Origin: Earliella scabrosa | Lineage: Eukaryota; Basidiomycota; Agaricomycetes; Polyporales; Polyporaceae | DNA length: 64,000 nt | Direction of reading: 5' to 3' | Assembly: GCA_022605405.1 (NCBI GenBank) | Contig: JABYQQ010000017.1 | Span: forward strand, 1-64,000 | Shown: positions 1 through 64,000 of the stretch, in pieces | Position numbering within the stretch: the stretch's first letter is position 1 | How the letters are laid out: each line of letters begins with the position of its first letter | Position numbers and translations under genes: made by a program | Notes under the pieces: generated by a model | What the model saw: only the letters and a program-made list of their open reading frames with translations | What the model was told of the DNA's origin: nothing | The model's database searches: none

Positions 1-2
1 CC

Positions 3-74
3 CGCGGCAAAGGCAAGGAGCGGGCAGTTGACAACGCCACCGGCTACGATTCCGATGTGACCCTCGTCGATTGA
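3..74 (+). CDS. 3' end of an upstream gene (partial)
   Basis: An open frame enters from the left edge and stops with TGA at 72-74. It encodes about 23 residues that are Lys/Gly/Glu-rich at first and end in DVTLVD, with codon use like the other genes here. No domain can be recognised from so short a piece. It is called coding because the frame has a natural stop and the downstream sequence loses coding character. Its start and any function lie outside the window. Confidence 0.45.
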   Translation, partial: RGKGKERAVDNATGYDSDVTLVD

Positions 75-1497
75 CGCGATGATTGTCCACCGTCCACGCC
101 GCTCTGGGGGATACCTTTGCTTGGACTCTTAGTTTCTGTTGGATACATTTTCGCATTCCGTGCGGGCTCGTACCGCTATTCCTACCAATACTTTTAATGC
201 GCCTTCACTAAACCTACCTCCTGGCCTTCTTCCGTGTGGCGACGCACGTACTGCATACCCGGGCGAGCTTCCTGTACTTACAGATATTTCCGACGACGGA
301 CATACGTATGATCCAACACTCCGACGCTCCTGTCTCCTAGTTCTTAGACCCACTTTCACGTCTGCCGTACTGTTACCCCTGGCCCATAGACGCTCCTTCA
401 TCCTGCCATCCTTCGACCTGACACGCGCTCATTTATGTCCGTAATATCCCGTTGTGTCTTACTTCGCCGAAATCCTCGTGTGAGCCTTCGCGACCTGGAA
501 CATTCGGCGCACGATTAGATCGTCGCGCGACAGATAGCTCACCCAACCGGTCGGGCGACAACCGACGGCCGTTTGGGCTCGATCGTCCAGCCTCAGCGTT
601 GCGAGCCAGGGCCCTTACGCCGTGCCAAGAATAGGGTCACCCGATTTCAGCCGTTCGTCAATCTGGTGTGGAGATCCTTTGGGGCGGGCAGTTGGAGATA
701 TAATCCTGCAAGGCGGACAGCGTGCGCCAGGACACTCTGCCTACCATTTGCCGTCCCTCGTTATGCCTGCTCCGACCTCGCACCTGCGCCCTGCCACTCG
801 CCTGACCCGTGGCTGGCGGTTGATCAGTAATGGACGCCTCGCAATGTTCTTGCGCAACCAACTCCTCCGCTATTGCGAGGCCTCCCGCGGCGAACGCCGG
901 CACCTAGTACGCGAGATAGCCTACGAAATCATGGTGCGCTTCCCAAGCACTGTTCAACATCTGGACCTCTCCGCCGACGACATTGCCGAGGTACGCATTC
1001 CGACTTGGACAGCTCCAGCCACATTATTCATGGCACGGCCTACAGTTCGTGAACAGATGGATGCGGGCCCGCGCCCAACCGGCCACGATGATCGACGGAA
1101 TGTTGGTGGGAGCGATGGGACAGATGACTGTGTAGAGGTTGGAGAGCGAATCGGAGGTTCCGCGCCATGTTTGCACATGTATTGCTCTGAACAGTCAATG
1201 CGGAGTGCGTGACGGGCAACGTGGTGACCGACGCGTCGGAGAACTTAGTGAAACCTATCAATTGCGTTGATACGAGTGACCAAGAAAGCGCGCCGTACCC
1301 GAAATCCAGATCTGGTCCGACGCGCTGGGCGCGACTTTGGGGCTGCACGGCGGGACCTGGTTGCTCCTGCGCCCATTTCCCACACCGTGTACGTTGAACG
1401 CGCCCTCCTTGGTCCTGCCGCCATTTACCACCCCGTCTACTTTCAACTCTCAGTCGCCGTCACTGCCCACAGCCTTGCAGCTTGCTCAGCCGCCGCA
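75..1497. other. No recognised gene
   Basis: Between the upstream gene end and the HMG-type gene at 1498 I see only short overlapping frames without family resemblance or consistent splice sites. An open frame in phase with the next gene extends back to 1267, but its residues look like translated leader. The stretch is most simply intergenic plus the 5' leader of the next gene. Confidence 0.5.
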
Positions 1498-4400
1498 ATG
1501 TCCTCGCAGTCTGCCTCGTCGACCTCCATCAGTCCATCCGACGCGACGAATGGCTCCGCACCCGACGTCACCGCCCATGCGACCGTCCCACAGCTCGCTG
1601 CCACCGTGACCGCGGTATCGCTGTCGGCGACAGGGCCCCCGAACCCCGACGCGTCTGTCCTCAACGGCGACATCATGCCAGGCGAGCCGAGCAAGGGCAC
1701 CGCCTCGACAACAGCCCCAGGACCAGACGACGAGCACGAGGAAGAGGATGATTCCCCTGACCCGAATATCGATCCTCAACTGTACGCCGAAGATCGTAGG
1801 ATGCGCGCGGAGGGCGCGTCCCGCAAGGTACGACTCGATTGGAAGAAGTTCCCGGGACCGACCCAAATCTTGGAAGCCAACCGCGCTCGCGTGCAAGCCG
1901 CGAAGGAGGGAGGGCAACCCGTTGGTCCCATCATCGACGAGATCAGCAAGGATATATACGCGAAGTACGGGGCGGAATTGAAGGCGAAGAAACAGCAAAG
2001 CGCGGCGGACATTACCAACGTGAGTGATCCCTGAGTGTCCTTGCCGCTGTTACCAACCCCTATTAGGCGGTGACCAACTGGTACAAGAACCGAGCCGCGA
2101 ATGAGTCCACTGCAAAATCGAGCAAAAAATGGACGGCGCTCAAGCAAAAATGCCACAATATGATCGCCGCGATGGCATCCCGGCGAGCGAGCGCGATGCG
2201 TATGTGGGCGAGCGCCAACAAGGACCGTGTCCACGCCGCCGCGGGCAACAAGAAGATCGGGAACTTCTCCCATTACGCCAAAGAGCTCTTCAAGGATCTT
2301 CCGCAGGACGAGCAGGACTTTTGGGAGGCGAAGGCCGAGGGAGCGGGAGACTCTGGAGAAGAGGACCAATACTTCGAGTGAGGTTTCCTTGCATTGCGTC
2401 CAATACTAGTCTGACACCACGGACAACTAGCAATCAAGAGGTCGCCCTGGAAATCTTAGGGCATGTGCTGTCGGGGCTCCTCGGATGCAAAAAGGATGGG
2501 GTCGGCATGGCGGCGTTCGCGCTGAGCTACGCGCATCGCGACAGGGAGGGGGACTTGCAGTTTGCAGAGTGAGTGAGGACCCGAGGCGGCTGCATGCTCA
2601 TGAGCTGACAGCGTTTTGGGCAGGATCTCGGTGACTGTCGACCCGCAATCGGTCCCGTTCGCGAGGTTTGGCTCGGGCGCAGAGGAGAACGGGAGGCGGT
2701 TTCAGAATTGGGCTGCTGTGGTGACGCGTGAGTAGACCCAGGGATGGCGGATGCGGAACGTCTGACCAAGCGATGTCTTCCGTGCAGCGCAATACCCGAA
2801 CTCGGAAGGGCATGCACACATCCCCAAGACCAACCTCCTTTTCGATGCCAACGGTCACGCTCTGCTTCCTGACATTCCTTACACTCAGGACTTTGAGCTG
2901 GCGAAGGACGTCATGATGGAATACATGGCGGCGAAGTGGAGTAAGTGTCTCCTGTTCGAGTCACCAATGCGGCGCATTGAGCGTGTCTACAGAAGAGTCC
3001 GGGCGAACGTCTGTCTTCGTCTGGAACGACGTGCAAGAGAACCTCGGGATGTATGTGCCGCAGGTGTTCCAAAGCGTGTTTATGAGGAGGGTGGAGGATT
3101 GGGATCATTTCGACGCCATCTCAGCCTTCCGCCTGCTGATGCACAGCCAGAACACAGGCGCGCCTTTCGCGTTCCACCCCGAGGTTGCAGCGCACACGCG
3201 TCGCTTGACAGTGTTCGCGACGCCGACAAAGCCTACTAGCCGTCGACCAACTCCACTCCCGGGAACTCCCGCGACTCGCGGCACCACGCCTCTACCGACC
3301 ACGCCAGCCCCTCGGATCCAAGGGCCAGGGACCCCATCGTCCACGGTCTGTCCATCCTCGTTGCATACGCCCAGCGACGTGGGCACACAAGGAAGCGGTC
3401 TGATGCCGTCCATCTCCGAGTTTGGAGAAGAGGAGGACCGCGTGGAGAGTCGCGACACCACTCCGACGCCGCAGCCTCGCAACTACGCTCAGAACGACGG
3501 GGCCATCGAGGAGCAGTCAGTCGACACGCAAATTGATCGTCAGGTCCCTGAGGACGACGACGGGTCCAGCGGGGGTTCGCCCGAACAACTGCCCATACCT
3601 GAGGACGTCCCGATGGACGACACCTGGTCGACGTCGCCTGGCGCTGACCGAGAGCCCACCTCCGCTGCGTCGGCGCCGCAAGACGCGCCAAGCAGCGTGT
3701 CTCCAGCAGAGAGCGGCGACCACTCTGACGATGTCCCGATGGACGACTCGTATTCGACGCGACCTGCAACTCACTGCGCGCCAGTGCCTGCTACCTCCGG
3801 CCCGGGCGATGAGCCCATGACGACATCCCCGGACACCGCGCGTCGTGAGCTTGCGGACAAGCCAGTACCAATGGCAGACTCTGCTGCGACCGACGCCCCC
3901 GCGAATGTGGGCGCTGCAGAGGTGGAGACAGCGCCCACGCAACACGGAGTCGCGGAGGGAGATGTGCGAATGACGGAGGCTGGGGACGCTCCCGAACCCG
4001 CGCGGGTTTCGTCCGCCGCTGGCGACGTGTCCCCAACGGCGCACGATGACGAAAGTGCAAAGGAGGACGACTCGGGGGTCGACCGGACATCAGCAGCCGT
4101 GGGTTCATCAGCGAACGCGGCTGATACCGAGGCGACCGTCCAGCACCCTTCTGTGGGACCAAAAGCCTCCGAAGCCGTCGCACCTGGTGTACAACCTCTG
4201 AAGATCAAGTTCTCGGCGGCAGCGTTCCAAGCTGCGACCCACGCGAATGCCCCACCCAGCCGGGCTCGAACCAAGAGCGTCAAGGCTTCGGCTCCTTCGG
4301 AGAAGCGCATCACTCGCTCATCGGCCGCGGGCAAGGAGAACCCGGCGACGCAGACTGCGCCGGAGGTCGAGGGCTCGAAGAAACGCGGGGCTGCAGAGGA

Positions 4401-4566
4401 GAACATGCCGGCTGCGAAGAAGCCGCGCCGCAGTGGGGGCGCATCCCGGTGAGTTTGAGCCCACATCTCAAGCGTGAGCACCAAGAATCTGAGAGATCGC
4501 AGGCCCTTGACAGCCACCCTTGCCAGTCAGCGCGAGCCTCGCACTCGTCAAGGCGCTCGGCGTTGA
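1498..4566 (+). CDS. Divergent-HMG domain protein, KDZ-associated family (copy outside the element)
   Basis: Exons: 1498-2019, 2067-2377, 2431-2568, 2624-2727, 2788-2940, 2993-4448 and 4503-4566, giving 915 aa. If the last intron is not removed, a stop at 4450-4452 gives 895 aa. All joins keep frame at GT..AG borders. Residues 175-265 begin AVTNWYKNR and contain an HMG-like helix block (SAMRMWASANKDRV ... LPQDEQDFWEAKA). Residues beyond about 410 are a long low-complexity acidic tail with two DVPMDD units and a basic end. The exon layout and short motifs (YAHRDREG, YMAAKW) match the gene at 11099-14626 inside the transposon, including a third exon of 138 nt in both. A divergent HMG domain is the DNA-binding companion reported for basidiomycete KDZ/TET-JBP elements (Iyer et al. 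2014). No transposase is seen beside this copy, so it may be a remnant of another element or a settled host copy. Start chosen at the first ATG of the serine/alanine-rich N-terminus. Confidence 0.75.
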
Positions 4567-5008
4567 ACGGAGGTTCTGTGTACTAGGTTAAGTTGACGTG
4601 CCGTAATGTGTATCGAATGCGATCGCGTATCATGCTTCTTTGCGACCCGAAGCTGGGCCCATTCCCACGTGTGACCCACAAAGGCATGCATCGCGCTTGC
4701 TAACATCTTAACCCAGCGAGAAAGGGCGGTATAGCCAGAACAGCACAGGCAAGACGCGGGGAGGCGAGAGGGTACGTCCAGTGCAACATGACAGCGGGTA
4801 CGATGACACTGATCGTGCGCAAGGTGACATATCAAGGCATTGAACACGCAAGAAAAGAGAGTCGCGAGAGGCAAGAGAAACCAAAGGCGATGGGGTGCAA
4901 CACAGGCAGGATATATTAGTGCGATAGTGATGAGGTGCGTGGCTGAATCGGGTCTTCTCATGTGCGAGGGCGGCTGGCAGTAAGTAATGGCGCAGACGAA
5001 GCGCCGGC

Positions 5009-5490
5009 GAGCCGTTCCAGCCCGCGAGAGTGAGAGAGGACGGCTCGAGGCCGGGCTGTCGCCCACGTCTTCTCATCGCAGCACATGCATGTCTATTGCT
5101 GCGATACGCGAGCCGTTCCAGCCCGCGAAAGCGAGAGAGAACGGCTCGAGGCCGGGCTGTCGCCCACGTCTTCTCATCGCAGCACATGCATGTCTATTGC
5201 TGCGAGACGCGAGCCGTTCCAGCCCGCGAAAGCGAGAGAGAACGGCTCGAGGCCGGGCTGTCGCCCACGTCTTCTCATCGCAGCACATGCATGTCTATTG
5301 CTGAGAGACGGGAGCCGTTCCAGCCCGCGAAAGCGAGAGAGAACAGCTCGAGGCCGGGCTGTCGCCCACGTCTTCTCATCGCAGCACATGCATGTCTATG
5401 GCTGCGAGACGCGAGCCGTTCCAGCCCGCGAAAGCGAGAGAGAACGGCTCGAAGCCGGTCGGTCGCCCACGTCTTCTCATCGCAGCACAT
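5009..5490. repeat. Tandem repeat, 101-bp unit, about 4.8 copies
   Basis: The string GAGCCGTTCCAGCCCGCGA recurs at 5009, 5110, 5211, 5312 and 5413, exactly 101 bp apart, with few substitutions. The last copy is cut short near 5490. Because 101 is not a multiple of three, the array is open in several frames on both strands, and those frames are not genes. Confidence 0.95.
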
Positions 5491-5610
5491 AAAGCCTCGG
5501 AAAGTGGTAGCAAGGTGCGCATGGCATTGCGACGCGATGCAGGGCAGAGAACATGAAGACTGCATGCCCAGTGCAATACGAGACAGCTTGCAGGGGGAGC
5601 ACAGACGCGA

Positions 5611-5726
5611 TATGACGCGATGCGCGAGCCGTGACGCGACGCGTGGGCCGTGACGCGACGCGTGGGCCGTGACGCGACGCGCGAGCCGTGACGCGACGCG
5701 CGAGCCGTGACGCGACGCGCGAGCCG
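5611..5726. repeat. Tandem repeat, 19-bp unit, about 6 copies
   Basis: A 19-bp unit of the type CGTGACGCGACGCGCGAGC is repeated head to tail. The first copy is diverged and two copies carry GTGGG in place of GCGAG. It lies 120 bp after the 101-bp array and is extremely CpG-rich. Confidence 0.9.
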
Positions 5727-7329
5727 GAAGGCAAAGGGAACGAGGCGAGCGACGGCGTATGCAGAGGCAACGCGACGCCTCAAGCGCTTGGCGAAGGAGG
5801 GGGTGAGGGGTTAGTGGAGGAAATGAGAATGCGCGCCAGGGCTACCAAGGCGCGGCGCACAGGGCAGAGGAAGGTGGTCGAGAGGTGGAGCACGAGCGCG
5901 CAGCCGGCCTGCCACAAGGCCAGAGGTCAAGCGTGCGCACGAGAGGACATGCGCAGGCAGCGCAGGCGCGACAGGCAGGATGCCATGAAGGGGGAGAGGG
6001 AATGAGGGTGGGCAGTGAGAAGAGCGATGCTGGTCGCCCAGCTTTGCGAGCGGTCGCGGGGCCGAATAGCTGAAGCTACGTAGCGCGGGTAAGTGAGTAA
6101 CCATGAGCAGCACGATGTGGCTGACTGACCGACTTATGCACGGGGCTGATGAGGCTGACAGACTCGTGCATGGAGCCCATGGCGTTGCGAGGGGACACAG
6201 CGCGCTTGAACTGGACGGGTTCACGGGGGTGGCAAGGGACTGCAACGAGAGAAGAGGGGGTGCATGGACTGGCTGGGGACAGAGGGCACAACCACAGGCG
6301 CGACGGATGGATGCTGCGCGCTCAGTCCTGGAGAGATGCACAGCGGGCGAGGGGGAATGCGAAGGACGCTGTGGAGAGGTCAACCAAGACCGTGGTGAGC
6401 GCAGTGGGCAAAGTGGAGGGGGCTCCGTGCACAGCGGGCGAGCCAGGTCAGCGGAACGTGCAGGAGTCGGTCGCGGAGGAGAGAGCGAAGACGTCGGAAC
6501 GTGCAGGAGTGGGTCGCGGAGGAGAGAGCGAAGACGTCGTGAGCAAACGGGCGGCAGCGCGAGATGCAGCAAGAGGGGAAGGAGTACAAGGGGTGTGAAT
6601 ACGATGACTTGACTGAGCACCGCGGGATAGGGCTGTGCACAGGGCGGACACAGCGCCTGTCTTGCACTTCTCTCTGCCCGTGTGGTCCGCACTCTGCCTC
6701 TTGCTCCGCACTCTGCCTCTTGCTCTCACTACGCTGCTTGCCCGCCTCTGTCCCTTATCGCTTCCACCCTCGGTTCTGAAACGCTGGTGCTGCCAGAGGG
6801 CCTGTCGTGCGGAGGTCTACACCACAACTCACAGGTGAGCAGCTATTCTGCCACGTCGTACACCTTGAGGCCCGGTTCAACCTCGTCTCTCGCCCCTGCT
6901 ACCCTCCATGCAGGCCGCACGCTTCGAATCGCGTACAGGCCCTGTCCATCGCCTCGTGCATCACCACCATTGCGTGTGGGCCCGCCCTCGCGTGCACAAG
7001 CCACTGTCGCGTCGTGAACCCAGCAGACGTGTGCAGATTCCCTTTGGCGCGTCGTGAACACACAGTGTGCGCATCCCCGCCCGGCCGTCGCGTGCTGAAC
7101 GCGCCAGACGTGTCCGCATCCCCGCCGTCGCACCCCTGCCCGTTGTCGCACCCCTCCCGGCTGTCGCACCCCATAGGTGTTCGCATTCCCGCCGTCGCAT
7201 CCACGTCCGCGCCGTTGCGTGCTGAACGCCGCTGACGTACCTGCATCCCGGCTGCGTCTACAACCCCACCGTCCCGTGCACAACCCCCTTTCGTCGGTGG
7301 CCGGGTTACTGTCTGCGCGTTAGTGAACA
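5727..7329. other. GC-rich, gene-poor stretch with degenerate short repeats
   Basis: Purine-rich on the plus strand up to about 6600, then C-rich. At about 7085-7225 a loose repeat of GTCGCACCCC/GCCGTCGCATCC type occurs. Long open frames occur on both strands at once (for example 5811-6692 minus), as expected of base composition rather than coding. A short near-duplicate of about 45 bp around GAACGTGCAGGAGT(C/G)GGTCG occurs at 6457 and 6500. I see no gene. Confidence 0.5.
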
Positions 7330-7378
7330 CCGCGCTGGCAGCCAGAAGCCTTATTTTGAGGAGCTCGTTTGGGAAGAG

Positions 7379-7633
7379 GTGAGTACGCAAATTGTGGGGC
7401 GCGTGTGGGCGGTGGATGCTGAGCGGTTCATAAGGAACACGCCCCTATCAGGCAGTATGTCGACCGGGTGGAAGACTGCGCTGATTTGCGCGATGGTGGG
7501 GTTAGGCTTGCTGGCGTACAGCCTACACAGGCTGCTGAGCTGGATGTGGGCGGTAACTCGCGTGCTGATGATGATCGTAGGGGTGTTGGGAGTCGTTTCC
7601 ATCATCTTGGTGCGGTTGTTGTGGTTGGGATGA
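7379..7633 (+). CDS. Possible small membrane protein or last exon of one
   Basis: The frame encodes about 84 residues and stops at 7631-7633. It contains two strongly hydrophobic stretches (around ALICAMVGLGLLAYSLHRLL and VLMMIVGVLGVVSIILVRLL) followed by the stop. The frame continues upstream through PYFEELVWEE to about 7320, so the GTG at 7379 is probably internal and a start or upstream exon is missing from my model. The two helices with a short basic loop look genuine, but there is no family match and the surroundings are repeat-rich. Confidence 0.35.
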   Translation: MSTQIVGRVWAVDAERFIRNTPLSGSMSTGWKTALICAMVGLGLLAYSLHRLLSWMWAVTRVLMMIVGVLGVVSIILVRLLWLG

Positions 7634-7827
7634 ACCCAACGACAATTCTTGAAAGACTGGACATTACATAGTGATCACTAGGAGTAGAGATACGATATAT
7701 GGCGTGAATTCTTCTTGAATCGTACAGACAGGCGGCGTAGGGCACGCGAAGCTGATGGAGAAGCGCGCACACGAAATTATCTTGCAGTAATCGCCCCAGC
7801 GGACGAGGTTACATTAGGCGCCAAAGG

Positions 7828-8060
7828 GAGGATGATCTCCGGATAATCCTACGCCCCAGCATACATGTATAGAAGCGCGCGAGCGAGACAATGCTAGGCG
7901 GAGGTGAGATAGCGCCCGAGGAGGGATTATCTGAGGATTATCGTGAGGCTGGGCGGTCGCGCGGTGGAGTAGAAGCGCGCGGGGGATTATCCCCCGGATT
8001 ATCTCGCCCGGCGCTAAGGAGACCGAGGGCTCTGCGCGCACCGAAAATAATCCTGCAGGG
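7828..8060. repeat. Cluster of GGATTATC / GATAATCC motifs
   Basis: Six copies of an ATTATC/GATAAT core in both orientations occur within about 230 bp (near 7842, 7924, 7934, 7983, 7996 and 8047), several flanked by runs of G or C that pair with each other, such as GGGGGATTATCCCCC at 7981. This resembles the arms of a small foldback or a cluster of binding sites. It ends about 100 bp before the membrane-protein gene at 8156, whose first exon is missing. Confidence 0.45.
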
Positions 8061-8155
8061 CGTCTATTTATTTCTTAACAGGCGTTTTGATCTAACGCCC
8101 AACAGAGCTTAGCATGGAAAGTTAATCCGCGTTTGCTGAAGTCACTGCGCTCTAG

Positions 8156-9219
8156 GCATCTACGTTGCCATCGCGGCTCACACGGCCTACAAGATCGTCC
8201 TCAGTCCGACACGCCACCGCGCCTCCAAGAACGCGCTCCTCGCCTGGGTGTCCTTGACGTTCGTAGTGCAAGTCATATACTACGTCGCCGGCTCAAAATG
8301 GAGCGAAATCGAGTTCGTCGAGACCTCCGTCGATCCTGGCGTCTTCGCGAGCCAGCTCTCGTCGAACCTCTCGCTCTTGAAGAACACGACGTACACGATC
8401 ACCATATGGCTCGCAGACGGCTTCATTGTGCGTATTCCATCTTTCGCACGCTGCGGAACCTACTGACATTCGTCTGCTGCAGCTCTACCGGGCGGTTGCC
8501 ATCTACGCGGATAAGCTCTACGTTGCCATCCTCCCCGCTCTTCTCTATCTCGCCTCTATAGGTGAGTGCCTGCCGCATCCGCACCACATCCTCCATCATG
8601 CTGAACCTCGTGTCCAGCAACCGGCATCGGACTCCTCGTCGAGTCCGCAAAGCCCGGCGCGATGTTCGGCCAGGTCGAGGTGATCGACTTCGGCACCCCC
8701 TTCTGGTCGCTCTCGGTCAGCATGAACGTGCTGAGCACGCTCCTCATCGCCGGACGCCTCATCTACCGCCGCCGCGCGCTCGTCGAGTCCCTCTCCCGCA
8801 ACAGTCCGCGCGCGTACGGCGCCGAGGTCGCCATCTTCCTCGAGAGCGCGGCGCTCTATGCCGTCGCTGCCCTCATCTACATCCCCATGTTCGCCAAGAA
8901 CATCCCCCTGCAGTTCCCCTTTTCGGCGCTCCTCGTCTCTGCCGCGGTACGTCTCAGAGTCTTCTTGTCCCTGGTCGCCACCTGATCGCGCCGTGTGTGT
9001 CCTTAGAGCATTGCCCCGCATCTCATCATTTTAAGGATGGTCAGCGGAGACTCGTCCAGGATCGAGGCGAGCCTCATTCCGCTCGGTGTGTACGGGGACC
9101 GCGAGGCGGGTACCGGGCATATGGGCGATGAACCGGCGTCAAAGGTCAGTCCTCGTTCACGTCTCATGAACCCTAAGTTGACTGGGTGCCGTCCACTGGC
9201 AGTCCATCGATCACAGTAG
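8156..9219 (+). pseudogene. Seven-helix-like membrane protein, first exon not found
   Basis: Exons 8156-8427, 8483-8561, 8618-8946 and 9007-9219 correspond one to one with exons 2-5 of the paralogues at 48049-49298 and 56046-57297. Shared marks are KWSEIEFVET, NTTYTITIWLAD, ATGIGLLVES, FLESAALYAV and SIAPHLIILRM. Five or six hydrophobic helices are visible. The short first exon of the paralogues (ATG...MSYAAAVV) is not recognisable upstream; an acceptor-like TCTAG precedes 8156. The gene is either 5'-truncated or uses a diverged first exon further left, beyond the ATTATC cluster. The remaining frame has no stop or shift. It converges on the disrupted beta-lactamase gene (stop at 9436). Ligand and function are unknown. 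Confidence 0.6.
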
Positions 9220-9435
9220 CTCTGGTCATCACGACTGAGACTGGCAGCGATGTTGACAGTTGATACTTCTAGTGCACCCCTTTGTAGTGGAGCGTATTCG
9301 AGCGTCCTAAGCAAGTTTGTAGTAATTTTGATGTATTCGGTAATACCATCTGTCTATGCGACTCCCCGAAAACCGTTCATTGTCCGGTCACTACGCTGCT
9401 GTCAACCCGAGGCAGGTCGTGATATCGAGCCCACA

Positions 9436-9938
9436 TCACTTCCTCTCAAGGACCAGAGATACCGACGGGACATGCAGCCGCTGCTCTCTCCCCGCGCCCG
9501 AGAAGTAGACGACGTTGATCGCCGCGTTGTTGCGCACCCCCCACAAGTCCTGACCGTTCCAGTACGGGTAGCAGCCCATGTGTTCCATGCCGTTATAGCC
9601 AGGAATGCCCGCATCGATCCTGCTCGACACCGTCAGCACATGGTATCATACGACCAACCGGTCTCGAGCGAAAGCGTCACCTGAACTCGTCCCTACGCAT
9701 GCCGGAGCGCAGCGCCAACCGACCCGGGGCGCCGAACCTCTTCAAGACGTCCACGCCAAGCAGCATGAGCCGCTCCACGTACAGCGTGCCCTTGTCCACG
9801 ACGATCGTAGCAGCCGTCTCGCCTTCCGGACTTGACTCCGACTCGACGCCGGCCCACCTCCCCGCATACAACGAGGCGGCCTCCTGAGCAAGCGCCTTGT
9901 CGATCGCCGGCTGGAAGAGTCGGAAGGTCTCGTATGCG
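9436..9938 (-). pseudogene. Beta-lactamase-like gene, C-terminal half (split by transposon)
   Basis: Read on the minus strand from the element edge: the 3' part of exon 4 (9938-9681) and exon 5 (9619-9436), joined through a GTGACG donor and GCAG acceptor. It encodes the last ~145 residues, including FQPAID, VVDKGTLYVE, FGAPGRLALRS and a C-terminal block starting IDAGIPGYNG. Exon 5 is 184 nt, as in the intact paralogue at 58286-60277. Counting on from the last codon (TAC) of the N-terminal half at 44952, GAG follows in frame and no stop intervenes, so only the transposon separates the halves. The 7-bp duplication CGCATAC (minus strand) occurs at both break points. Confidence 0.9.
9932..9938. 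repeat. Left target-site duplication (7 bp)
   Basis: GTATGCG immediately left of the element's first base (9939) is repeated exactly at 44952-44958 immediately right of its last base. The next outer base on either side does not extend the match, so the duplication is 7 bp as read. Confidence 0.9.
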
Positions 9939-10010
9939 CAGTGAATTCAGTTTACGCAGATCATCTGAGCCGCTTAGTTACGGTAAAAGACAACTATTTA
10001 TCTGCCTTAA
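9939..10010 (+). repeat. Left terminal inverted repeat (72 bp)
   Basis: Aligned without gaps to the reverse complement of 44880-44951: 59 of 72 positions agree. The inner 32 bases (9979-10010) differ at one position only and include CGGTAAAAGACAACTATTTA. The outer 40 bases are less conserved but share AGATCATCT and CTTAG. The terminal dinucleotide is CA at both ends. A nearby internal echo, TCAACTATTTCA, occurs at 10014-10025. Confidence 0.92.
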
Positions 10011-10082
10011 GCGTCAACTATTTCACTGCGCGCCTCTGCAACGAGCGTCTCCGCCGCCTTCTCGCCCACTGCATTCCTCCCC

Positions 10083-10960
10083 AAATTATTTGACCCACCA
10101 GGAAATGCTCTCCGGCCCTCATCAAATATCTCACTCCGTCTCACCTCACGCCTCCCACACAGCGTCTAGTGCCATCAAATATTTCACCCACCCGTTCACC
10201 AGGCATCCTGCGGCATTCATGTGCGCGTCACCCCCACTGGGATATTTCATGGACTCTCAAATATTTCACCCCTGCCTGTTCATGCACTCCTCCTGCGCGC
10301 TGACTGCTCCTCAAATAATTGATCCGTCTACATTCATGTGCGCGTCACGCCCAGTCAGATATTTCATCCCTCCTCAAATACTTGAAGCACTCCTCGGGCA
10401 GTGCGCGCCTCCTCCCCGCTCGTCTTCATGACCGGCCCTCAAATATTCCATTGACATGGCTCCATGTGCGTCTGATGCCCAGTGAGCTCTTTCCTCGCTC
10501 CTCAAATATTTCACCACTGCACTTTCCCTGCGCGCCTCCTTGTGCGCCGTCATTTCCCATACTGCCTCTCAAATATTTCATCCATCTCCCCTCCTGTGCG
10601 CGTCATGCACAGTCCCCCATTTCATCCCCTCTCAAATATTTCACCGCTGCAGCGCTGCGCCTCAGATATTCCATCCATCTGGGTTTATGTGCGCGTCGTC
10701 CACAGTCAAATATTTCAACCCACCTCAAATACTTGATAGCGGTGGGCGTCGCGCACCACGCCATCTTGCCCTCTGCCTCCAATATTTTACCCTGGTGCCC
10801 ACTTGATCCATGCGCGTCTCCGGCACCCCAAGCGCTCCCAGTATCAACCGGTGAAACATCTGGGCGCCCTTCAAATATTTGGGCGACCTCCGTGCTCCCC
10901 CACGGTGAGATAACTCACGCACCTCGAATATCTCGGTCTGTCATCTGGCCCCACCAGCGG
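10083..10960 (+). repeat. Left subterminal array of CTCAAATATTTCA motifs
   Basis: About 17 copies or variants of (T/C)CAAATATTTCA are spread over 0.85 kb at spacings of roughly 20-70 bp (for example near 10175, 10257, 10500, 10568, 10631, 10704). Most read in the same direction, with CTC before and CACC or CATC after the core. The same motif appears in reverse complement at the right end. Inverted clusters of short motifs next to the TIRs are typical transposase-binding regions in other large DNA transposon families; that role is inferred here. Frames open through this region (for example 9832-10431) are by-products. Single internal copies also occur near 15428 and 40950. Confidence 0.85.
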
Positions 10961-11098
10961 TCCTCCTCATAGCGTCGCCATCTCTCGCCCATCGATGTGT
11001 CCTGCTATGAGCCAGACAGTGAGTACATGGATGCAGTATGGTATCCCTGACCACACGCCTATTAGCCAGTGCGAACATTCATGCCTGATGACCACTTA

Positions 11099-14000
11099 CT
11101 ACGCTCTCCCCTGTCCCTTCGGATCCAACCCACGAGCCTTCTTGTTCGCCTCCATTACCGTCGTACCATCGTCGTTCTTGCGCTTGAGCGCGTTGCCCTC
11201 GACACCTTCTCCCTGGGGCTCAGCGGAAGGCGTGATGCTCCCCCCGTCTGAAACCACCGCCTGAGCCTCCATGTGGGCGGCGCTGGTCCCGACCCCAGCT
11301 ACTGTCTCTTGCGGGTCATCCTCACGAGCTGTTGATCCCGAGGCGGCGTTCTCCTCCTTTTGCCGTCGGCGAGTCATTCTTGGCTCTCCTACAGGAGGAC
11401 CCGCAGCCTTCCTCTTCCGGGGGGGCCGCTCCTGTGCGTCCGGTGGCAACGCCTCGTTCTGTACCGCGGCGGCGCCGGCCTGGACGATTGCTTCCTCTGC
11501 TCCTCCAGCCTTGCCATCGCCACCTTGTCCCCCACCTCGCCCACGCCCTCCTCTCCCTCCACGGCCTCGCCCTCTACCTCGTCCTCGTCCTCGTCCTCGT
11601 CCCCCTCGCCCTCGCGCGCCGCCTGCGCCCTTGCCTTTCTCCGTTTCTCCGGAAGGCTCCCCGTTCATACCACCCCCCGCCTCCGCCTCCGCCTTCCCCG
11701 GCTCGCCCGCCGCGCGCTCGGGCTGGGCTCCCGCCGTGGCTTCAGCCTCCCGGCTGTCTGGCAGAGGCTCGTTGGGCGCCGTCTCCGCACGCCTCGTGTC
11801 CGGCATGATGGTCCCGGTGTCCGTCGGCGGGGCGTGGCGCGCCCACTCCCCGTCCTCTGCGCTGGGGTCGCTGGGTGGCTGGGCCGTCTCTCTGGCTCGC
11901 TCGCTGCTGGCTTCTGGCTCGCTGGCAGCGGTGTGCTTGCGCTCGGGCTGGGCTCCCGCCGTGGCTTCAGCCTCCCGGCTGTCTGGCAGTGGCTCGTTGG
12001 GCGCCGTCTCCGCACGCCTCGTGTCCGGCATGATGGTCCCGGTGTCCGTCGGCGGGGCGTGGCGCGCCCACTCCCCGTCCTCTGCGCTGGGGTCGCTGGG
12101 TGGCTGGGCCGTCTCTCTGGCTCGCTCGCTGCTGGCTTCTGGCTCGCTGGCAGCGGTGTGCTTAGCCGTGGCGCTAGGCATCGTGCCGCCTGTCTCGCCC
12201 GTCGTCCGCTCGTGGCGTGCGCATCTGACATCGCTTGCCCCAGGCTGGCTCTTGTCGTCGGGCGTCGCTGCCGTCGAGGGCGCCGCGCCTGCTTGCCCGC
12301 CGGTTGCGGAACCGCGGTCTTCCTTGTCATGTAAGCCTTCATTGCGGTTTTCTCCGCACGCGCGCGCGGCGCTCCCATCTCCCGACGGGGTGATGGTTGG
12401 AATGCCGTCCACTGAAGGCGGGCTGGCCGGTGCACCCCGCCCGCGGGACTCCGCCTGCCAGCTCTTCGCCTGCCCGTTGCCGCTCGTTGCCCCGGCTGAG
12501 GGTTCACCGCGTGAGGTTGGTTCGGCCTCCTTTCCCCCGGCCTTGGGCTCGTCCTTCGTGCTCTCGTCGGGCGTACCAACCTCGCTTGATCGGCCACTCC
12601 CGGGGTGTGCGCCGGCAGCAGCTTCTGCCACACCGTTTGCGCGTTGCTCTGAGGTCCGACGGACCTCCTCGGGCCCTGAGGGCACGCTGGCTTGTCCATA
12701 GTGGATGGGAGCGACGTACACATCCGCCTCCTCCTCGTCCTCCTCGGCGATCTCATCCAGGGTCCCTGTAAACGGGTCGCGAGCAGCATACGCGGCACTC
12801 GAGGCTCGGGAAGGAACAGACTGGATGTCGGACCCCGTCGGCGTCGTGGATCGGTAGCGTGGGGTTGGGCTTGCCGGACGTGCTCGACGTCCGCTGGGTG
12901 TTACATTTCGACTCCCTGGGTTCACAGAATTGGCTCGCGAATGGCGAGGCGTCTCATGAACGACCAAAGTGTGATCTTCTTCCTCAGCGGCGCTCTTGAA
13001 GTTGAAAGGGTTGTCGCTGGCTTCCGCCCTCACCAGCGCGTCGTGCAGGGTGTACACTGCAAGGGCACCTTTCTGGGAGAAGAAAGCGTGGAGCAGTGGC
13101 GCCCATTCAGTGTCCACGTAGTCGTTGATGGTCTCCTGCACCGCGTCCCAGTTGAACTCCTCCCGTCCGCACTCCTCTGATTTGCGTCATCAGTCTCCCT
13201 CCCGCTGCACAAGGAACAGCGTGTCCGCTTACCCCATTTCACCTCCAGGTACAGCTTCAGCTTCTCCCGCAGTGTTTGTGGAGGCATCTCTCCAGCTTCT
13301 TCTGGCAACCTCACCTTGCCGTCAACTCCGTAAGGTAGGTCGCGCTGGGGTAAAGCCTCGTCCACTGCCCATCTGTTAGTACCGTTCCCCTCCCGAGTAT
13401 AAGTCTCTCATCTACGCACCTATCACCATGTGGCACCATCTCAAGAAGCGTGCGCCCTCGCTGGCAGGGGTTCCCTCTTCAAACTTGTCGAATGGCACCG
13501 CATTCAGATCTTTGGTGAAACACAGTCTACGCCGGACCATCAGCAACCACGCGCCGCCCACATGCACAGACACACTCACTGAACCTGTTTCAGCTGGCCT
13601 TCCCGGTCTTTGTAACCGTACTTCAGCTCCCCCGCGCACGGACCCAACTGCTTAGGCCCGGTTCCAATCAGGCCCCACAGGAGGTCGAACAGAAGCCATG
13701 GGCCGCCTGGTTGATTTCTGTGGCCAGGGTCAACGACACAGTTCCGACTCCGGATCGCGCATCCGGGCCTCACCTGTAACATTGGTCCGGTGGCTTGACA
13801 CTCTCGGAGGCCGCCCGCGCCTTCCACATATCCTGCTCCAGAGGTTCTAGCGACTGGTAGTCCACCTTCGCTTTGGTTGTCCACACGCCGATGTTCTCAC
13901 CCGGGAACGCCGCACTGATCGCGTCCTTGTGCGCAGTCCAATACACGCGGAACGCGGACTTCGCGCGGGTGTTCAGAGCCTTGGCCAAAGGATTCTTCGC

Positions 14001-14626
14001 CAGCGCCTTCACCCTCGTGCCCTCGTCCATCGCCTCCACCTTCACGACCTCCACGTTGGACTGGTTGTCAGCCGCCGCTACGTTCGCGGCCATGTGGGCG
14101 TCCTCCCCCACGTTCCCAAGTTTGCGCAGCCTCCCGCGATTGTTGTTGAACCAGCTTGCCATGTACTGGCCACACTGGTCAGTCACGCGCTATACTGCAT
14201 TCCCACTCACATACCTGATGCGCCTCTCCAAGCGGTTTTTTCTCGCGGAGTAGGATCTCCTTGAAGCGTTGACACCCCTCTGTCGCTGTGTCGTCGCAAA
14301 ACTTCTTGACCCCGCCATTTTTCGCGTTCTCCTTGGAGATCCGAAGGTATTCCGGATACTTCCCATTCAGCCAGGCACCTATCTCCGGGAACTTGGATGC
14401 CAGGTGCTTGGCGCTGCGATCCTCAGCTATGCGCCTTGTGAGCTATTCCGCTATGCAAGAACATCGTGGTGCACACCGTACCATCCTTCGCTTGGCCCTT
14501 CTTCTTCTTCTTCTTCTTTCCCTTCTTACCCGGCGACGCGCCTATGTGGCCAGCGCGCCGTAAGTACGAGAAGTGAATGGCAACAATGCAACACGCACTG
14601 GTTCCGCTCTGTCCCTCCGTGCTCAT
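11099..14626 (-). CDS. Divergent-HMG domain protein of the KDZ element
   Basis: Minus-strand exons: 14626-14482, 14426-14215, 14165-13774, 13717-13580, 13526-13420, 13364-13233 and 13176-11099, giving 1067 aa in one continuous frame. The first exon (ATG at 14626, ending in a poly-Lys run) is the least certain. Residues ~50-120 hold a helical domain (KHLASKFPEI ... EYLRISKENA). Residues ~120-250 begin YMASWFNNNR and hold an HMG-like block (SAFRVYWTAHKDAI ... LEPLEQDMWKARA). Residues ~250-420 match the gene at 1498 exon by exon (YGYKDREG, YLEVKW, FNWDAVQE). The last exon is disordered, with a duplicated 75-residue unit, an RGG/RG-rich tract and a basic C-terminus. Likely a nuclear DNA-binding partner of the transposase or the TET/JBP enzyme; that role is inferred from the reported KDZ/HMG association. 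Long plus-strand frames over 11271-12701 are antisense by-products. Confidence 0.8.
11714..12163. repeat. Direct duplication of 225 bp inside a coding exon
   Basis: GCGCTCGGGCTGGGCTCCCG starts at 11714 and again at 11939. The following 225 bp are almost identical, with only a few single-base differences. As 225 is divisible by three, the duplication adds 75 residues in frame to the disordered tail of the HMG-type protein. Confidence 0.9.
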
Positions 14627-15579
14627 TGTCCCCGCGCTCATTGTCACTGCGCCCTCGCTTGAAGCTATGCACCCATCCATCAGCATCAGTCCGTAGGCCT
14701 CGGCCGGCTGTGAGCACTGTACACACCGGTGATGTTGTCCCCCCGCCGCGTGGACTCGCCATTAGAGCCCAGGGCTTCCGCTGTATCAAAAGTGCCCCAC
14801 GAGGCTGGGACGTAAATTGATGCACGTCATGTTATGCAAGCCACGCAACTTGAACACGTACCCATGTCTGAGGTTCCCGCAGCGACCGATGTCGATCCAC
14901 TGCTCCCTCCCCACGCGCCATCTGTCATGTTGCTTGCGGCTGTGTGCGCTGCGCCCACACATGAGGACGTTCAGACGCGTCACGGGACTGCCAGGAGACT
15001 TCACGTACGCGTCGTCGCTCCTGCAGCACTCATGCCAGGTCCGTCAGCTCCCCTGCTCCCCCAGTCCACTTGGGCTGTGCAGACACCCCCCACCATGAAC
15101 CCGTCAGTCAGCATCCGCAGCCACAAGCAGCATACAAGGAGGTTAACACGCACGCATGGCCGGTAGGCCCACCGTCTCCGTGGAGGACGCGCTCTCTCGT
15201 CCCCGTCCGGCGTCCCCGTTGCATCCAGTGGCGGGACTGTTTGTGCCGTATTGCTCTTGAGGTGCTGACGACATATGGTGGAGGATGACACGCATGCTGT
15301 CGCCGGTCAAGCAAGAGGGGAAGAATAACGGTCGCGTTGCAAGCGCTCACTCCCGGTCACCTTGGTTTCTCCCCAAAGCCCGCGTCGCGTAGCCTCCAAA
15401 TTTGTCTCCTAGCCTCTTTATCTCACAAAATATTTCATCCTGTCTGGCCTAGCATCCTCCGCGGTATCGCGCAATATTGGGCTATCTCCTCCCATGGCGC
15501 TCACATCGGTTCTCACCCAAAGCTACAAACGCAGGCTGTATGACCAGACGTAAGACGTCAAAGACAGTACAGCGTGCAA
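14627..15579. other. Intergenic stretch, no gene recognised
   Basis: This lies between the start of the HMG-type gene and the stop of the next minus-strand gene. Only short frames without paralogues are open. It should contain the promoter and leader of the HMG-type gene, whose first exon boundary is uncertain. One AAAATATTTCATCC motif at 15428 matches the subterminal repeat. Confidence 0.5.
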
Positions 15580-16713
15580 TCACTCTACATCCACGTCACT
15601 ACGGGCTCTCTTCTTGCCCCGCGCGGCTCGTGATGCCCTTTCCGCTCTAACGCTATCCTCCTCCTCCTCGTCGGACGAGATCACAATAACGCGCGGTTCC
15701 TTCACCTCCGGCTTGGAGCCCGCGCCCTTCGACCCCGCCAAGGTCCCCGTCTTCGATGCGTCCTTCTGGCCATCGTGCGGCTGGGCTGCGCGCACATATG
15801 CCAGAAACCCGGGAAGGTTCTCGCTCCCTGGGCGCAGACACAGCGGCACGGTCTCTTGAACGTGGTTATGCAACCCGTGAGCGAGGAGCATGCCAGTCTT
15901 GCGCAGAATGACCCCTTCCCCCGGTCTCAGGCGTATCTCCTCCGGCTGCCCAAAGGTCATCCACTTTTCCACGAATGGATCGTACCTCTGGATGTCGTCC
16001 GTCAGGGTAGGCGACCACACATCCAGACCCAGAGGGACGCAGATCACCTCCTGACGGATCTCCATGACCGTATTCTCCCCGTGCTCCAGCCCCACAGCCT
16101 TCAACACCGTCGGTGGCTGGCCGTCCTGCGGTGGCATCCGCGTTCAGACCAAGATTTCCCCGAGCAAACCAAGAGATACCCGCACCTCGTAGTACGCCAC
16201 CACTGACACCAGAACCTTCCTCTCATTCCCCGCTGGCCCCGGGGCGGCCCTCACGCGCACCTCCGCAGGACGCATCGCAGGAGGCAGCCCTAAGGCATTC
16301 AGCTTGACGGCGGTGAGCAGGCACCACTGCTGGAAGTTGGCCGGGTACCCTTCCGGAGGCGGGCACATTGCGGCAATCTCAGTGAGAAAGGCCGCGCGCT
16401 CCTGGTGGGAGAACTGGAAGGCGAGTAGCTGCCCGTGACCGTCGCACTTCTCGTTCGCACGATTGCCTCCACACTGACTTGGTCAGAGCCCGACATGCAC
16501 CACGAACGAGCTATCACTCACCCGCTCCACCAGTCGCGCAATGGATTCAAAGTTCTCGTCGCCCGCATGCGCGGTTGTATAGTGCTCCCCACCGACGGGG
16601 CAAGGGCGATAGTACCGCTCGAACGCCCGGCTGGAAGGTGTGTAACGATGGAATAGGGCCCGCACACGACTGTCCACCTTGGCTTTAACAATGTCCCCAG
16701 AGTATGGAGCCAT
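15580..16713 (-). CDS. Orphan accessory protein with SUMO-interaction-like tail (copy 1)
   Basis: Minus-strand exons 16713-16522, 16473-16186 and 16125-15580 give 341 aa. Start ATG at 16713 (MAPYSGDIVK). Visible marks: VDSRVRALFHRY near the N-terminus; a Cys/His-containing middle that opens with CGGNRANEKC and includes QQWCLLTAVKLN; then RLRPGEGVILRKTGM. The C-terminal 50 residues contain VIVISSDEEEED, a hydrophobic core plus acidic run like a SUMO-interacting motif, followed by KKRARSD, a likely nuclear signal. The gene at 18018-19175 has the same three-exon layout and about the same length, so the two form a paralogous pair. No known domain is recognised. Nuclear location is inferred. Alternative: the acidic motif may be a generic acidic patch. 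Confidence 0.72.
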
Positions 16714-17034
16714 GTTGCTGTTCACAGAGGGTTGGGCAACGTGGGGGGTGGTGACCAGGACGCGCATGTTCAAGTCGACGTGGCGCTTAGTCCTCTCGTT
16801 GCCGGTGTGTGTGGTTCTGTTTTCCAACCTGCGCACCACGCACCTCACGCCCTCTCTCCTTCCCCCTACAAGCATTGAGACTATGTTTATGTATCGTTAT
16901 ATCTTTATTCTGAAAGCAATAGTGGGCCTTGTGGTCACTTAGAGCGGCGGCGATCCCACAGCACAACTCCCCCTCCAACAACCATTCCCCGTGAGCGGCC
17001 TCGCAACCTCACCAGCCTTACCCTCTCAAGCTCC

Positions 17035-17361
17035 CTACACTCTCACCACCCCCAGTTCCCTCATGGTCATATTCAACCAGCGACGTAGCCTCTACACCTC
17101 ACGTCAGTCTCTCCCTCACACCGGGGGAAGGGCGTGTTCACGTACCCCTCGGATCTCCTTGGCAGTGTATCTTTTCAGATCATTGCGCCCGAAGTATTTG
17201 AACAGCTCCTTCGCGGTAGACTCCACGAACTTGATTTGCTGCGGCCCGTCGCCGGCTTGGACGAACTCGATGTATTGCCCGAGCTTTGGCCACACGAACA
17301 TTTGCCATATTGTTAGGTTGGGGGGTGGACATCCGGGGAGCACATGGACGGGACGCTCCAT
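17035..17361 (-). CDS. Short ORF related to the N-terminal domain of the HMG-type protein
   Basis: Two exons, 17361-17146 and 17091-17035, spliced at GTACGT...GTAG give 90 aa starting MERPVHVLPG. The core FVESTAKELFKYF and RLRRWLN aligns with FCDDTATEGCQRF and RLRKLG of the element's HMG-type protein, with similar spacing of aromatic residues (GQYIEF/PEYLRI). It looks like a stand-alone or truncated copy of that domain. The frame stays open upstream of the ATG, so the true start may differ. It lies between the two paralogous accessory genes, on the same strand. Confidence 0.45.
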
Positions 17362-18017
17362 CGGCGCAGTGGTAGCCGCAGTGGTAGCTGCAGTAGGATA
17401 GAGTGACGGGATGGCGGCCAAGAGCAATGTAAGAGGTTTGGGAGTCCGAGAGTGCGTCGCTCTCGGAGTTGGTTCTCGGAAACATCCGCGCCGGGGTTCG
17501 GCTCTTCCAAGAAATCGAGGTGGCAGACACAGCGCGCACTTGCATATTCGCTGCACCACGGTCCCCAATCCATATGCAGCCGACACTCAGTCGGACGATG
17601 TCGCAGCTCGCCGCCCCTCAGCCGGCCGGTCGGGGCAGCGTGGTGTATTCATCGTAGCACTCCCGGTGGAAGAGGTCGTAGGTAACGAGCAGAAGGGTTA
17701 CATTTAGTGGGACCGCAACTAAATGGTTCCACGCCTGCATAAGGTAGGGGACGAGAGTGTGGCAACAATATCAGAACGCCGGCCGCTCCCGGTCGCGGGC
17801 TAGCTACGTCGTAGCACACTCGGCCGTAGAGGAAATAGGTAACGAGCACAAGGTTTGCTTGAGGTGTGAGTCGTGACAGAGATTAAAGGGGGGCGCGCGC
17901 GCGTAAGGTAGAGAATGAGAGTGTCGCAACAGTATGCAGGAATATAACGCACTAAGCTAAGGCGGGGCATTCATCGCAGAAGGAGTGTGTGTATTGGGTG
18001 GGCTTACGTGAGTCCGT
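17362..18017. other. Intergenic stretch between minus-strand accessory genes
   Basis: No coding signal I can defend. Around 17645-17720 and 17805-17850 a similar phrase recurs (gtagcacnctcggn..agag..ggtaacgagcanaaggtt), suggesting a small internal duplication of about 70 bp. The upstream region of the short ORF at 17361 and the downstream region of the gene ending at 18018 fall here. Confidence 0.4.
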
Positions 18018-19175
18018 CTACCAGTCTGCCTTCCCCTTCCCCTTCCAGACTCGTCCCCTCTTGACGCTCCTCCGGGGAGCCGCCTCGCACTCGTCGTCCG
18101 TTAGCTCGATCACATCCTCCCGCTGACGCTTGGACGTACGCTCCTTCCGGTGGGCCGATGAAGACGAGCTGAGCTCTACGGAGGGACGGAGAAGAGATGG
18201 CAGTCGTGTGCGATCCGATGTCAGACAGCGCGGCTTGGTTGATGCCTCACACCTGTCCAGCTCGAGGCATCTTGTCACCCCAGCTTTGCGGATGATGAGA
18301 CCTTGCTCGGGCAACAAGGGTATCTTGTCGCCGTCCGGCAGTCCGGGAACCCAGCTGCCCTCCCAAATCTCCCAGAACTCCAGCTTCAGCGCCAGCCCTC
18401 GCGCCGTCCTCGGCAGTCCGAGCGCGTCGAACATCGCATCCTGTCGAACGTTCACTAGCACGAGGTGGCCGTGACACACACCTTGCAGCACGATTGGCTT
18501 CGCGGGACTCCCATCCTGCATGGGTCGCACTAAGCGGTCACATTCTCTTACTGGGCGCAGTGCTCACGTACCGTGCGAAACACAAACGTGGGCACTTCCA
18601 CCGTCTGCGGTAACACCGGTGCACGTTTGCGGACGGATGTGGATGCCTTGACTTCACCGTGCGGACGTGCAATAGACCGGCGTCTCCCCCCCAGGCCCAC
18701 CATGAAGGCGCCGAACCCCAAGTGGCCCTCGTTCCTCGACGGCGCTGTGAGGAACACGCACTCGTCCGCGGACTGAGGTGTCACAACGCCGCGGTTGAGT
18801 TCTATGGCCGTCTCCAGGCACCAGTGCACAAATTTCTCGTCACCGTAAGGCGGGGGGTTCAAGGACCCGATGGCGGAGAGGCAGGTTTGCAGGGACGACC
18901 TGGTCAACTGCACACCCAGTGGCTTCCAGTCGTGTCTGCAGCCCGTCTGGTACGCACACTGATTCGCTTCATGGTTAGTAAATATGCCCACCTGCGTCGC
19001 ATCATACACGTACCCGCTCGTAGATTTGCCCTACAGTCTCGCGTGTTGTGCCTCCGTAGCTGACGATACAGTAGTGCGTGGCGCCCATGTGACAGTCGTG
19101 CAACACCTCCTTCAGCGCTTTGTCGGATGGCAGGTGTCGGTCGACGAGGGCTTTCACCCTAGGATCTGCCGGCAT
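18018..19175 (-). CDS. Orphan accessory protein with SUMO-interaction-like tail (copy 2)
   Basis: Minus-strand exons 19175-19014, 18958-18572 and 18515-18018 give 348 aa. The ATG at 19175 starts MPADPRVKALVDRH, matching VDSRVRALFHRY of the copy at 15580-16713. Other shared features are a split after ...YER/...VER, an exon 2 starting with Cys, FVHWCLETAIELN against FQQWCLLTAVKLN, and LPEQGLIIRKAG against LRPGEGVILRKTG. The C-terminus carries DVIELTDDECE, a SUMO-interaction-like core, then RRSVKRGRVWKGKGK (basic). Divergence between copies is high outside these motifs, so the duplication is old. Function unknown. Confidence 0.72.
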
Positions 19176-20308
19176 GGCCAAAGAAGGGAGCGAGACAAGG
19201 GAGCGAGGAGGTTGGGACGCAGCGCCAGCGTGCGGAAGAGTTGGCAGGGATGGAAAATGGGGAAGGAGCTGGAAGCGCGTGCCTTGGAGGGACTAGGATC
19301 ACCTTGGGGAGCGCTTCCCGAGATTCAATCTGCGAATCCGGCGCCGTTGGAGAGCTCGGGCAGCCTCGGGCGTGGTACGGGCCCGCCGCCCGCCATCACC
19401 GGGGTCTCGTTTTTCCTGAATGTGGCCGGCTAGCGGGCTGTCCCAATGGCCCGCCGGGGCGCGCTAAGCCACTTCAGCGGGCGACGGCATCAATTGAGGC
19501 CCCAAGTCAGATCCCTGTCCGTTATGGCCAGATGTATCCATCGTGGACAGGGCCAGCCACGAGGCTACGGGGCGTCATGGACGAAGGATCTCAGTCGATG
19601 TGCGACGCGAAGTCAACCCATGACGCCGCAGGATAAAACCAAGAACAAGCAATTCATTGGTTCCCTGGAGATCCTACGCCATAGCGCGCGACGCGCGCAC
19701 CACCCTGTCTTCCCGTTCTCTGCCGTCCCAATGCCACCTTCTTGTGGCACGCTGCCACGGTAACACCTTCGATCCAGCGGAGGTCATGTTCGGGCACCTT
19801 GCTTCGCTGTCATACATATGGACCCACAGTGCCACATATTACGGCACTCACCTTCTCTCCCACCCTCTCGCTCCTTCTCTACCGAGAGCGCGCGCTGGGT
19901 GCTGCTGGCCGAGGCACCTGTTCATAGCCGGGACATCGTTGGGAAAGGAAGAGTGTGCCGCAGCGCCCATGTTCATCTTGCGCGCGTGGGAGCACCATGG
20001 GCGCGCGATTCCCTCGACGCCCGCGCTACTTCTCCTTACGCTTCGCATCCCTTCGTCGAGGTGAGTTGGTTATACAAGCACTAGCCCCGTGGCTCCACCA
20101 GCTGATATCCTCTAGAAACCTGCTCAAATTCATCCCACCGCCTCGGTCAGTGAGCGCGCAGTGACTGCCGTGTGATTCCACTTACACGTGTTGTCACTCT
20201 CTGCCAGATTTCCATGGAACCACACCGTGCACCCGCATGCACCCCCTCCAACGGTAAGAGGCGCGATGTCTATCACCGTCATCTGTTAGTCCTCCGCATA
20301 TCTGCAAG
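19176..20308. other. Region upstream of the gene at 20309; possible extra exons
   Basis: Several donor/acceptor pairs occur between 20060 and 20290 (GTGAGT at 20061, CTCTAG before 20116, GTAAGA at 20252). One in-frame path (ATG CAC CCC near 20236, spliced to 20289) extends the next gene by about a dozen residues. I could not confirm a longer model. The rest shows no gene. Confidence 0.35.
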
Positions 20309-22455
20309 ATGCTCATGTCCCGCCTGACAGAGCCGCTCCCCGATGATCCCTTGGTGCACGTGCGCGCGTGGGCGCGGTTCTGCCGGGCAGACCAAGGGAT
20401 GATCGCCCTCTGCTCTCCCAACATGGATTTTATCCCCCGGATCGTTCAAGGGGATGTATCACTTACCCTGATGAGCGACGGTCGCTTTGGTATACTGGAC
20501 CCGATTTTGTGGCCACAGATCCACTCCGACCAATACGCCTATCTCGCGGCAGTTCGCAAAACCGTTCCCTGCCACCATCGGGCCGCCGCTATGTGGCTTG
20601 ACCCCACTCCGGACGACTTTCAAGAGCTGACCGGCACACCTGTGCGCGGGTTAGGCTTCTTCGCTCCCACCTACGTCGCCCACCTGGATCAACTGGTCCA
20701 GTCCATCCTGGGCGAAGTCCGCCTTTTACAATTCTCAACCCCCGGCACCAGCCACGGCCACGCTTCGGTTGCCTGGCATGAGTTGTGCATGCGTCAGGCT
20801 CTCTCCCGCCTTCAAGTCATCCCCGCTACCTTCCGCGATCAGTCGATCCAGGTGCGCGTCCTTCAACGCCATTGGATCATGACCGAAGCCTTCCTGGAGT
20901 TCAACCGTCTTCTTCAAGACGACGAGCGAGCATGTGCGCCTCTGCCCCTGCAGGCTGACATGATGGGCGCATGGACGACCAATCCCCAGGTTGTTCACCA
21001 ATACATCCGTCTCGGGTTGCCGGTCTGGTTTCTGCGTCGCGAGCTGCACGCCCCAGTTGCCTCCGAGTCCCCGATCCCTTCTAGCTTGGAACCCGTGTCA
21101 CCATCCCACATCTGCTCTGAGCCCCTGGTGCCCGGGTGCGTGCTATACCATGGGCTGGCCGGGGACGGACACCTTCGTCAGACAATTCGCCGCGCCCATC
21201 CCTATCTAGACATCTCACCGAATGTGACAGTGTCTAACCCAGTAGCCTCGTCGGCCATCCCACCCGCGCCACTTCCCACTAGACAAGTTAGAAAGGAGTA
21301 TGCGGCGCGCGCCGCCTTGTTAGGACTCAGGTCCCAGCCCGCTGAGTCTGCGCCCTTCAGCCCCAACCCCAGCGGTGAGTCCGCCGGCCCCCCATTCACA
21401 ATGTCACAGTACCAACGTCAACTTTCACCGATCGGTCTCTCACAGATCCCCGTACATCTCCCACTCTATCTGCCGGTGATTTACCGGCCCCCCCGACCTC
21501 TCCCAAACCAGTCAAAGCGCGTGGGTCGCCCCGCACGCGCGCTCGCCGGTCCGGGGCTGGTGCCACTGGGCGAGACAAGTTTGGGCGTTATGCACACCCC
21601 TGGATGCCGGACCCTATTCCGTCTTGGGAGCACGCTTTGGAGAAGGCGCGCGCCATTCCGCCTTGGCCGGATTGCACCTTCCCTTGGGGATACTGGGTTC
21701 CCGAGCCCGCCATGCTCGTGGGACCTCGCGAACAGGATCGTCAGTCGCGGTACTTGTTGAATTGGCTCCGCGCTCGCCCAGTGTGGCTCACCAAGCTCAA
21801 CCAACCGCAAAGCCGGCCCAGCGCCGTGCCCACCCAGCATTGGCGCAGCTTCCTGAATGGCATGCCGGACGATCTGTCCGTAGCGACAAAGACCGGCAAG
21901 CGTTACTTCGAGCTCAAGCAGCTCTTTGATGGGCTTTGCGAAGACTCCGCTCTGGACCCTGACGCTACCGGTCCTGTGCAATGGCATGGCCATCAAATCT
22001 CCGAAATCTCCCCGCAAACGGCATGTTGGGTCCTTTGGGAATGTCATGAGCTGGCCTTCAGGTACGAGTTGCAAGCTCTCGATCGCTTGCTGCGGCCGGC
22101 GGAGCGGGACGACGACGAAGCCCTCCGCCATGAGCGGCTAGCTCCCGTGTTTCCCCGACGTAGTCTCCACGCCGTCGCGGAGCTCCCGGGCAACTACGCA
22201 TTTGGCCTGTTCGCGCGCCTTCCTCATCGCCGGGTCAACTCGCTCAACGCCCTCCGCGAAGTACTGTCTCCATGGCCGATGAGTCCTCCTGAGCTGCGGG
22301 CTATGGAACCACTACAGCTGCGCGACAGTGAGGACTACATCCTGGAAAGGGAGGCGTGTCTGGCTTCTTTCTATGTCTCCACATTTGTCAAATATGCAGG
22401 CCGCCCCCCAATAGTCCCCCACTATATTCCTCTGCAACCATGTAATCTAGACTGA
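20309..22455 (+). CDS. Orphan Agaricomycete protein of the KDZ cargo
   Basis: Exons 20309-21374 and 21446-22455, joined in frame at G|GTGAGT...CACAG|AT, give 691 aa. It is rich in aromatic residues and has no membrane segment or known catalytic motif. Marks include MGAWTTNPQVVHQY followed by GLPVWFLRRE. A Pro/Ser/Arg-rich linker spans the intron, and the C-terminal third starts DKFGRYAHPW and contains WRSFLNGMPD. From memory, proteins with a similar 'contact...GLPVWFLR' block are frequent uncharacterised families in Agaricomycete genomes. It precedes the transposase by 168 bp on the same strand. ATG at 20309 is the first in the open frame; a short upstream exon is possible. Confidence 0.72.
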
Positions 22456-22623
22456 TGTTTCCGCCATGTTAATACCAGTGAATATCTATACGACTACTAC
22501 GCGAGGCGCCCGCGCAACGTCCTTCACGCTGGCTTGCCTTGTGCGCCGCGCTACGTAGTCCTCCTTCCCGCGTTCGCCAGCCCCACCCTTCTCCTCGCCA
22601 CTGTCATTGCCTATTGTCGGTCC

Positions 22624-25600
22624 ATGAAGAGAGGCCGCAATACCACTCTCAAAAGAAGGGGTGGTCCCATCATCCGGCCGGTGACGCAGCGCGCCCCGGT
22701 CATTGGCCAGGTCGACAACTATGTTCCCTCCGCGTTGGGTCTCTCTCTTGCCCAGTCAGTTTTACACATGGACAATGCGAAAAGACGTAAGACAGGCCAG
22801 TCAGCATGTGGGGCGGACCTTCCCCCCGCGCAGTCTCCTACAACCTCTCCGGACACGACCTCGCTCCTGCAGTGTGAGGACCCCGCGAGAGATTGCCCAC
22901 AAGAAGCCGACATGTCCGCTACCGTCCCACACACCGACGAGCAGTCCACACCGTCCTCGAGACCCAAGAAAGTATCTCAGGTAAGTCCGCCAGCATTATA
23001 ACACACGAAGTCTGCCCACTGGCCGCACATTCCAGCCTAATGCCGCCCAGCGCTTGGCCGCTTGGGAGGCGCACTTTCCTCGGTTTCTCAAGAGAATGCT
23101 GGAGGCAGAGTCCCACCGAGGAATCCCTGGAAGATGTTTGGGATGCGAGACTGCAGTTGCACAATTCCGCTGTCGTGAGTGCAGTGATTGTCTCCCCCTC
23201 TGCCTCCCTTGTCTTCTCGCGGTCCATCGTCACGCGCCATACCATTGGGTTGAAGAGTGGACTGGGCGCTACTTTGTTCGTCGGGATCTTAGCAGCCTGG
23301 GGTTCATTCGGTATCTTGGACATCACGGCGACATCTGTCCCACCATTGCCTCGCACGACAGAGCCCTCAAACCACGCAAGATGGTCATAACCCACGTCAA
23401 CGGCATTCACCAGTGTCTTGTGGTGCCGTGTGAGTGCTACCCTCCCGTGGAGCTTCTGGATCAGCTGTTGCTCGCCGAGCTGTTTCCAGCCACTCTGATT
23501 GCGCCCGACACTGCGTTCACTTTTGAAGTGCTCGCAGATTGTCATCTCGACTTCCTCACGTCCAAAAAGTCCACGTACGACTACGTGCGCAAGCTACAGC
23601 GGCGCACGGACAACTCATGCGCCAGCGGGGTGACGGTGCGCTCCATGCCCTCCAGCATGTGCATCATTCTGGCTCACTCCTTCTCACGTGCAGGACCGTT
23701 ACCGTGAATTTCTCTGGGCAAGCCGGATGTGGCGTCATCTCCAGATGGTAAAACGGGCTGGCGTCCCGCATGGCGTGGTGTACCCAGATTCACCCCCAGG
23801 GATCATAGTTACGCCTTGCTTCACATGTCCCCGGCCCGGCGTGAACCTGCCTCCAGACTGGCAGAACGTTCCTCCCAAATTGAGGTTTGTTCGTACGGTG
23901 CCCGCTGGTTGAGTGCGCGCTGACTACTTTCAAGCTACATCTACCGAATTTTTCTCGGTGCCGATGGCAATCACAGTCTGCAGAAGAAGTCCAAGAAGGA
24001 CGATCCGACGGACTACAGCTTGGGGCGACACGTCGGCTTCTTCAACGACGCCTCCAAGCTGCACGGTTACAATCACGCTGCAGATGCGCGGGACAACCCG
24101 GAGAAAGTGGTGAGTGGGCGTTTCACCCGTACGCTCGACGCTTTCACGAGTTAGCGCCTTTCACAGGTGGAAACTTGCAGCGGGTTCAAGGTCACGCGCT
24201 CCCAGAAACCGGGCAAATTCCGCTACCTGGACGTCACCGGCGTGGTGGCAGTAACATGCATCCGTCACGGATGTGTGCAATGCCAAGGATTGGTGGACAT
24301 GCTCGCTGGAGAACGGTGCGTTTTTTCTTTGGGTTGTACGGACAGCAGTGTCTAACCTATCAGTTCAGGTTCATGCTGCTCGACCTGGCGTTATCCGGGG
24401 CACTGGAGAGTGCGCGAGCTCTCCATGAGTTCCTCCTCACGTACGACGTTGGCTGCAGCTATGTCAAGAACTTGCTAGCGCGGTGGGACAAGTACAAACT
24501 GCCCCCTCATCTTCGCGACATCATCCAGAAGATGAAGGTCCTCCTTCCTCAAATGCACATGCTAGCTCACAAGGACTCCTGTCAGACCGAATACGCTGTA
24601 TGTTACACTCTCGGTGCTGGGCACTCGAACGGCGAGAGTGTGGAGATTCTATGGGCTGTCCACAACCTAGCTGGTCTAAGCACGCGGGAGATGAACGGTG
24701 GCGGGCGTCATGACGCTCTGAACGACCTCTTCAGCTTTTGGAACTGGACGAAGAACGAGAACATGGGTGAGTGATCCCGTGCACATTGTTCTGTTGCGTC
24801 CGTATTGACGGTGCATCAGGCAAGTATCTGTCTCGCAAACTCAAGGAGAAGCTGCCACTGCAGCTAGACCAATTGGTTGATTTCGTCAAGTTGTCCTCCC
24901 GGGCAGGACCCGCACTGTGTTGGCAGTGGGCCCAGAGGCTGACAGATATCGATGCGCCCAACGCGTGCAACCACGCTCAACGAGCTAAAGAGCGCCCGAG
25001 GCGGGTGTTCCGCCTCGACGACAGCAAAGGTACGCGCGTGCATATGCTGTGGACATTGCTGTATTTCTCATCCGTTTTCGAGTCAGTTCCCAGCGCTGGC
25101 AAGGCCTATAAGGAGTTGATGACCACAGCTACCACCCTCAAAGCCCGACACATGAACCGCGTCGCTGGGGTGCGGGCCGACGGTCGGCGTTCAGCGGCCG
25201 GCTCTGAGTTGGTCAAGTCGACGGAATTGCAGGAGTCCCACATGCGCTTCTTGATGAAAGGCGTGGAGCTCCAAGAGGAGCAGTGAGCCGTTTCGCATAT
25301 GTCATCCATGGATGGGACTGACCATCCACTCGGTAGAGTTAAGCTTCGAGCGCGCGTGGACGTCTATCTGCACGCGCAGGAGGGCGTCGGTGCCACTACA
25401 GACTCTTGTGCTGGTCTGGTCAAGGCTCGCGCGTCTCTGCGTCGCCGCTTAGATGAGTGGCGCGTTGACCATGTTACGTTCTTCCCAGAGGTCTACTCTG
25501 GCAAGATTCCAGAAGAGGTAGTAGACGGCCTGGGAGAGGACGAGGAACCCGGCTTGGCCGAGGTAGCCGACTCTTCCGAAGAGTCTCCGACGCCCCTCGC

Positions 25601-26730
25601 GGACTCCCGGCCGGAGGTCGAGACGCTCTTCATGCCGTCCGACTTCGACAAGGACACACTCATGAAGACGGACACGGCTCTCCTCGCGTTTGCCGAGTAC
25701 AAACTACGAGAAGGCAAGGCTTACGACTATCTAGCGGCGCTGCGCGAGGGATTAGGGAGGAAGGCAGCAACGATCCAGCAGAAAGATCAGCACGCCCACG
25801 GCACGCGCAACAACATCGCGGCGCAGGCGGAGGTTCAGGCGGAGGTGGTCAACGTGCGAGAGTTCGCCAAGCAATATAACGCGAACTACGGCAAACTCGT
25901 GGCCCTGCGTCTGCTGCTCCAGGGGACAGACTTCGCCGTGCCCCTCACCGACGCCCTTCGAGTGATCAACATGAAAGTCGACCTGAAGCCGTCCAGTCTG
26001 CAGAGCGCGCGCACACTGGGGGACAGTCAGAACACAGACTCCTGGATCTTTAATGTGGCCCCGCCACAGGCCTCGGGCTCAAAGGAGAGTGAGAAGGCGT
26101 GGATAGAGGAAAGTGCGTATCACCCCAGCCATCACGCTCTTCCAAGACCTAACGCTGTTTGCCAGCCGACCGTGTGCGCTGGACGAGATCCTGGGCGAAT
26201 ATGTGTCGCACCAACGAGGAGGTGAATTTGCTGTACGCGGAGGCCAGAGCATGCCGCCGGGGGTTGGAATTTGCTGGCGCGCTGCGGGATAAGACCAGCG
26301 AGGCCCCGCCGGAGTATGCCAGCCCCGGTGCAACAGCTTACGCTCACCAGAAGGCGGATATGTTCCGATCTATGGCAACCCGAACCTGGGAAGCTGTGGT
26401 CGCGGCGCGTGAGGCGCACTGCGCGGACATCAGCAAAAGTCTAGATGGGCTGAAGATTGGGGATGAGCTTGAGCGGGCCGCCCAGCTCGAGAAGCATGGA
26501 CTAAGGCAGGAAGCCTTCAAGGTGACTCAGGAATCCTTGTTGCCGGCCATGGAGACAATCGACTATGCAGTGGTACGTAAGGGGCTTCATACTGTTACGT
26601 GAAGTCACTCAAGTTCCCGGTGTAGAGTCCACGACGATTGATGGAACATTACGAGTTGAAGGCACCCGGCGGAAAGAAGGGACAGGCAGCAAGGAGCTGG
26701 GATAAAATATGGGATGCAATTGGGGTGTAG
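22624..26730 (+). CDS. KDZ transposase (CxC2-like cysteine cluster, RNase H-like fold)
   Basis: Ten exons: 22624-22980, 23036-23629, 23694-23884, 23935-24109, 24167-24315, 24369-24766, 24820-25282, 25337-26112, 26166-26572 and 26626-26730; 1204 aa with every join in frame. Residues ~150-220 carry the Cys/His cluster CLGCETAVAQFRC ... ECSDCLPLC followed by LGHHGDICP. Next come VNGIHQC, PVELLDQLL and LQRRTDN, then a second Cys pair (CFTCPRPGVNLPPDW). The catalytic core shows D391 (FLGADGNHSL), D515 (LTYDVGC) and E578 in SNGES, followed by the REMNGGGRHDAL block; these are the positions expected for the acidic residues of the KDZ RNase H fold. Family members I recall read DAN and DGE where this copy has DGN and NGE. 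It should cut and join at the TIRs in the nucleus. Exon 3 uses a weak donor (GTTTGT). It ends 26 bp from the convergent TET/JBP gene. Confidence 0.9.
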
Positions 26731-26756
26731 TTGGTACGGTAGCTGTGCGCAAAGGA

Positions 26757-28486
26757 CTACTTCGCCGCCCGCGGGTCCGGGGTGTGCCACACCGCCTTGC
26801 CGGTATCACAAGTGACTGCGGCCGCGTCCCACAACGCCTTGTGGGTGAAGTGTACAAGCAGGCAGCGTTCGCCCTCCTCCCATGTCTCTGCGCAATGGAC
26901 AAGATCTCTTCCTCGCCACGCACAAAAATCTCCCGGCCGCACTGTCACCTCGACGGCGATTTGAGGGAACTTGATCACGCACTTGCCGAACGTGCCAAAG
27001 TAGAGCGATAACGCCCAAGCCAGGTGGGGATCCCCGCTGTCGTAATGAGGCAAGGAATACCGGTTGAACTGGATCTCCCGGCCCTCGTAGAACATACCAG
27101 CGTCGATCTTGGCCAAGGCGCGTGCGCTAGGTATGTTCTCTTGCCGAAATTGATAGACCTTCTGCACCAGGTCGTACTGGATGGGATCCAACGTGCGCAG
27201 TGCGCTCATGACGTAGCTGGTGGGCCCCTGTAACTTCTCGAGGAGCTCGCACGCCGCGTTGAATGTGGCGTTAGTTTTGCGCATTCCGGCGTTCGGCCCC
27301 GCCTGCGTCATCTGCGACCGGCATCAGCGGGGGTAGTGGCTACAGGAGAGCCACTCACCGGGTCCTTGCTGCATCCATGCCCTATTGCGGTGAAGGTGGT
27401 GGCTAACACCGCCGAGCCAACGAGGGAGCCACCCGTTTTGTAGGACCCTTTCTTGTCGTTGGCCAGATCGGTGCGCAAGTCGCACATGCCACCGTAGCGA
27501 TAACAAGACGAGGTCAAATCCTCCTGCAAGGGAAGTCAGCGTCCAATACATGTTAATGCGTCGCCTTCGCTCACCAAGTTCTTATCCTTGAACGCGCCGG
27601 GAACTAGGACGAGGATCTGGTAACCTCCGGCGCAGACGACACGCTCAGGGCCCTTGTCACCCAGCAGGCGGGTGACGCGGGTCTCAACACATTTGACATT
27701 GTTGGGGTCCTCCTGAGCGCGGTTGATAGCCTCCCGGAGGTTGAAGTGCTCCAAAACATCTGGAATCCCAGCCGTCAACACGGGATGGCCAGACCGGTGA
27801 CGGTACGCACATGTGGCCGAGCGGGTCTGGGATTGACGAATGTGGTTCGCTGCCAGGCGGCTCAACCCGCCCAGGATGAACTTCAGCTTGGTGGGCTCGG
27901 TTCTGCGACCCCACCGCGAACTTTTTCTGTATCACTACATGAGATACACGGAATGGGAGACGAGGCAACACACATACTCGGTGTCGCTCAGATCGCTCAG
28001 GTCGTCCACGGCGGTGTCGTGATCGAGGGTGCGCGCGTGGCGCTCCACGAGGTCGCCAGTAAGGTTGAACTGCCGTCTTTGCTTAGCGGCTGAACGGCTG
28101 TGGTTGGGATTGGGGGCAACGCGCGGAGGTGACAAGGGGCGATTCTCGGGGAGAGAGACCGGGGTGGAAGAACTGTCCTCCCCGGCGACTTTGTGACCTT
28201 TTTTGCCCGCGGTTGAGCTGGTCTTGCCCGCCCTGGTGGGCTTGCGGGCGCGCGTCGATTTGGAGGCTGCAGTGGACTTCGCGGCTCGGGTGGATTTGCG
28301 GGGGCGCAGTGGTGTGGACGCCGCAGACCGCGAGGGCGCCGGGTGTTGTTGAGGGTCACTTTGCTCCGGGGGGGCGCGAGGCAACGCCGCTTCTGGTGCG
28401 GCAGCGGCCTGGGATCTGGTTTGCGAGCGAAGTCGATACTGGGAGACCACGGGAGCCGCGCGACGCTGGGACCGGACTCGCGCCAT
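26757..28486 (-). CDS. TET/JBP 2-oxoglutarate/Fe(II) dioxygenase
   Basis: Minus-strand exons 28486-27978, 27926-27575, 27523-27359 and 27311-26757 give 526 aa. Residues 1-150 are disordered and basic (repeated KSTRA/KPTRA, possible DNA contact) with an acidic DDLSDLSDTE end. The catalytic domain follows. The double-stranded beta-helix motifs are intact: H431-x-D433 in LPHYDSGD (Fe ligands), GDFCAWRGRDLVH with the distal Fe ligand H481, and R491 in GERCLLVHFTH for 2-oxoglutarate. TET/JBP enzymes oxidise 5-methylpyrimidines in DNA. In basidiomycetes they are expanded and often linked to KDZ transposons. It is tail to tail with the transposase. It could act on methylated element DNA, which is inferred. 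A 109-bp direct repeat lies upstream of its ATG. Confidence 0.88.
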
Positions 28487-28761
28487 CGTCGGCCTGTGTG
28501 AGTGGTGTCATTGGTAAGCAGACAGAGTGGCGGGACACATGCACGCACCAGAGGAGTGCGTGGGCGTCGGGGAGGTGGAGGCGGGAGTAAGGATTTCGGA
28601 GCGCGCGCGGCGTACAAAGGCGATGAGCTGGCGCCACCGCTTACTAGCCGGGACATCTCGCGCTGGGCGTCAATTGCTAAGCGGGACATTTGTGTCTGTC
28701 CGCCAGCTCAACTCTCTCTCGCGCGGTCTATGTCGCCTTTACGCCCTTCGACACCTGGGAC

Positions 28762-29019
28762 ACGGGGCGCCAGCCCTTCGCGGACCTGCGAGTGCTGTTC
28801 CAGCATCGTGGCGAAGCGCACCTTCGCGGAGGGTCAGCGGATTGTTCCAACCACGCCCGACGCGAGGAAGTGACCTCAGGTCATATACCTCTTTTTACTT
28901 GCTTTCGGATACGGGGCGCAAGCCCTTCGCGGACCTGCGAGTGCTGTTCCAGCATCGTGGCGAAGCGCACCTTCGCGGAGGGTCAGCGGATTGTTCCAAC
29001 CACGCCCGACGCGAGGAAG
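28762..29019. repeat. 109-bp direct repeat upstream of the TET/JBP gene
   Basis: A 109-bp block starting ACGGGGCGC(C/A)AGCCCTTCG occurs at 28762-28870 and again at 28911-29019, nearly identical, with 40 bp between. Both copies end in CCGACGCGAGGAAG. They lie about 275-535 bp upstream of the TET/JBP start codon, so they may be regulatory. Open frames across them are too short and unspliced to be convincing. Confidence 0.9.
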
Positions 29020-29453
29020 GTGGCCCTAGGTCACACACCAATCCGCCGTCTTCTGGAGTTCATGACGCCTCTCATGGACAAGCCTCCAGGTGAGTGGGCT
29101 CGTCTACTTGTGCCATGGGCGCACATTTCACCCTTGAGGCGATGGAGTGACAGGTGCAGCCTCAAGCTGTTGGCTAGCGAGGGAGCGGGGCGCACAGGTG
29201 AGGCTCTTCAATCTCAGCTCATACATATCACCCACCCCGGTTTGGTTACACCATCCAGCCCAGTCCGAACTGCCACAACGCACGCCCATGCTGGGCCCGG
29301 GCCGGGATCTCACCACCCAGCCCGCTCGAACACTGGAGCTGGTTGACTTCGCGTCGCTCGCGCGGGCAGTCGCCAGCAGGATTTCATGTCCGCGAGACTG
29401 CCCATCCAGATTAGAGCGGGTGAAGACCTCGCGCAACGTTTACATTGGGGAAG

Positions 29454-30390
29454 CTACGCCGCTATCTCCAATTCCTTCTCCAGTTGGGCAATGTCCGAAC
29501 GCAGCCCGGCAACCGCAACATCCAACGCGTCGACATCGGAGCACCAAGCCTTCAGGTCGGATTCCACGCTACACCACCATTCCCCGAGCTCAAAGGCGTC
29601 CTCTCCCCACCATCCGGCGGGCGCGAGCTCATCCAGGGGTTCATCGTCATCCGCCCCGTCTCCACCGTCCGAACTTTCTGCGCCATGGTCGGAATCGCCT
29701 GCAACGCCCTCCTCCGGCTCATCCTCGGGGCCTTGCGTCGCGCGGTCATGATCCTCCCTCCTCTCGTCCAGGTCGCTCTGGTCTTGCGCCGTGCTGCTGG
29801 GTCCTTCGGTTGTCTGTAGGCCGTCCTCGGGTGAAGGCCCGGTCGTGAGGTCCACGGAGGGCAGGCTGCTCCCGCGCCCGTGGGCGGGCCTCACGTGGTT
29901 GTCCAACGGCGGTGTTCCGCGCGCCTCGTCCAGCGGGCTGGCAGCGCGATTGGCCTCGTCCGGGCCGGTGGCGGAGAGGCTGGGGGTGGCGTTCTGGTCG
30001 CCGGCGCTGCGGGCTGCTTCCATCTTGAGCGGTTCGGTATGGATCGCGCCCGAGGCTGGGCCGCCTTCCCCGCCAGCGTTTCCCGAGGTAGCGACTGCCC
30101 TGTCTGGCATGGGGGTAGCGGGGAGAGCCTCTACTTCCGTGGCGATGGTGGTGGGTTGTGCTATCGTCCCCAGCGGCCGGGTGGTGACAGCGGGCGCGGG
30201 GACGTGAGGCTCTTCAGAACGGCCCGAGGGTTGGTGGACTCACCCTCAAGATGACTGGACTGGGGTCCAGTTACGCTCTCCAGTTTGACCTGGACATCGT
30301 CTACCGGCATCCGGTCTTGACCGTCAGTTGCAATGTGAGTAGCCTGCTCTGCCAACGGTTACAAGGTGGCTTACCACGTTCTAAATCCAT
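29454..30390 (-). CDS. Acidic, disordered protein with C-terminal coiled coil
   Basis: Minus-strand exons 30390-30375, 30315-30244 and 30160-29454 give 264 aa starting MDLERDRMPVDD. The third exon joins in frame at CTTGAGG|GTGAG...GATAG|CACAACC. Most of the chain is Gly/Ser/Glu/Asp-rich. The last 75 residues have four Trp (GWWGEDAFELGEWWCSVE) and a heptad-like end (LDVAVAGLRSDIAQLEKELE) that suggests a short coiled coil. Near the N-terminus VQVKLES fits the psi-K-x-E sumoylation consensus. The first, 16-nt exon is the weakest call; the ATG at 30310 is an alternative start. No known family. It has the same orientation as the TET/JBP gene. Confidence 0.6.
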
Positions 30391-30814
30391 GCGTGGAATT
30401 TTGGACGGTTTGTCAGCGCCGTGGTGGTTCGACTGCCCCAGGGAAGATTGTCTCTTCAAGACCATACTGTGGACGGTGGGAGTTTGGGGCGTTGAGGTGG
30501 CAGTAGCGCGCTGGGATCGCGCTGGCAACATTGCAAGCTTGGGCGCTACGTTGAGGCCAACTCGGGACGGTCGCCCGGCACGGGCCGAGAGTATTGGTAA
30601 GTCACCTAAGCACACGCGTAACATGTCGGATTGACTATGAATGCGCGTAACATACATGCTGGAACATCGGCTACATGAACACGGATACGGAAACGACGGG
30701 GTGTGCCACGGGGGAGATACACATGCTGCACGAACAGTGCGTACATCGCAGCGGGATGAAGAAAGGACCGTATGTATAGTAATGTCCGCCCACAGGCGGG
30801 TCACAAGTGCGAGC

Positions 30815-30925
30815 GCGACGACACCACCACGACGACAACACCAGCACACGAGCACACGACCACGCGACCAAACGACCACACGACAACGACAACACGACCA
30901 CATGACGACATGACAACGACACCAG
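30815..30925. repeat. Low-complexity ACGACAAC/ACCACACG tract
   Basis: About 110 bp composed almost only of A, C and G on the plus strand in irregular CGACNACA-type steps, without a fixed period. It lies in the gap between two minus-strand genes (30391-31056), where I see no gene. Confidence 0.75.
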
Positions 30926-31056
30926 GCGAACGAGCCGACGAGAAGGGCAAGACGGATTGGCCAGCCGCCGGACGTACGCCACCTCTCGTGCGACGACGGG
31001 TCCTAAACCGAACCTGGGGCCGACGGGCCAGGTTGCGCGGAGGAGGACGGTTGAGT

Positions 31057-33083
31057 CTAGGAACCTAGGTAAGCGTCAGACCTGTCACGAGAGGACGATG
31101 CACGCACCGGCTGGTGGGACCCCTCGTCCTCGTGGCTGGAGGTGGCCTGAGTGCCCCGCCACTCAGTCGCGCGGATCCCGGGTGGTCCTCGACGGGTTCC
31201 TTGAGGTCGGCCAACCAAGGGCGCAGGCGCGTTGCCAGACGCGCCGGGAGTCGGAGATGCAGTGGTGGGAGCGGGGGCGAAGGAAGGAGGAAAAGGCGTG
31301 GTAGGGAACGCTGGCGAGACGCCGCCGCCAAAGAAGTTGCCGCTGCCGCCGAACATTCCAAAAGAGGCAGTGGGCGGGGCGAACGGCTGGCCGGAAGCCG
31401 GTGCCGGGTGCGCCGCCCAGAAAGGGACAGGCGCGGGCGGGGGGTTGGAAGGCGCGCTCCCGGTCGGCCCGGAGCTAGTGGGCGCTCCGCCGAAAGAGGC
31501 GGGATCGAACATGGGCGGGGACGCTGGGGCGGGACCACCCGCAGAAGACCTCCTGGACTGAGGAACGGGATTGTCAGACCGCACCGCCGCTCCCTGGTGG
31601 TCAGTCGGTGAAAAGGTGGCCGGCGCGAGCGGGAAAGACGGTCCAGACTGGCGTGGGGCCGAGGCGGTCGGCGTCGGAGCAGTCTGTAGTCGCACGTCAG
31701 CAACCAGCGCAAGGCGGAGGGCGTGTACTTACCGACGGGACGTTGGGCTGGCCCCCGAAGAAACGAGGAGCGCCGAAGCCAGCCGGGGTGGAAGGCGGGT
31801 GGGGTGCGGCGCCAGCGGCCAAGGCCGTTGAGGAGTCCGAGGAGGCCGGGTTGAGAACGCGCAAGACCTGCGCCATGTTGCCGCTCAACGCGTTCACGCG
31901 CTCGTCGAGGCCGATCATGAGCTGGGCGAGCCACTTCGCATGGCCGGTGAGCACATGCAGGTTGCGCTCGACGTTCTCCACGATCTCCGACACGCGATGG
32001 TCAGCAGGAAGCGCGTACACCTCTGTGGGCAGGGTGGTGAGAGTGTCAAGAGAGAAGGCAGAGGGAAAACATACGGTCACGGAACGAGCAACGCGCGATG
32101 CCTTTGGCGTTGCAGCGCGCACATCCTACGGTGTTGCGACGCTGGACGCACCTCTCGCAGGCCTCCGCGCACTGCACACACATGATCTCCCGACTCTTCG
32201 CCTCCAAAGCCTCGCGAGCCTGGCGCTCCAGCATCGCCGCGCGGGCGCGCGCGGCCGAACCCTCGTACCTATCGGCATCCCACAACACTTCAACCTCGAC
32301 AGTGTCAGGACCCTTCTCGCGCGGCTTACCCGTCTCCGACCGCGTGCTCGCCTTCGAGCCCGACACCTCACCGACAACCGGCGCCCCAGTCTCCTCGACC
32401 TCCATCGCGCCCTCCGCGGAGGCTTCGCGCTTCTGCGGAGCCTTACCCTTGCCCTTGGACGGGGCCGGGACCTCGACAATCTCGGGCTCATCACTATCCT
32501 CCTCGGCGACAACCACGCTCACCTTCTTCTTCTTCTTGCCGGCTTTCTTCGGCGGGACGGGCTCCTCGGGTTCATCGTCCTCGGCGTCGGGCTCCTCGCT
32601 GGGCGCGACTTCCTCTTCATCCTCACCGTCGTCGTCGTCGTCGGGGGACGGGATCTTGGGCTTCTTGACTGCTCGAGGCTTCGGCTTGCGTGGCCGCTCC
32701 TCCTCGCCCGATTGCTCGTACTCCTCGTCGTCCTCGTCGTCGTTCTTGCGGGCGGACTTCTTGGGAGCAATTGTGGACTTCTTCTTTTTGGGGGGCGGGG
32801 CCTCAGAGGACTCGGACGAGGTCTCATCCTCGTCCTCCTCCGCTGGGGGCGCGGCCTTCTTGCTGCGCGTGCTGGTGGCGGGGGCCGAGCTGGAGCTGGC
32901 GCCGGATTTTGTCTTCTTCTTCTTAGGCTTCTCCTCCTCGTCGCTGGATGTTGGACTTGCGGGGCGTTTGTGCGAGGGCTTCTTGGGGGCGGGCGGGGTC
33001 TTCACACCTTTTTCTTTTTTGATAACCACTTTGGGGACGACTTTCTGACGCTTCTTCCCACCAGACTCGGAACTCTTGGCCAT
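31057..33083 (-). CDS. Lys/Glu-rich nuclear-type protein with Cys cluster
   Basis: Minus-strand exons 33083-32075, 32022-31733 and 31683-31057 give 641 aa, starting MAKSSESGGKK. Residues 1-250 alternate basic and acidic runs (KKPSHKRP, EEEKPKKKKTK, DDDDDGEDEEE), as in chromatin-associated disordered tails. Near residues 305-335 lies the cluster CVQCAEACERC ... CARCNAKGIARC, a Zn-binding-like pattern of a type common in Agaricomycete proteins of unknown role. A helical segment follows (ENVERNLHVL ... MIGLDERVNALS), then a Pro/Ala/Gly/Phe-rich C-terminus with SFGMFGGSGNFFGGG. Probably nuclear. It is divergent from the next gene, with 576 bp between the start codons. Confidence 0.7.
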
Positions 33084-33659
33084 GCTGTGGAAGAATGTCA
33101 ACGAGCTCAGGCGGGATGAGAGCATGGAACGTACGCACTTCAAGAAAGGGAAACGCGCACTGTTCGAGACTAGCAGCCGGGTAGAGACAAGGTAGGCGGG
33201 ACAGACAAGGTAGGACGTTGGTTTTGAGATGAGGAACGGAGGCAGGAAGTGGGGGCTGAGCGAGCCTGGGGTGTTGGGTATAAGTGAAACTCAGACAGAG
33301 GTAGAGGACGCACGACAGGCCGATGGAACGTTCCGGCCAGACTGAACGTTGCTTCCCTGGTGCGCGTCCTCTACCATAGCGGGCGCTATTGCACGGCGTT
33401 CAATGATGTCATGACGTTTGGGCGTCCCGCCGTCACAAAGGCGCCTCAAGCCAGGTCCCAAATGCGGAAACGCCGGAGTGCTGCGGCACTTTGCGTGCCC
33501 AGTTCTCCACCCGATCTGACCCGGACTGGTCGGGAGAGAGCGTGTCGAGTGAGACGCCCACGGACAGGGCGGCGGCCACGCGAGATGCCGCGGTGATCTC
33601 TGAGGCACGCGTGGCTGGCCACGTCGCGGGAGCCCCATCGACTCTGCTTTCGACCGACC
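33084..33659. promoter_or_regulatory. Shared intergenic region of a divergent gene pair
   Basis: The minus-strand gene starting at 33083 and the plus-strand gene starting at 33660 point away from each other, so both promoters must lie in these 576 bp. I see no clear TATA box. Short frames on both strands are unlikely to be coding. Confidence 0.45.
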
Positions 33660-34476
33660 ATGTTCCAACGCATCCAAACCAGCTTCATCGCCACTGTGCG
33701 AGACGACGCGCGACATGGTGGACAAACTCACGTTGCGGCGTCGGACCTGGTATACCACGTGAAGGTCACTTACAGGCAGATCAGCTGGGGGCCGACCAGC
33801 TTCTATGTGAGTATGCAGCGTTCCCGGTGGGGGAGTACTGACGACTTGATCAGGTCGGACTGGACGCCCATGGTGCCACAGCCGAGGACCGGCGCAACAT
33901 GCTGGACGCTCTGGCGGCACTGCACTGCGAGATTGTGCACGAGCACATCCGATTTCCCTTCGACTTGTGGCTGCTGGTGCGCGACGTGCACCTGGTGGTC
34001 ATCGCGATCCATCGCGAGGACGACCCACAGGCGCGCGAGGTGGGGAAGATCTTCTTCGACCTCATCCGGTACTTTACTCCACACGAGGAGATCTTTTCTG
34101 CCGCGCGCGTTGAGCACGGGAAACAAGACTTCACCGCGACGCTCACGGCAATCGTGAACTGGGCCAAAGACCAGCTGAACCCGGTGCGTGGCGTCCTGCT
34201 GCACGGTTGGTAGCAAGCTGACACCGCTCTCAGATTCACTTCAGACCGCGCGCGATCTTCGAGGACGAGGCGCTGAAATGCTTCCAGGACCTGATCAAGT
34301 ACGAGGTGCTGACCGCGGAGAAGTCCGTGCAAACCGGAGAGAATGAGGCAAGCGAAGCGAGACCGGATGAGCCGACGGCGGCAGCTGAGGGCGGACCGTG
34401 GAGGCTATCAGGCCCGCGACCAGCATTCCCGAGGGGGTTGGACCCCGCCAAGTTCCCTGGGCCCGTGGCTATGTAG
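33660..34476 (+). CDS. Orphan accessory protein, tandem family member 1
   Basis: Exons 33660-33806, 33854-34183 and 34234-34476 give 239 aa (start MFQRIQTSFI). The middle exon, 330 nt, encodes a helical block with RFPFDLWLLVRDVHLVVIAIH, FDLIRYFTPHEE and QDFTATLTAIVNWAKD. The C-terminus is charged and Pro-rich. The next gene repeats this exon by exon with the same middle exon length. No domain or motif of known function is recognised. It may be a partner of element DNA metabolism, by location only. Confidence 0.72.
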
Positions 34477-34644
34477 CGATCACAGTAGTTAGCCGATGTA
34501 CCATGCCGGCGCTAGTGCCACCGGACGCGTGCAAGCACGACGCGTGCGTGTCATATCACGTGATGGGAATTTGCCGCGGGTCTGGCCGCCAAACCGCGGA
34601 TGGAGGACGCGCACGGGCGACGTGGCGCCCACTCGACCTTCTCC

Positions 34645-35461
34645 ATGGACGAACGCACTCAGACTTCTCTCATCGCGACAGTCCGTGAGGAAGCGCGGTA
34701 CAGGCCCGGCAGCCGGGTTCCGGTGGGCGAGCTGGAGTACGCCGTGAAATTCACCTGGGGCAAGATCCACATGCACGTAAGTATCACAGTGTCCATGGCC
34801 GCCCATTGTTGACCCTCGGGTCAGGTTTGGCTGTTCCTGCATGGGCCAACGGATGTCGCGCGACGGACGCTAGCTCGCAGCCTGGTCGCGTTGCATTGCA
34901 AAACGCTACATGAAGCCCACAAGATCCCGTTGGACTTGTGGCTTATGCTGCGCGATCTGCACTTCATCGTGCTCGCGATTCACGGTGACCTTGACGAGAG
35001 GGACGAGGCAGTTGTGGAGGTGTTCTTGGCGCTCATCCGCTACTTCACTCCTCACGCGGTCCTCTGGCCGTCGAATGTCCTTGAGCACGGGGACCAAGAC
35101 TTCACGGCCACACTCGCCGCCATCGTGAACTGGGCGAAGCAGCGGCTCGATAGAGTGAGTGCCATGCGAGCTGGGTTTGCCGAAGCGAGCTCACAATTGC
35201 GCTCAGATTCGCTTCCGCCACGGGCCTATTTTTGAAGACATCGCGCTCAAGGGGTATCGAGACATGGTCGGGCGTGAGCCACCCACAGCCGAGAAGGGCG
35301 TGCAAGCCGGTAGCCCGGACGAGCCGGAAAGGGAGGAGGAACGGTTGCAGGTGGGGCCTCTCAGGGGACCATGGAGGGTACAAGGACCACTGCCGGCTTT
35401 CCCCCAGGGCGTGCATCCGGGAGAGTTTCCTCTACCCGTGCGCGTCGAGTCTTCCCTGTAG
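34645..35461 (+). CDS. Orphan accessory protein, tandem family member 2
   Basis: Exons 34645-34776, 34825-35154 and 35207-35461 give 238 aa. Start MDERTQTSLIATVREE was chosen because it aligns with MFQRIQTSFIATVRDD of the preceding gene; an in-frame ATG at 34600 would add 15 residues. Shared blocks: KIPLDLWLMLRDLHFIVLAIH, LALIRYFTPHAV, QDFTATLAAIVNWAK, then IRFRHGPIFED. It is clearly a tandem duplicate of the gene at 33660, older than recent because identity is patchy. Function unknown. Confidence 0.72.
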
Positions 35462-35606
35462 TTAGCGGGTGTACTGACGCTGGTGCCACGTGCCCACGCG
35501 CGCGGCGGCCGCGTGCGCGTGTTGCTCACGTGATGGGAAACCAATGCAAAGCAGCAACTGGGGATCGTAGACGCACGGCCCGATTGCAACAACCCCGTCG
35601 CCGTCG

Positions 35607-36511
35607 ATGCCTACGTCGTACGTGTTCACCACCGAGGCCGACAAAGTCCCGCTGGGGCTGGCGCATCTGGGGGCGCTGTCCCCACTTCACGTGTTCACCT
35701 ACGCGCGTTGGCCCAGCGAGAACTCCTCGTCCGGGCCCGAGGCCACCGCCGATGAGGTGCGATACTACATCAGGATAAATCGTCTGCCGCGACGCATCAA
35801 TGTAAGCAATGTTTGCTTGTTCTCTGGTAGCTGGGGCTGACACACAAATCCAGATCCCACTATGCCTTCACGGATTCAGCTGGAACGACGGCCACATCTA
35901 CGACGTGATCCTGCTGCTGTTGGCTTCAGATTATCTGAAACTGCCAGCGAGGGACACGGAGTGGATGTCAGAGCTAGTGCTGTTCCTGCGGGCGCAATGG
36001 TCGCGCGAGCGCGATTGCGGAGAGCCGATTGTGTGGGGGTTCTTCCGCGCGAAGATGATCCAGATGACAGCGGACACCTGCGAAGGAGAGCCGGCCGACA
36101 CCCGCCAGCAGATTCAACGCCTGGTGAGGTGGACCAAGTCCCATCTACCGGTGGTGCGTACGGCGCGCCCGCAACTCAAGACATCCGGCTGACCTGTTAC
36201 AGGGACTTTTCCAATACGAAGGCGCCACTACGAAAGGCATAGCGAAAGCGACGGCGGAGGTGGCGCAGACCAAACGTTACCGCGACGTTGGGACGCACAC
36301 GGAAGAGGCGTTCTGTGGAGTGGAGACGGAGGGGCGGTACTGGTTGACGCGCTACCCGGAGCCTAAGCCGGTCGACGACGGCTGGCTGTCCGCGGTTTGG
36401 ACTGATGACGATCCTCGCGAACGCGGAGGTCTGCGAGTCGTCCACAAACCCGAGATCCCAGTCCTGCTGGCCGTCAGTGGCTCTCGCGGGTATCCCTCGT
36501 ACGATGATTAG
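35607..36511 (+). CDS. Orphan accessory protein, tandem family member 3 (diverged)
   Basis: Exons 35607-35801, 35854-36153 and 36203-36511 give 267 aa (start MPTSYVFTTEADK). It keeps the three-exon plan of the two genes before it: a ~60-codon first exon ending in a charged strand, a 100-codon helical middle (HIYDVILLLLASDY ... LVRWTKSHLPV) and a third exon beginning near a Phe-Gln-Tyr. Sequence identity to the others is low, so family membership rests on layout, order and a few positions (end of exon 2, VNWAK/VRWTK). Function unknown. Confidence 0.65.
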
Positions 36512-36639
36512 CTTGTATCTAGACACCGCGCCTAGCGGACTTGGGCTGCAGCCGAGATCGCCTCTCTCCGATTCCAAATACGCGATGCGCATGAGCTGGC
36601 GCGCCGAACGTTGCACAAGCTTCCCTTCCTTGACCTTCG

Positions 36640-37390
36640 ATGGGGCCGCCGCTCTATAGTGTCCGCCTGCGCGAGCGGGAGACAGCAAATCTGGCCAGAG
36701 TCGAGCCGGACGCCAGCGATACACCTCCCCCTCTGAGCCCGGACGACGGGAGAGATTCGCCACCGCCTCTCATGCCAGTGGACGGGAGAGACTCTCCTCC
36801 ACCTCTCGTGGGTCCCGCTGAACCAGGGCGGATGGATGGCGAGAACGTAGACCGCATGTGGGCGGCCACATCATGGGCGGTGCCATGGCGCGAGGGACCA
36901 TTACACGATGGAGGCGAGAACGGCGCTACCAGCGGGACGGAGGAGAATGTGGACGGCGGAACGACCGGGGGCGTCCACGTGAACTGGGGAAGGGTCGAGG
37001 CTTTCCGGGCCTGGGCGAATAGGCGGGTGGATGTAAGTGCCATCTATGCTCTGTGGAGAGTGCACCCGCTCTAACTCCAACTAGGAAGTCGGTTCCATCG
37101 GTGCCGGGGAACACGTCCCCTTCGATGTGAGTTCCTGAGCCGCAGGTTCGCAGTGAGGGGAACTAACGGGAGACAATTTGGGTGTAATCTGCGCAACATT
37201 AGATGGGAGCACGTTATATCCATGTAGACCGCCACATTGCATCGGCGCTCAGAAGATTGAGACTGGCAAGATTGGGGGCGAGGTCTCAGCGTCTGGCTGA
37301 GGAACTTGACGTTATCGAGGTGAGGAAGCCGACTTTGTCCTTCGCGAGGTGCCGTCCCACTGAATGCAGGTGGCAGACGGAGATGAATAG
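36640..37390 (+). CDS. Small Pro/Asp-rich orphan protein
   Basis: Four exons, 36640-37032, 37085-37126, 37203-37319 and 37370-37390, give 190 aa in frame. If the last intron is retained the frame stops at 37433 instead. The N-terminal half has three imperfect units of the form PPPL(S/M/V)...DGRDS. A short conserved-looking block (NWGRVEAFRAWANRRVD) ends exon 1, and exon 3 is Arg/Leu-rich and helical (SALRRLRLARLGARSQRLAEEL). No known family. It follows the tandem trio on the same strand by 128 bp. Confidence 0.55.
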
Positions 37391-38426
37391 ACTGCTACAC
37401 GAACAAAACCCGGTTGAGCAACCCGGTCGCTAAGCCTTTGGCCTAATAGAATACAGTAGACTGAACTATGCCGCACGGACGGAGATCGTGTGTGCGCGAA
37501 GTACGCGGACTCCACGCCTAACTGCGTATGGGGCATGGTGACACAGGAGAATGGCAGAAGCGGTGCGCTGAAGTTGGAGTGCTTCGGGGGGTGGGCGGGG
37601 CGCACTGTTGAAGACAGGAGCACGGGGGATTACAGGTGGAACCCGCGCACCAGTCCTGTGTCGGGCTGACGCGGAGCTCAAATGAGTGCCCGCTGGGCTC
37701 TGCTGCGGGGACATCGGGACGGCACCGGCATGGTGTGAGTGGGCCGCTCGCAGGAGTAGCGCGTGGATTGGAGACGGAGGAACCGCCGGGTGACTCCTTG
37801 GTCGGGACAAGATAGCGAGATGCGCTAACAGCTGGGAGACCGGATTCTGAACTCTGCGCCGAGCGGGTTAGGACGACGTGGGCATGACAGCGCGCCGTGC
37901 AACCATGGCTCAAATGCTCTGGTCCAGGGACGTCTTCCGGCGGGATGGATCCTGCGAGTGGCCCTACCCAAGGACATTTCCGGCACATAGGTAGCGTGGA
38001 GCTGCTACTACCCAGCAGCGCGGGATTTGGGTGAGCGACATGGCATTGTTGCGGATTCGGCACCAGAATGACCTGCGCCCACCGCGGCGCCCCCTGGTAG
38101 TGTGGCAAGGTTACATGACGGTCATCAGTCCCGGACTTCACGGTGGGCGTCGTGAACGTGCAGGTAGGCGCTGCTCCCACGAGGTGGCGGGCACGCAGTT
38201 CTTGCATTGGCTAACAGAGCGAAAATGGATGAGAATGAGCTAACAAAGACAGAGTGTTGTAGATGGCGCTGCCGAGGAAGATGGAGCAACAAAGCACACT
38301 GGACATCGTGAAAGCAAGAGAAGGAAACACGGACGGGGAAAAGCAGCATCGACAAAGCGGATAGAAAGCAAAGCGAGGCGGAGGCGAGAGCAGGGACAAC
38401 AAGAAGGCGTGCGACGTATGGACGAA
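37391..38426. other. Gene-poor stretch, nothing recognised
   Basis: A minus-strand frame is open over 37518-38207, but its composition (Ser/Pro/Cys/His without helices) and the lack of splice logic argue against a protein. I assign no gene. Confidence 0.4.
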
Positions 38427-38962
38427 CTACGAGCGAGTGAGTAGTGCTAAAACGGTCTCATAATCGAGGCCGTAGAGCTCTTGAAGCCGCAGGGCCACGC
38501 TAGGAACGTGTAGGAAGGACGGCAGTGAGTGCGAACTCGAAACCAAATGGTGGAGATACTGACTAGCGCTGATCAGTGTGTGCGAGAAGGCCGGTTTTGG
38601 GCTGGGGAGGGGTGAGTGGGAGGGGGCTGCGGCCGGGGCTGACAACTTACCTGGATCAATGAGAGCCTCGCCCGCGACAACTGCGGAGGAGGGACGAAGA
38701 GGCGTGTCGAGCCTCGAACGTTGACGAGCTCGAACTGGGCCGCACCCATGGCCTAGAGGAGGGATTGCATGATGGAGGGGGACGGGCTGTGCTGGAAAAT
38801 GGAACTCACCTGGAGGAAAGAACGCCAAGTGAGAAACCTCGGCGCGACACCTCGGCGAAACAACGCCGCAAAAACCTGAGTGCCGAAAAGATCAGTGCCA
38901 AGCAGGAGGGTGCGGGCCGAAAGGAGGACACCAACAAGAGCGTGGTGGTGGGCAGAAGGCAT
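38427..38962 (-). CDS. Micro-gene, 90 aa, five exons (copy 1)
   Basis: Minus-strand exons 38962-38936, 38875-38810, 38752-38651, 38568-38564 (5 nt) and 38499-38427. The model was solved by comparison with the copy at 41547-42069: exon lengths are 27/30, 66/66, 102/102, 5/5 and 73/73, and the frame closes only with the 5-nt microexon. Aligned residues include MPSAHH / MPSGHR, VFAALFRRG / IFARLFGHS, LTWRSFLQAMGAA / IRWAAFTQAMSAA, LFVPPPQL / RFLPPASL, RYVA / KYIA, and YGLDYETVLALL / HGVDLSIVQRLL. Basic and probably helical; nucleic-acid binding would be a guess. Introns are 53-85 bp, normal for this genome. Confidence 0.62.
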
Positions 38963-39309
38963 GGCGGAGCAGCAGGCACGAGATTGAAGGAGAATGGCGA
39001 AGGATGGCCGGCGGAGCGCAGCAGCGGGGATCGAGAGTGCAAGCCAGAGAGTCAGAGGGAGAGGACAGAAGACGACGGTGAGGGGCAACCTGACGCCAGC
39101 GGGAAGGCCACGACGCGGGATTGGTGAGCGGCTGCCGCCCGCTTGGATCCCCAACGCCTCTTGCCTCCGCACCACGCACGCCTCTTGCGGCCGCACCAAG
39201 CACGCCTCTCGACTCCGCACGCCGTTCTTGACAGTTAGGGTCCCAGCAGGAGCGCTGCCAAGAGAACACTGGAGATAGGCTGGCAACGGCGGAGGAAGGG
39301 GAAGGAAGG

Positions 39310-40330
39310 GGAAGGGTATGAGGTGAGTGCTATCCTGCACGCCCTCAGCACCCTCCCGACGCGTCCGACACGCCCTCTACGACTGATTGGACGTGTACAC
39401 GTCCTTCTCGACGACCTACACGGCGAAATCCACGCGACGCCGCCCTCGTCGACCCCCTGCTTGGTGTCGTACCCCCCGCCCCGACGCGCGCACGCCCTCC
39501 ACCACCCCTGTCCGCCCCTGTGCACCCTCCGGACGCGTGTACACGGCCTGTTCGACCACCTACACGACGAGAGCGCCCTGCGCACCCTGGCGACGCGTCT
39601 GACACGCCCTCTACGGGTCCGACACGTCCTCTGCGACGGATTGGACGTGTACACGCCCTCTTCTACCACCTACATGACGAGATCCACGCGACACGGCGCT
39701 CCTCCACGCCCTCCTCCAACGACTGGAGTCTTACCCACCGCCCCGACGCGTGCACGCCCTCCACCACTCCAGTCCGCCCTGTGCACCCTCCGGACACGTC
39801 CTGCGCGTCCTGCGCGCCCTCCGCACCCTCCCGACGCGTCCGACACGGCCTCGACGACGGATTGGACGCGAACACGCCCTCCTCGACCACGTCAACACCG
39901 CTGTGCGCCCTCTTCCCCCTCCGGACGCGTCCGACACACCCTCTGGACGCGTCCTGCATGTCCTCTAGGACGGATTGGACGTACACGCCCTCCTCCACAC
40001 CTCCACGACGGTCCTCAACGCCCTCTTCCAACGACGGCAGTCCTATTCGCTGCCCCGACGCGCCCACGTCCTCCACCACCCCTGCGCGCGATGCTCGACG
40101 TGTACACGTCCTCGTGGCCGCGTATCCGCCGCCCTCGACGCCCTGTACGACCAAATCAACGCGTCCACGTCCACGTCCACACGTCCACGCCCTGGTCCGT
40201 GCGTATCCTCAGCCCGCGAGGCCCTGTACCACCAAATGGGTGCGTACACGCGCTCCAGACTGCGTACACGCCGCGGCGACGTGTATGCGCACCGCTCGAG
40301 GCGTATGAGACCTGCTGAACGCACCCTCCA
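39310..40330. repeat. Degenerate GC-rich higher-order repeat
   Basis: Phrases recur at irregular distance: CGACGCG(C/T)GCACGCCCTCCACCA near 39482, 39743 and (changed) 40056; GATTGGACG(T/C)G(T/A)ACACG near 39392, 39640, 39861 and 39972. This suggests three or four decayed copies of a unit of about 250-300 bp built from shorter CGCCCTC(C/T)NCGAC steps, akin to the 40-bp array further right. Long frames on both strands follow from the composition. Confidence 0.75.
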
Positions 40331-41546
40331 CGCCACCTCCAGTGGTACACGCGGTCAGGACCCTTGTCCGGCCTCTCTTACGGGAGGGTGAGCTGCGGAC
40401 GTTGTCCACGCACACGGCAATCGCTCGAGCCGTGTCCTGCCCAACGACGCGTCTCTTCGCGGCATCACAGTGCCTACAGGGCGGGCGGGATCGGTGACTG
40501 CAGCCTGCGACGGGGCGTGGACGACCTCACCTCGGGCGACGTGCATGTCAGTCGCAGCTCGGGGACGCATCGGCCGTTGGGCCTGGACGGGCAGACTGGG
40601 TCTTCAACACGACAAGTGAGTTGATCGTCTGGCCTGGCTTGTCTGACTGGCTCCGAGGGTGCATTCTGGGCTAGCGGTGCTAGGATGACCCCGTCAGCGG
40701 CTGCGCGGCACACCGGACAAAAGGCGCGTACGCCGTCCGCGAGGCATCTCCGGGCTCAGGGAGGGGTCGCTTGCTCAGCAACGTGGTCTGGACGTCGGCT
40801 ATCCATGCTTGACGCGGGGGACAGGAGCTGCGCAGCGGGGACTGCAGCGTCGAAGGAGCCAGATATTCGACCAAAGCGCCGCGGGGATGTACGGTGAGCG
40901 GTAGTACAAGCTTGAGATATTTGACCAATGGCGCTGTATGGATCAAATATTTCACTCCAAATCATCCGCCAGGATTTGACCGAGGTAGAGACGTATGTCT
41001 CTGGGCGAGTGCTTGTGTCGCACTCCACGACACGTCTGTCCCCCTCGTGGACAGGTCTCCAGGCTTCTCGACGCCCGTCGGCCCGCCACATCCCGCGGCG
41101 CACATCGACGACACCTCGGCATCCTCAACAACGCGTCCGGAAGCTGGTCGATGCTCGTGCGCCAACCCAAAGCACGTCCGCGCGCTGCGCGGCACGTCTC
41201 CCTTTTCAAGACACGGCTGCAACGCGCCGTCTACCCGGCGTATCTGCCGTTGTCAGCGCGTACACCTACACGACCGTCCGTGCGCGTCCTCGTGAATGAG
41301 TCACGGTGCGCCCTCACGCGCCGTACGCGTCCGCGTCAACGCGCGGCCGTGCTTGATCCAGGTTAAAGAGCGTCCGCTGTACACCCAGTGTGCGAAGGGT
41401 TGCAGAACGCACGGAGCGCGCTTTGAGGGGCGGATCCAGAAGGACCATGGTAACGGGCAGCACACCGACGAACAGGGTGAGATTCAAGATGGTGATCACA
41501 AAGCTGGAGGCAACACGACTAAACTACGGAACGATGTATGGACGGG
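40331..41546. other. No recognised gene
   Basis: GC-rich sequence with short frames on both strands. Around 40910-40965 two AAATATTT-like motifs (GAGATATTTGACC, TCAAATATTTCACTCC) repeat the subterminal motif. Fragments of the CGACGCGTCC type continue to about 41350. Confidence 0.45.
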
Positions 41547-42069
41547 CTAACCACGACGAAGGAGGCGTTGAACGATGGACAAATCAACGCCATGGTGCGC
41601 TTGCAGGACCCCGGCTATGCTGGGCGTAGTGTCAAACAACGACAAGAGAAGGCGAGGAGCAGTTGGGCTGACTATTTCTGAGTGGGTCTGTCTAGCAAAC
41701 CATGCTTAGGCTTGAGGGGCGTCAGTGGCAGTGAGAGGGAGCGAGGTAGCAGAGGATCTTACCTGAAAAAATGAGACTTTTGTCTGACCCAAGGAAGCCG
41801 GAGGGAGAAAACGCCGTTTGAGACCACGCCCATGCTGGACTCGATATCCGGCGGCGCTCATGGCCTATAGGCAATGTGGTAGCAGGGAAGGGCGTGGAAC
41901 GGACGGACTTACCTGGGTAAAGGCGGCCCACCGGATGAATGTCGGAGTGGAGGAGTGGCCGAAGAGCCGAGCGAAGATCTGAACAAGGGAACATCATCAA
42001 TGGGCAGATATTGCCAGTGCCAAGAGGCAGGAGACTGACCTGGAGGTGAAGACGGTGGCCGGACGGCAT
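41547..42069 (-). CDS. Micro-gene, 91 aa, five exons (copy 2)
   Basis: Minus-strand exons 42069-42040, 41978-41913, 41864-41763, 41677-41673 (5 nt) and 41619-41547. All exon sizes except the first equal those of the copy at 38427-38962, and splice borders are canonical (GTCAGT, GTAAGT, GTAAGA, GTCAGC donors). It encodes MPSGHRLHLQ, then a helical, Arg-rich chain ending LSIVQRLLRRG. Retained frame and conserved splice sites in two diverged copies argue for selection on a protein. No family recognised. Confidence 0.62.
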
Positions 42070-42544
42070 AGCGATGACGGATTACAAGACAGCAAGTAGA
42101 GAGCTAGGGCGAGCGTGCAGACAGCAGAAAGAAAGCGACTGAGAAAGCGAGAGGAGCCAGATAGGAAGTATGGAGAAAGGTGGCCAGAGGAGGTAGCCGT
42201 GGGGACGCCAGCACAACGTTGATATGTACGCGCGCGTGACCGCGACGTTGTGCACGCCCACACGCACGCAACTTGACCGGCTGTCCCTTCCTTGGCTACC
42301 GCCCACCCTCCCGATTCGAAGCCACGACCGGAGATACCGAGTGGATACTAACAGGCCGAGCTCGGACGGGGTAGGAGGGCAGAGCGGGGAGGAAAAGAAC
42401 AGGTAAGTTCCTTTTGGCCTTGCTTCAATACCGTCGCTCCGTGCCGCCCCCTGCCAACGTCCTGCCCTCGTTTGCCCACTCCTACCCGCGTTTGCTCGAC
42501 GGGTCGATGCCGCCCACGACACGTCTCCGCCCCTCGGTCGCGTG

Positions 42545-43857
42545 CATAACCGGTGTACGCCCTCCACGACCCCTCTCTGGTGTCCACGACGCGTCTCCGA
42601 CCTCCACGACCCGTCTGTCGTGTGTCAGACGCGTCCCGGCCCTCCACGACGCGTCTCCGATGCCTCTCTCCTGTCTCAGAGGCGTCTGCGCCCTCCTCGA
42701 CCCGTCTGACGCGTACCATACGCGTCCCCGCCCTCCACGACCTCTCTCTCGCGTACAACACGTGTCCCCGCCCTCCACGACCTCTCTTTCGTGTGCACAA
42801 CACGTCCCCGCCCTCCTCGACCTCTCTCTCGCGTACAACACGCGTCCCCGCCCTCCTCGACCCCTCTCTCGCGTACAAGACGCGTCCCCGCCCTCCTCGA
42901 CCCGTCTCACGCGTGCACGACGGGTGTCCGCCCTCCTCGACCTCTCTCTCGCGTACAAGACGCGTCCCCGCCCTCCTCGACCCCTCTCTCGCGTACAAGA
43001 CGCGTCCCCGCCCTCCTCGACCCGTCTCACGCGTGCACGACGGGTGTCCGCCCTCCTCGACCTCTCTCTCGCGCACCACACGCGTCCCCGCCCTCCTCGA
43101 CCCCTCTCTCGCGTACCACACGCGTCCCCGCCCTCCTCGACCCCTCTCTCGCGTACCATACGCGTCCCCGCCCTCCACGACCTCTCTCTCGCGTACAACA
43201 CGCGTCCCCGCCCTCCTCGACCCCTCTCTCGCGTACAAGACGCGTCCCCGCCCTCCTCGACCCGTCTCACGCGTGCACGACGGGTGTCCGCCCTCCTCGA
43301 CCCCTCTCTCGCGTACCATACGCGTCCCCGCCCTCCACGACCTCTCTTTCGTGTGCACAACACGTCCCCGCCCTCCTCGACCTCTCTCTCGCGTACAAGA
43401 CGCGTCCCCGCCCTCCTCGACCCTTCTCTCGCGTACAAGACGCGTCCCCGCCCTCCTCGACCCGTCTCACGCGTGCACGACGGGTGTCCGCCCTCCTCGA
43501 CCTCTCTCTCGCGTACAAGACGCGTCCCCGCCCTCCTCGACCCCTCTCTCGCGTGCACGACGGGTGTCCGCCCTCCTCGACCTCTCTCTCGCGCACCACA
43601 CGCGTCCCCGCCCTCCTCGACCCGTCTCTCGCGTACCATACGCGTCCCCGCCCTCCACGACCTCTCTCTCGCGTACAACACGCGTCCCCGCCCTCCTCGA
43701 CCCCTCTCTCGCGTACAAGACGCGTCCCCGCCCTCCACGACCTCTCTCTCGCGTACAACACGTGTCCCCGCCCTCCACGACCTCTCTTTCGTGTGCACAA
43801 CACGTCCCCGCCCTCCTCGACCTCTCTCTCGCGTACAAGACGCGTCCCCGCCCTCCC
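42545..43857. repeat. 40-bp minisatellite, about 33 copies
   Basis: The unit has the form CGCGTCCCCGCCCTCCTCGA followed by CCCCTCTCTCGCGTACAAGA, with a few variant classes (GTCTCACGCGTGCACGACGG, TCTTTCGTGTGCACAACA). Variants recur in blocks of three units (for example 42961-43080), showing higher-order amplification. Three units equal 120 bp, so long frames stay open on both strands; they are not genes. The array lies about 1.1 kb inside the right end of the element. Confidence 0.95.
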
Positions 43858-44360
43858 ACCCTCGTCAACATGTCCACAACCACGACATGTCCGCCCGCAG
43901 CGCAGCCCCGTGGCGCACTGCATGCCAGCTCCCGGGCTCTGTCTCCTGCACGACAGGTGTCAGGCCGAGACGCGTTTCTGGCGTCGAAGGCGGGTCTGCG
44001 ATCTCGACTCCGCCACGTCCACCCTCGTCGACGCTTCTGTAGCCTGCACGCCCCGCCTGGCCCTCCACGACAGCTCTCTCGCCTGCACGAGGTGTCTGCG
44101 AGCAACAGGCGACCTCAACGACGTGTCTGCGACCACCACGCCGGGACTCCGGCCTCCACGACCGGCTGCGAGTGCAACGACGGAACTCGGACACCTGGCC
44201 GCCTCTCGCCCTCCGCGAGGTGTCTGGCTGGCTCTCATTGCAAGCAACACCCTGTCTGCACCCTCGACTCGGACGCGTGTCCACGCGGGTCAACGCGCGT
44301 GCGTCTGCACACTGGTCGACGCGCGTGCGCGATCCAAACCCGGTACGCGCCCTTCACGGT
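43858..44360. repeat. Diverged flank of the minisatellite
   Basis: CGTCNNNG and CCTCCACGAC steps continue with loss of the 40-bp period up to the first right subterminal motif at about 44364. No gene is seen. Confidence 0.55.
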
Positions 44361-44363
44361 TAG

Positions 44364-44800
44364 AAATATTTGATGCAGGCGGAGACGAGCAAGAGGGAAA
44401 AATATTTGACATGTCACAAGAGTAGATACAGTGTTACGTCAGCGGTAGGAAATATTTGAGACAAGAAGAGCAATGGCTTGGAGATACAGCGCCGGACGAC
44501 CTATGTACGGATGAAATAATTGACTGAGCGAGAGAGCGGCGGCTACAGAAAGTTCAAATATTTGAATGCGGAGGAGCGTGTGCCGATGTAGGGTAGAGCA
44601 TTGGCAAGGCTGAATGGAGGAAGGAAATATTTGAGGGTGTCGTGCAAATATTTGAAGGGAGCGTGCGCAAGAGGGGAAATATTTGGACGTAGAGACTGCC
44701 GTGCAGCGCGACCAGAGTTGGGGATGAAATATTTGAGGAACAGTGAACTAAGCAGAGAGTGAGCTCGCGGCGGTGAGAGAGGCGTGAAATATTTGAGACG
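44364..44800 (-). repeat. Right subterminal array of GAAATATTTGAG motifs
   Basis: About ten copies of G(A/G)AAATATTTGA(G/C) occur in 430 bp (near 44364, 44398, 44449, 44556, 44626, 44646, 44677, 44726, 44787, with a variant AAATAATTGA at 44514). This is the reverse complement of the left array motif, so the two arrays point in opposite directions. A further echo of the TIR motif AGATGATCTGAG lies at 44855-44866. Confidence 0.85.
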
Positions 44801-44879
44801 GGTGGAGGAATGAGCTGAGGGTGTGCTGGGGTGTAGAGCGCCGTAGGGAGGAGCCAGATGATCTGAGGGCGGTCTAATG

Positions 44880-44951
44880 TTAAGGCGGATAAATAGTTGT
44901 CTTTTACCGTAGCTAAGCCGGTGAGATGATCTGACTTAACTGATACAAGTG
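44880..44951 (-). repeat. Right terminal inverted repeat (72 bp)
   Basis: The reverse complement begins CACTTGTATCAGTT and pairs with 9939-10010. The 32 inner bases match at 31 positions. The outermost base 44951 abuts the second copy of GTATGCG. Because the host gene frame runs into the TIR, a minus-strand read-through would add 12 residues (HLYQLSQIISPA) before a stop at 44913. Confidence 0.92.
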
Positions 44952-44958
44952 GTATGCG
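44952..44958. repeat. Right target-site duplication (7 bp)
   Basis: GTATGCG, an exact copy of 9932-9938. On the minus strand it is CGCATAC, the end of the last complete codons (GCA TAC) of the N-terminal half of the interrupted gene. Confidence 0.9.
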
Positions 44959-46427
44959 AGCTTCGCCGCGTCGGGGTAGCGTCCCGCGAGCAGGACGACG
45001 ACGCCGTATCCTGTACCCGGGTGTATACCGAGCGCCGCGTGGTAGCCCGCCATCGCGCCCACTGCCAGCGGGAACGTATCAGTCAGTCTCGAGTGCGAGT
45101 ACGAGGACGCTCGGATGCGCTCACACTTCCAGTAGATCTTGCGCAAGCGGCCGTTCGAGTCGCGCGCCTTGACGATCTCCCACATCAGTCCGACCTCGGT
45201 CCAGTCGTCCTCCTCGAACGCGTGCGCGGTCTGCAGCCACCGGTCGAGCGAGCGTCTCGAGATCTGGCTCTTTGGGTGGTCCGCGTTCAGCAGCGTCTGG
45301 GTGACGGTGATCATGTCGGACAGGGAGGAGAATTGACCGCCCGCCGGGTTCATCGCGTCGAGGAAGTCCTGGTCCTGGTGGAACCGACTGCCCGTTAGCT
45401 GACGATGATAGATGACACGCAAGCGGAATGCATACAGCGACCTCAGGACCGACGGACGGGACGACGACGAGGTGCCTGTTCTCCGCCGTCGTGAGGAAGT
45501 GACTCCCGTTGAGCCCCATCGGATCGAACACGTCTCGCTGAAGGAGTTCAGCATAGCTCAGCGTGGCAGACCCGTTCACGCTGCCCGCCGCGGCCGCCAG
45601 CGCGAGCCCCAAGAGCCCCGCTCCCGTGTTGGAGTACGCTGGGTACGACCACGGCGGCGAGGTGAGATGGTAGCGAGCGATCGCATCGAGCAGATCCTGG
45701 TGCGAGGGAAACGGATGGCCGTTGGTCGGAGGAGGCCCGCCCCCAGCCATGTCGTGCGGCCAGCGCGAGACGGTCCCGGGCGGCCAGTCCCTTCCGAGCC
45801 CTGACATGTGCGTGAGAAGCTGGTAGAGGGTGACAGGGACCTTGTCTTGGACTGCAGTGGTCGTGTGAGGGTTGGGCCCGTCGAGGCGATACTGGAAACC
45901 TGGGATGTACTTGTCCACCGGGTCTTCCCTGGACGACAAAGTTCAGAACACGTCCTATTTCGGGCGAGCGGCGCTGTGCGTAGTAGTACTGACCATGAGA
46001 TGGCACCTCGCTCCTCGAGGATGAACCCCTCCAGTGCTGTGAAGAGCTTCGCCACCGAGGCAATGCGGTACACAGAGTGGCTGTGTGTGGCGAGGGAGGT
46101 GCTGCTCTCGTTCCCTCGCATGACACCAAAGTTGCGCTCGTACAGCGCGCCTGCGGACGAGACGACCGCAACGGACAGGCTGTCTATGTCTCCCTGAGAG
46201 AACCTGGTCTCCAGATACTTGTCAACGGCGCGTGCTCCGTTGCGGATGTGGGAGTTGGTGATGGACGGAGGCGTTCCTGCGAAGAGATTTGGCAGGAAGG
46301 GTCTGCAGCTCCATCGCTCGCGGTCTTCGTTTCTTACTGAGAGCAATGGGAGGCGTACAAGGCCGGAGTAATGCCCGCCAAGCAGGAGCGACACCGCAGC
46401 GACCACTATGGCAGGAGTTGTCCACAT
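44952..46427 (-). pseudogene. Beta-lactamase-like gene, N-terminal half (split by transposon)
   Basis: Minus-strand exons 46427-45994, 45928-45436, 45374-45125 and 45061-44952 (exon 4 cut by the element). The protein starts MWTTPAIVVAAVSLLLGG, a hydrophobic signal/anchor. It has the class C beta-lactamase/DD-peptidase-type SxxK motif (RIASVAKLF) and YSNTG as the YxN motif. Exon lengths match the intact paralogue at 58286-60277 (434/446, 493/496, 250/250). In fungi such proteins are usually hydrolases or esterases of unknown substrate. No disabling mutation was found in this half, so the insertion appears to be the only lesion. Exon 1 uses a weak donor (GTCAGT). Confidence 0.88.
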
Positions 46428-48048
46428 CTTGTGAAGCGTCGTCTGTGAGTAACAATCACAAAGTAGTAAAGACCAGGTTGAAGACGAACGCGAGCAGGAG
46501 GCTCGGACACGGTGCGGCTCCCATGTGACGTGGTGACTGTATAGAACTGCCAAAAGTGTGATTAGGTTCGAGGAAGGGCATAGGGAAGTACACCCTTACC
46601 TACTGAGGCCTGAGGCCTGAGGCTCGAATGCCTCGGCCTAGGCGTGTCTGCCGCGGCATCCATCGGGTTCTGAGCTTCGTGGACTACTACTAGTAATAGT
46701 ACGCGCGCTGGCCTTCCGGGCACAGTGCTCTGCGCTTGTGGAAGCGCAGTTTCCGGAGCGCAATCTGGCAATAGAGAGTGATCAAACATCACGTCTGTAC
46801 CTGGCTCAGCGAGGCACCATACCCCGGAGCGTTCAGAACTTGCCGTCTTCAAGAAGTTGCTGGACCCTTCGCGCATCCGATAGACTGGCACACTGGCAGT
46901 ACAGAGAACCTCACTTCTGCGCAGTCGCGTGGGTTCAAGTTCTCCCATCTTCTCAAAAGTCCAAACGCCCCTACCAGATACAGTAATAATTTAGTGTCAC
47001 GACGCGGTGGCTAGACGACATGCATGCACATACCTTAGGAGATGACGGAGGAAGGAAACATACGCGCTCTGTGACTGAGCCTGGTCTGAGCCCACGAGTC
47101 CTCCACGTGGGAAGTCGTCCCGATAAGGCAGGAGCACGTTGCAGCGACTCTCAGCTCCGTCATCTTGACTCTCTCATGCTTCAGCATAGTATGTGACTGG
47201 CAAAGGACGCAGTGCTCGAGTTGCATTCCTCTATGATAAGTACTACATTGACTGGATAGCCATGCTTTTCTCTTGGAGCAGGGCACCAATCACAGTACTC
47301 AACGCCACCGCCCAGTGCACGAGTACTTCTCAATGGCCTTCTTGCCGCCATCCGAGTCCGCCGAAACTATGCACCGCTTCCGAAACTTTTCCCACAGACA
47401 TACACGCCGCAGAGGTACTCTGCTACCATGATTGAACGTATGAACTCGCGAGTTGGAGATAGGCATCGGAAGCCTGGCAGTACCCCCGGTTCCACGCGGC
47501 TTCTGGTAGAGTCCCTCTCACTCGTTCTACTTCTCGAGAGCCTATCCGCTGACGCTGCTGTCTCAATCATACACGCAGACTTCCATCCCCGACATACGGT
47601 ACGTTTTCTTGATTGCGTCCAGTAGCTCTACTTACTGACACGCGCGGTAGCAGTAAGCAGTGCAAACCCGGCGCACGAGACGCCGTCATCAATGAATCTA
47701 TCTGCCAATCAAAATCCATACCTAATTCCTCGGAACGCTTCCCAAGTTCCATGTCAGTAGATGAACATTGCTTTTCCATGACGTCTCGAACTGATCCAGG
47801 CTTGGGTCGCTAATGGACGCCTCAGGAGGGTCCCAGCACATCCCCTGCAGATGCTGATGGAGGACACAAGCCGCTTGATCGAGGAGGCGCGACTGATATT
47901 GTACAACCAGGAATCAAGATGCCGAGGCTCAAGACTCGCTTCCTACCTATGACATTACCCCAGTACAGAGACGGATGCCAGGACTATAAAGACGGAGCCC
48001 TCGCGGTCACTCCTTCCGGGCCGTTCTTGCGCCTGAACCTTACCCATC
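46428..48048. other. Intergenic region between divergent host genes
   Basis: The interrupted hydrolase gene starts at 46427 on the minus strand and the membrane-protein gene starts at 48049 on the plus strand, so both promoters lie here. Only short frames are open and none resembles a family. Confidence 0.5.
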
Positions 48049-49298
48049 ATGTCCTCGAAGTTGACAGACGCTCGCATGAGCTATGCAGCGGCAGTTGTGG
48101 CATGTGTCGGTTATGGTACGTGAGACCACTCAACACTTCCCATTCTTCGTCTTCGTATGAACTGACACTCGACCATCACAGGTGTCTACTTCGTCCTAGC
48201 GTGCATCTGCGTCCATTTCCTTCTCAAGCGATGGGCAAAGGCGCGCTCGCAGCGAGTCATCCTTCTCTACACGGTCTCCATGTTCATCGTCTCCACGATC
48301 TACTTCGTGAGCGGATGCGTCTGGAGCGAAATCGAGTTCGTCGAGACCACCGATGTCGGGGCTTATGCCAAGGCGCCCAACTCATCGCTCGCGATCCTGA
48401 AGAATACCGCCTACTGCGTCAACATATGGCTGGCAGATAGCCTTCTCGTGGGTTGAATTACAATTACCCGCCGCAATACGTATCGCTGAACTAGTTCTCA
48501 GGTCTATCGCTTGTTCATCGTGTGGCAAGGCTCCATACCCGTCGTCGTTCTTCCCTTCTGCCTCTGGCTGGGTACAGTCGGTTCGTCCTTCACCTCCATC
48601 TCTCGAGTCTTGCTGGTTAACAAATATAATCGGACACATAGTCACAGGTAGCCTGTTACTTGTCAGTACCGCAGAGCCCACCGGAAGCCTCACCGGGTGG
48701 GACGTCATCCACTACCAGACGGCCTTCTACTCCCTGACAGTCTCGCACAACATCCTCTGCACGCTGTTCATAGCGGGCCGGATGTGGTACCATCAGAGGA
48801 CTGTGCAGACGCTGACCACTAGCGGTGGCTGGACGTACTCTGCCGTGATTGCGGTCGTCGTCGAGTCTGCCGCACTCTACTCGATATGCGGCGCAATCTA
48901 TATACCCCTAGTCGTCCGGATGATCCCCCTCCAATACCCAATCACAGCCTTGATCGGAGCACTTACCGTACGTTCCTTCCCGCTACATACCCCCTCGCGC
49001 GTTGCTCACGACTGCCTTGCAGTCCATCGCCCCGAACCTCATCATACTGCGGATCGCCCTCGGCAAGTCGTTCACGGTCGACACCACCGCGCGATCACTC
49101 CCTCAGAGCACAGAGTTCAAACTCTCTGCTCTCCGCTCCCCGCAGGACTCGGTCGTCACCGATCCGCTGTCCTCGACCACCGCGAAGAGCTTGAGCTCCC
49201 GAACCACGCTCGCAGGCACTACAGGACGAGACGTCTGGAGCTCAGACGTCAAGGGTCCTCAGCTACGGTCCGTCATCGACGCTGATCAGTCTGTGTAG
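48049..49298 (+). CDS. Seven-helix-like membrane protein
   Basis: Exons 48049-48115, 48182-48447, 48502-48580, 48648-48967 and 49023-49298 give 335 aa. Hydrophobic segments correspond to SYAAAVVACVGYG, GVYFVLACICVHFLL, VILLYTVSMFIVSTIYFV, IPVVVLPFCLWLGTV, LTVSHNILCTLFIAG, VIAVVVESAALYSICGAIY and ITALIGALT/IAPNLIILRI. Between helices lie the family marks VWSEIEFVETT, NIWLADS and HYQTAFYS. The tail is Ser/Thr-rich and soluble. Topology resembles a receptor of the basidiomycete orphan seven-helix kind; ligand unknown. Paralogues are at 56046-57297 and 8156-9219. All joins are in frame. One donor is GTTCGT. Confidence 0.82.
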
Positions 49299-51091
49299 GC
49301 TTGCCCTTTGACGTTCCGCCGTCGGGTAGTACTACTTTTGGAGAGGCCGTTGTCTGGATATTTATTGGGAACGTTGCTCGATTCTTTCGAGTCCTGGCTT
49401 ACTCAGGGTAGCATACCTCAGTGCCTTCATTGTGTTTACCCCGGTTTACCCTTGCTGCTCACTCCTTTGGCTTAGTATATGATCACAGTGACCTTGTAGG
49501 ATACGCTCGTGTATGGGACCCAGCCACTTGGAATCTAAGATGTTCGTTTGACCACCGGGTGGCTCGGTTCGGGGGGTCGGTCCGGATACCGGCCCGGTCG
49601 TAGAATGACGTTATTGATCGAGTCAGATCGCTCACTTCCTCCCTCTTTCCTCCTCTTCCTCTTGCCCGCCCTTCCATCTCAAGGAACGCACTGCATTCAT
49701 ATTGAAACTCGCCCACCCCAACCGCATTGGGCCTTGCAACCTTCACGCAACGTTGTGGGCTTATGGGAACGCCAAGCAGCGCTCCGTGGTACTCAGTCTG
49801 ACACTCGGGCTCGAGGCTCGAGCTTGACTGATTGGAAGTACGCTCATTCTGGCTTCTACTGGAGGGACCCATGCCGTGGAAGTTCAACCGGTCAGTAAGC
49901 TTTTTAATGTCTGCTCACTTCCTTGTTGGAATGCTACTGTAGCGATTACTCATCGCACCGTGAATGACCGGACACCATCTCCGAGTCAGCCGTATGGTAC
50001 CGCGCAAAATTCCAAGCCACACAAATCCCCCGTACACCGTGTGGCGTTGCATCAAGACAAGGAAGCACCCTCACTTCGATAACATGCGTCGCCGCAGCGC
50101 GACTCCGTCTCGTGGCTCCGGTCTGAGATGTGCTCACTCATTTGACAGGCACACGATGGCAATGGAGCTACCCACCGCACCCAAGTGGTAGGCCTTATCG
50201 GGGTTGTTTCTATCAGACGTGCCATTTACGGTGGGGCGGGTCTCCGAAGGATGCGTGACAGGGGTTGCCCTCATATAGAGAACGACACCATTCGAGCTCT
50301 CCAAACCCGCCACGAACTCTCGCACGCATTCAACTGAACGGCTCGGGCGCATCGGAACACACTACCCAATTGAACTTCGGGGTCTCTTCTCTCTAGTGGG
50401 TCCGTGTATTCTCGCAAATGGAACCGCAGGTGAGCTCCTTGCACTGAGATTCCAGCGCAAGTTCGAGTATTAGTCCCTTGGAGCTTTTGACCCCGTGTAG
50501 GGCCAGATCCCTTCTCTCGTGTAAGCTCTCGGAAGTGTGACCATCCTAACTCAATAGGCCAGATTGAGGCCTGAGTACTGAGTGCCCGAGTATGGAAGTC
50601 CCGACACATTGAGCCCCTTGCGCGTGACGCTGGCGTGTCCACCATGCGGTTACATGACGTCGACGATCACCCAGCGACGCGAGAGCGACGGCGGCGAACG
50701 ACTGTCAGCGACCGCAATAGATTGAACTCAGTTTGCACGGCCATGAACTTCCTCGCTGAACTCTGGCTTCTCGGGCAGGAGAGTTCAAGGAACCGAACCG
50801 ACCCACCCTGTCGGGCGCGTTTAGAGTTTGGCTAGGGCGTCCATCGATGCGGCGTGTGGGAGGACGACACGGTCATCTCGTCCATAGACACTCGAATTCC
50901 GTCACCACCGGCCTCGGCCCTGCTCTCGCCCGCTTCCAAGCCAATTGCGGCAAGGAATGGCATGGGACGCGGCGTCTCAGTCTGCACCGCGTCGTCCTCG
51001 TTTGGCGCTCGGATACTAAAAGCTGTGAGCTCCAGGGTACCCTTCAGATAGTCCTTCGAGAGGTTGGAGGAGATTGGTCATTGATTTGGGC
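49299..51091. other. No recognised gene
   Basis: Short frames only. Around 50850-51010 a plus-strand frame rich in Ser/Ala/Pro (SIDTRIPSPPASALLSPASK) looks like a soluble protein tail, but no start, helix or splice partner was found. The left end of the membrane-gene fragment at 51092 marks a duplication breakpoint. Confidence 0.4.
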
Positions 51092-51278
51092 CAGGATGAC
51101 TCGCTGCGCGCACGTGTCTCTCCGACGCTTCAGCAGGAAGCGAATGCAGATTGCGGCCGACACAAAGTAGATACGAGAAACTGTGAGGGTGTATGGCAGA
51201 CAAACCATATGTAGGGCAACCGACGACGGCAGCCGCATAGCTCATGCGAGCACTGATGAGGTCGGGTGTTGACGACAT
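51092..51278 (-). pseudogene. Truncated copy of the seven-helix gene (exon 1 and start of exon 2)
   Basis: Reading from 51278: MSSTPDLISARMSYAAAVVGC, as in the gene at 56046-57297, then an intron-like stretch and ICIRFLLKRRRDT ... RVILA. Homology stops near 51092. Homology also extends upstream through 51279-51470 to the promoter side of that gene (57298-57470). So about 380 bp covering promoter, exon 1 and part of exon 2 was copied. The acceptor region is altered and the rest of the gene is absent. Confidence 0.75.
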
Positions 51279-51470
51279 GTGGATCTATGGGACGACCGCG
51301 GGGCCGTTTGCATTTCTCATGTATTCGTGGCCGGTCGACGATGTCCAGCTTGAGACTTATTCTTAGGGGAGACTGGATAACGACAGCGTTAATATTGCGG
51401 ACGTCCGTGTCCGCCACCCTTGTGCCATAGGCGCGTCACTGCCCGTAACGATCATGCGCCGCGGCCAAGT

Positions 51471-52453
51471 AAGACCTTTCCGTCTCTAGATGCGATAGAT
51501 GCCAGCAAACCCTAAGGTCAGGTTCAATCACGTCTCCACACGAAAGAACGATACTTCATGTTGCTTCATGACAACTGACAAGGCTCAAATAACCTGGTAG
51601 GATCGTGAACCTCTCCCAACGTGAATAAATGCCGTACACGAGCAACTACAGGAGGGACGAACTACGGGCGCCTCGGCTTAGCTCTCTTGAACTTTGAGCC
51701 ACCCTACTTTTTGGGAATTACTGATGTGCGCTCCGCGCCCGGCGTCGTGCTCTTGTGGATTACATGGTCTCGTCGAGCGGGCGCATTCATATCTACTAGG
51801 CTCGTTTGTCAGGGTCCTAGTATGAACTCTTCTATCTCCTACTAGTATCCATCAATTCAGACCAAGGAGTCATGGGCAGGGTGAGGCGACTTGGAGTCCA
51901 CTCCAGGGGATCTTCGGTATCGCGAAGTCGCCACACGATGCGCGATTCTGTGCCAACAAATGGGGTGTCGGCACGGCATGCCCTCGGATCTTGGCAGCTT
52001 CGTGAGTGTAATAGCTCCTTCTCTACCATTCTCCGACATCGCGTGATCCTTCCTTCACGGTATTGTCACGTCAATGAGCAGATGAACTTGATTATCAACG
52101 TGTTGGTGCTTTCCAAAGGATGTTTTGCTTGTGGCCAACAATTGACCCATGGGGCATTGGTGCCGAGTCCGCAACCCCTGAGTCAAGCAGATATGTCGAC
52201 CAGGCCTCTAACGCGTGGTGGCCCTCTAACGCATGGTGGCCCTCTAACCGTGACGCGTGGTGGCCATAGCCTGCCCGCGGCAAGAATAGAAGTAAAGGTG
52301 TACTAGATCGTCTCGTGTCTGTTACTTGAGCAGGTTTATAAGCCCTAGTACCAAGATTCAACTCAAGGTCAACGTGTTGGCTCAATCAGCGCCCCAATCC
52401 CCCATTCCCGTCCTTGAGCCATCACATCCTCACACTTGGGTTCTGCTGCTACA
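51471..52453. other. No recognised gene; small triplet repeat block
   Basis: At 52203-52265 the phrase CCTCTAACGCGTGGTGG occurs three times with small changes. The rest has short frames only. The promoter of the gene at 52454 should lie in the right part. Confidence 0.45.
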
Positions 52454-55400
52454 ATGTGCTCCGATAAAAACGGTGCTCCACACACTGTTCGCTATCTGAA
52501 CGCTCAGTTGGCTGTCCATCACGAAAATGCGAGAATATGCCTTGAAGAACATGATGGTACAGAGGAGAACAGTGAGCATGACCACCTACAGCCGCGGTTG
52601 CTATCTGTGAAAGCTCATCCCTCTGAACAGAACACTTCTACGCTCTGGCCGGATATACTGTTCTGAAACCGGGCACATCCGATACCGCCTTCTACGCCGC
52701 ATTCAACAGACCCAAGCTGGAATTCGTCTGCAATCACGATGCAATTCTCCACCTCGCCTTGGCAAACAGCCACCTCGTTCTTGACAGCTTGCAACTGGGC
52801 GGGATCGGGTAAGCCCTTTCATGCTGCCTCGTAGATGGCTTTGTTGATACTTCTTAACAGACAACTTGAAGACGTCAATCTACCAAACAATCTTCAGCTC
52901 ACGTACCGTCTTGGCTTTGAGATACGCAGAATAGTGGGCAAAGACTCGAAGATAGATGGTTACAGCGGCACCATTGAACTGGTCTTTCTCGATGTTAAAA
53001 GTACGCACCATGCCGTTTCCACCGTGATACGTAATATTCATCCACCCGTCGGGCCAACAGATGCTACCCTCGTGACCACCAAGCCGGAGGTCACTGTTGG
53101 TCGCGATCTGCTCTTGAAGTACATCACCGACTACCTCGACTTCCTCCACAGTGCGGAGCACCATGTTCTTGTCTCACTCCCGCAATCCAATCAGCACGCT
53201 GCGCCGATGCCAATCGACTTCTCCTTGATGGGGACGGCACAGCTGTGGGTCGGGGACATTCACGGCGTCACCGTCGAGCATATCAACACGCACGTGTCTT
53301 CGGTCTGGCTGCAGTCCACGATGGTTCCGCTTGATGGAAGTACAAACACCCTTGCCGAATTGTCTTACGGTGCTAGCGCCTACGGCAACTTTCGGGTGAA
53401 GCTTGGTCCACCACATGTCGACATCCTCTGCTCTCGAGAGGTTATCGTCTACTTCAATGTCAACGAGCTCGAATTCTTCAAGACAGAAGTTTTCTCTGAG
53501 TGCGTTATGCTTTTGATCATCATGCCGCCGTCCATTCATCAGGCTTCGTCACATGTCTAGTGCGCCGGAGGGGAAGTACAAGGAATGGAAGATTGCTATG
53601 GTTGTCGACGTTATCTACCCCAACGAAGCCGGCGGTGACGTTGTCAACATCACCCTCGATCTCTCCCGTAAGTCCTAAGGTTGTGCTCGGTGCTAGGTTC
53701 TCACATCCATCACAAAGATGCTCGATACCATGATGCCGTGTCCAAATTCCCAGGCCTCGAGAAGGAGGACAAGTTCGCAATCAATTGCCACAAGCTTTTC
53801 ATCGCCTTCTTCTTCGAAGAGTACCTCACAATTCTGGAGAGCACGCACATGCACATCATATACGGGCCTCCTGTGCCGGGGCCTCCTGAGCCCTTCCACA
53901 AGACGATACAGCGGACCAAGATGTTCGGATTCGACCAGGTCGTCGCGATCTCGCAAGGATCCATCAACGCCCAGCTCTCCGCACTCTCTGCACACATGCA
54001 GAGCATCTTCTACCGCTGGAAGTATGAGGACTTCTTCGAGGCGTCCTTCAAGCCCATGTCAGTCCGCCTGCTCAGTCACAACCGTGCTATCGTCTGGGTG
54101 CATTCTCAGGGTGGACACCTGAAGACTCTTCAAGGCTCGGTGCCATGGGACGGGAGCATGAATTTTCAGTTCGGGGAATGGCGTCTCGCTTTCGAGGTCA
54201 AGTTGAAAATGTGCTCTCAGACGGAGCTCGAGGCTACTTGTTCCGACGCCTGCAAGAAGGGCCCTGCTTACGACAAGCACGGAAGCCAATTCGACCGCGA
54301 GTTGCACCATATTTATCTCGATTTGCACAGTGAGTCTGCCCAGACTAGACTCCAGTGAAGTCTAGCGGCATTGACTAACATGCGGCCGTGTAGACGCGGA
54401 GTACCTCAACGATCACTCTACTCTTGGCGACCTCGCCAGCGGCGACGACAAACTCGAGGCTGCTAAGCACTATATCACCAAGCACTACTTCATTGATATC
54501 TGCAAAGACGCTCAGAATGTTATCTCAAGCGTGCCCGTCTGGAAGTCCGGGACATCCTTGCCGTCACTGTATGCTCTCACTAGCGTCGAATTCCAAGTAT
54601 ACTCCAAGGTCGAGATCACCCGCCACAACTGGGCTCATGTCACGGCGGGAATGGAGCCAGTCGTCGTCGTGTTCGGCACGACCGACTTCCGTAACTTGCC
54701 CTCGAAACATCTCGACTACTCGACGGGGTGGGTTGTTCAGGGCAACAACGTTTTCTCTCACGGTACCATCAGCATCGCAAAACATGTCTTCATTCTGAAC
54801 CTCCTCTCTCGCCTCAACGCCCTCACCACGCTCATTCCCCCTCCTCCGGCGGATGGAATGCAAGCGTTCCACGGTTTTAAGCTCCAGCCGTGGGCCGAAC
54901 ACGAGAAACGCAAGGATACATCCCCGTCGGACTGGGAGCTACAGCCATCGGACACTGACGAATCCTCGAAGTACATGTGGGAACACTGCGAGGAATGGCG
55001 CTACAAATTGAAGGGCACCAGCCGTAAAATGAGGGCTACACATGAGATTTCCTGTGAGTCTCTTGGGCTCATGAATACCGTTTAATTGTTTCATCTCCTT
55101 GTCTGACTCTATCTACAGGCACCACCCGGAACTATGTCGAGATTCCCACCGCGGTGAATCAAGGAGCGCTATGCATCAAGATAAGCGGACAGGTGGAACT
55201 CGAACTGTCTCTGGAACCCACGCAGCCGTACAGGTTGGTGGCCATTCATTTTCGGACCCATAAAAGGGATAACCTGAACTTCCGAGACAGGGCTAGCTCC
55301 TCCGTCAGTTGGTCCACTGATATCACAATCCAAACCACCGGGAGCGGAATCAAAGTCGGAGGCCTCGGCCTGCATGACCCCGTCTTCACCCGCCCCGAGT

Positions 55401-55609
55401 TCACGGAAGGTCACGCGTCCAGATTCCGGAACCCCATGGACATGCTGCGTGAGGCATTCCCTCCGAAAGTGAACCTCGATGAACTTGTTCAAGATATCAA
55501 CGCGTTCGAGAGTGCCTGGCAGTACCATTACCCCCTTGCAAACGCCTACTCCCTGGCCAGCCCCGCGTTCAATGACGATGGCGATATCCTCTTTCAACTG
55601 CGTCTCTGA
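52454..55609 (+). CDS. Large orphan protein, 940 aa
   Basis: Exons 52454-52571, 52631-52808, 52861-53499, 53543-53667, 53718-54329, 54394-55053 and 55119-55609 keep one frame. Start MCSDKNGAPHTVRY was chosen as the first ATG of that frame with acceptable context; an in-frame ATG at 52436 also exists. No signal peptide or membrane helix. The chain looks globular, with many beta-type stretches (AIVWVHSQGG, YSKVEITRHNWAHV, PVVVVFGTTDF) and two similar-looking regions (LEFVCNHDAILHLAL and DKFAINCHKLFIAF), which may reflect repeated domains. Codon use and intact splicing support a working gene. I do not recognise the family. It stands alone between the two divergent hydrolase/membrane-protein pairs. 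Confidence 0.75.
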
Positions 55610-56045
55610 CAGATCAGTGATTCCCCAGAGGACTAAATCATCTGATGCAGATCATTCGAACCGATTCAGACATGATTCAGACAACTTCAGACACGTCCCA
55701 TATGCCAAACTCAGACCTTCATCAAGAACAAACACCCAGTACAATGGGAGAGCGGCGACTACAGTAGTCCATGTAGCGAGGGGTGGGCACTCCGTAGGAC
55801 ACTGTAGACACATGTAGCGTTGAGTGTATCACCATAGGAGCCGTATGCGTGCCTAATGGACGTGTAGCAGAATCTCATTCAGTGTGATCAACCAGATACC
55901 GGGATAGCACAAAATCATGATGTCATAGGTATGCGTTGACCAGAAATATAATCCTCCGACAGCAGCGGGAACTCAACCCCAGGTTTCACAACAGTCACAA
56001 CATACAGTAAAATACACACTTCCATCTCATACATGAAGCTTCGAG
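55610..56045. other. Intergenic between convergent genes
   Basis: Two genes end here from opposite sides. It includes a run of CAGA(T/C)(G/C)ATTCA-type repeats at about 55640-55690 (ATCATCTGATGCAGATCATT...GATTCAGAC twice). No gene. Confidence 0.5.
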
Positions 56046-57297
56046 TCAAACATCTGAGTCTCGACCAGCTATCGCATGCGAAGCAAACTTCATATCTGTA
56101 CTGGAAGACCAAGTCTCCTTTGCACCAAGAGCAGGGAGCGTGCTCCGGGATCCGAAGGCGTTGCTGGCAGGGTCTACTTCCGTCGCGTCGGTGACTCCCG
56201 ATTCCTGAGTGGTGCGGAACGTGGACAGCCTGAAAACCATGCTCGGCGCGAGCGTGGTGCTCGACTCGATCGCAGTGCCGAGCGCCATGCGGAGGATGAT
56301 GAGGTTCGGGGCGATAGACTACGACGGGAGCGATCGTCAGTGAGAGAAACATGCGTTGATCGTCGCGTTCAGTCGCGTTCAAACATACCGTGAGCGAGCC
56401 GATGAGCGCAGTAATCGGGAACTGCAAGGGGAGCATCCGGACGACGAGCGGGATGTAGATGATCCCGCACAAAGAGTAGAGCGCGGCGGACTCGATGACG
56501 ATCGCGATGGCCCCATTGTACGCGAGGCTTCCGCCCGCCTTGATCTTGCGGACGCGGCGCTGCTGGAGCCAGATTCGGCCGGCGATGAAGAGGGTGCAGA
56601 GGATGTTGTGCGAGACGGTGAGGGAGTAGAAGGCGGTTTGGTAGTTGATGATCACTTGCTGGTTGAGGTTCGCCAGAGGCTTTGCGGTGTTGACGAGGAG
56701 GCCGATCCCGGTGGCTATCAAACCGCGTTAAGATGAACGCGGGGACATAGGATTGAGTAGCCGGCATTTCGTACCGATGGTTCCAGCCCACAAGAAGCAA
56801 GGAAGAATCACGACTGGGACGTATCCACCCCATACGATATAGAGGCGATAGATCTCCAGTAGAGCGTAAGTGTCACGATCGGCAACAGTGATGCGAACTC
56901 ACGATGAGACTGTCCGCCAGCCAGATGTTGACGGTGTAGGTTGTGTCCTTGAGAATCGCGAGTCTGGAGTTCAGCAAGGTCGCGAAGACACTGATGTCCA
57001 CCGTGCTCTCGACGAACTCCACCTCGCTCCAGACGCTCGCAGAGATGAAGTAGATGGTGGAGATGATGAGCATCAAGATGGTGTAGGCCAGGATGACCCG
57101 CTGCGCGCGCGTGTCTCTCCGACGCTTCAGCAGGAAGTGGATGCAGATTGCGGCCAACACAAAGTAGATACCTGATGTATGGAGCTTGTGAATAACAAGC
57201 GGTGAGGGTGTATGGTAGACAAACCGTATGTAGCACAACCGACGACGGCGGCCGCATAGCTCATGCGAGCACTGATGAGGTCGGGTGTGGACGACAT
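56046..57297 (-). CDS. Seven-helix-like membrane protein (paralogue)
   Basis: Minus-strand exons 57297-57225, 57171-56903, 56853-56775, 56714-56389 and 56318-56046 give 339 aa. Exon sizes closely match the gene at 48049-49298 (73/67, 269/266, 79/79, 326/320, 273/276). Marks: MSYAAAVVGC, VWSEVEFVEST, NIWLADSLI, ATGIGLLVNT, NYQTAFYSLTVSHN, IESAALYSLCG, SIAPNLIILRMAL. Seven hydrophobic segments are visible. The third intron acceptor is CTGGAG, weak but in frame. It is head to head with the intact beta-lactamase-like gene at 58286, about 1 kb apart. Confidence 0.82.
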
Positions 57298-58285
57298 GAG
57301 GGGCTATGGGACGACCGCGGGGGCGTTTGCATTTCTTATGTATTCCTGGTTGGCCTACGATGTCCAGCTTGAGACTCATTCTCAGGGGAGACTGGATAAC
57401 GACAGCGTTAATGCGGACGTCCGTGTCCGCCACCAACTGGCGTAGGCGCGTCACTGCCCCGTAACGATGATGGGGTCTACTTGCTGTAGATCATCACGAT
57501 AGGACGTCGGGTTGGCAATATCCCTCCTGGCTAGAAGGGATCCCATGAGCTCGAGATAGGTTGTTCTGCCATAGGACGTTGCGAAGTTGCAGAGCAGACT
57601 CGGAGCGAGAAATTTGAGCGCGGACTGCCGGTCCGGAGCATCCGGCGCTCCGCCCATCGCGATGAGCGCTGTGTACTCGTTCCCTGGCCACGTCCACATC
57701 CGCCTCCAAAGGACTTCGTCGACGCCGATGGTCGATGACTTGCAGCTATCCTCGCGTTCAATGACACTTAGTACCGAAGTGCTGACCCGTGGCGGCCGAA
57801 CCCCTCACAACGCGCTCAGGCTTCTGGTCTCCCTCCATCACACATGGCTGCCACTGTACAGTGAGTGTCCTTCCTATGACACGTACATGTTTCGGGATCT
57901 TATTGCCACCTTCCAGGCGTGCATTCGGGCTGTTGGCTTTCCACGGCCTCTATTTGCCAATGCGTCATCGCGTCATCAGCGAAACCCGAACCTTGGTGGG
58001 CGCTGTATGACCCGTCAACGTCTCCCCAATCTGGCGCCAGGGCATCTGTTTCCAAGCAGGAACTCGCTCGTCACCGGTTCACCGCCAACTCTATTCTCAC
58101 ACGTGGACTGGGACATGCCGCGTACGTCAGCATCCGTGCCAGCAATAGCGTGTAGACGACGTTCGACGCTACGGCCTGGGCGCCAGGGCCATAAGACCTC
58201 TCCATCTCTAGCTATAGCCCTTGCTACCACCGAGGGCCGCAACATCGTTGACTCCACCTCCGCATCGTCTGGTGACTCGTAGGCT
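57298..58285. promoter_or_regulatory. Intergenic region of divergent membrane-protein/hydrolase pair
   Basis: It carries the promoters of the genes starting at 57297 (minus) and 58286 (plus). The left 170 bp are duplicated at 51279-51470. A plus-strand frame (57587-58282) is open, but its residues show no domain, start context or paralogue, so I leave it out. Confidence 0.5.
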
Positions 58286-60277
58286 ATGCGAACCCTCCAG
58301 GCTATCGCCATTGCTGTCGCCTCCGTGCTCACAGGTGGTCACTACACCGGCCATATCCAGCTTCCGTTCCTCTCCCAGCGCCCAGACTCTGCTCAGAGCG
58401 ACGCCGAGCGATGGAGTTGCAGGCCGTTCCTTCCCAACCTGTTCTCTGAAACGCCTCCCACCGCTGCTCATGCTGCAGTACGCAAAGCTGCGCAGTCGGT
58501 CGACGACTTCTTCACTCGGAGGTTCTCCCGTGGCGACATCGACAGTCTCTCCGTCGCGGTCGTCACCTCCAATGGGACGCTGTACGAGAAGAACTTCGGG
58601 GTGATGAGAGGGAACGAGTCCGACACTTCGCCTCCGACGAACAGCCATTCGATGTATCGCATCGCGTCGGTGTCCAAGCTCTTCACGGCCTTGGAGGGTC
58701 TGATACTGGAGCGTAAAGGAATCATCTCATGGTACGTCTGACTCCACCATTCACGCGCGCGTGGGCTGAGCGACGTCCGGTAGGGATGATCCTGTCTCGA
58801 AGTACATCCCAGACTTCAAGTATCGTCTGGATGGTCTGGATCCCGACAGCCCGGCGCCGTCTCATGAAGACACTCCAATGACTCTCTACCAGCTTGTCAC
58901 GCACACGTCGGGACTCGGGAGAGACTGGCCGCCCGGGACGGTCGCGAACTGGCCACACAGCATGTTCGGAGGAGGACCCCCGCCAACTAACGGGAACCCC
59001 TTCCCATCTCACCAGGCGCTGTTCAACGCGATCGGACGCCACCACCTGACCTCTCCTCCTGCGTCCTACCCTGCGTACTCGAACACGGGCGTCGGACTGT
59101 TGGGCGTAGCACTGGCTGCGGCAAGCAGCGCTGCTGCCGGAGATGCCTCTGCGATGAGCTACGCCGACCTCCTCCAGCGTGACCTCTTTGGCCCAATGGG
59201 TATGAACGGCAGCCACTTTGTGACCACGGACGCAAACAAACACCTGGTCGTCGTCCCTTCCCTAGCACCCGAGGTTGCTGTACGTCCTCAGTCTGACCTT
59301 CTATTGCCTGTCCGCGCGTGCGACTGACTCGTGTCTCAGGATCAAGACTTCCTCGACGCCATGAACCCGGCCGGCGGCCAGTTCTCCTCCCTCTCCGACT
59401 TCATCACCGTCACGCAGACGCTCCTCAACGCTCAGCATCCCAAGAGCCAGATCTCCCCCTACGCGCTCGACAAGTGGCTGCAGACCGTGCACGCGTTCGA
59501 GGAGGACGACTGGACCGAGGTCGGGTTCATCTGGGAGATCATCAAGGCGCGCGACTCGAACGGCCGCCTGCGCAAGATCTACTGGAAGCGTGAGTTACTT
59601 GCATTTCGTCGTCCGATGTCCTTGTATGCGCTCCTCCATCTGACCTCGTTTTCCTGGCAGTGGGCGCCATGGCGGGGTACCACACCGCGATCGCGTTCCA
59701 CCCGGGTACAGGATACGGCGTCGTCGTGCTCATGGGCGGACACTACCCCGACGCCGCGAAGCTCGCGTACGACGCGTTCGAGATCTTCCAGCCCGCGATC
59801 GACACCGCGCTCGCGGACCTGGCGACCGAGCTCTACGCCGGCGCATGGGTCGACGCCGACGGCTCCGTGCAGAAGAAGTCGTCTGCGCGCGTCGTCGTCG
59901 AGAAGGGCACCCTGTACATCGAGCAGTTCGAGCTCGAGGGCGTGGACGCGCTGAAGAACTTTGGCGCACCGGGGCGGCTCGCGCTCCGTTCGAGCATGCG
60001 GAGGGACGAGTTCAGGTAGGTCTTGCTCGTACTCGTCAGTCGGCGAGGGTTCGGAATGCGCATATATGCTGACCGTCATGTCGTTTTGTGCAGGATTGAC
60101 ACGGGGATTCCGGGATACAACGGCGTGAAGCATATGGGTTGCTACCCGTACTGGAACGGCCAGGACCTCTGGGGCGTACGCAACAACGCGGCGATCAACG
60201 CGATATACTTCACGGGGGCGGGGAAGGATCGGAGGCTCCATGTCCCATCTTTGTCGCTCGCTCTGAAGCGGGCGTGA
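58286..60277 (+). CDS. Serine beta-lactamase-like hydrolase, intact paralogue
   Basis: Exons 58286-58731, 58784-59279, 59340-59589, 59661-60015 and 60094-60277 give 576 aa. The N-terminus (MRTLQAIAIAVASVLTGG) is a signal or anchor sequence. The beta-lactamase/PBP-type active site is complete in sequence: S128-V-S-K131 (nucleophile and general base) and Y247-S-N249. A HPGTGYGVVVL strand stands near the place of the third (KTG-type) motif. The C-terminal ~150 residues (VVEKGTLYIEQFEL, NGVKHMGCYPYWNGQDLW) form an extra domain. The protein is likely extracellular or membrane-anchored, acting on an unknown ester, amide or lactone. Five introns' worth of fungal splicing argues against recent bacterial transfer. 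It is head to head with the seven-helix gene at 57297. Confidence 0.85.
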
Positions 60278-61499
60278 TGTTGAGCGGCCTCGCGGACGTC
60301 GTAGTATGTATGTGGCACAGATGTGTGGTCAGCGTCGTTATTCACTCGGCAGCTTGGGACTCGTGGTGCGCTCATAATGCTTGGGATTGGTTTTCATTGT
60401 GAGGACGTTTCGTTGTGAGGACGGGTTGAGCGAACGCTCGCGATCTCGTTGAATGATACCAGGTACAGGTGCATCCTACAAAGGACGCGAGAGAAGATGT
60501 GGACCGTGTCCCCCTCCCTTGTCATTTTCCATTCCCCGCACTCTCCGAGACCGGCTGCGCTGGTCTCATGAGCAGACCAGGAGGTGCACCGGTCGAAGCC
60601 GACCGCCTAGTACGGATCTAGTGCTCGCACTCGTGAAGGAGAACTATGAGCCCCTGACAGCCTGGGGTCTTCCAGATGCTACCGACCGCGAGGTACTCGT
60701 TGGCGGGGCAAGAGTCGACGAGCGAAGAGCGACTCGTGTTCGATTCGGGAGTCTCGGTCAGTACGCGTAGGGGCAGGGTGGTATGATCGGACCCTTGCGG
60801 AAGGAGCAAACTGGTGCCAGTCATGCAACTGTGTGGCGAGCAGACTGGCCGCACTACGGTATCCTCGGGCATCAGCACCAGTAACAGTTTGATTCTCATC
60901 CATATGGCACTACGCTCAGATACACGATATACAAGTTGAATGCCTCCTGAAGAGCCCATCGTATACCCCCATGGGCCATACTGCCTTCGCTATGACTGAT
61001 GAGGTACCTATATGGTCAGGCCAACGTGGACACGCGCGTACGAGCACAGGAGTCAGGAGACATACACGAGCTACTTCCTATCTCCGGTCTCAATGTCCAT
61101 GCTAATGTCTTCGGTGGAAATGCCGTGCACGAGATCGGGCTTCCTCGTAGTGAACTCGAATGCCGCAGACGAGTCCTCTCTAATGATAGCATCCATCTGG
61201 GGGCAGCGACGAGAACGTCACATGTGTCAGTGATAGTAGAGGTACAGAGTCTGCAAAAGCCTCTCACAGTGCGGCGCGGACTCATATGGAGCATACGCGG
61301 TGACACGGGCCCAGCCGAAGCGTCTCGTCGACTGTCTGGTTGGATGCTGAATCCAAACGGCGACGTCTCAAGCAGCGGGCCGGTGCACTTCGCCTTCAGG
61401 GAGTGTCGAGAGTTCAGTCTAGTATCACATCCGTTCAGTAAGCTTTTAATGCGGTAGGAGAGCACCTACGCAGCCAGGAGTGTGTTGGCATACACTGAC
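60278..61499. other. No recognised gene
   Basis: Short frames on both strands without family resemblance or splice logic; downstream flank of the hydrolase gene. Confidence 0.45.
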
Positions 61500-62230
61500 A
61501 AATCGGGAAATGGATGTCAATGGTGCCCACGGAGGGTAAGCGAAGATGAACGACATACTCTTGGTCCCGGGTATCCCTATTCCGATGTAGATAAGGTCTG
61601 CAGGCCGAATGAATGCCTGCAAAGCTCGTCAGCTGATGCTGTAACACCAGTACGACAGCCTTACGAAGAGCAGAGACAGCAAGTTGAAGACACTGTCGCA
61701 AATGTCTTTGTGAGTACAGCTGCCGCTTCGATCGACTAGAAGAGCACGGCTTACCCCGTCAAGAGACCTGAGAGAGCCGTCATCGTGAGCCGTCTCGACC
61801 GGTAAGCTTTGTCCTTGTTCTCTCACCAGTATTCATCGAGTACATGATCATGACGTCGAGCATGGAGTCCGTCCTGCATAGGAGACTCAACAGACTGAAC
61901 TCGAACCAGCGAGTACTGAGAGTACCCACCGTTTAACTCCAGTACGATTTTGCCGAAGAACGTGGATTAGTACGATTGTGAGCAGTATGTCGGCAGTGAC
62001 GGCCATGGTGGAGCCGGTAGAGACAAGCCACTGGAGCGCGGTAAGGTCAATGCTTGAGAGGCGGGATGATTGCAGTAGGAATTGTGAATCTGAGATGGGA
62101 GGTAAGTCCTTGATACAAATGACAATAAGACGGAGCCAATCGTACGCTTTCGTGGTCGCAGCTAGGGTAGCGGAGTTAGTGACGTCCCACCGGGTGCGAA
62201 TCGTGGGGATCGCAGCGTACGAGAGGTCTA
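61500..62230 (-). pseudogene. DUF6534-like membrane protein fragment
   Basis: On the minus strand, WLVSTGSTMAVTADILLTIV then LIHVLRQNRTGVKR, spliced at CG|GTGGGT...TGCAG|GACGG to TDSMLDVMIMYSMNTG and then LLTG. This is the hallmark of the basidiomycete seven-helix family I know as DUF6534 (D-x-L-x-(T/I), then KTD...YT.NTGLLT). Further pieces DICDSVFNLLSLLF and FIRPADLIYIGIGIPG follow through likely introns. The N-terminal helices are absent, the end lacks the usual LYxNSxLAxLN motif, and it abuts the tail of a transporter gene, so it is probably a remnant. Confidence 0.5.
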
Positions 62231-62269
62231 CGCCTGCACCTCCGCCCTCGAGGGAGGCAAGGAACTAGG

Positions 62270-63930
62270 CGGGTACTAAGGTGTTGCGAGAGCTCGTTCT
62301 GGAGAACCGATGCGCCAATTGCGATGCCCCACACCTGGCAAAGAATCGGTGACTCATGCGAGAGATTGTGAAACGTGGAGGACGCACCCCTGCAAACGAG
62401 CGGCAGAACGCGAAGAACGCGAGCGCATGTGCGTTCTCAGACACGGGTAGAGGAGATAGCACGGGGAAGTACGTGACAGCTGCAGCGCGATTGAGACGGA
62501 GGGACTCAGTCTCATACGAACAGAATGTGATGAGTAAGAACGGACGCACCGTACAGGATGCCGGCACCCGCGCCCATGAGGACGGGCCACCCAACACCTT
62601 GCGCAAGTGGGCTATCCGCGCCCACCGTGGGGAAGCAGCCCATGCCGACAATGAACAACACCCAGCCGAGCCAGAGTTGCGGACGGTAGACATTGAGGGC
62701 GGTCACGGAGACTCCAGAGATGATGACGATGGGGCCCATGGAGATGGATAGCCCAAGCATATCTACGGCAGACCGGATAGGGGAGGCGTCTTTGCAGGAT
62801 TGGAAGTACGTTGGAAGGTAGTCTGCCCAGGCGGCGTGCCGTCAGTTCCTCGAAAGATGGGATGCGAGAAGTAGACGGACGCACAGACGACGGCGAGACC
62901 AAGTAACGGAGTGATGAAGGTTTGTATGTACCTATCACATCTCCATAAGCTCCGACGGTCTCAGGCCGAGCGACGCATACTAACCCGCTGACACTGGTAC
63001 GATTTTGAAGAAGAGAGATTGGAACCTGCGGAGTGACATGGGTATGACATACCACAAACAATCAATGAGGAAGCGCACTATTGGGTTCGTTGCCAGGGTA
63101 GCCTCGTAGACGAAGAATGCGACAAGGCCGCACAATCCAACAATGAGCGGGGGGCCATAACACGGGCGGAAGACCAGGAATATACGACGCCGCCCCATGT
63201 GAGTCCGATGACTACTGCAGCGGTCGACGATATGACTAAGACATTGCCGCTGTGAGCATTATTGTTCGTTAGTCTCTACTCGTGTGCGCGCGTCATAGAC
63301 ACTTGAGCTTACATCCAGTCCATACGTCCCAGCTTGCTCTTGAGCATGCCTGTAGGCACGAGAAGCTTGAGAAAGACAAAGACCATCGCAAACGCGACAC
63401 CACACATAGGAAGATTAAGATCTAGGTCAGGGAGTCAGGTTCAGCTACCACACGGCTCATAGGGAGATACTACTGACAGAACAGCCATCGCCATTGACCC
63501 TGACCCCTGGCCGCCAGTGATCCTCCAACAGCTGGTCCAATTGCTGACGCTACCGCCCAGACTCTATCAATACATGTCAGTCAATGAACGAGAGTCAGGA
63601 GTGCCCATACGCACAATCCAATCAGCCCGTTTTACGCTCCACGCTCACGCAGAGGCACAAGGTCAGAAACAACGATAGAAGAGATTGAAAGAATAGCGCC
63701 TCCTCCAAGTCCCTGAACGGCTGCAATCAGCGTAAGTGTCTCCAAGCCGTTATTACCAAAGTCGTGCGCTTACTTCGCCGCCGTCGATGCGAGCGCGTAC
63801 GCCGCACCCACCCAGACGAAGTCGTCTCCATGATGTAGCTCGTTGATGATGACCGGGAGGGCGCTACCAGTATCATCCCACTTCCTCCTCCCCACAAGGC
63901 TGCGCTGCAATAAGTATCTAAATGAACCTA
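62270..63930 (-). pseudogene. MFS drug-type transporter, decayed
   Basis: Recognisable minus-strand pieces in order: ALPVIINELHHGDDFVWVGAAYALAST, VQGLGGGAILSISSIVVSDLVPLRER, IGPAVGGSLAA with WRWLF, LVGLCGLVAFFVYEATLATNPIV, SLLQNRTSVSG, YFQSCKDASPIRSAVDMLGLSI, GVGWPVLMGAGAGILYG, and YFPVLSPLPVSENAHALAFF. These fit the 14-helix major facilitator drug/siderophore group. Lesions: an in-frame TAA right after LVPLRERGA (about 63628), loss of the second helix region between ALASTA and VQGLGGG, no recognisable N-terminus before 63930, and a tail that runs into the DUF6534-like fragment. The 5' end may extend past the window. Confidence 0.65.
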
Positions 63931-64000
63931 GGGAGGAACTCACGCAAGACATCAACGACTTACAAGAGGCTCCTCTAACTATGCTCTGAGCATGGAAGTC

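Follow-up and report, generated by a model that had tools for sequence, protein, structure and literature searches.

A Complete ~35-kb KDZ-Superfamily Transposon in Earliella scabrosa and the Gene Set That Appears to Travel with It

Structure and Boundaries of the Element

The window, that is, the whole stretch of 64,000 nucleotides of DNA analysed here from the wood-rot fungus Earliella scabrosa, contains a gene, presumably beta-lactamase/LACTB-like and hydrolase-like, that is interrupted by one complete transposable element of ~35 kb, confirmed at 9939-44951. The features that define the two ends of the element and the interrupted gene are as follows.

9442..9938, minus strand: host gene, 3' part (paralogue alignment)
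9932..9938, no strand: left copy of the target duplication, GTATGCG, 7 bp
9939..10010, plus strand: left terminal inverted repeat, starting CAGTGAATTCAG; same end in the C26, C23, C1 and C29 copies
10175..10880, minus strand: left subterminal array, 7 exact AAATATTTGA
44364..44796, plus strand: right subterminal array, 8 exact AAATATTTGA in plus and 1 in minus orientation
44880..44951, minus strand: right terminal inverted repeat, finishing CTGATACAAGTG; same end in the C26, C23, C1 and C6 copies
44952..44958, no strand: right copy of the target duplication, GTATGCG, 7 bp
44952..46427, minus strand: host gene, 5' part (paralogue alignment)

The right flank, 46427-44952, aligns with a paralogue of the host gene at 58286-60271, and the alignment is taken up from the same residues in the left flank, at 9937-9442; comparison of each of the two flanks with this paralogue shows that the host frame runs on across the target duplication. 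The termini of the element are CA..TG, with CAGTGAATTCAG reading from 9939 and CTGATACAAGTG reading up to 44951, and the terminal inverted repeats match at 59 of 72 positions. This inverted match ranks first among the 726 pairs in the window that combine a 7-bp duplication with CA/TG ends (the runner-up scores 31, and the best match in each of five shuffled windows was 30 to 33), where CA..TG was itself a search condition in the inverted-repeat scans of the window and of the C19 and C20 elements described below. Moreover, the window holds 17 occurrences of AAATATTTGA against 0.01 expected from 100 shuffles, one of them, at 40943, lying outside both subterminal arrays. The original prediction of exact ends is borne out on every count, with terminal inverted repeats, a 7-bp duplication, an interruption of the host gene and AAATATTTGA arrays in inverted orientation.

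Gene Content

Between the two subterminal arrays lie the following genes and non-genic segments.

11102..14800, minus strand: gene A, multi-exon (homology to the C19 and C20 elements; 5' limit approximate)
15583..16482, minus strand: gene B2, paralogue of B1 (exons partly modelled)
18021..19292, minus strand: gene B1 (exons partly modelled)
20258..22452, plus strand: gene C, 637 aa in deposited model P0002 (C8Q76DRAFT_629713)
22985..26599, plus strand: KDZ transposase with CxC2 cysteine cluster (Pfam and C19 homology; exon limits approximate)
26650..27931, minus strand: TET/JBP-type dioxygenase (catalytic exon 26763-27323, HxD at the level of residues 93-95)
32046..33377, minus strand: gene H, Lys/Glu-rich, with a C-terminal cysteine cluster
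33851..34243, plus strand: gene G2, 48% identical to its tandem paralogue G1
34645..35461, plus strand: gene G1 (weak match in the C20 element)
35571..36508, plus strand: gene F (C19 homology, first exon E 1.9e-6, second 0.007)
36890..42500, no strand: variable segment, swapped or highly divergent between copies
42558..43856, no strand: minisatellite, 40-bp unit, 32 copies

Gene models were retained on the basis of substitutions between copies together with homology, so exon limits are approximate; a home-made splice predictor was dropped because its exon joins were unreliable. In most exon-by-copy comparisons dN/dS is below 1. The prediction of ten or so further spliced genes holds in part: beyond the transposase, TET and HMG-like genes, homology and/or dN/dS supports some seven (B2, B1, C, H, G2, G1 and F) as coding, and their splicing is predicted.

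The element clearly belongs to the KDZ superfamily, since the transposase contains both the PF18758 domain (88.2 bits against a cut-off of 26.6, E 8.2e-25) and the PF18803 CxC2 cysteine cluster (90.1 bits against a cut-off of 27, E 1.3e-25), as had been claimed. These were the only families over cut-off in a Pfam scan of 30 proteins from chosen ORFs, among which no host metabolic family was matched.

The TET/JBP assignment is upheld through a three-sequence profile, though not through PF12851 alone. A profile built from the TET exons of the window, C19 and C20 had four TET sequences as its sole matches below 0.5 (E 9.1e-7 to 5.7e-5), and the HxD motif of the window exon aligns with that of known TETs; searched alone, the same exon gave E 0.02, and it was not among the matches at E<=1 in a PF12851 search. 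The catalytic exon shows dN/dS of 0.20-0.39, and one TET exon gave 1.33 from 5 changes. Predicted structures were unusable for both the TET exon (pLDDT 34.7) and gene C (pLDDT 35.7). The TET/JBP product is likely an eraser of DNA silencing marks.

Gene A ends in a large, charged last exon (11102-13186; dN/dS 0.37-0.56) and includes an HMG-box-like stretch near 13803-14156. Gene A has no Pfam match, and the HMG-type protein of the original prediction is not matched in the window itself; it is suggested, weakly, through the C19 orthologue of gene A, which scores E 0.0036 against HMG, under cut-off. That orthologue aligns to window gene A with a score of 66, whereas 200 shuffles gave no score above 53. 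Of 12 HMG matches below the cut-off, 9 lie no more than 15 kb from KDZ, and of 16 above it, 0 do.

Among the remaining genes, B1 and B2 both match one C19 gene; few changes underlie the dN/dS values of gene B, two of which were not computable. Exon 1 of gene C gave 0.24-0.43, gene H 0.27-0.32 against four copies, and gene F mostly 0-0.27 with one value of 0.84. The exon limits of G2 are unsure because of one stop in frame. Relatives of gene H were found in copies of the window-element family and as two partial ones elsewhere, and neither H nor G has a clear counterpart in the C19 element.

Further Copies and the Variable Segment

The Earliella scabrosa genome holds four further insertions with the same end bases, of which three are complete and one is split across two contig ends; the split copy was recognised because GTGCAAC flanks both contig ends. 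Across the five insertions, the window included, all ends (10/10) fall at identical bases and all target duplications of 7 bp differ (5/5). The whole interval is thereby supported as the unit of mobility, and none of the full-size copies found ends at another internal terminus, which would have spoken against it. In-frame stops occur in the A, B2 and KDZ exons of the C23 copy and in G1 of the C6 copy. Short copies with the same ends are also present; one of two checked has a 7-bp duplication, the 378-bp C15 copy being without. The other, 1,363 bp long and internally deleted, has its own duplication, which suggests that it was moved in trans.

Exchange between copies is confined to ~36.9-42.5 kb, where the coding signal is weak. 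Comparison of ORFs was abandoned as a coding test for this segment, as homologous DNA is alike in all frames and the result is uninformative. In two comparisons (p<0.01 and p<0.05) codon-phase counts are skewed over 38381-38530; over 41831-42130 they are skewed relative to the two near-identical duplicates of C23 (p<0.05), and the rest of the segment shows no skew. A small gene inside the segment is possible.

Other Bounded KDZ Elements and a Shared Backbone

Two other inverted-repeat families in the genome yield three bounded KDZ elements, namely C19 (24.9 kb), C20 (21.5 kb) and C17 (37.7 kb, a length that may contain nested insertions, as 600 bases at the ends alone were read). All three carry 7-bp duplications and CA..TG ends, and the terminal inverted repeats match at 66/72 positions in C19 and 63/72 in C20. 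The arrangement of gene B upstream of C, and C upstream of KDZ, is kept with unchanged relative strands at 7/7 loci (the window and 6/6 other gene-B loci), and TET follows B-C-KDZ in five of the seven; the gene-B relatives outside the window-element family all (6/6) lie less than 10 kb from a KDZ transposase. Zones within 10 kb of a KDZ match make up at most 3.2% of the genome and hold 26 of 47 TET matches and 10 of 25 gene-C matches. Gene C is not exclusive to KDZ elements, given that 15 of its 25 relatives lie away from KDZ matches and that four of the ten near ones are without the shared arrangement. Plavaka was rejected as an explanation for those 15, as none (0/15) has a listed Plavaka match less than 20 kb away.

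Elements with different inverted repeats have A, B, C and TET alongside KDZ in the same order, and no host metabolic Pfam family was matched among the proteins scanned, so these genes look like a backbone belonging to the element itself. Most of the presumed cargo, therefore, looks like element backbone rather than host cargo of the Starship kind, and for most of the interval the earlier comparison with giant cargo-carrying elements is not supported.

Proposed Mechanism and Alternative Explanations

The locus is very probably an autonomous, Kyakuja-like KDZ transposon of the cut-and-paste type that occupies ~35 kb within a hydrolase-like gene of the host; its backbone genes would be self-serving, and a ~5-kb slot in it would turn over. 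The KDZ/CxC2 transposase would bind the terminal repeats and subterminal AAATATTTGA arrays and move all DNA between them, and the TET/JBP enzyme would oxidise 5mC on the element, so that the element stays expressed. HMG-like A and the element-specific B, C, F, G and H may aid synapsis of the distant ends, target choice or anti-silencing, and the slot at 36.9-42.5 kb may turn over through recombination between copies. An extension of this scheme, rather unlikely as a whole, would make the KDZ giants a basidiomycete counterpart of modular cargo elements, in which a backbone (A, B, C, KDZ and TET) and one exchangeable slot near 36.9-42.5 kb evolve like a plasmid family in one genome and could acquire host genes there.

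Starships of the Pezizomycotina, which move by a tyrosine recombinase, are likewise large, bounded mobile elements with many genes. A cargo ship of this type, its transposase collecting and carrying host genes useful to the fungus, would suit the size, the full boundaries and the segment that differs between copies; however, the gene order is common across families, gene B is found only in KDZ loci, the 30 scanned proteins show KDZ and CxC2 with no tyrosine recombinase found, and the variable segment has few codon-phase signals. Such a ship is thus very improbable, and a KDZ transposase with an element-specific gene set stands here where Starships have a tyrosine recombinase and host cargo. 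It is more improbable still that the locus is a virus-like element or large DNA virus with borrowed KDZ ends: the many orphan genes would fit, as would a size within the range of these, but capsid, polymerase, protease and ATPase families are absent from the Pfam matches of the 30 proteins, a partial screen. Short copies with the same ends could point to a composite of two shorter KDZ ends that by chance flank a stretch of ordinary host DNA which moved a single time and was later segmentally duplicated, yet this reading is contradicted by the five different 7-bp duplications and by a transposase located inside the unit, beside genes that recur in other KDZ elements, which leaves it barely conceivable.

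Relation to Known KDZ Elements

KDZ, TET/JBP and HMG genes were reportedly noted side by side by Iyer et al. 2014; in the present case the association falls within elements of defined boundaries, together with other conserved genes. Fungal KDZ genes with TET had been known as neighbours; the present analysis adds a moving unit fixed to the base, five insertions of it, and three more bounded elements from other families. An element-specific backbone (B foremost, then C and A) appears to co-travel with a demethylase-like enzyme as a testable set, which offers a defined system for studying the methylation escape of large DNA transposons and the joining of ends 35 kb apart. Annotation of KDZ elements that ends at the transposase and TET may overlook most of the element. 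The window element itself is an unusually large, well-resolved member of a known superfamily and no new kind.

Kyakuja elements are characterized by 7-bp duplications, 5'-CA..TG-3' ends and an association with AG-type TET in Agaricomycetes (Kojima 2025, PMC12730594). The TET-bearing Kyakuja resemble the Earliella elements in their KDZ transposase, AG-type TET, 7-bp duplications, 5'-CA..TG-3' ends and presence in Polyporales; in contrast, inverted repeats are absent from two Laccaria families and clear in the Earliella elements (PMC12730594). The window element accordingly fits a Kyakuja-like placement by its duplications, CA..TG ends and TET, whereas its inverted repeats do not agree. In the main-text parts of PMC12730594, HMG and cargo have 0 occurrences each, and giant sizes are unmentioned.

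Large size is also known from algae, where KDZ elements reach 30.3 kb in Ectocarpus and 31.7 kb in Chlamydomonas, the latter with transposition observed (PMC12477816). These precede the present element and reduce its newness in scale. The algal giants share the KDZ transposase, a size of ~30 kb, extra genes and nested insertions, and differ in their hosts; TET and a shared gene order go unmentioned in the portion of PMC12477816 drawn on here. Among fungi, KDZ1-3 of Cryptococcus have a KDZ transposase and inverted repeats, and their movement has been shown, whereas they are 9.2 to 11 kb long, carry CxC1 in place of CxC2, and produce duplications of 4 to 8 bp (PMC12810828).

Boundaries and mobility of the element

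The KDZ transposon occupies positions 9939 to 44951 of the window, with GTATGCG flanking it on both sides, and the inverted match between its ends reaches 59/72, as against 31 for the runner-up among 726 window pairs with a 7-bp duplication and CA/TG ends, and 30 to 33 for the best match per shuffle in five shuffles. The subterminal motif AAATATTTGA is found at 17 sites in the window versus 0.01 expected, and is oriented oppositely at the two ends: the left end holds seven sites, all minus, and the right end nine, eight of them plus and one minus, which breaks the pattern, as an internal site at 40943 is also off pattern. The interrupted host gene has a paralogue (58286-60271) whose alignment on the right flank extends as far as 44952 and on the left flank starts at 9937, the two residues common to both lying in the duplication; this paralogue lies about 14 kb away in the opposite orientation.

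This anatomy strongly supports the view that the transposase moves the entire unit. In such a mechanism, the subterminal arrays would be binding sites, the TET/JBP-type dioxygenase (TET) would help the element to escape methylation, and the further genes A, B, C, F, G, and H would act as helpers.

In the literature covered by the searches, no fungal KDZ element is described that is bounded, as large as this one, and equipped with the same genes. Kojima 2025 (PMC12730594) describes Kyakuja elements with 7-bp duplications, CA..TG ends, and TET, and the two Laccaria Kyakuja families as having no inverted repeats. PMC12477816 reports Ectocarpus KDZ elements reaching 30.3 kb and a moving 31.7-kb KDZ element in Chlamydomonas, and notes accessory genes in fungal KDZ elements, citing Iyer 2014; Cryptococcus KDZ elements measure 9.2 to 11 kb according to PMC12810828.

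Copies and probable exchange between them

The left 122 bases and the right 602 bases were used as queries against the genome from which the window comes (48 contigs, 51.7 Mb); they matched at least 34 and at least 32 places, respectively, among which left and right ends pair up as tabulated.

Table. Copies of the element, by contig
C26, 141735-183967, 42,233 long, duplication TCACAGT
C23, 301765-344897, 43,133 long, duplication CGACAGA
C1, 4007931-4049023, 41,093 long, duplication GAGACGG
Split copy, contig ends C29:460712-463161 and C6:2637734-2655327, duplication GTGCAAC at both

Because GTGCAAC is present at both contig ends, the last entry is taken as one insertion split by the assembly and known from its ends. 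The window element is 35,013 long versus the lengths tabulated for C26, C23, and C1, whose surplus is mostly due to nested insertions. These amount to 8.4 kb in C26 and 6.5 kb in C1, and in C23 to an LTR retrotransposon of 6.5 kb plus about 0.7 kb. The retrotransposon (C23:335029-341555) has 579-bp LTRs that are 99.8% identical. The split copy holds a 2.9-kb insertion (C6:2650725-2653635) at the place in the element that corresponds to window position 29430-29437. Along its length this insertion is 94% self-inverse, making it a near-complete palindrome, and about 8 bases overlap where it is inserted. Duplications were examined in two short copies, the remainder being known by coordinates alone; the 1,363-bp copy on C10 is flanked by CCACGCG, and the 378-bp copy on C15 has no duplication at its flanks.

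Measured per kilobase, three copies are 97 to 99.7% identical to the window across 13.9-28.9 kb; for about 29-36.9 kb the values range from 80.6 to 99.4%. Near 36.9 kb, homology breaks against C26, C1, and C6, and identity to C23 falls to 79%. Over 29.4-36.9 kb, the copy nearest to C26 is C6 (95.9%; C1, 90.6%), and past 36.9 kb C26 matches C1 at 92.4% over 2.9 kb, with C6 at 72% over 0.7 kb only. Being closest to C6 on one side and to C1 on the other, C26 points, on sequence comparison, to exchange between element copies.

Other KDZ elements and conserved gene order

Three further bounded KDZ elements have inverted repeats different from those of the window element; those on C17 and C19 belong to one repeat family, with ends 87% identical.

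Table. Other bounded KDZ elements
C19:350975-375912, 24.9 kb, duplication GTGGTCC
C17:1173151-1210897, 37.7 kb, duplication CTGAGAC
C20:156392-177914, 21.5 kb, duplication TGGCCGC

A different subterminal 8-mer, GATTATCT, marks the C20 family, with 10 sites on the left and 6 on the right within 1 kb of the ends; the same test found no subterminal 8-mer common to both ends in the C19 family. Each KDZ family may thus have a separate binding motif.

Genome-wide, 129 KDZ matches merge (within 3 kb) into 83 loci, and therefore at most 3.2% of the genome lies within 10 kb of KDZ. Within that distance are found all six gene-B matches and 10 of 25 gene-C matches (four family matches excluded in each case), together with 26/47 TET matches at E<=1. 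In the window and the 6/6 other gene-B loci, B precedes C and C precedes KDZ, with the relative strands unchanged, and TET follows in the window, C19, C17, C20, and C6; TET is not among the genome-search matches for the gene-B loci of C42 and C32. Four of the 10 gene-C/KDZ pairs (C14, C2, C10, C35) are arranged otherwise. The 15 gene-C relatives away from KDZ (on C11, C13, C14, C10, C9, C5, C3, C2, C8, C12, and C6), none of which lies within 20 kb of a Plavaka match when the tables are compared, may be a host-resident family or element remnants.

Gene content and selection

Among the ORFs scanned, KDZ and CxC2 matches exceed the Pfam cut-off, and the remaining ORFs have no match above it. The window TET exon alone matches CcTet at E 0.02, and a profile of the window, C19, and C20 exons picks out the four TET sequences in the PDB (E 9.1e-7 to 5.7e-5), ahead of further matches at 0.7 and 0.89. 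PF12851 finds the C19 exon at 1.2e-5 and the C20 exon at 9.2e-6, both below the curated cut-off; the window exon is absent from the matches of that search. The C19 element carries homologues of A, B, C, KDZ, TET, and F in the same order as the window, and the compared stretches of C20 contain A, TET, and a weak G match.

The original prediction names an HMG-type protein; the window has no HMG_box match at E<=1. Of 28 HMG_box matches in the genome, the 16 above the cut-off include none within 15 kb of KDZ, versus 9 of the 12 below it, C19 gene A among them (E 0.0036). The alignment of gene A of the window with the HMG-matching frame of C19 gene A scores 66, as compared with at most 53 in 200 shuffles. 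Homology identifies gene A in C19 and C20, and for C17 the sign of it is a below-cut-off HMG match only. Gene A is read here as a putative, diverged HMG-like protein. Its last exon holds a 225-bp tandem duplication, 99% identical (window 11714-12163).

When the window is compared with other copies, dN/dS lies between 0.27 and 0.32 for gene H (four copies). The catalytic exon of TET gives values from 0.20 to 0.39, exon 1 of C from 0.24 to 0.43, and the last exon of A from 0.37 to 0.56; KDZ exons span 0.03 to 0.37 where the ratio is computable and non-zero. The exceptions are TET exon 2 against C23 (1.33, from five changes), F1 against C26 (0.84), and G1 and B (0.49 to 0.65, few changes). In-frame stops occur in A, B2, and KDZ of the C23 copy and in G1 of the C6 copy.
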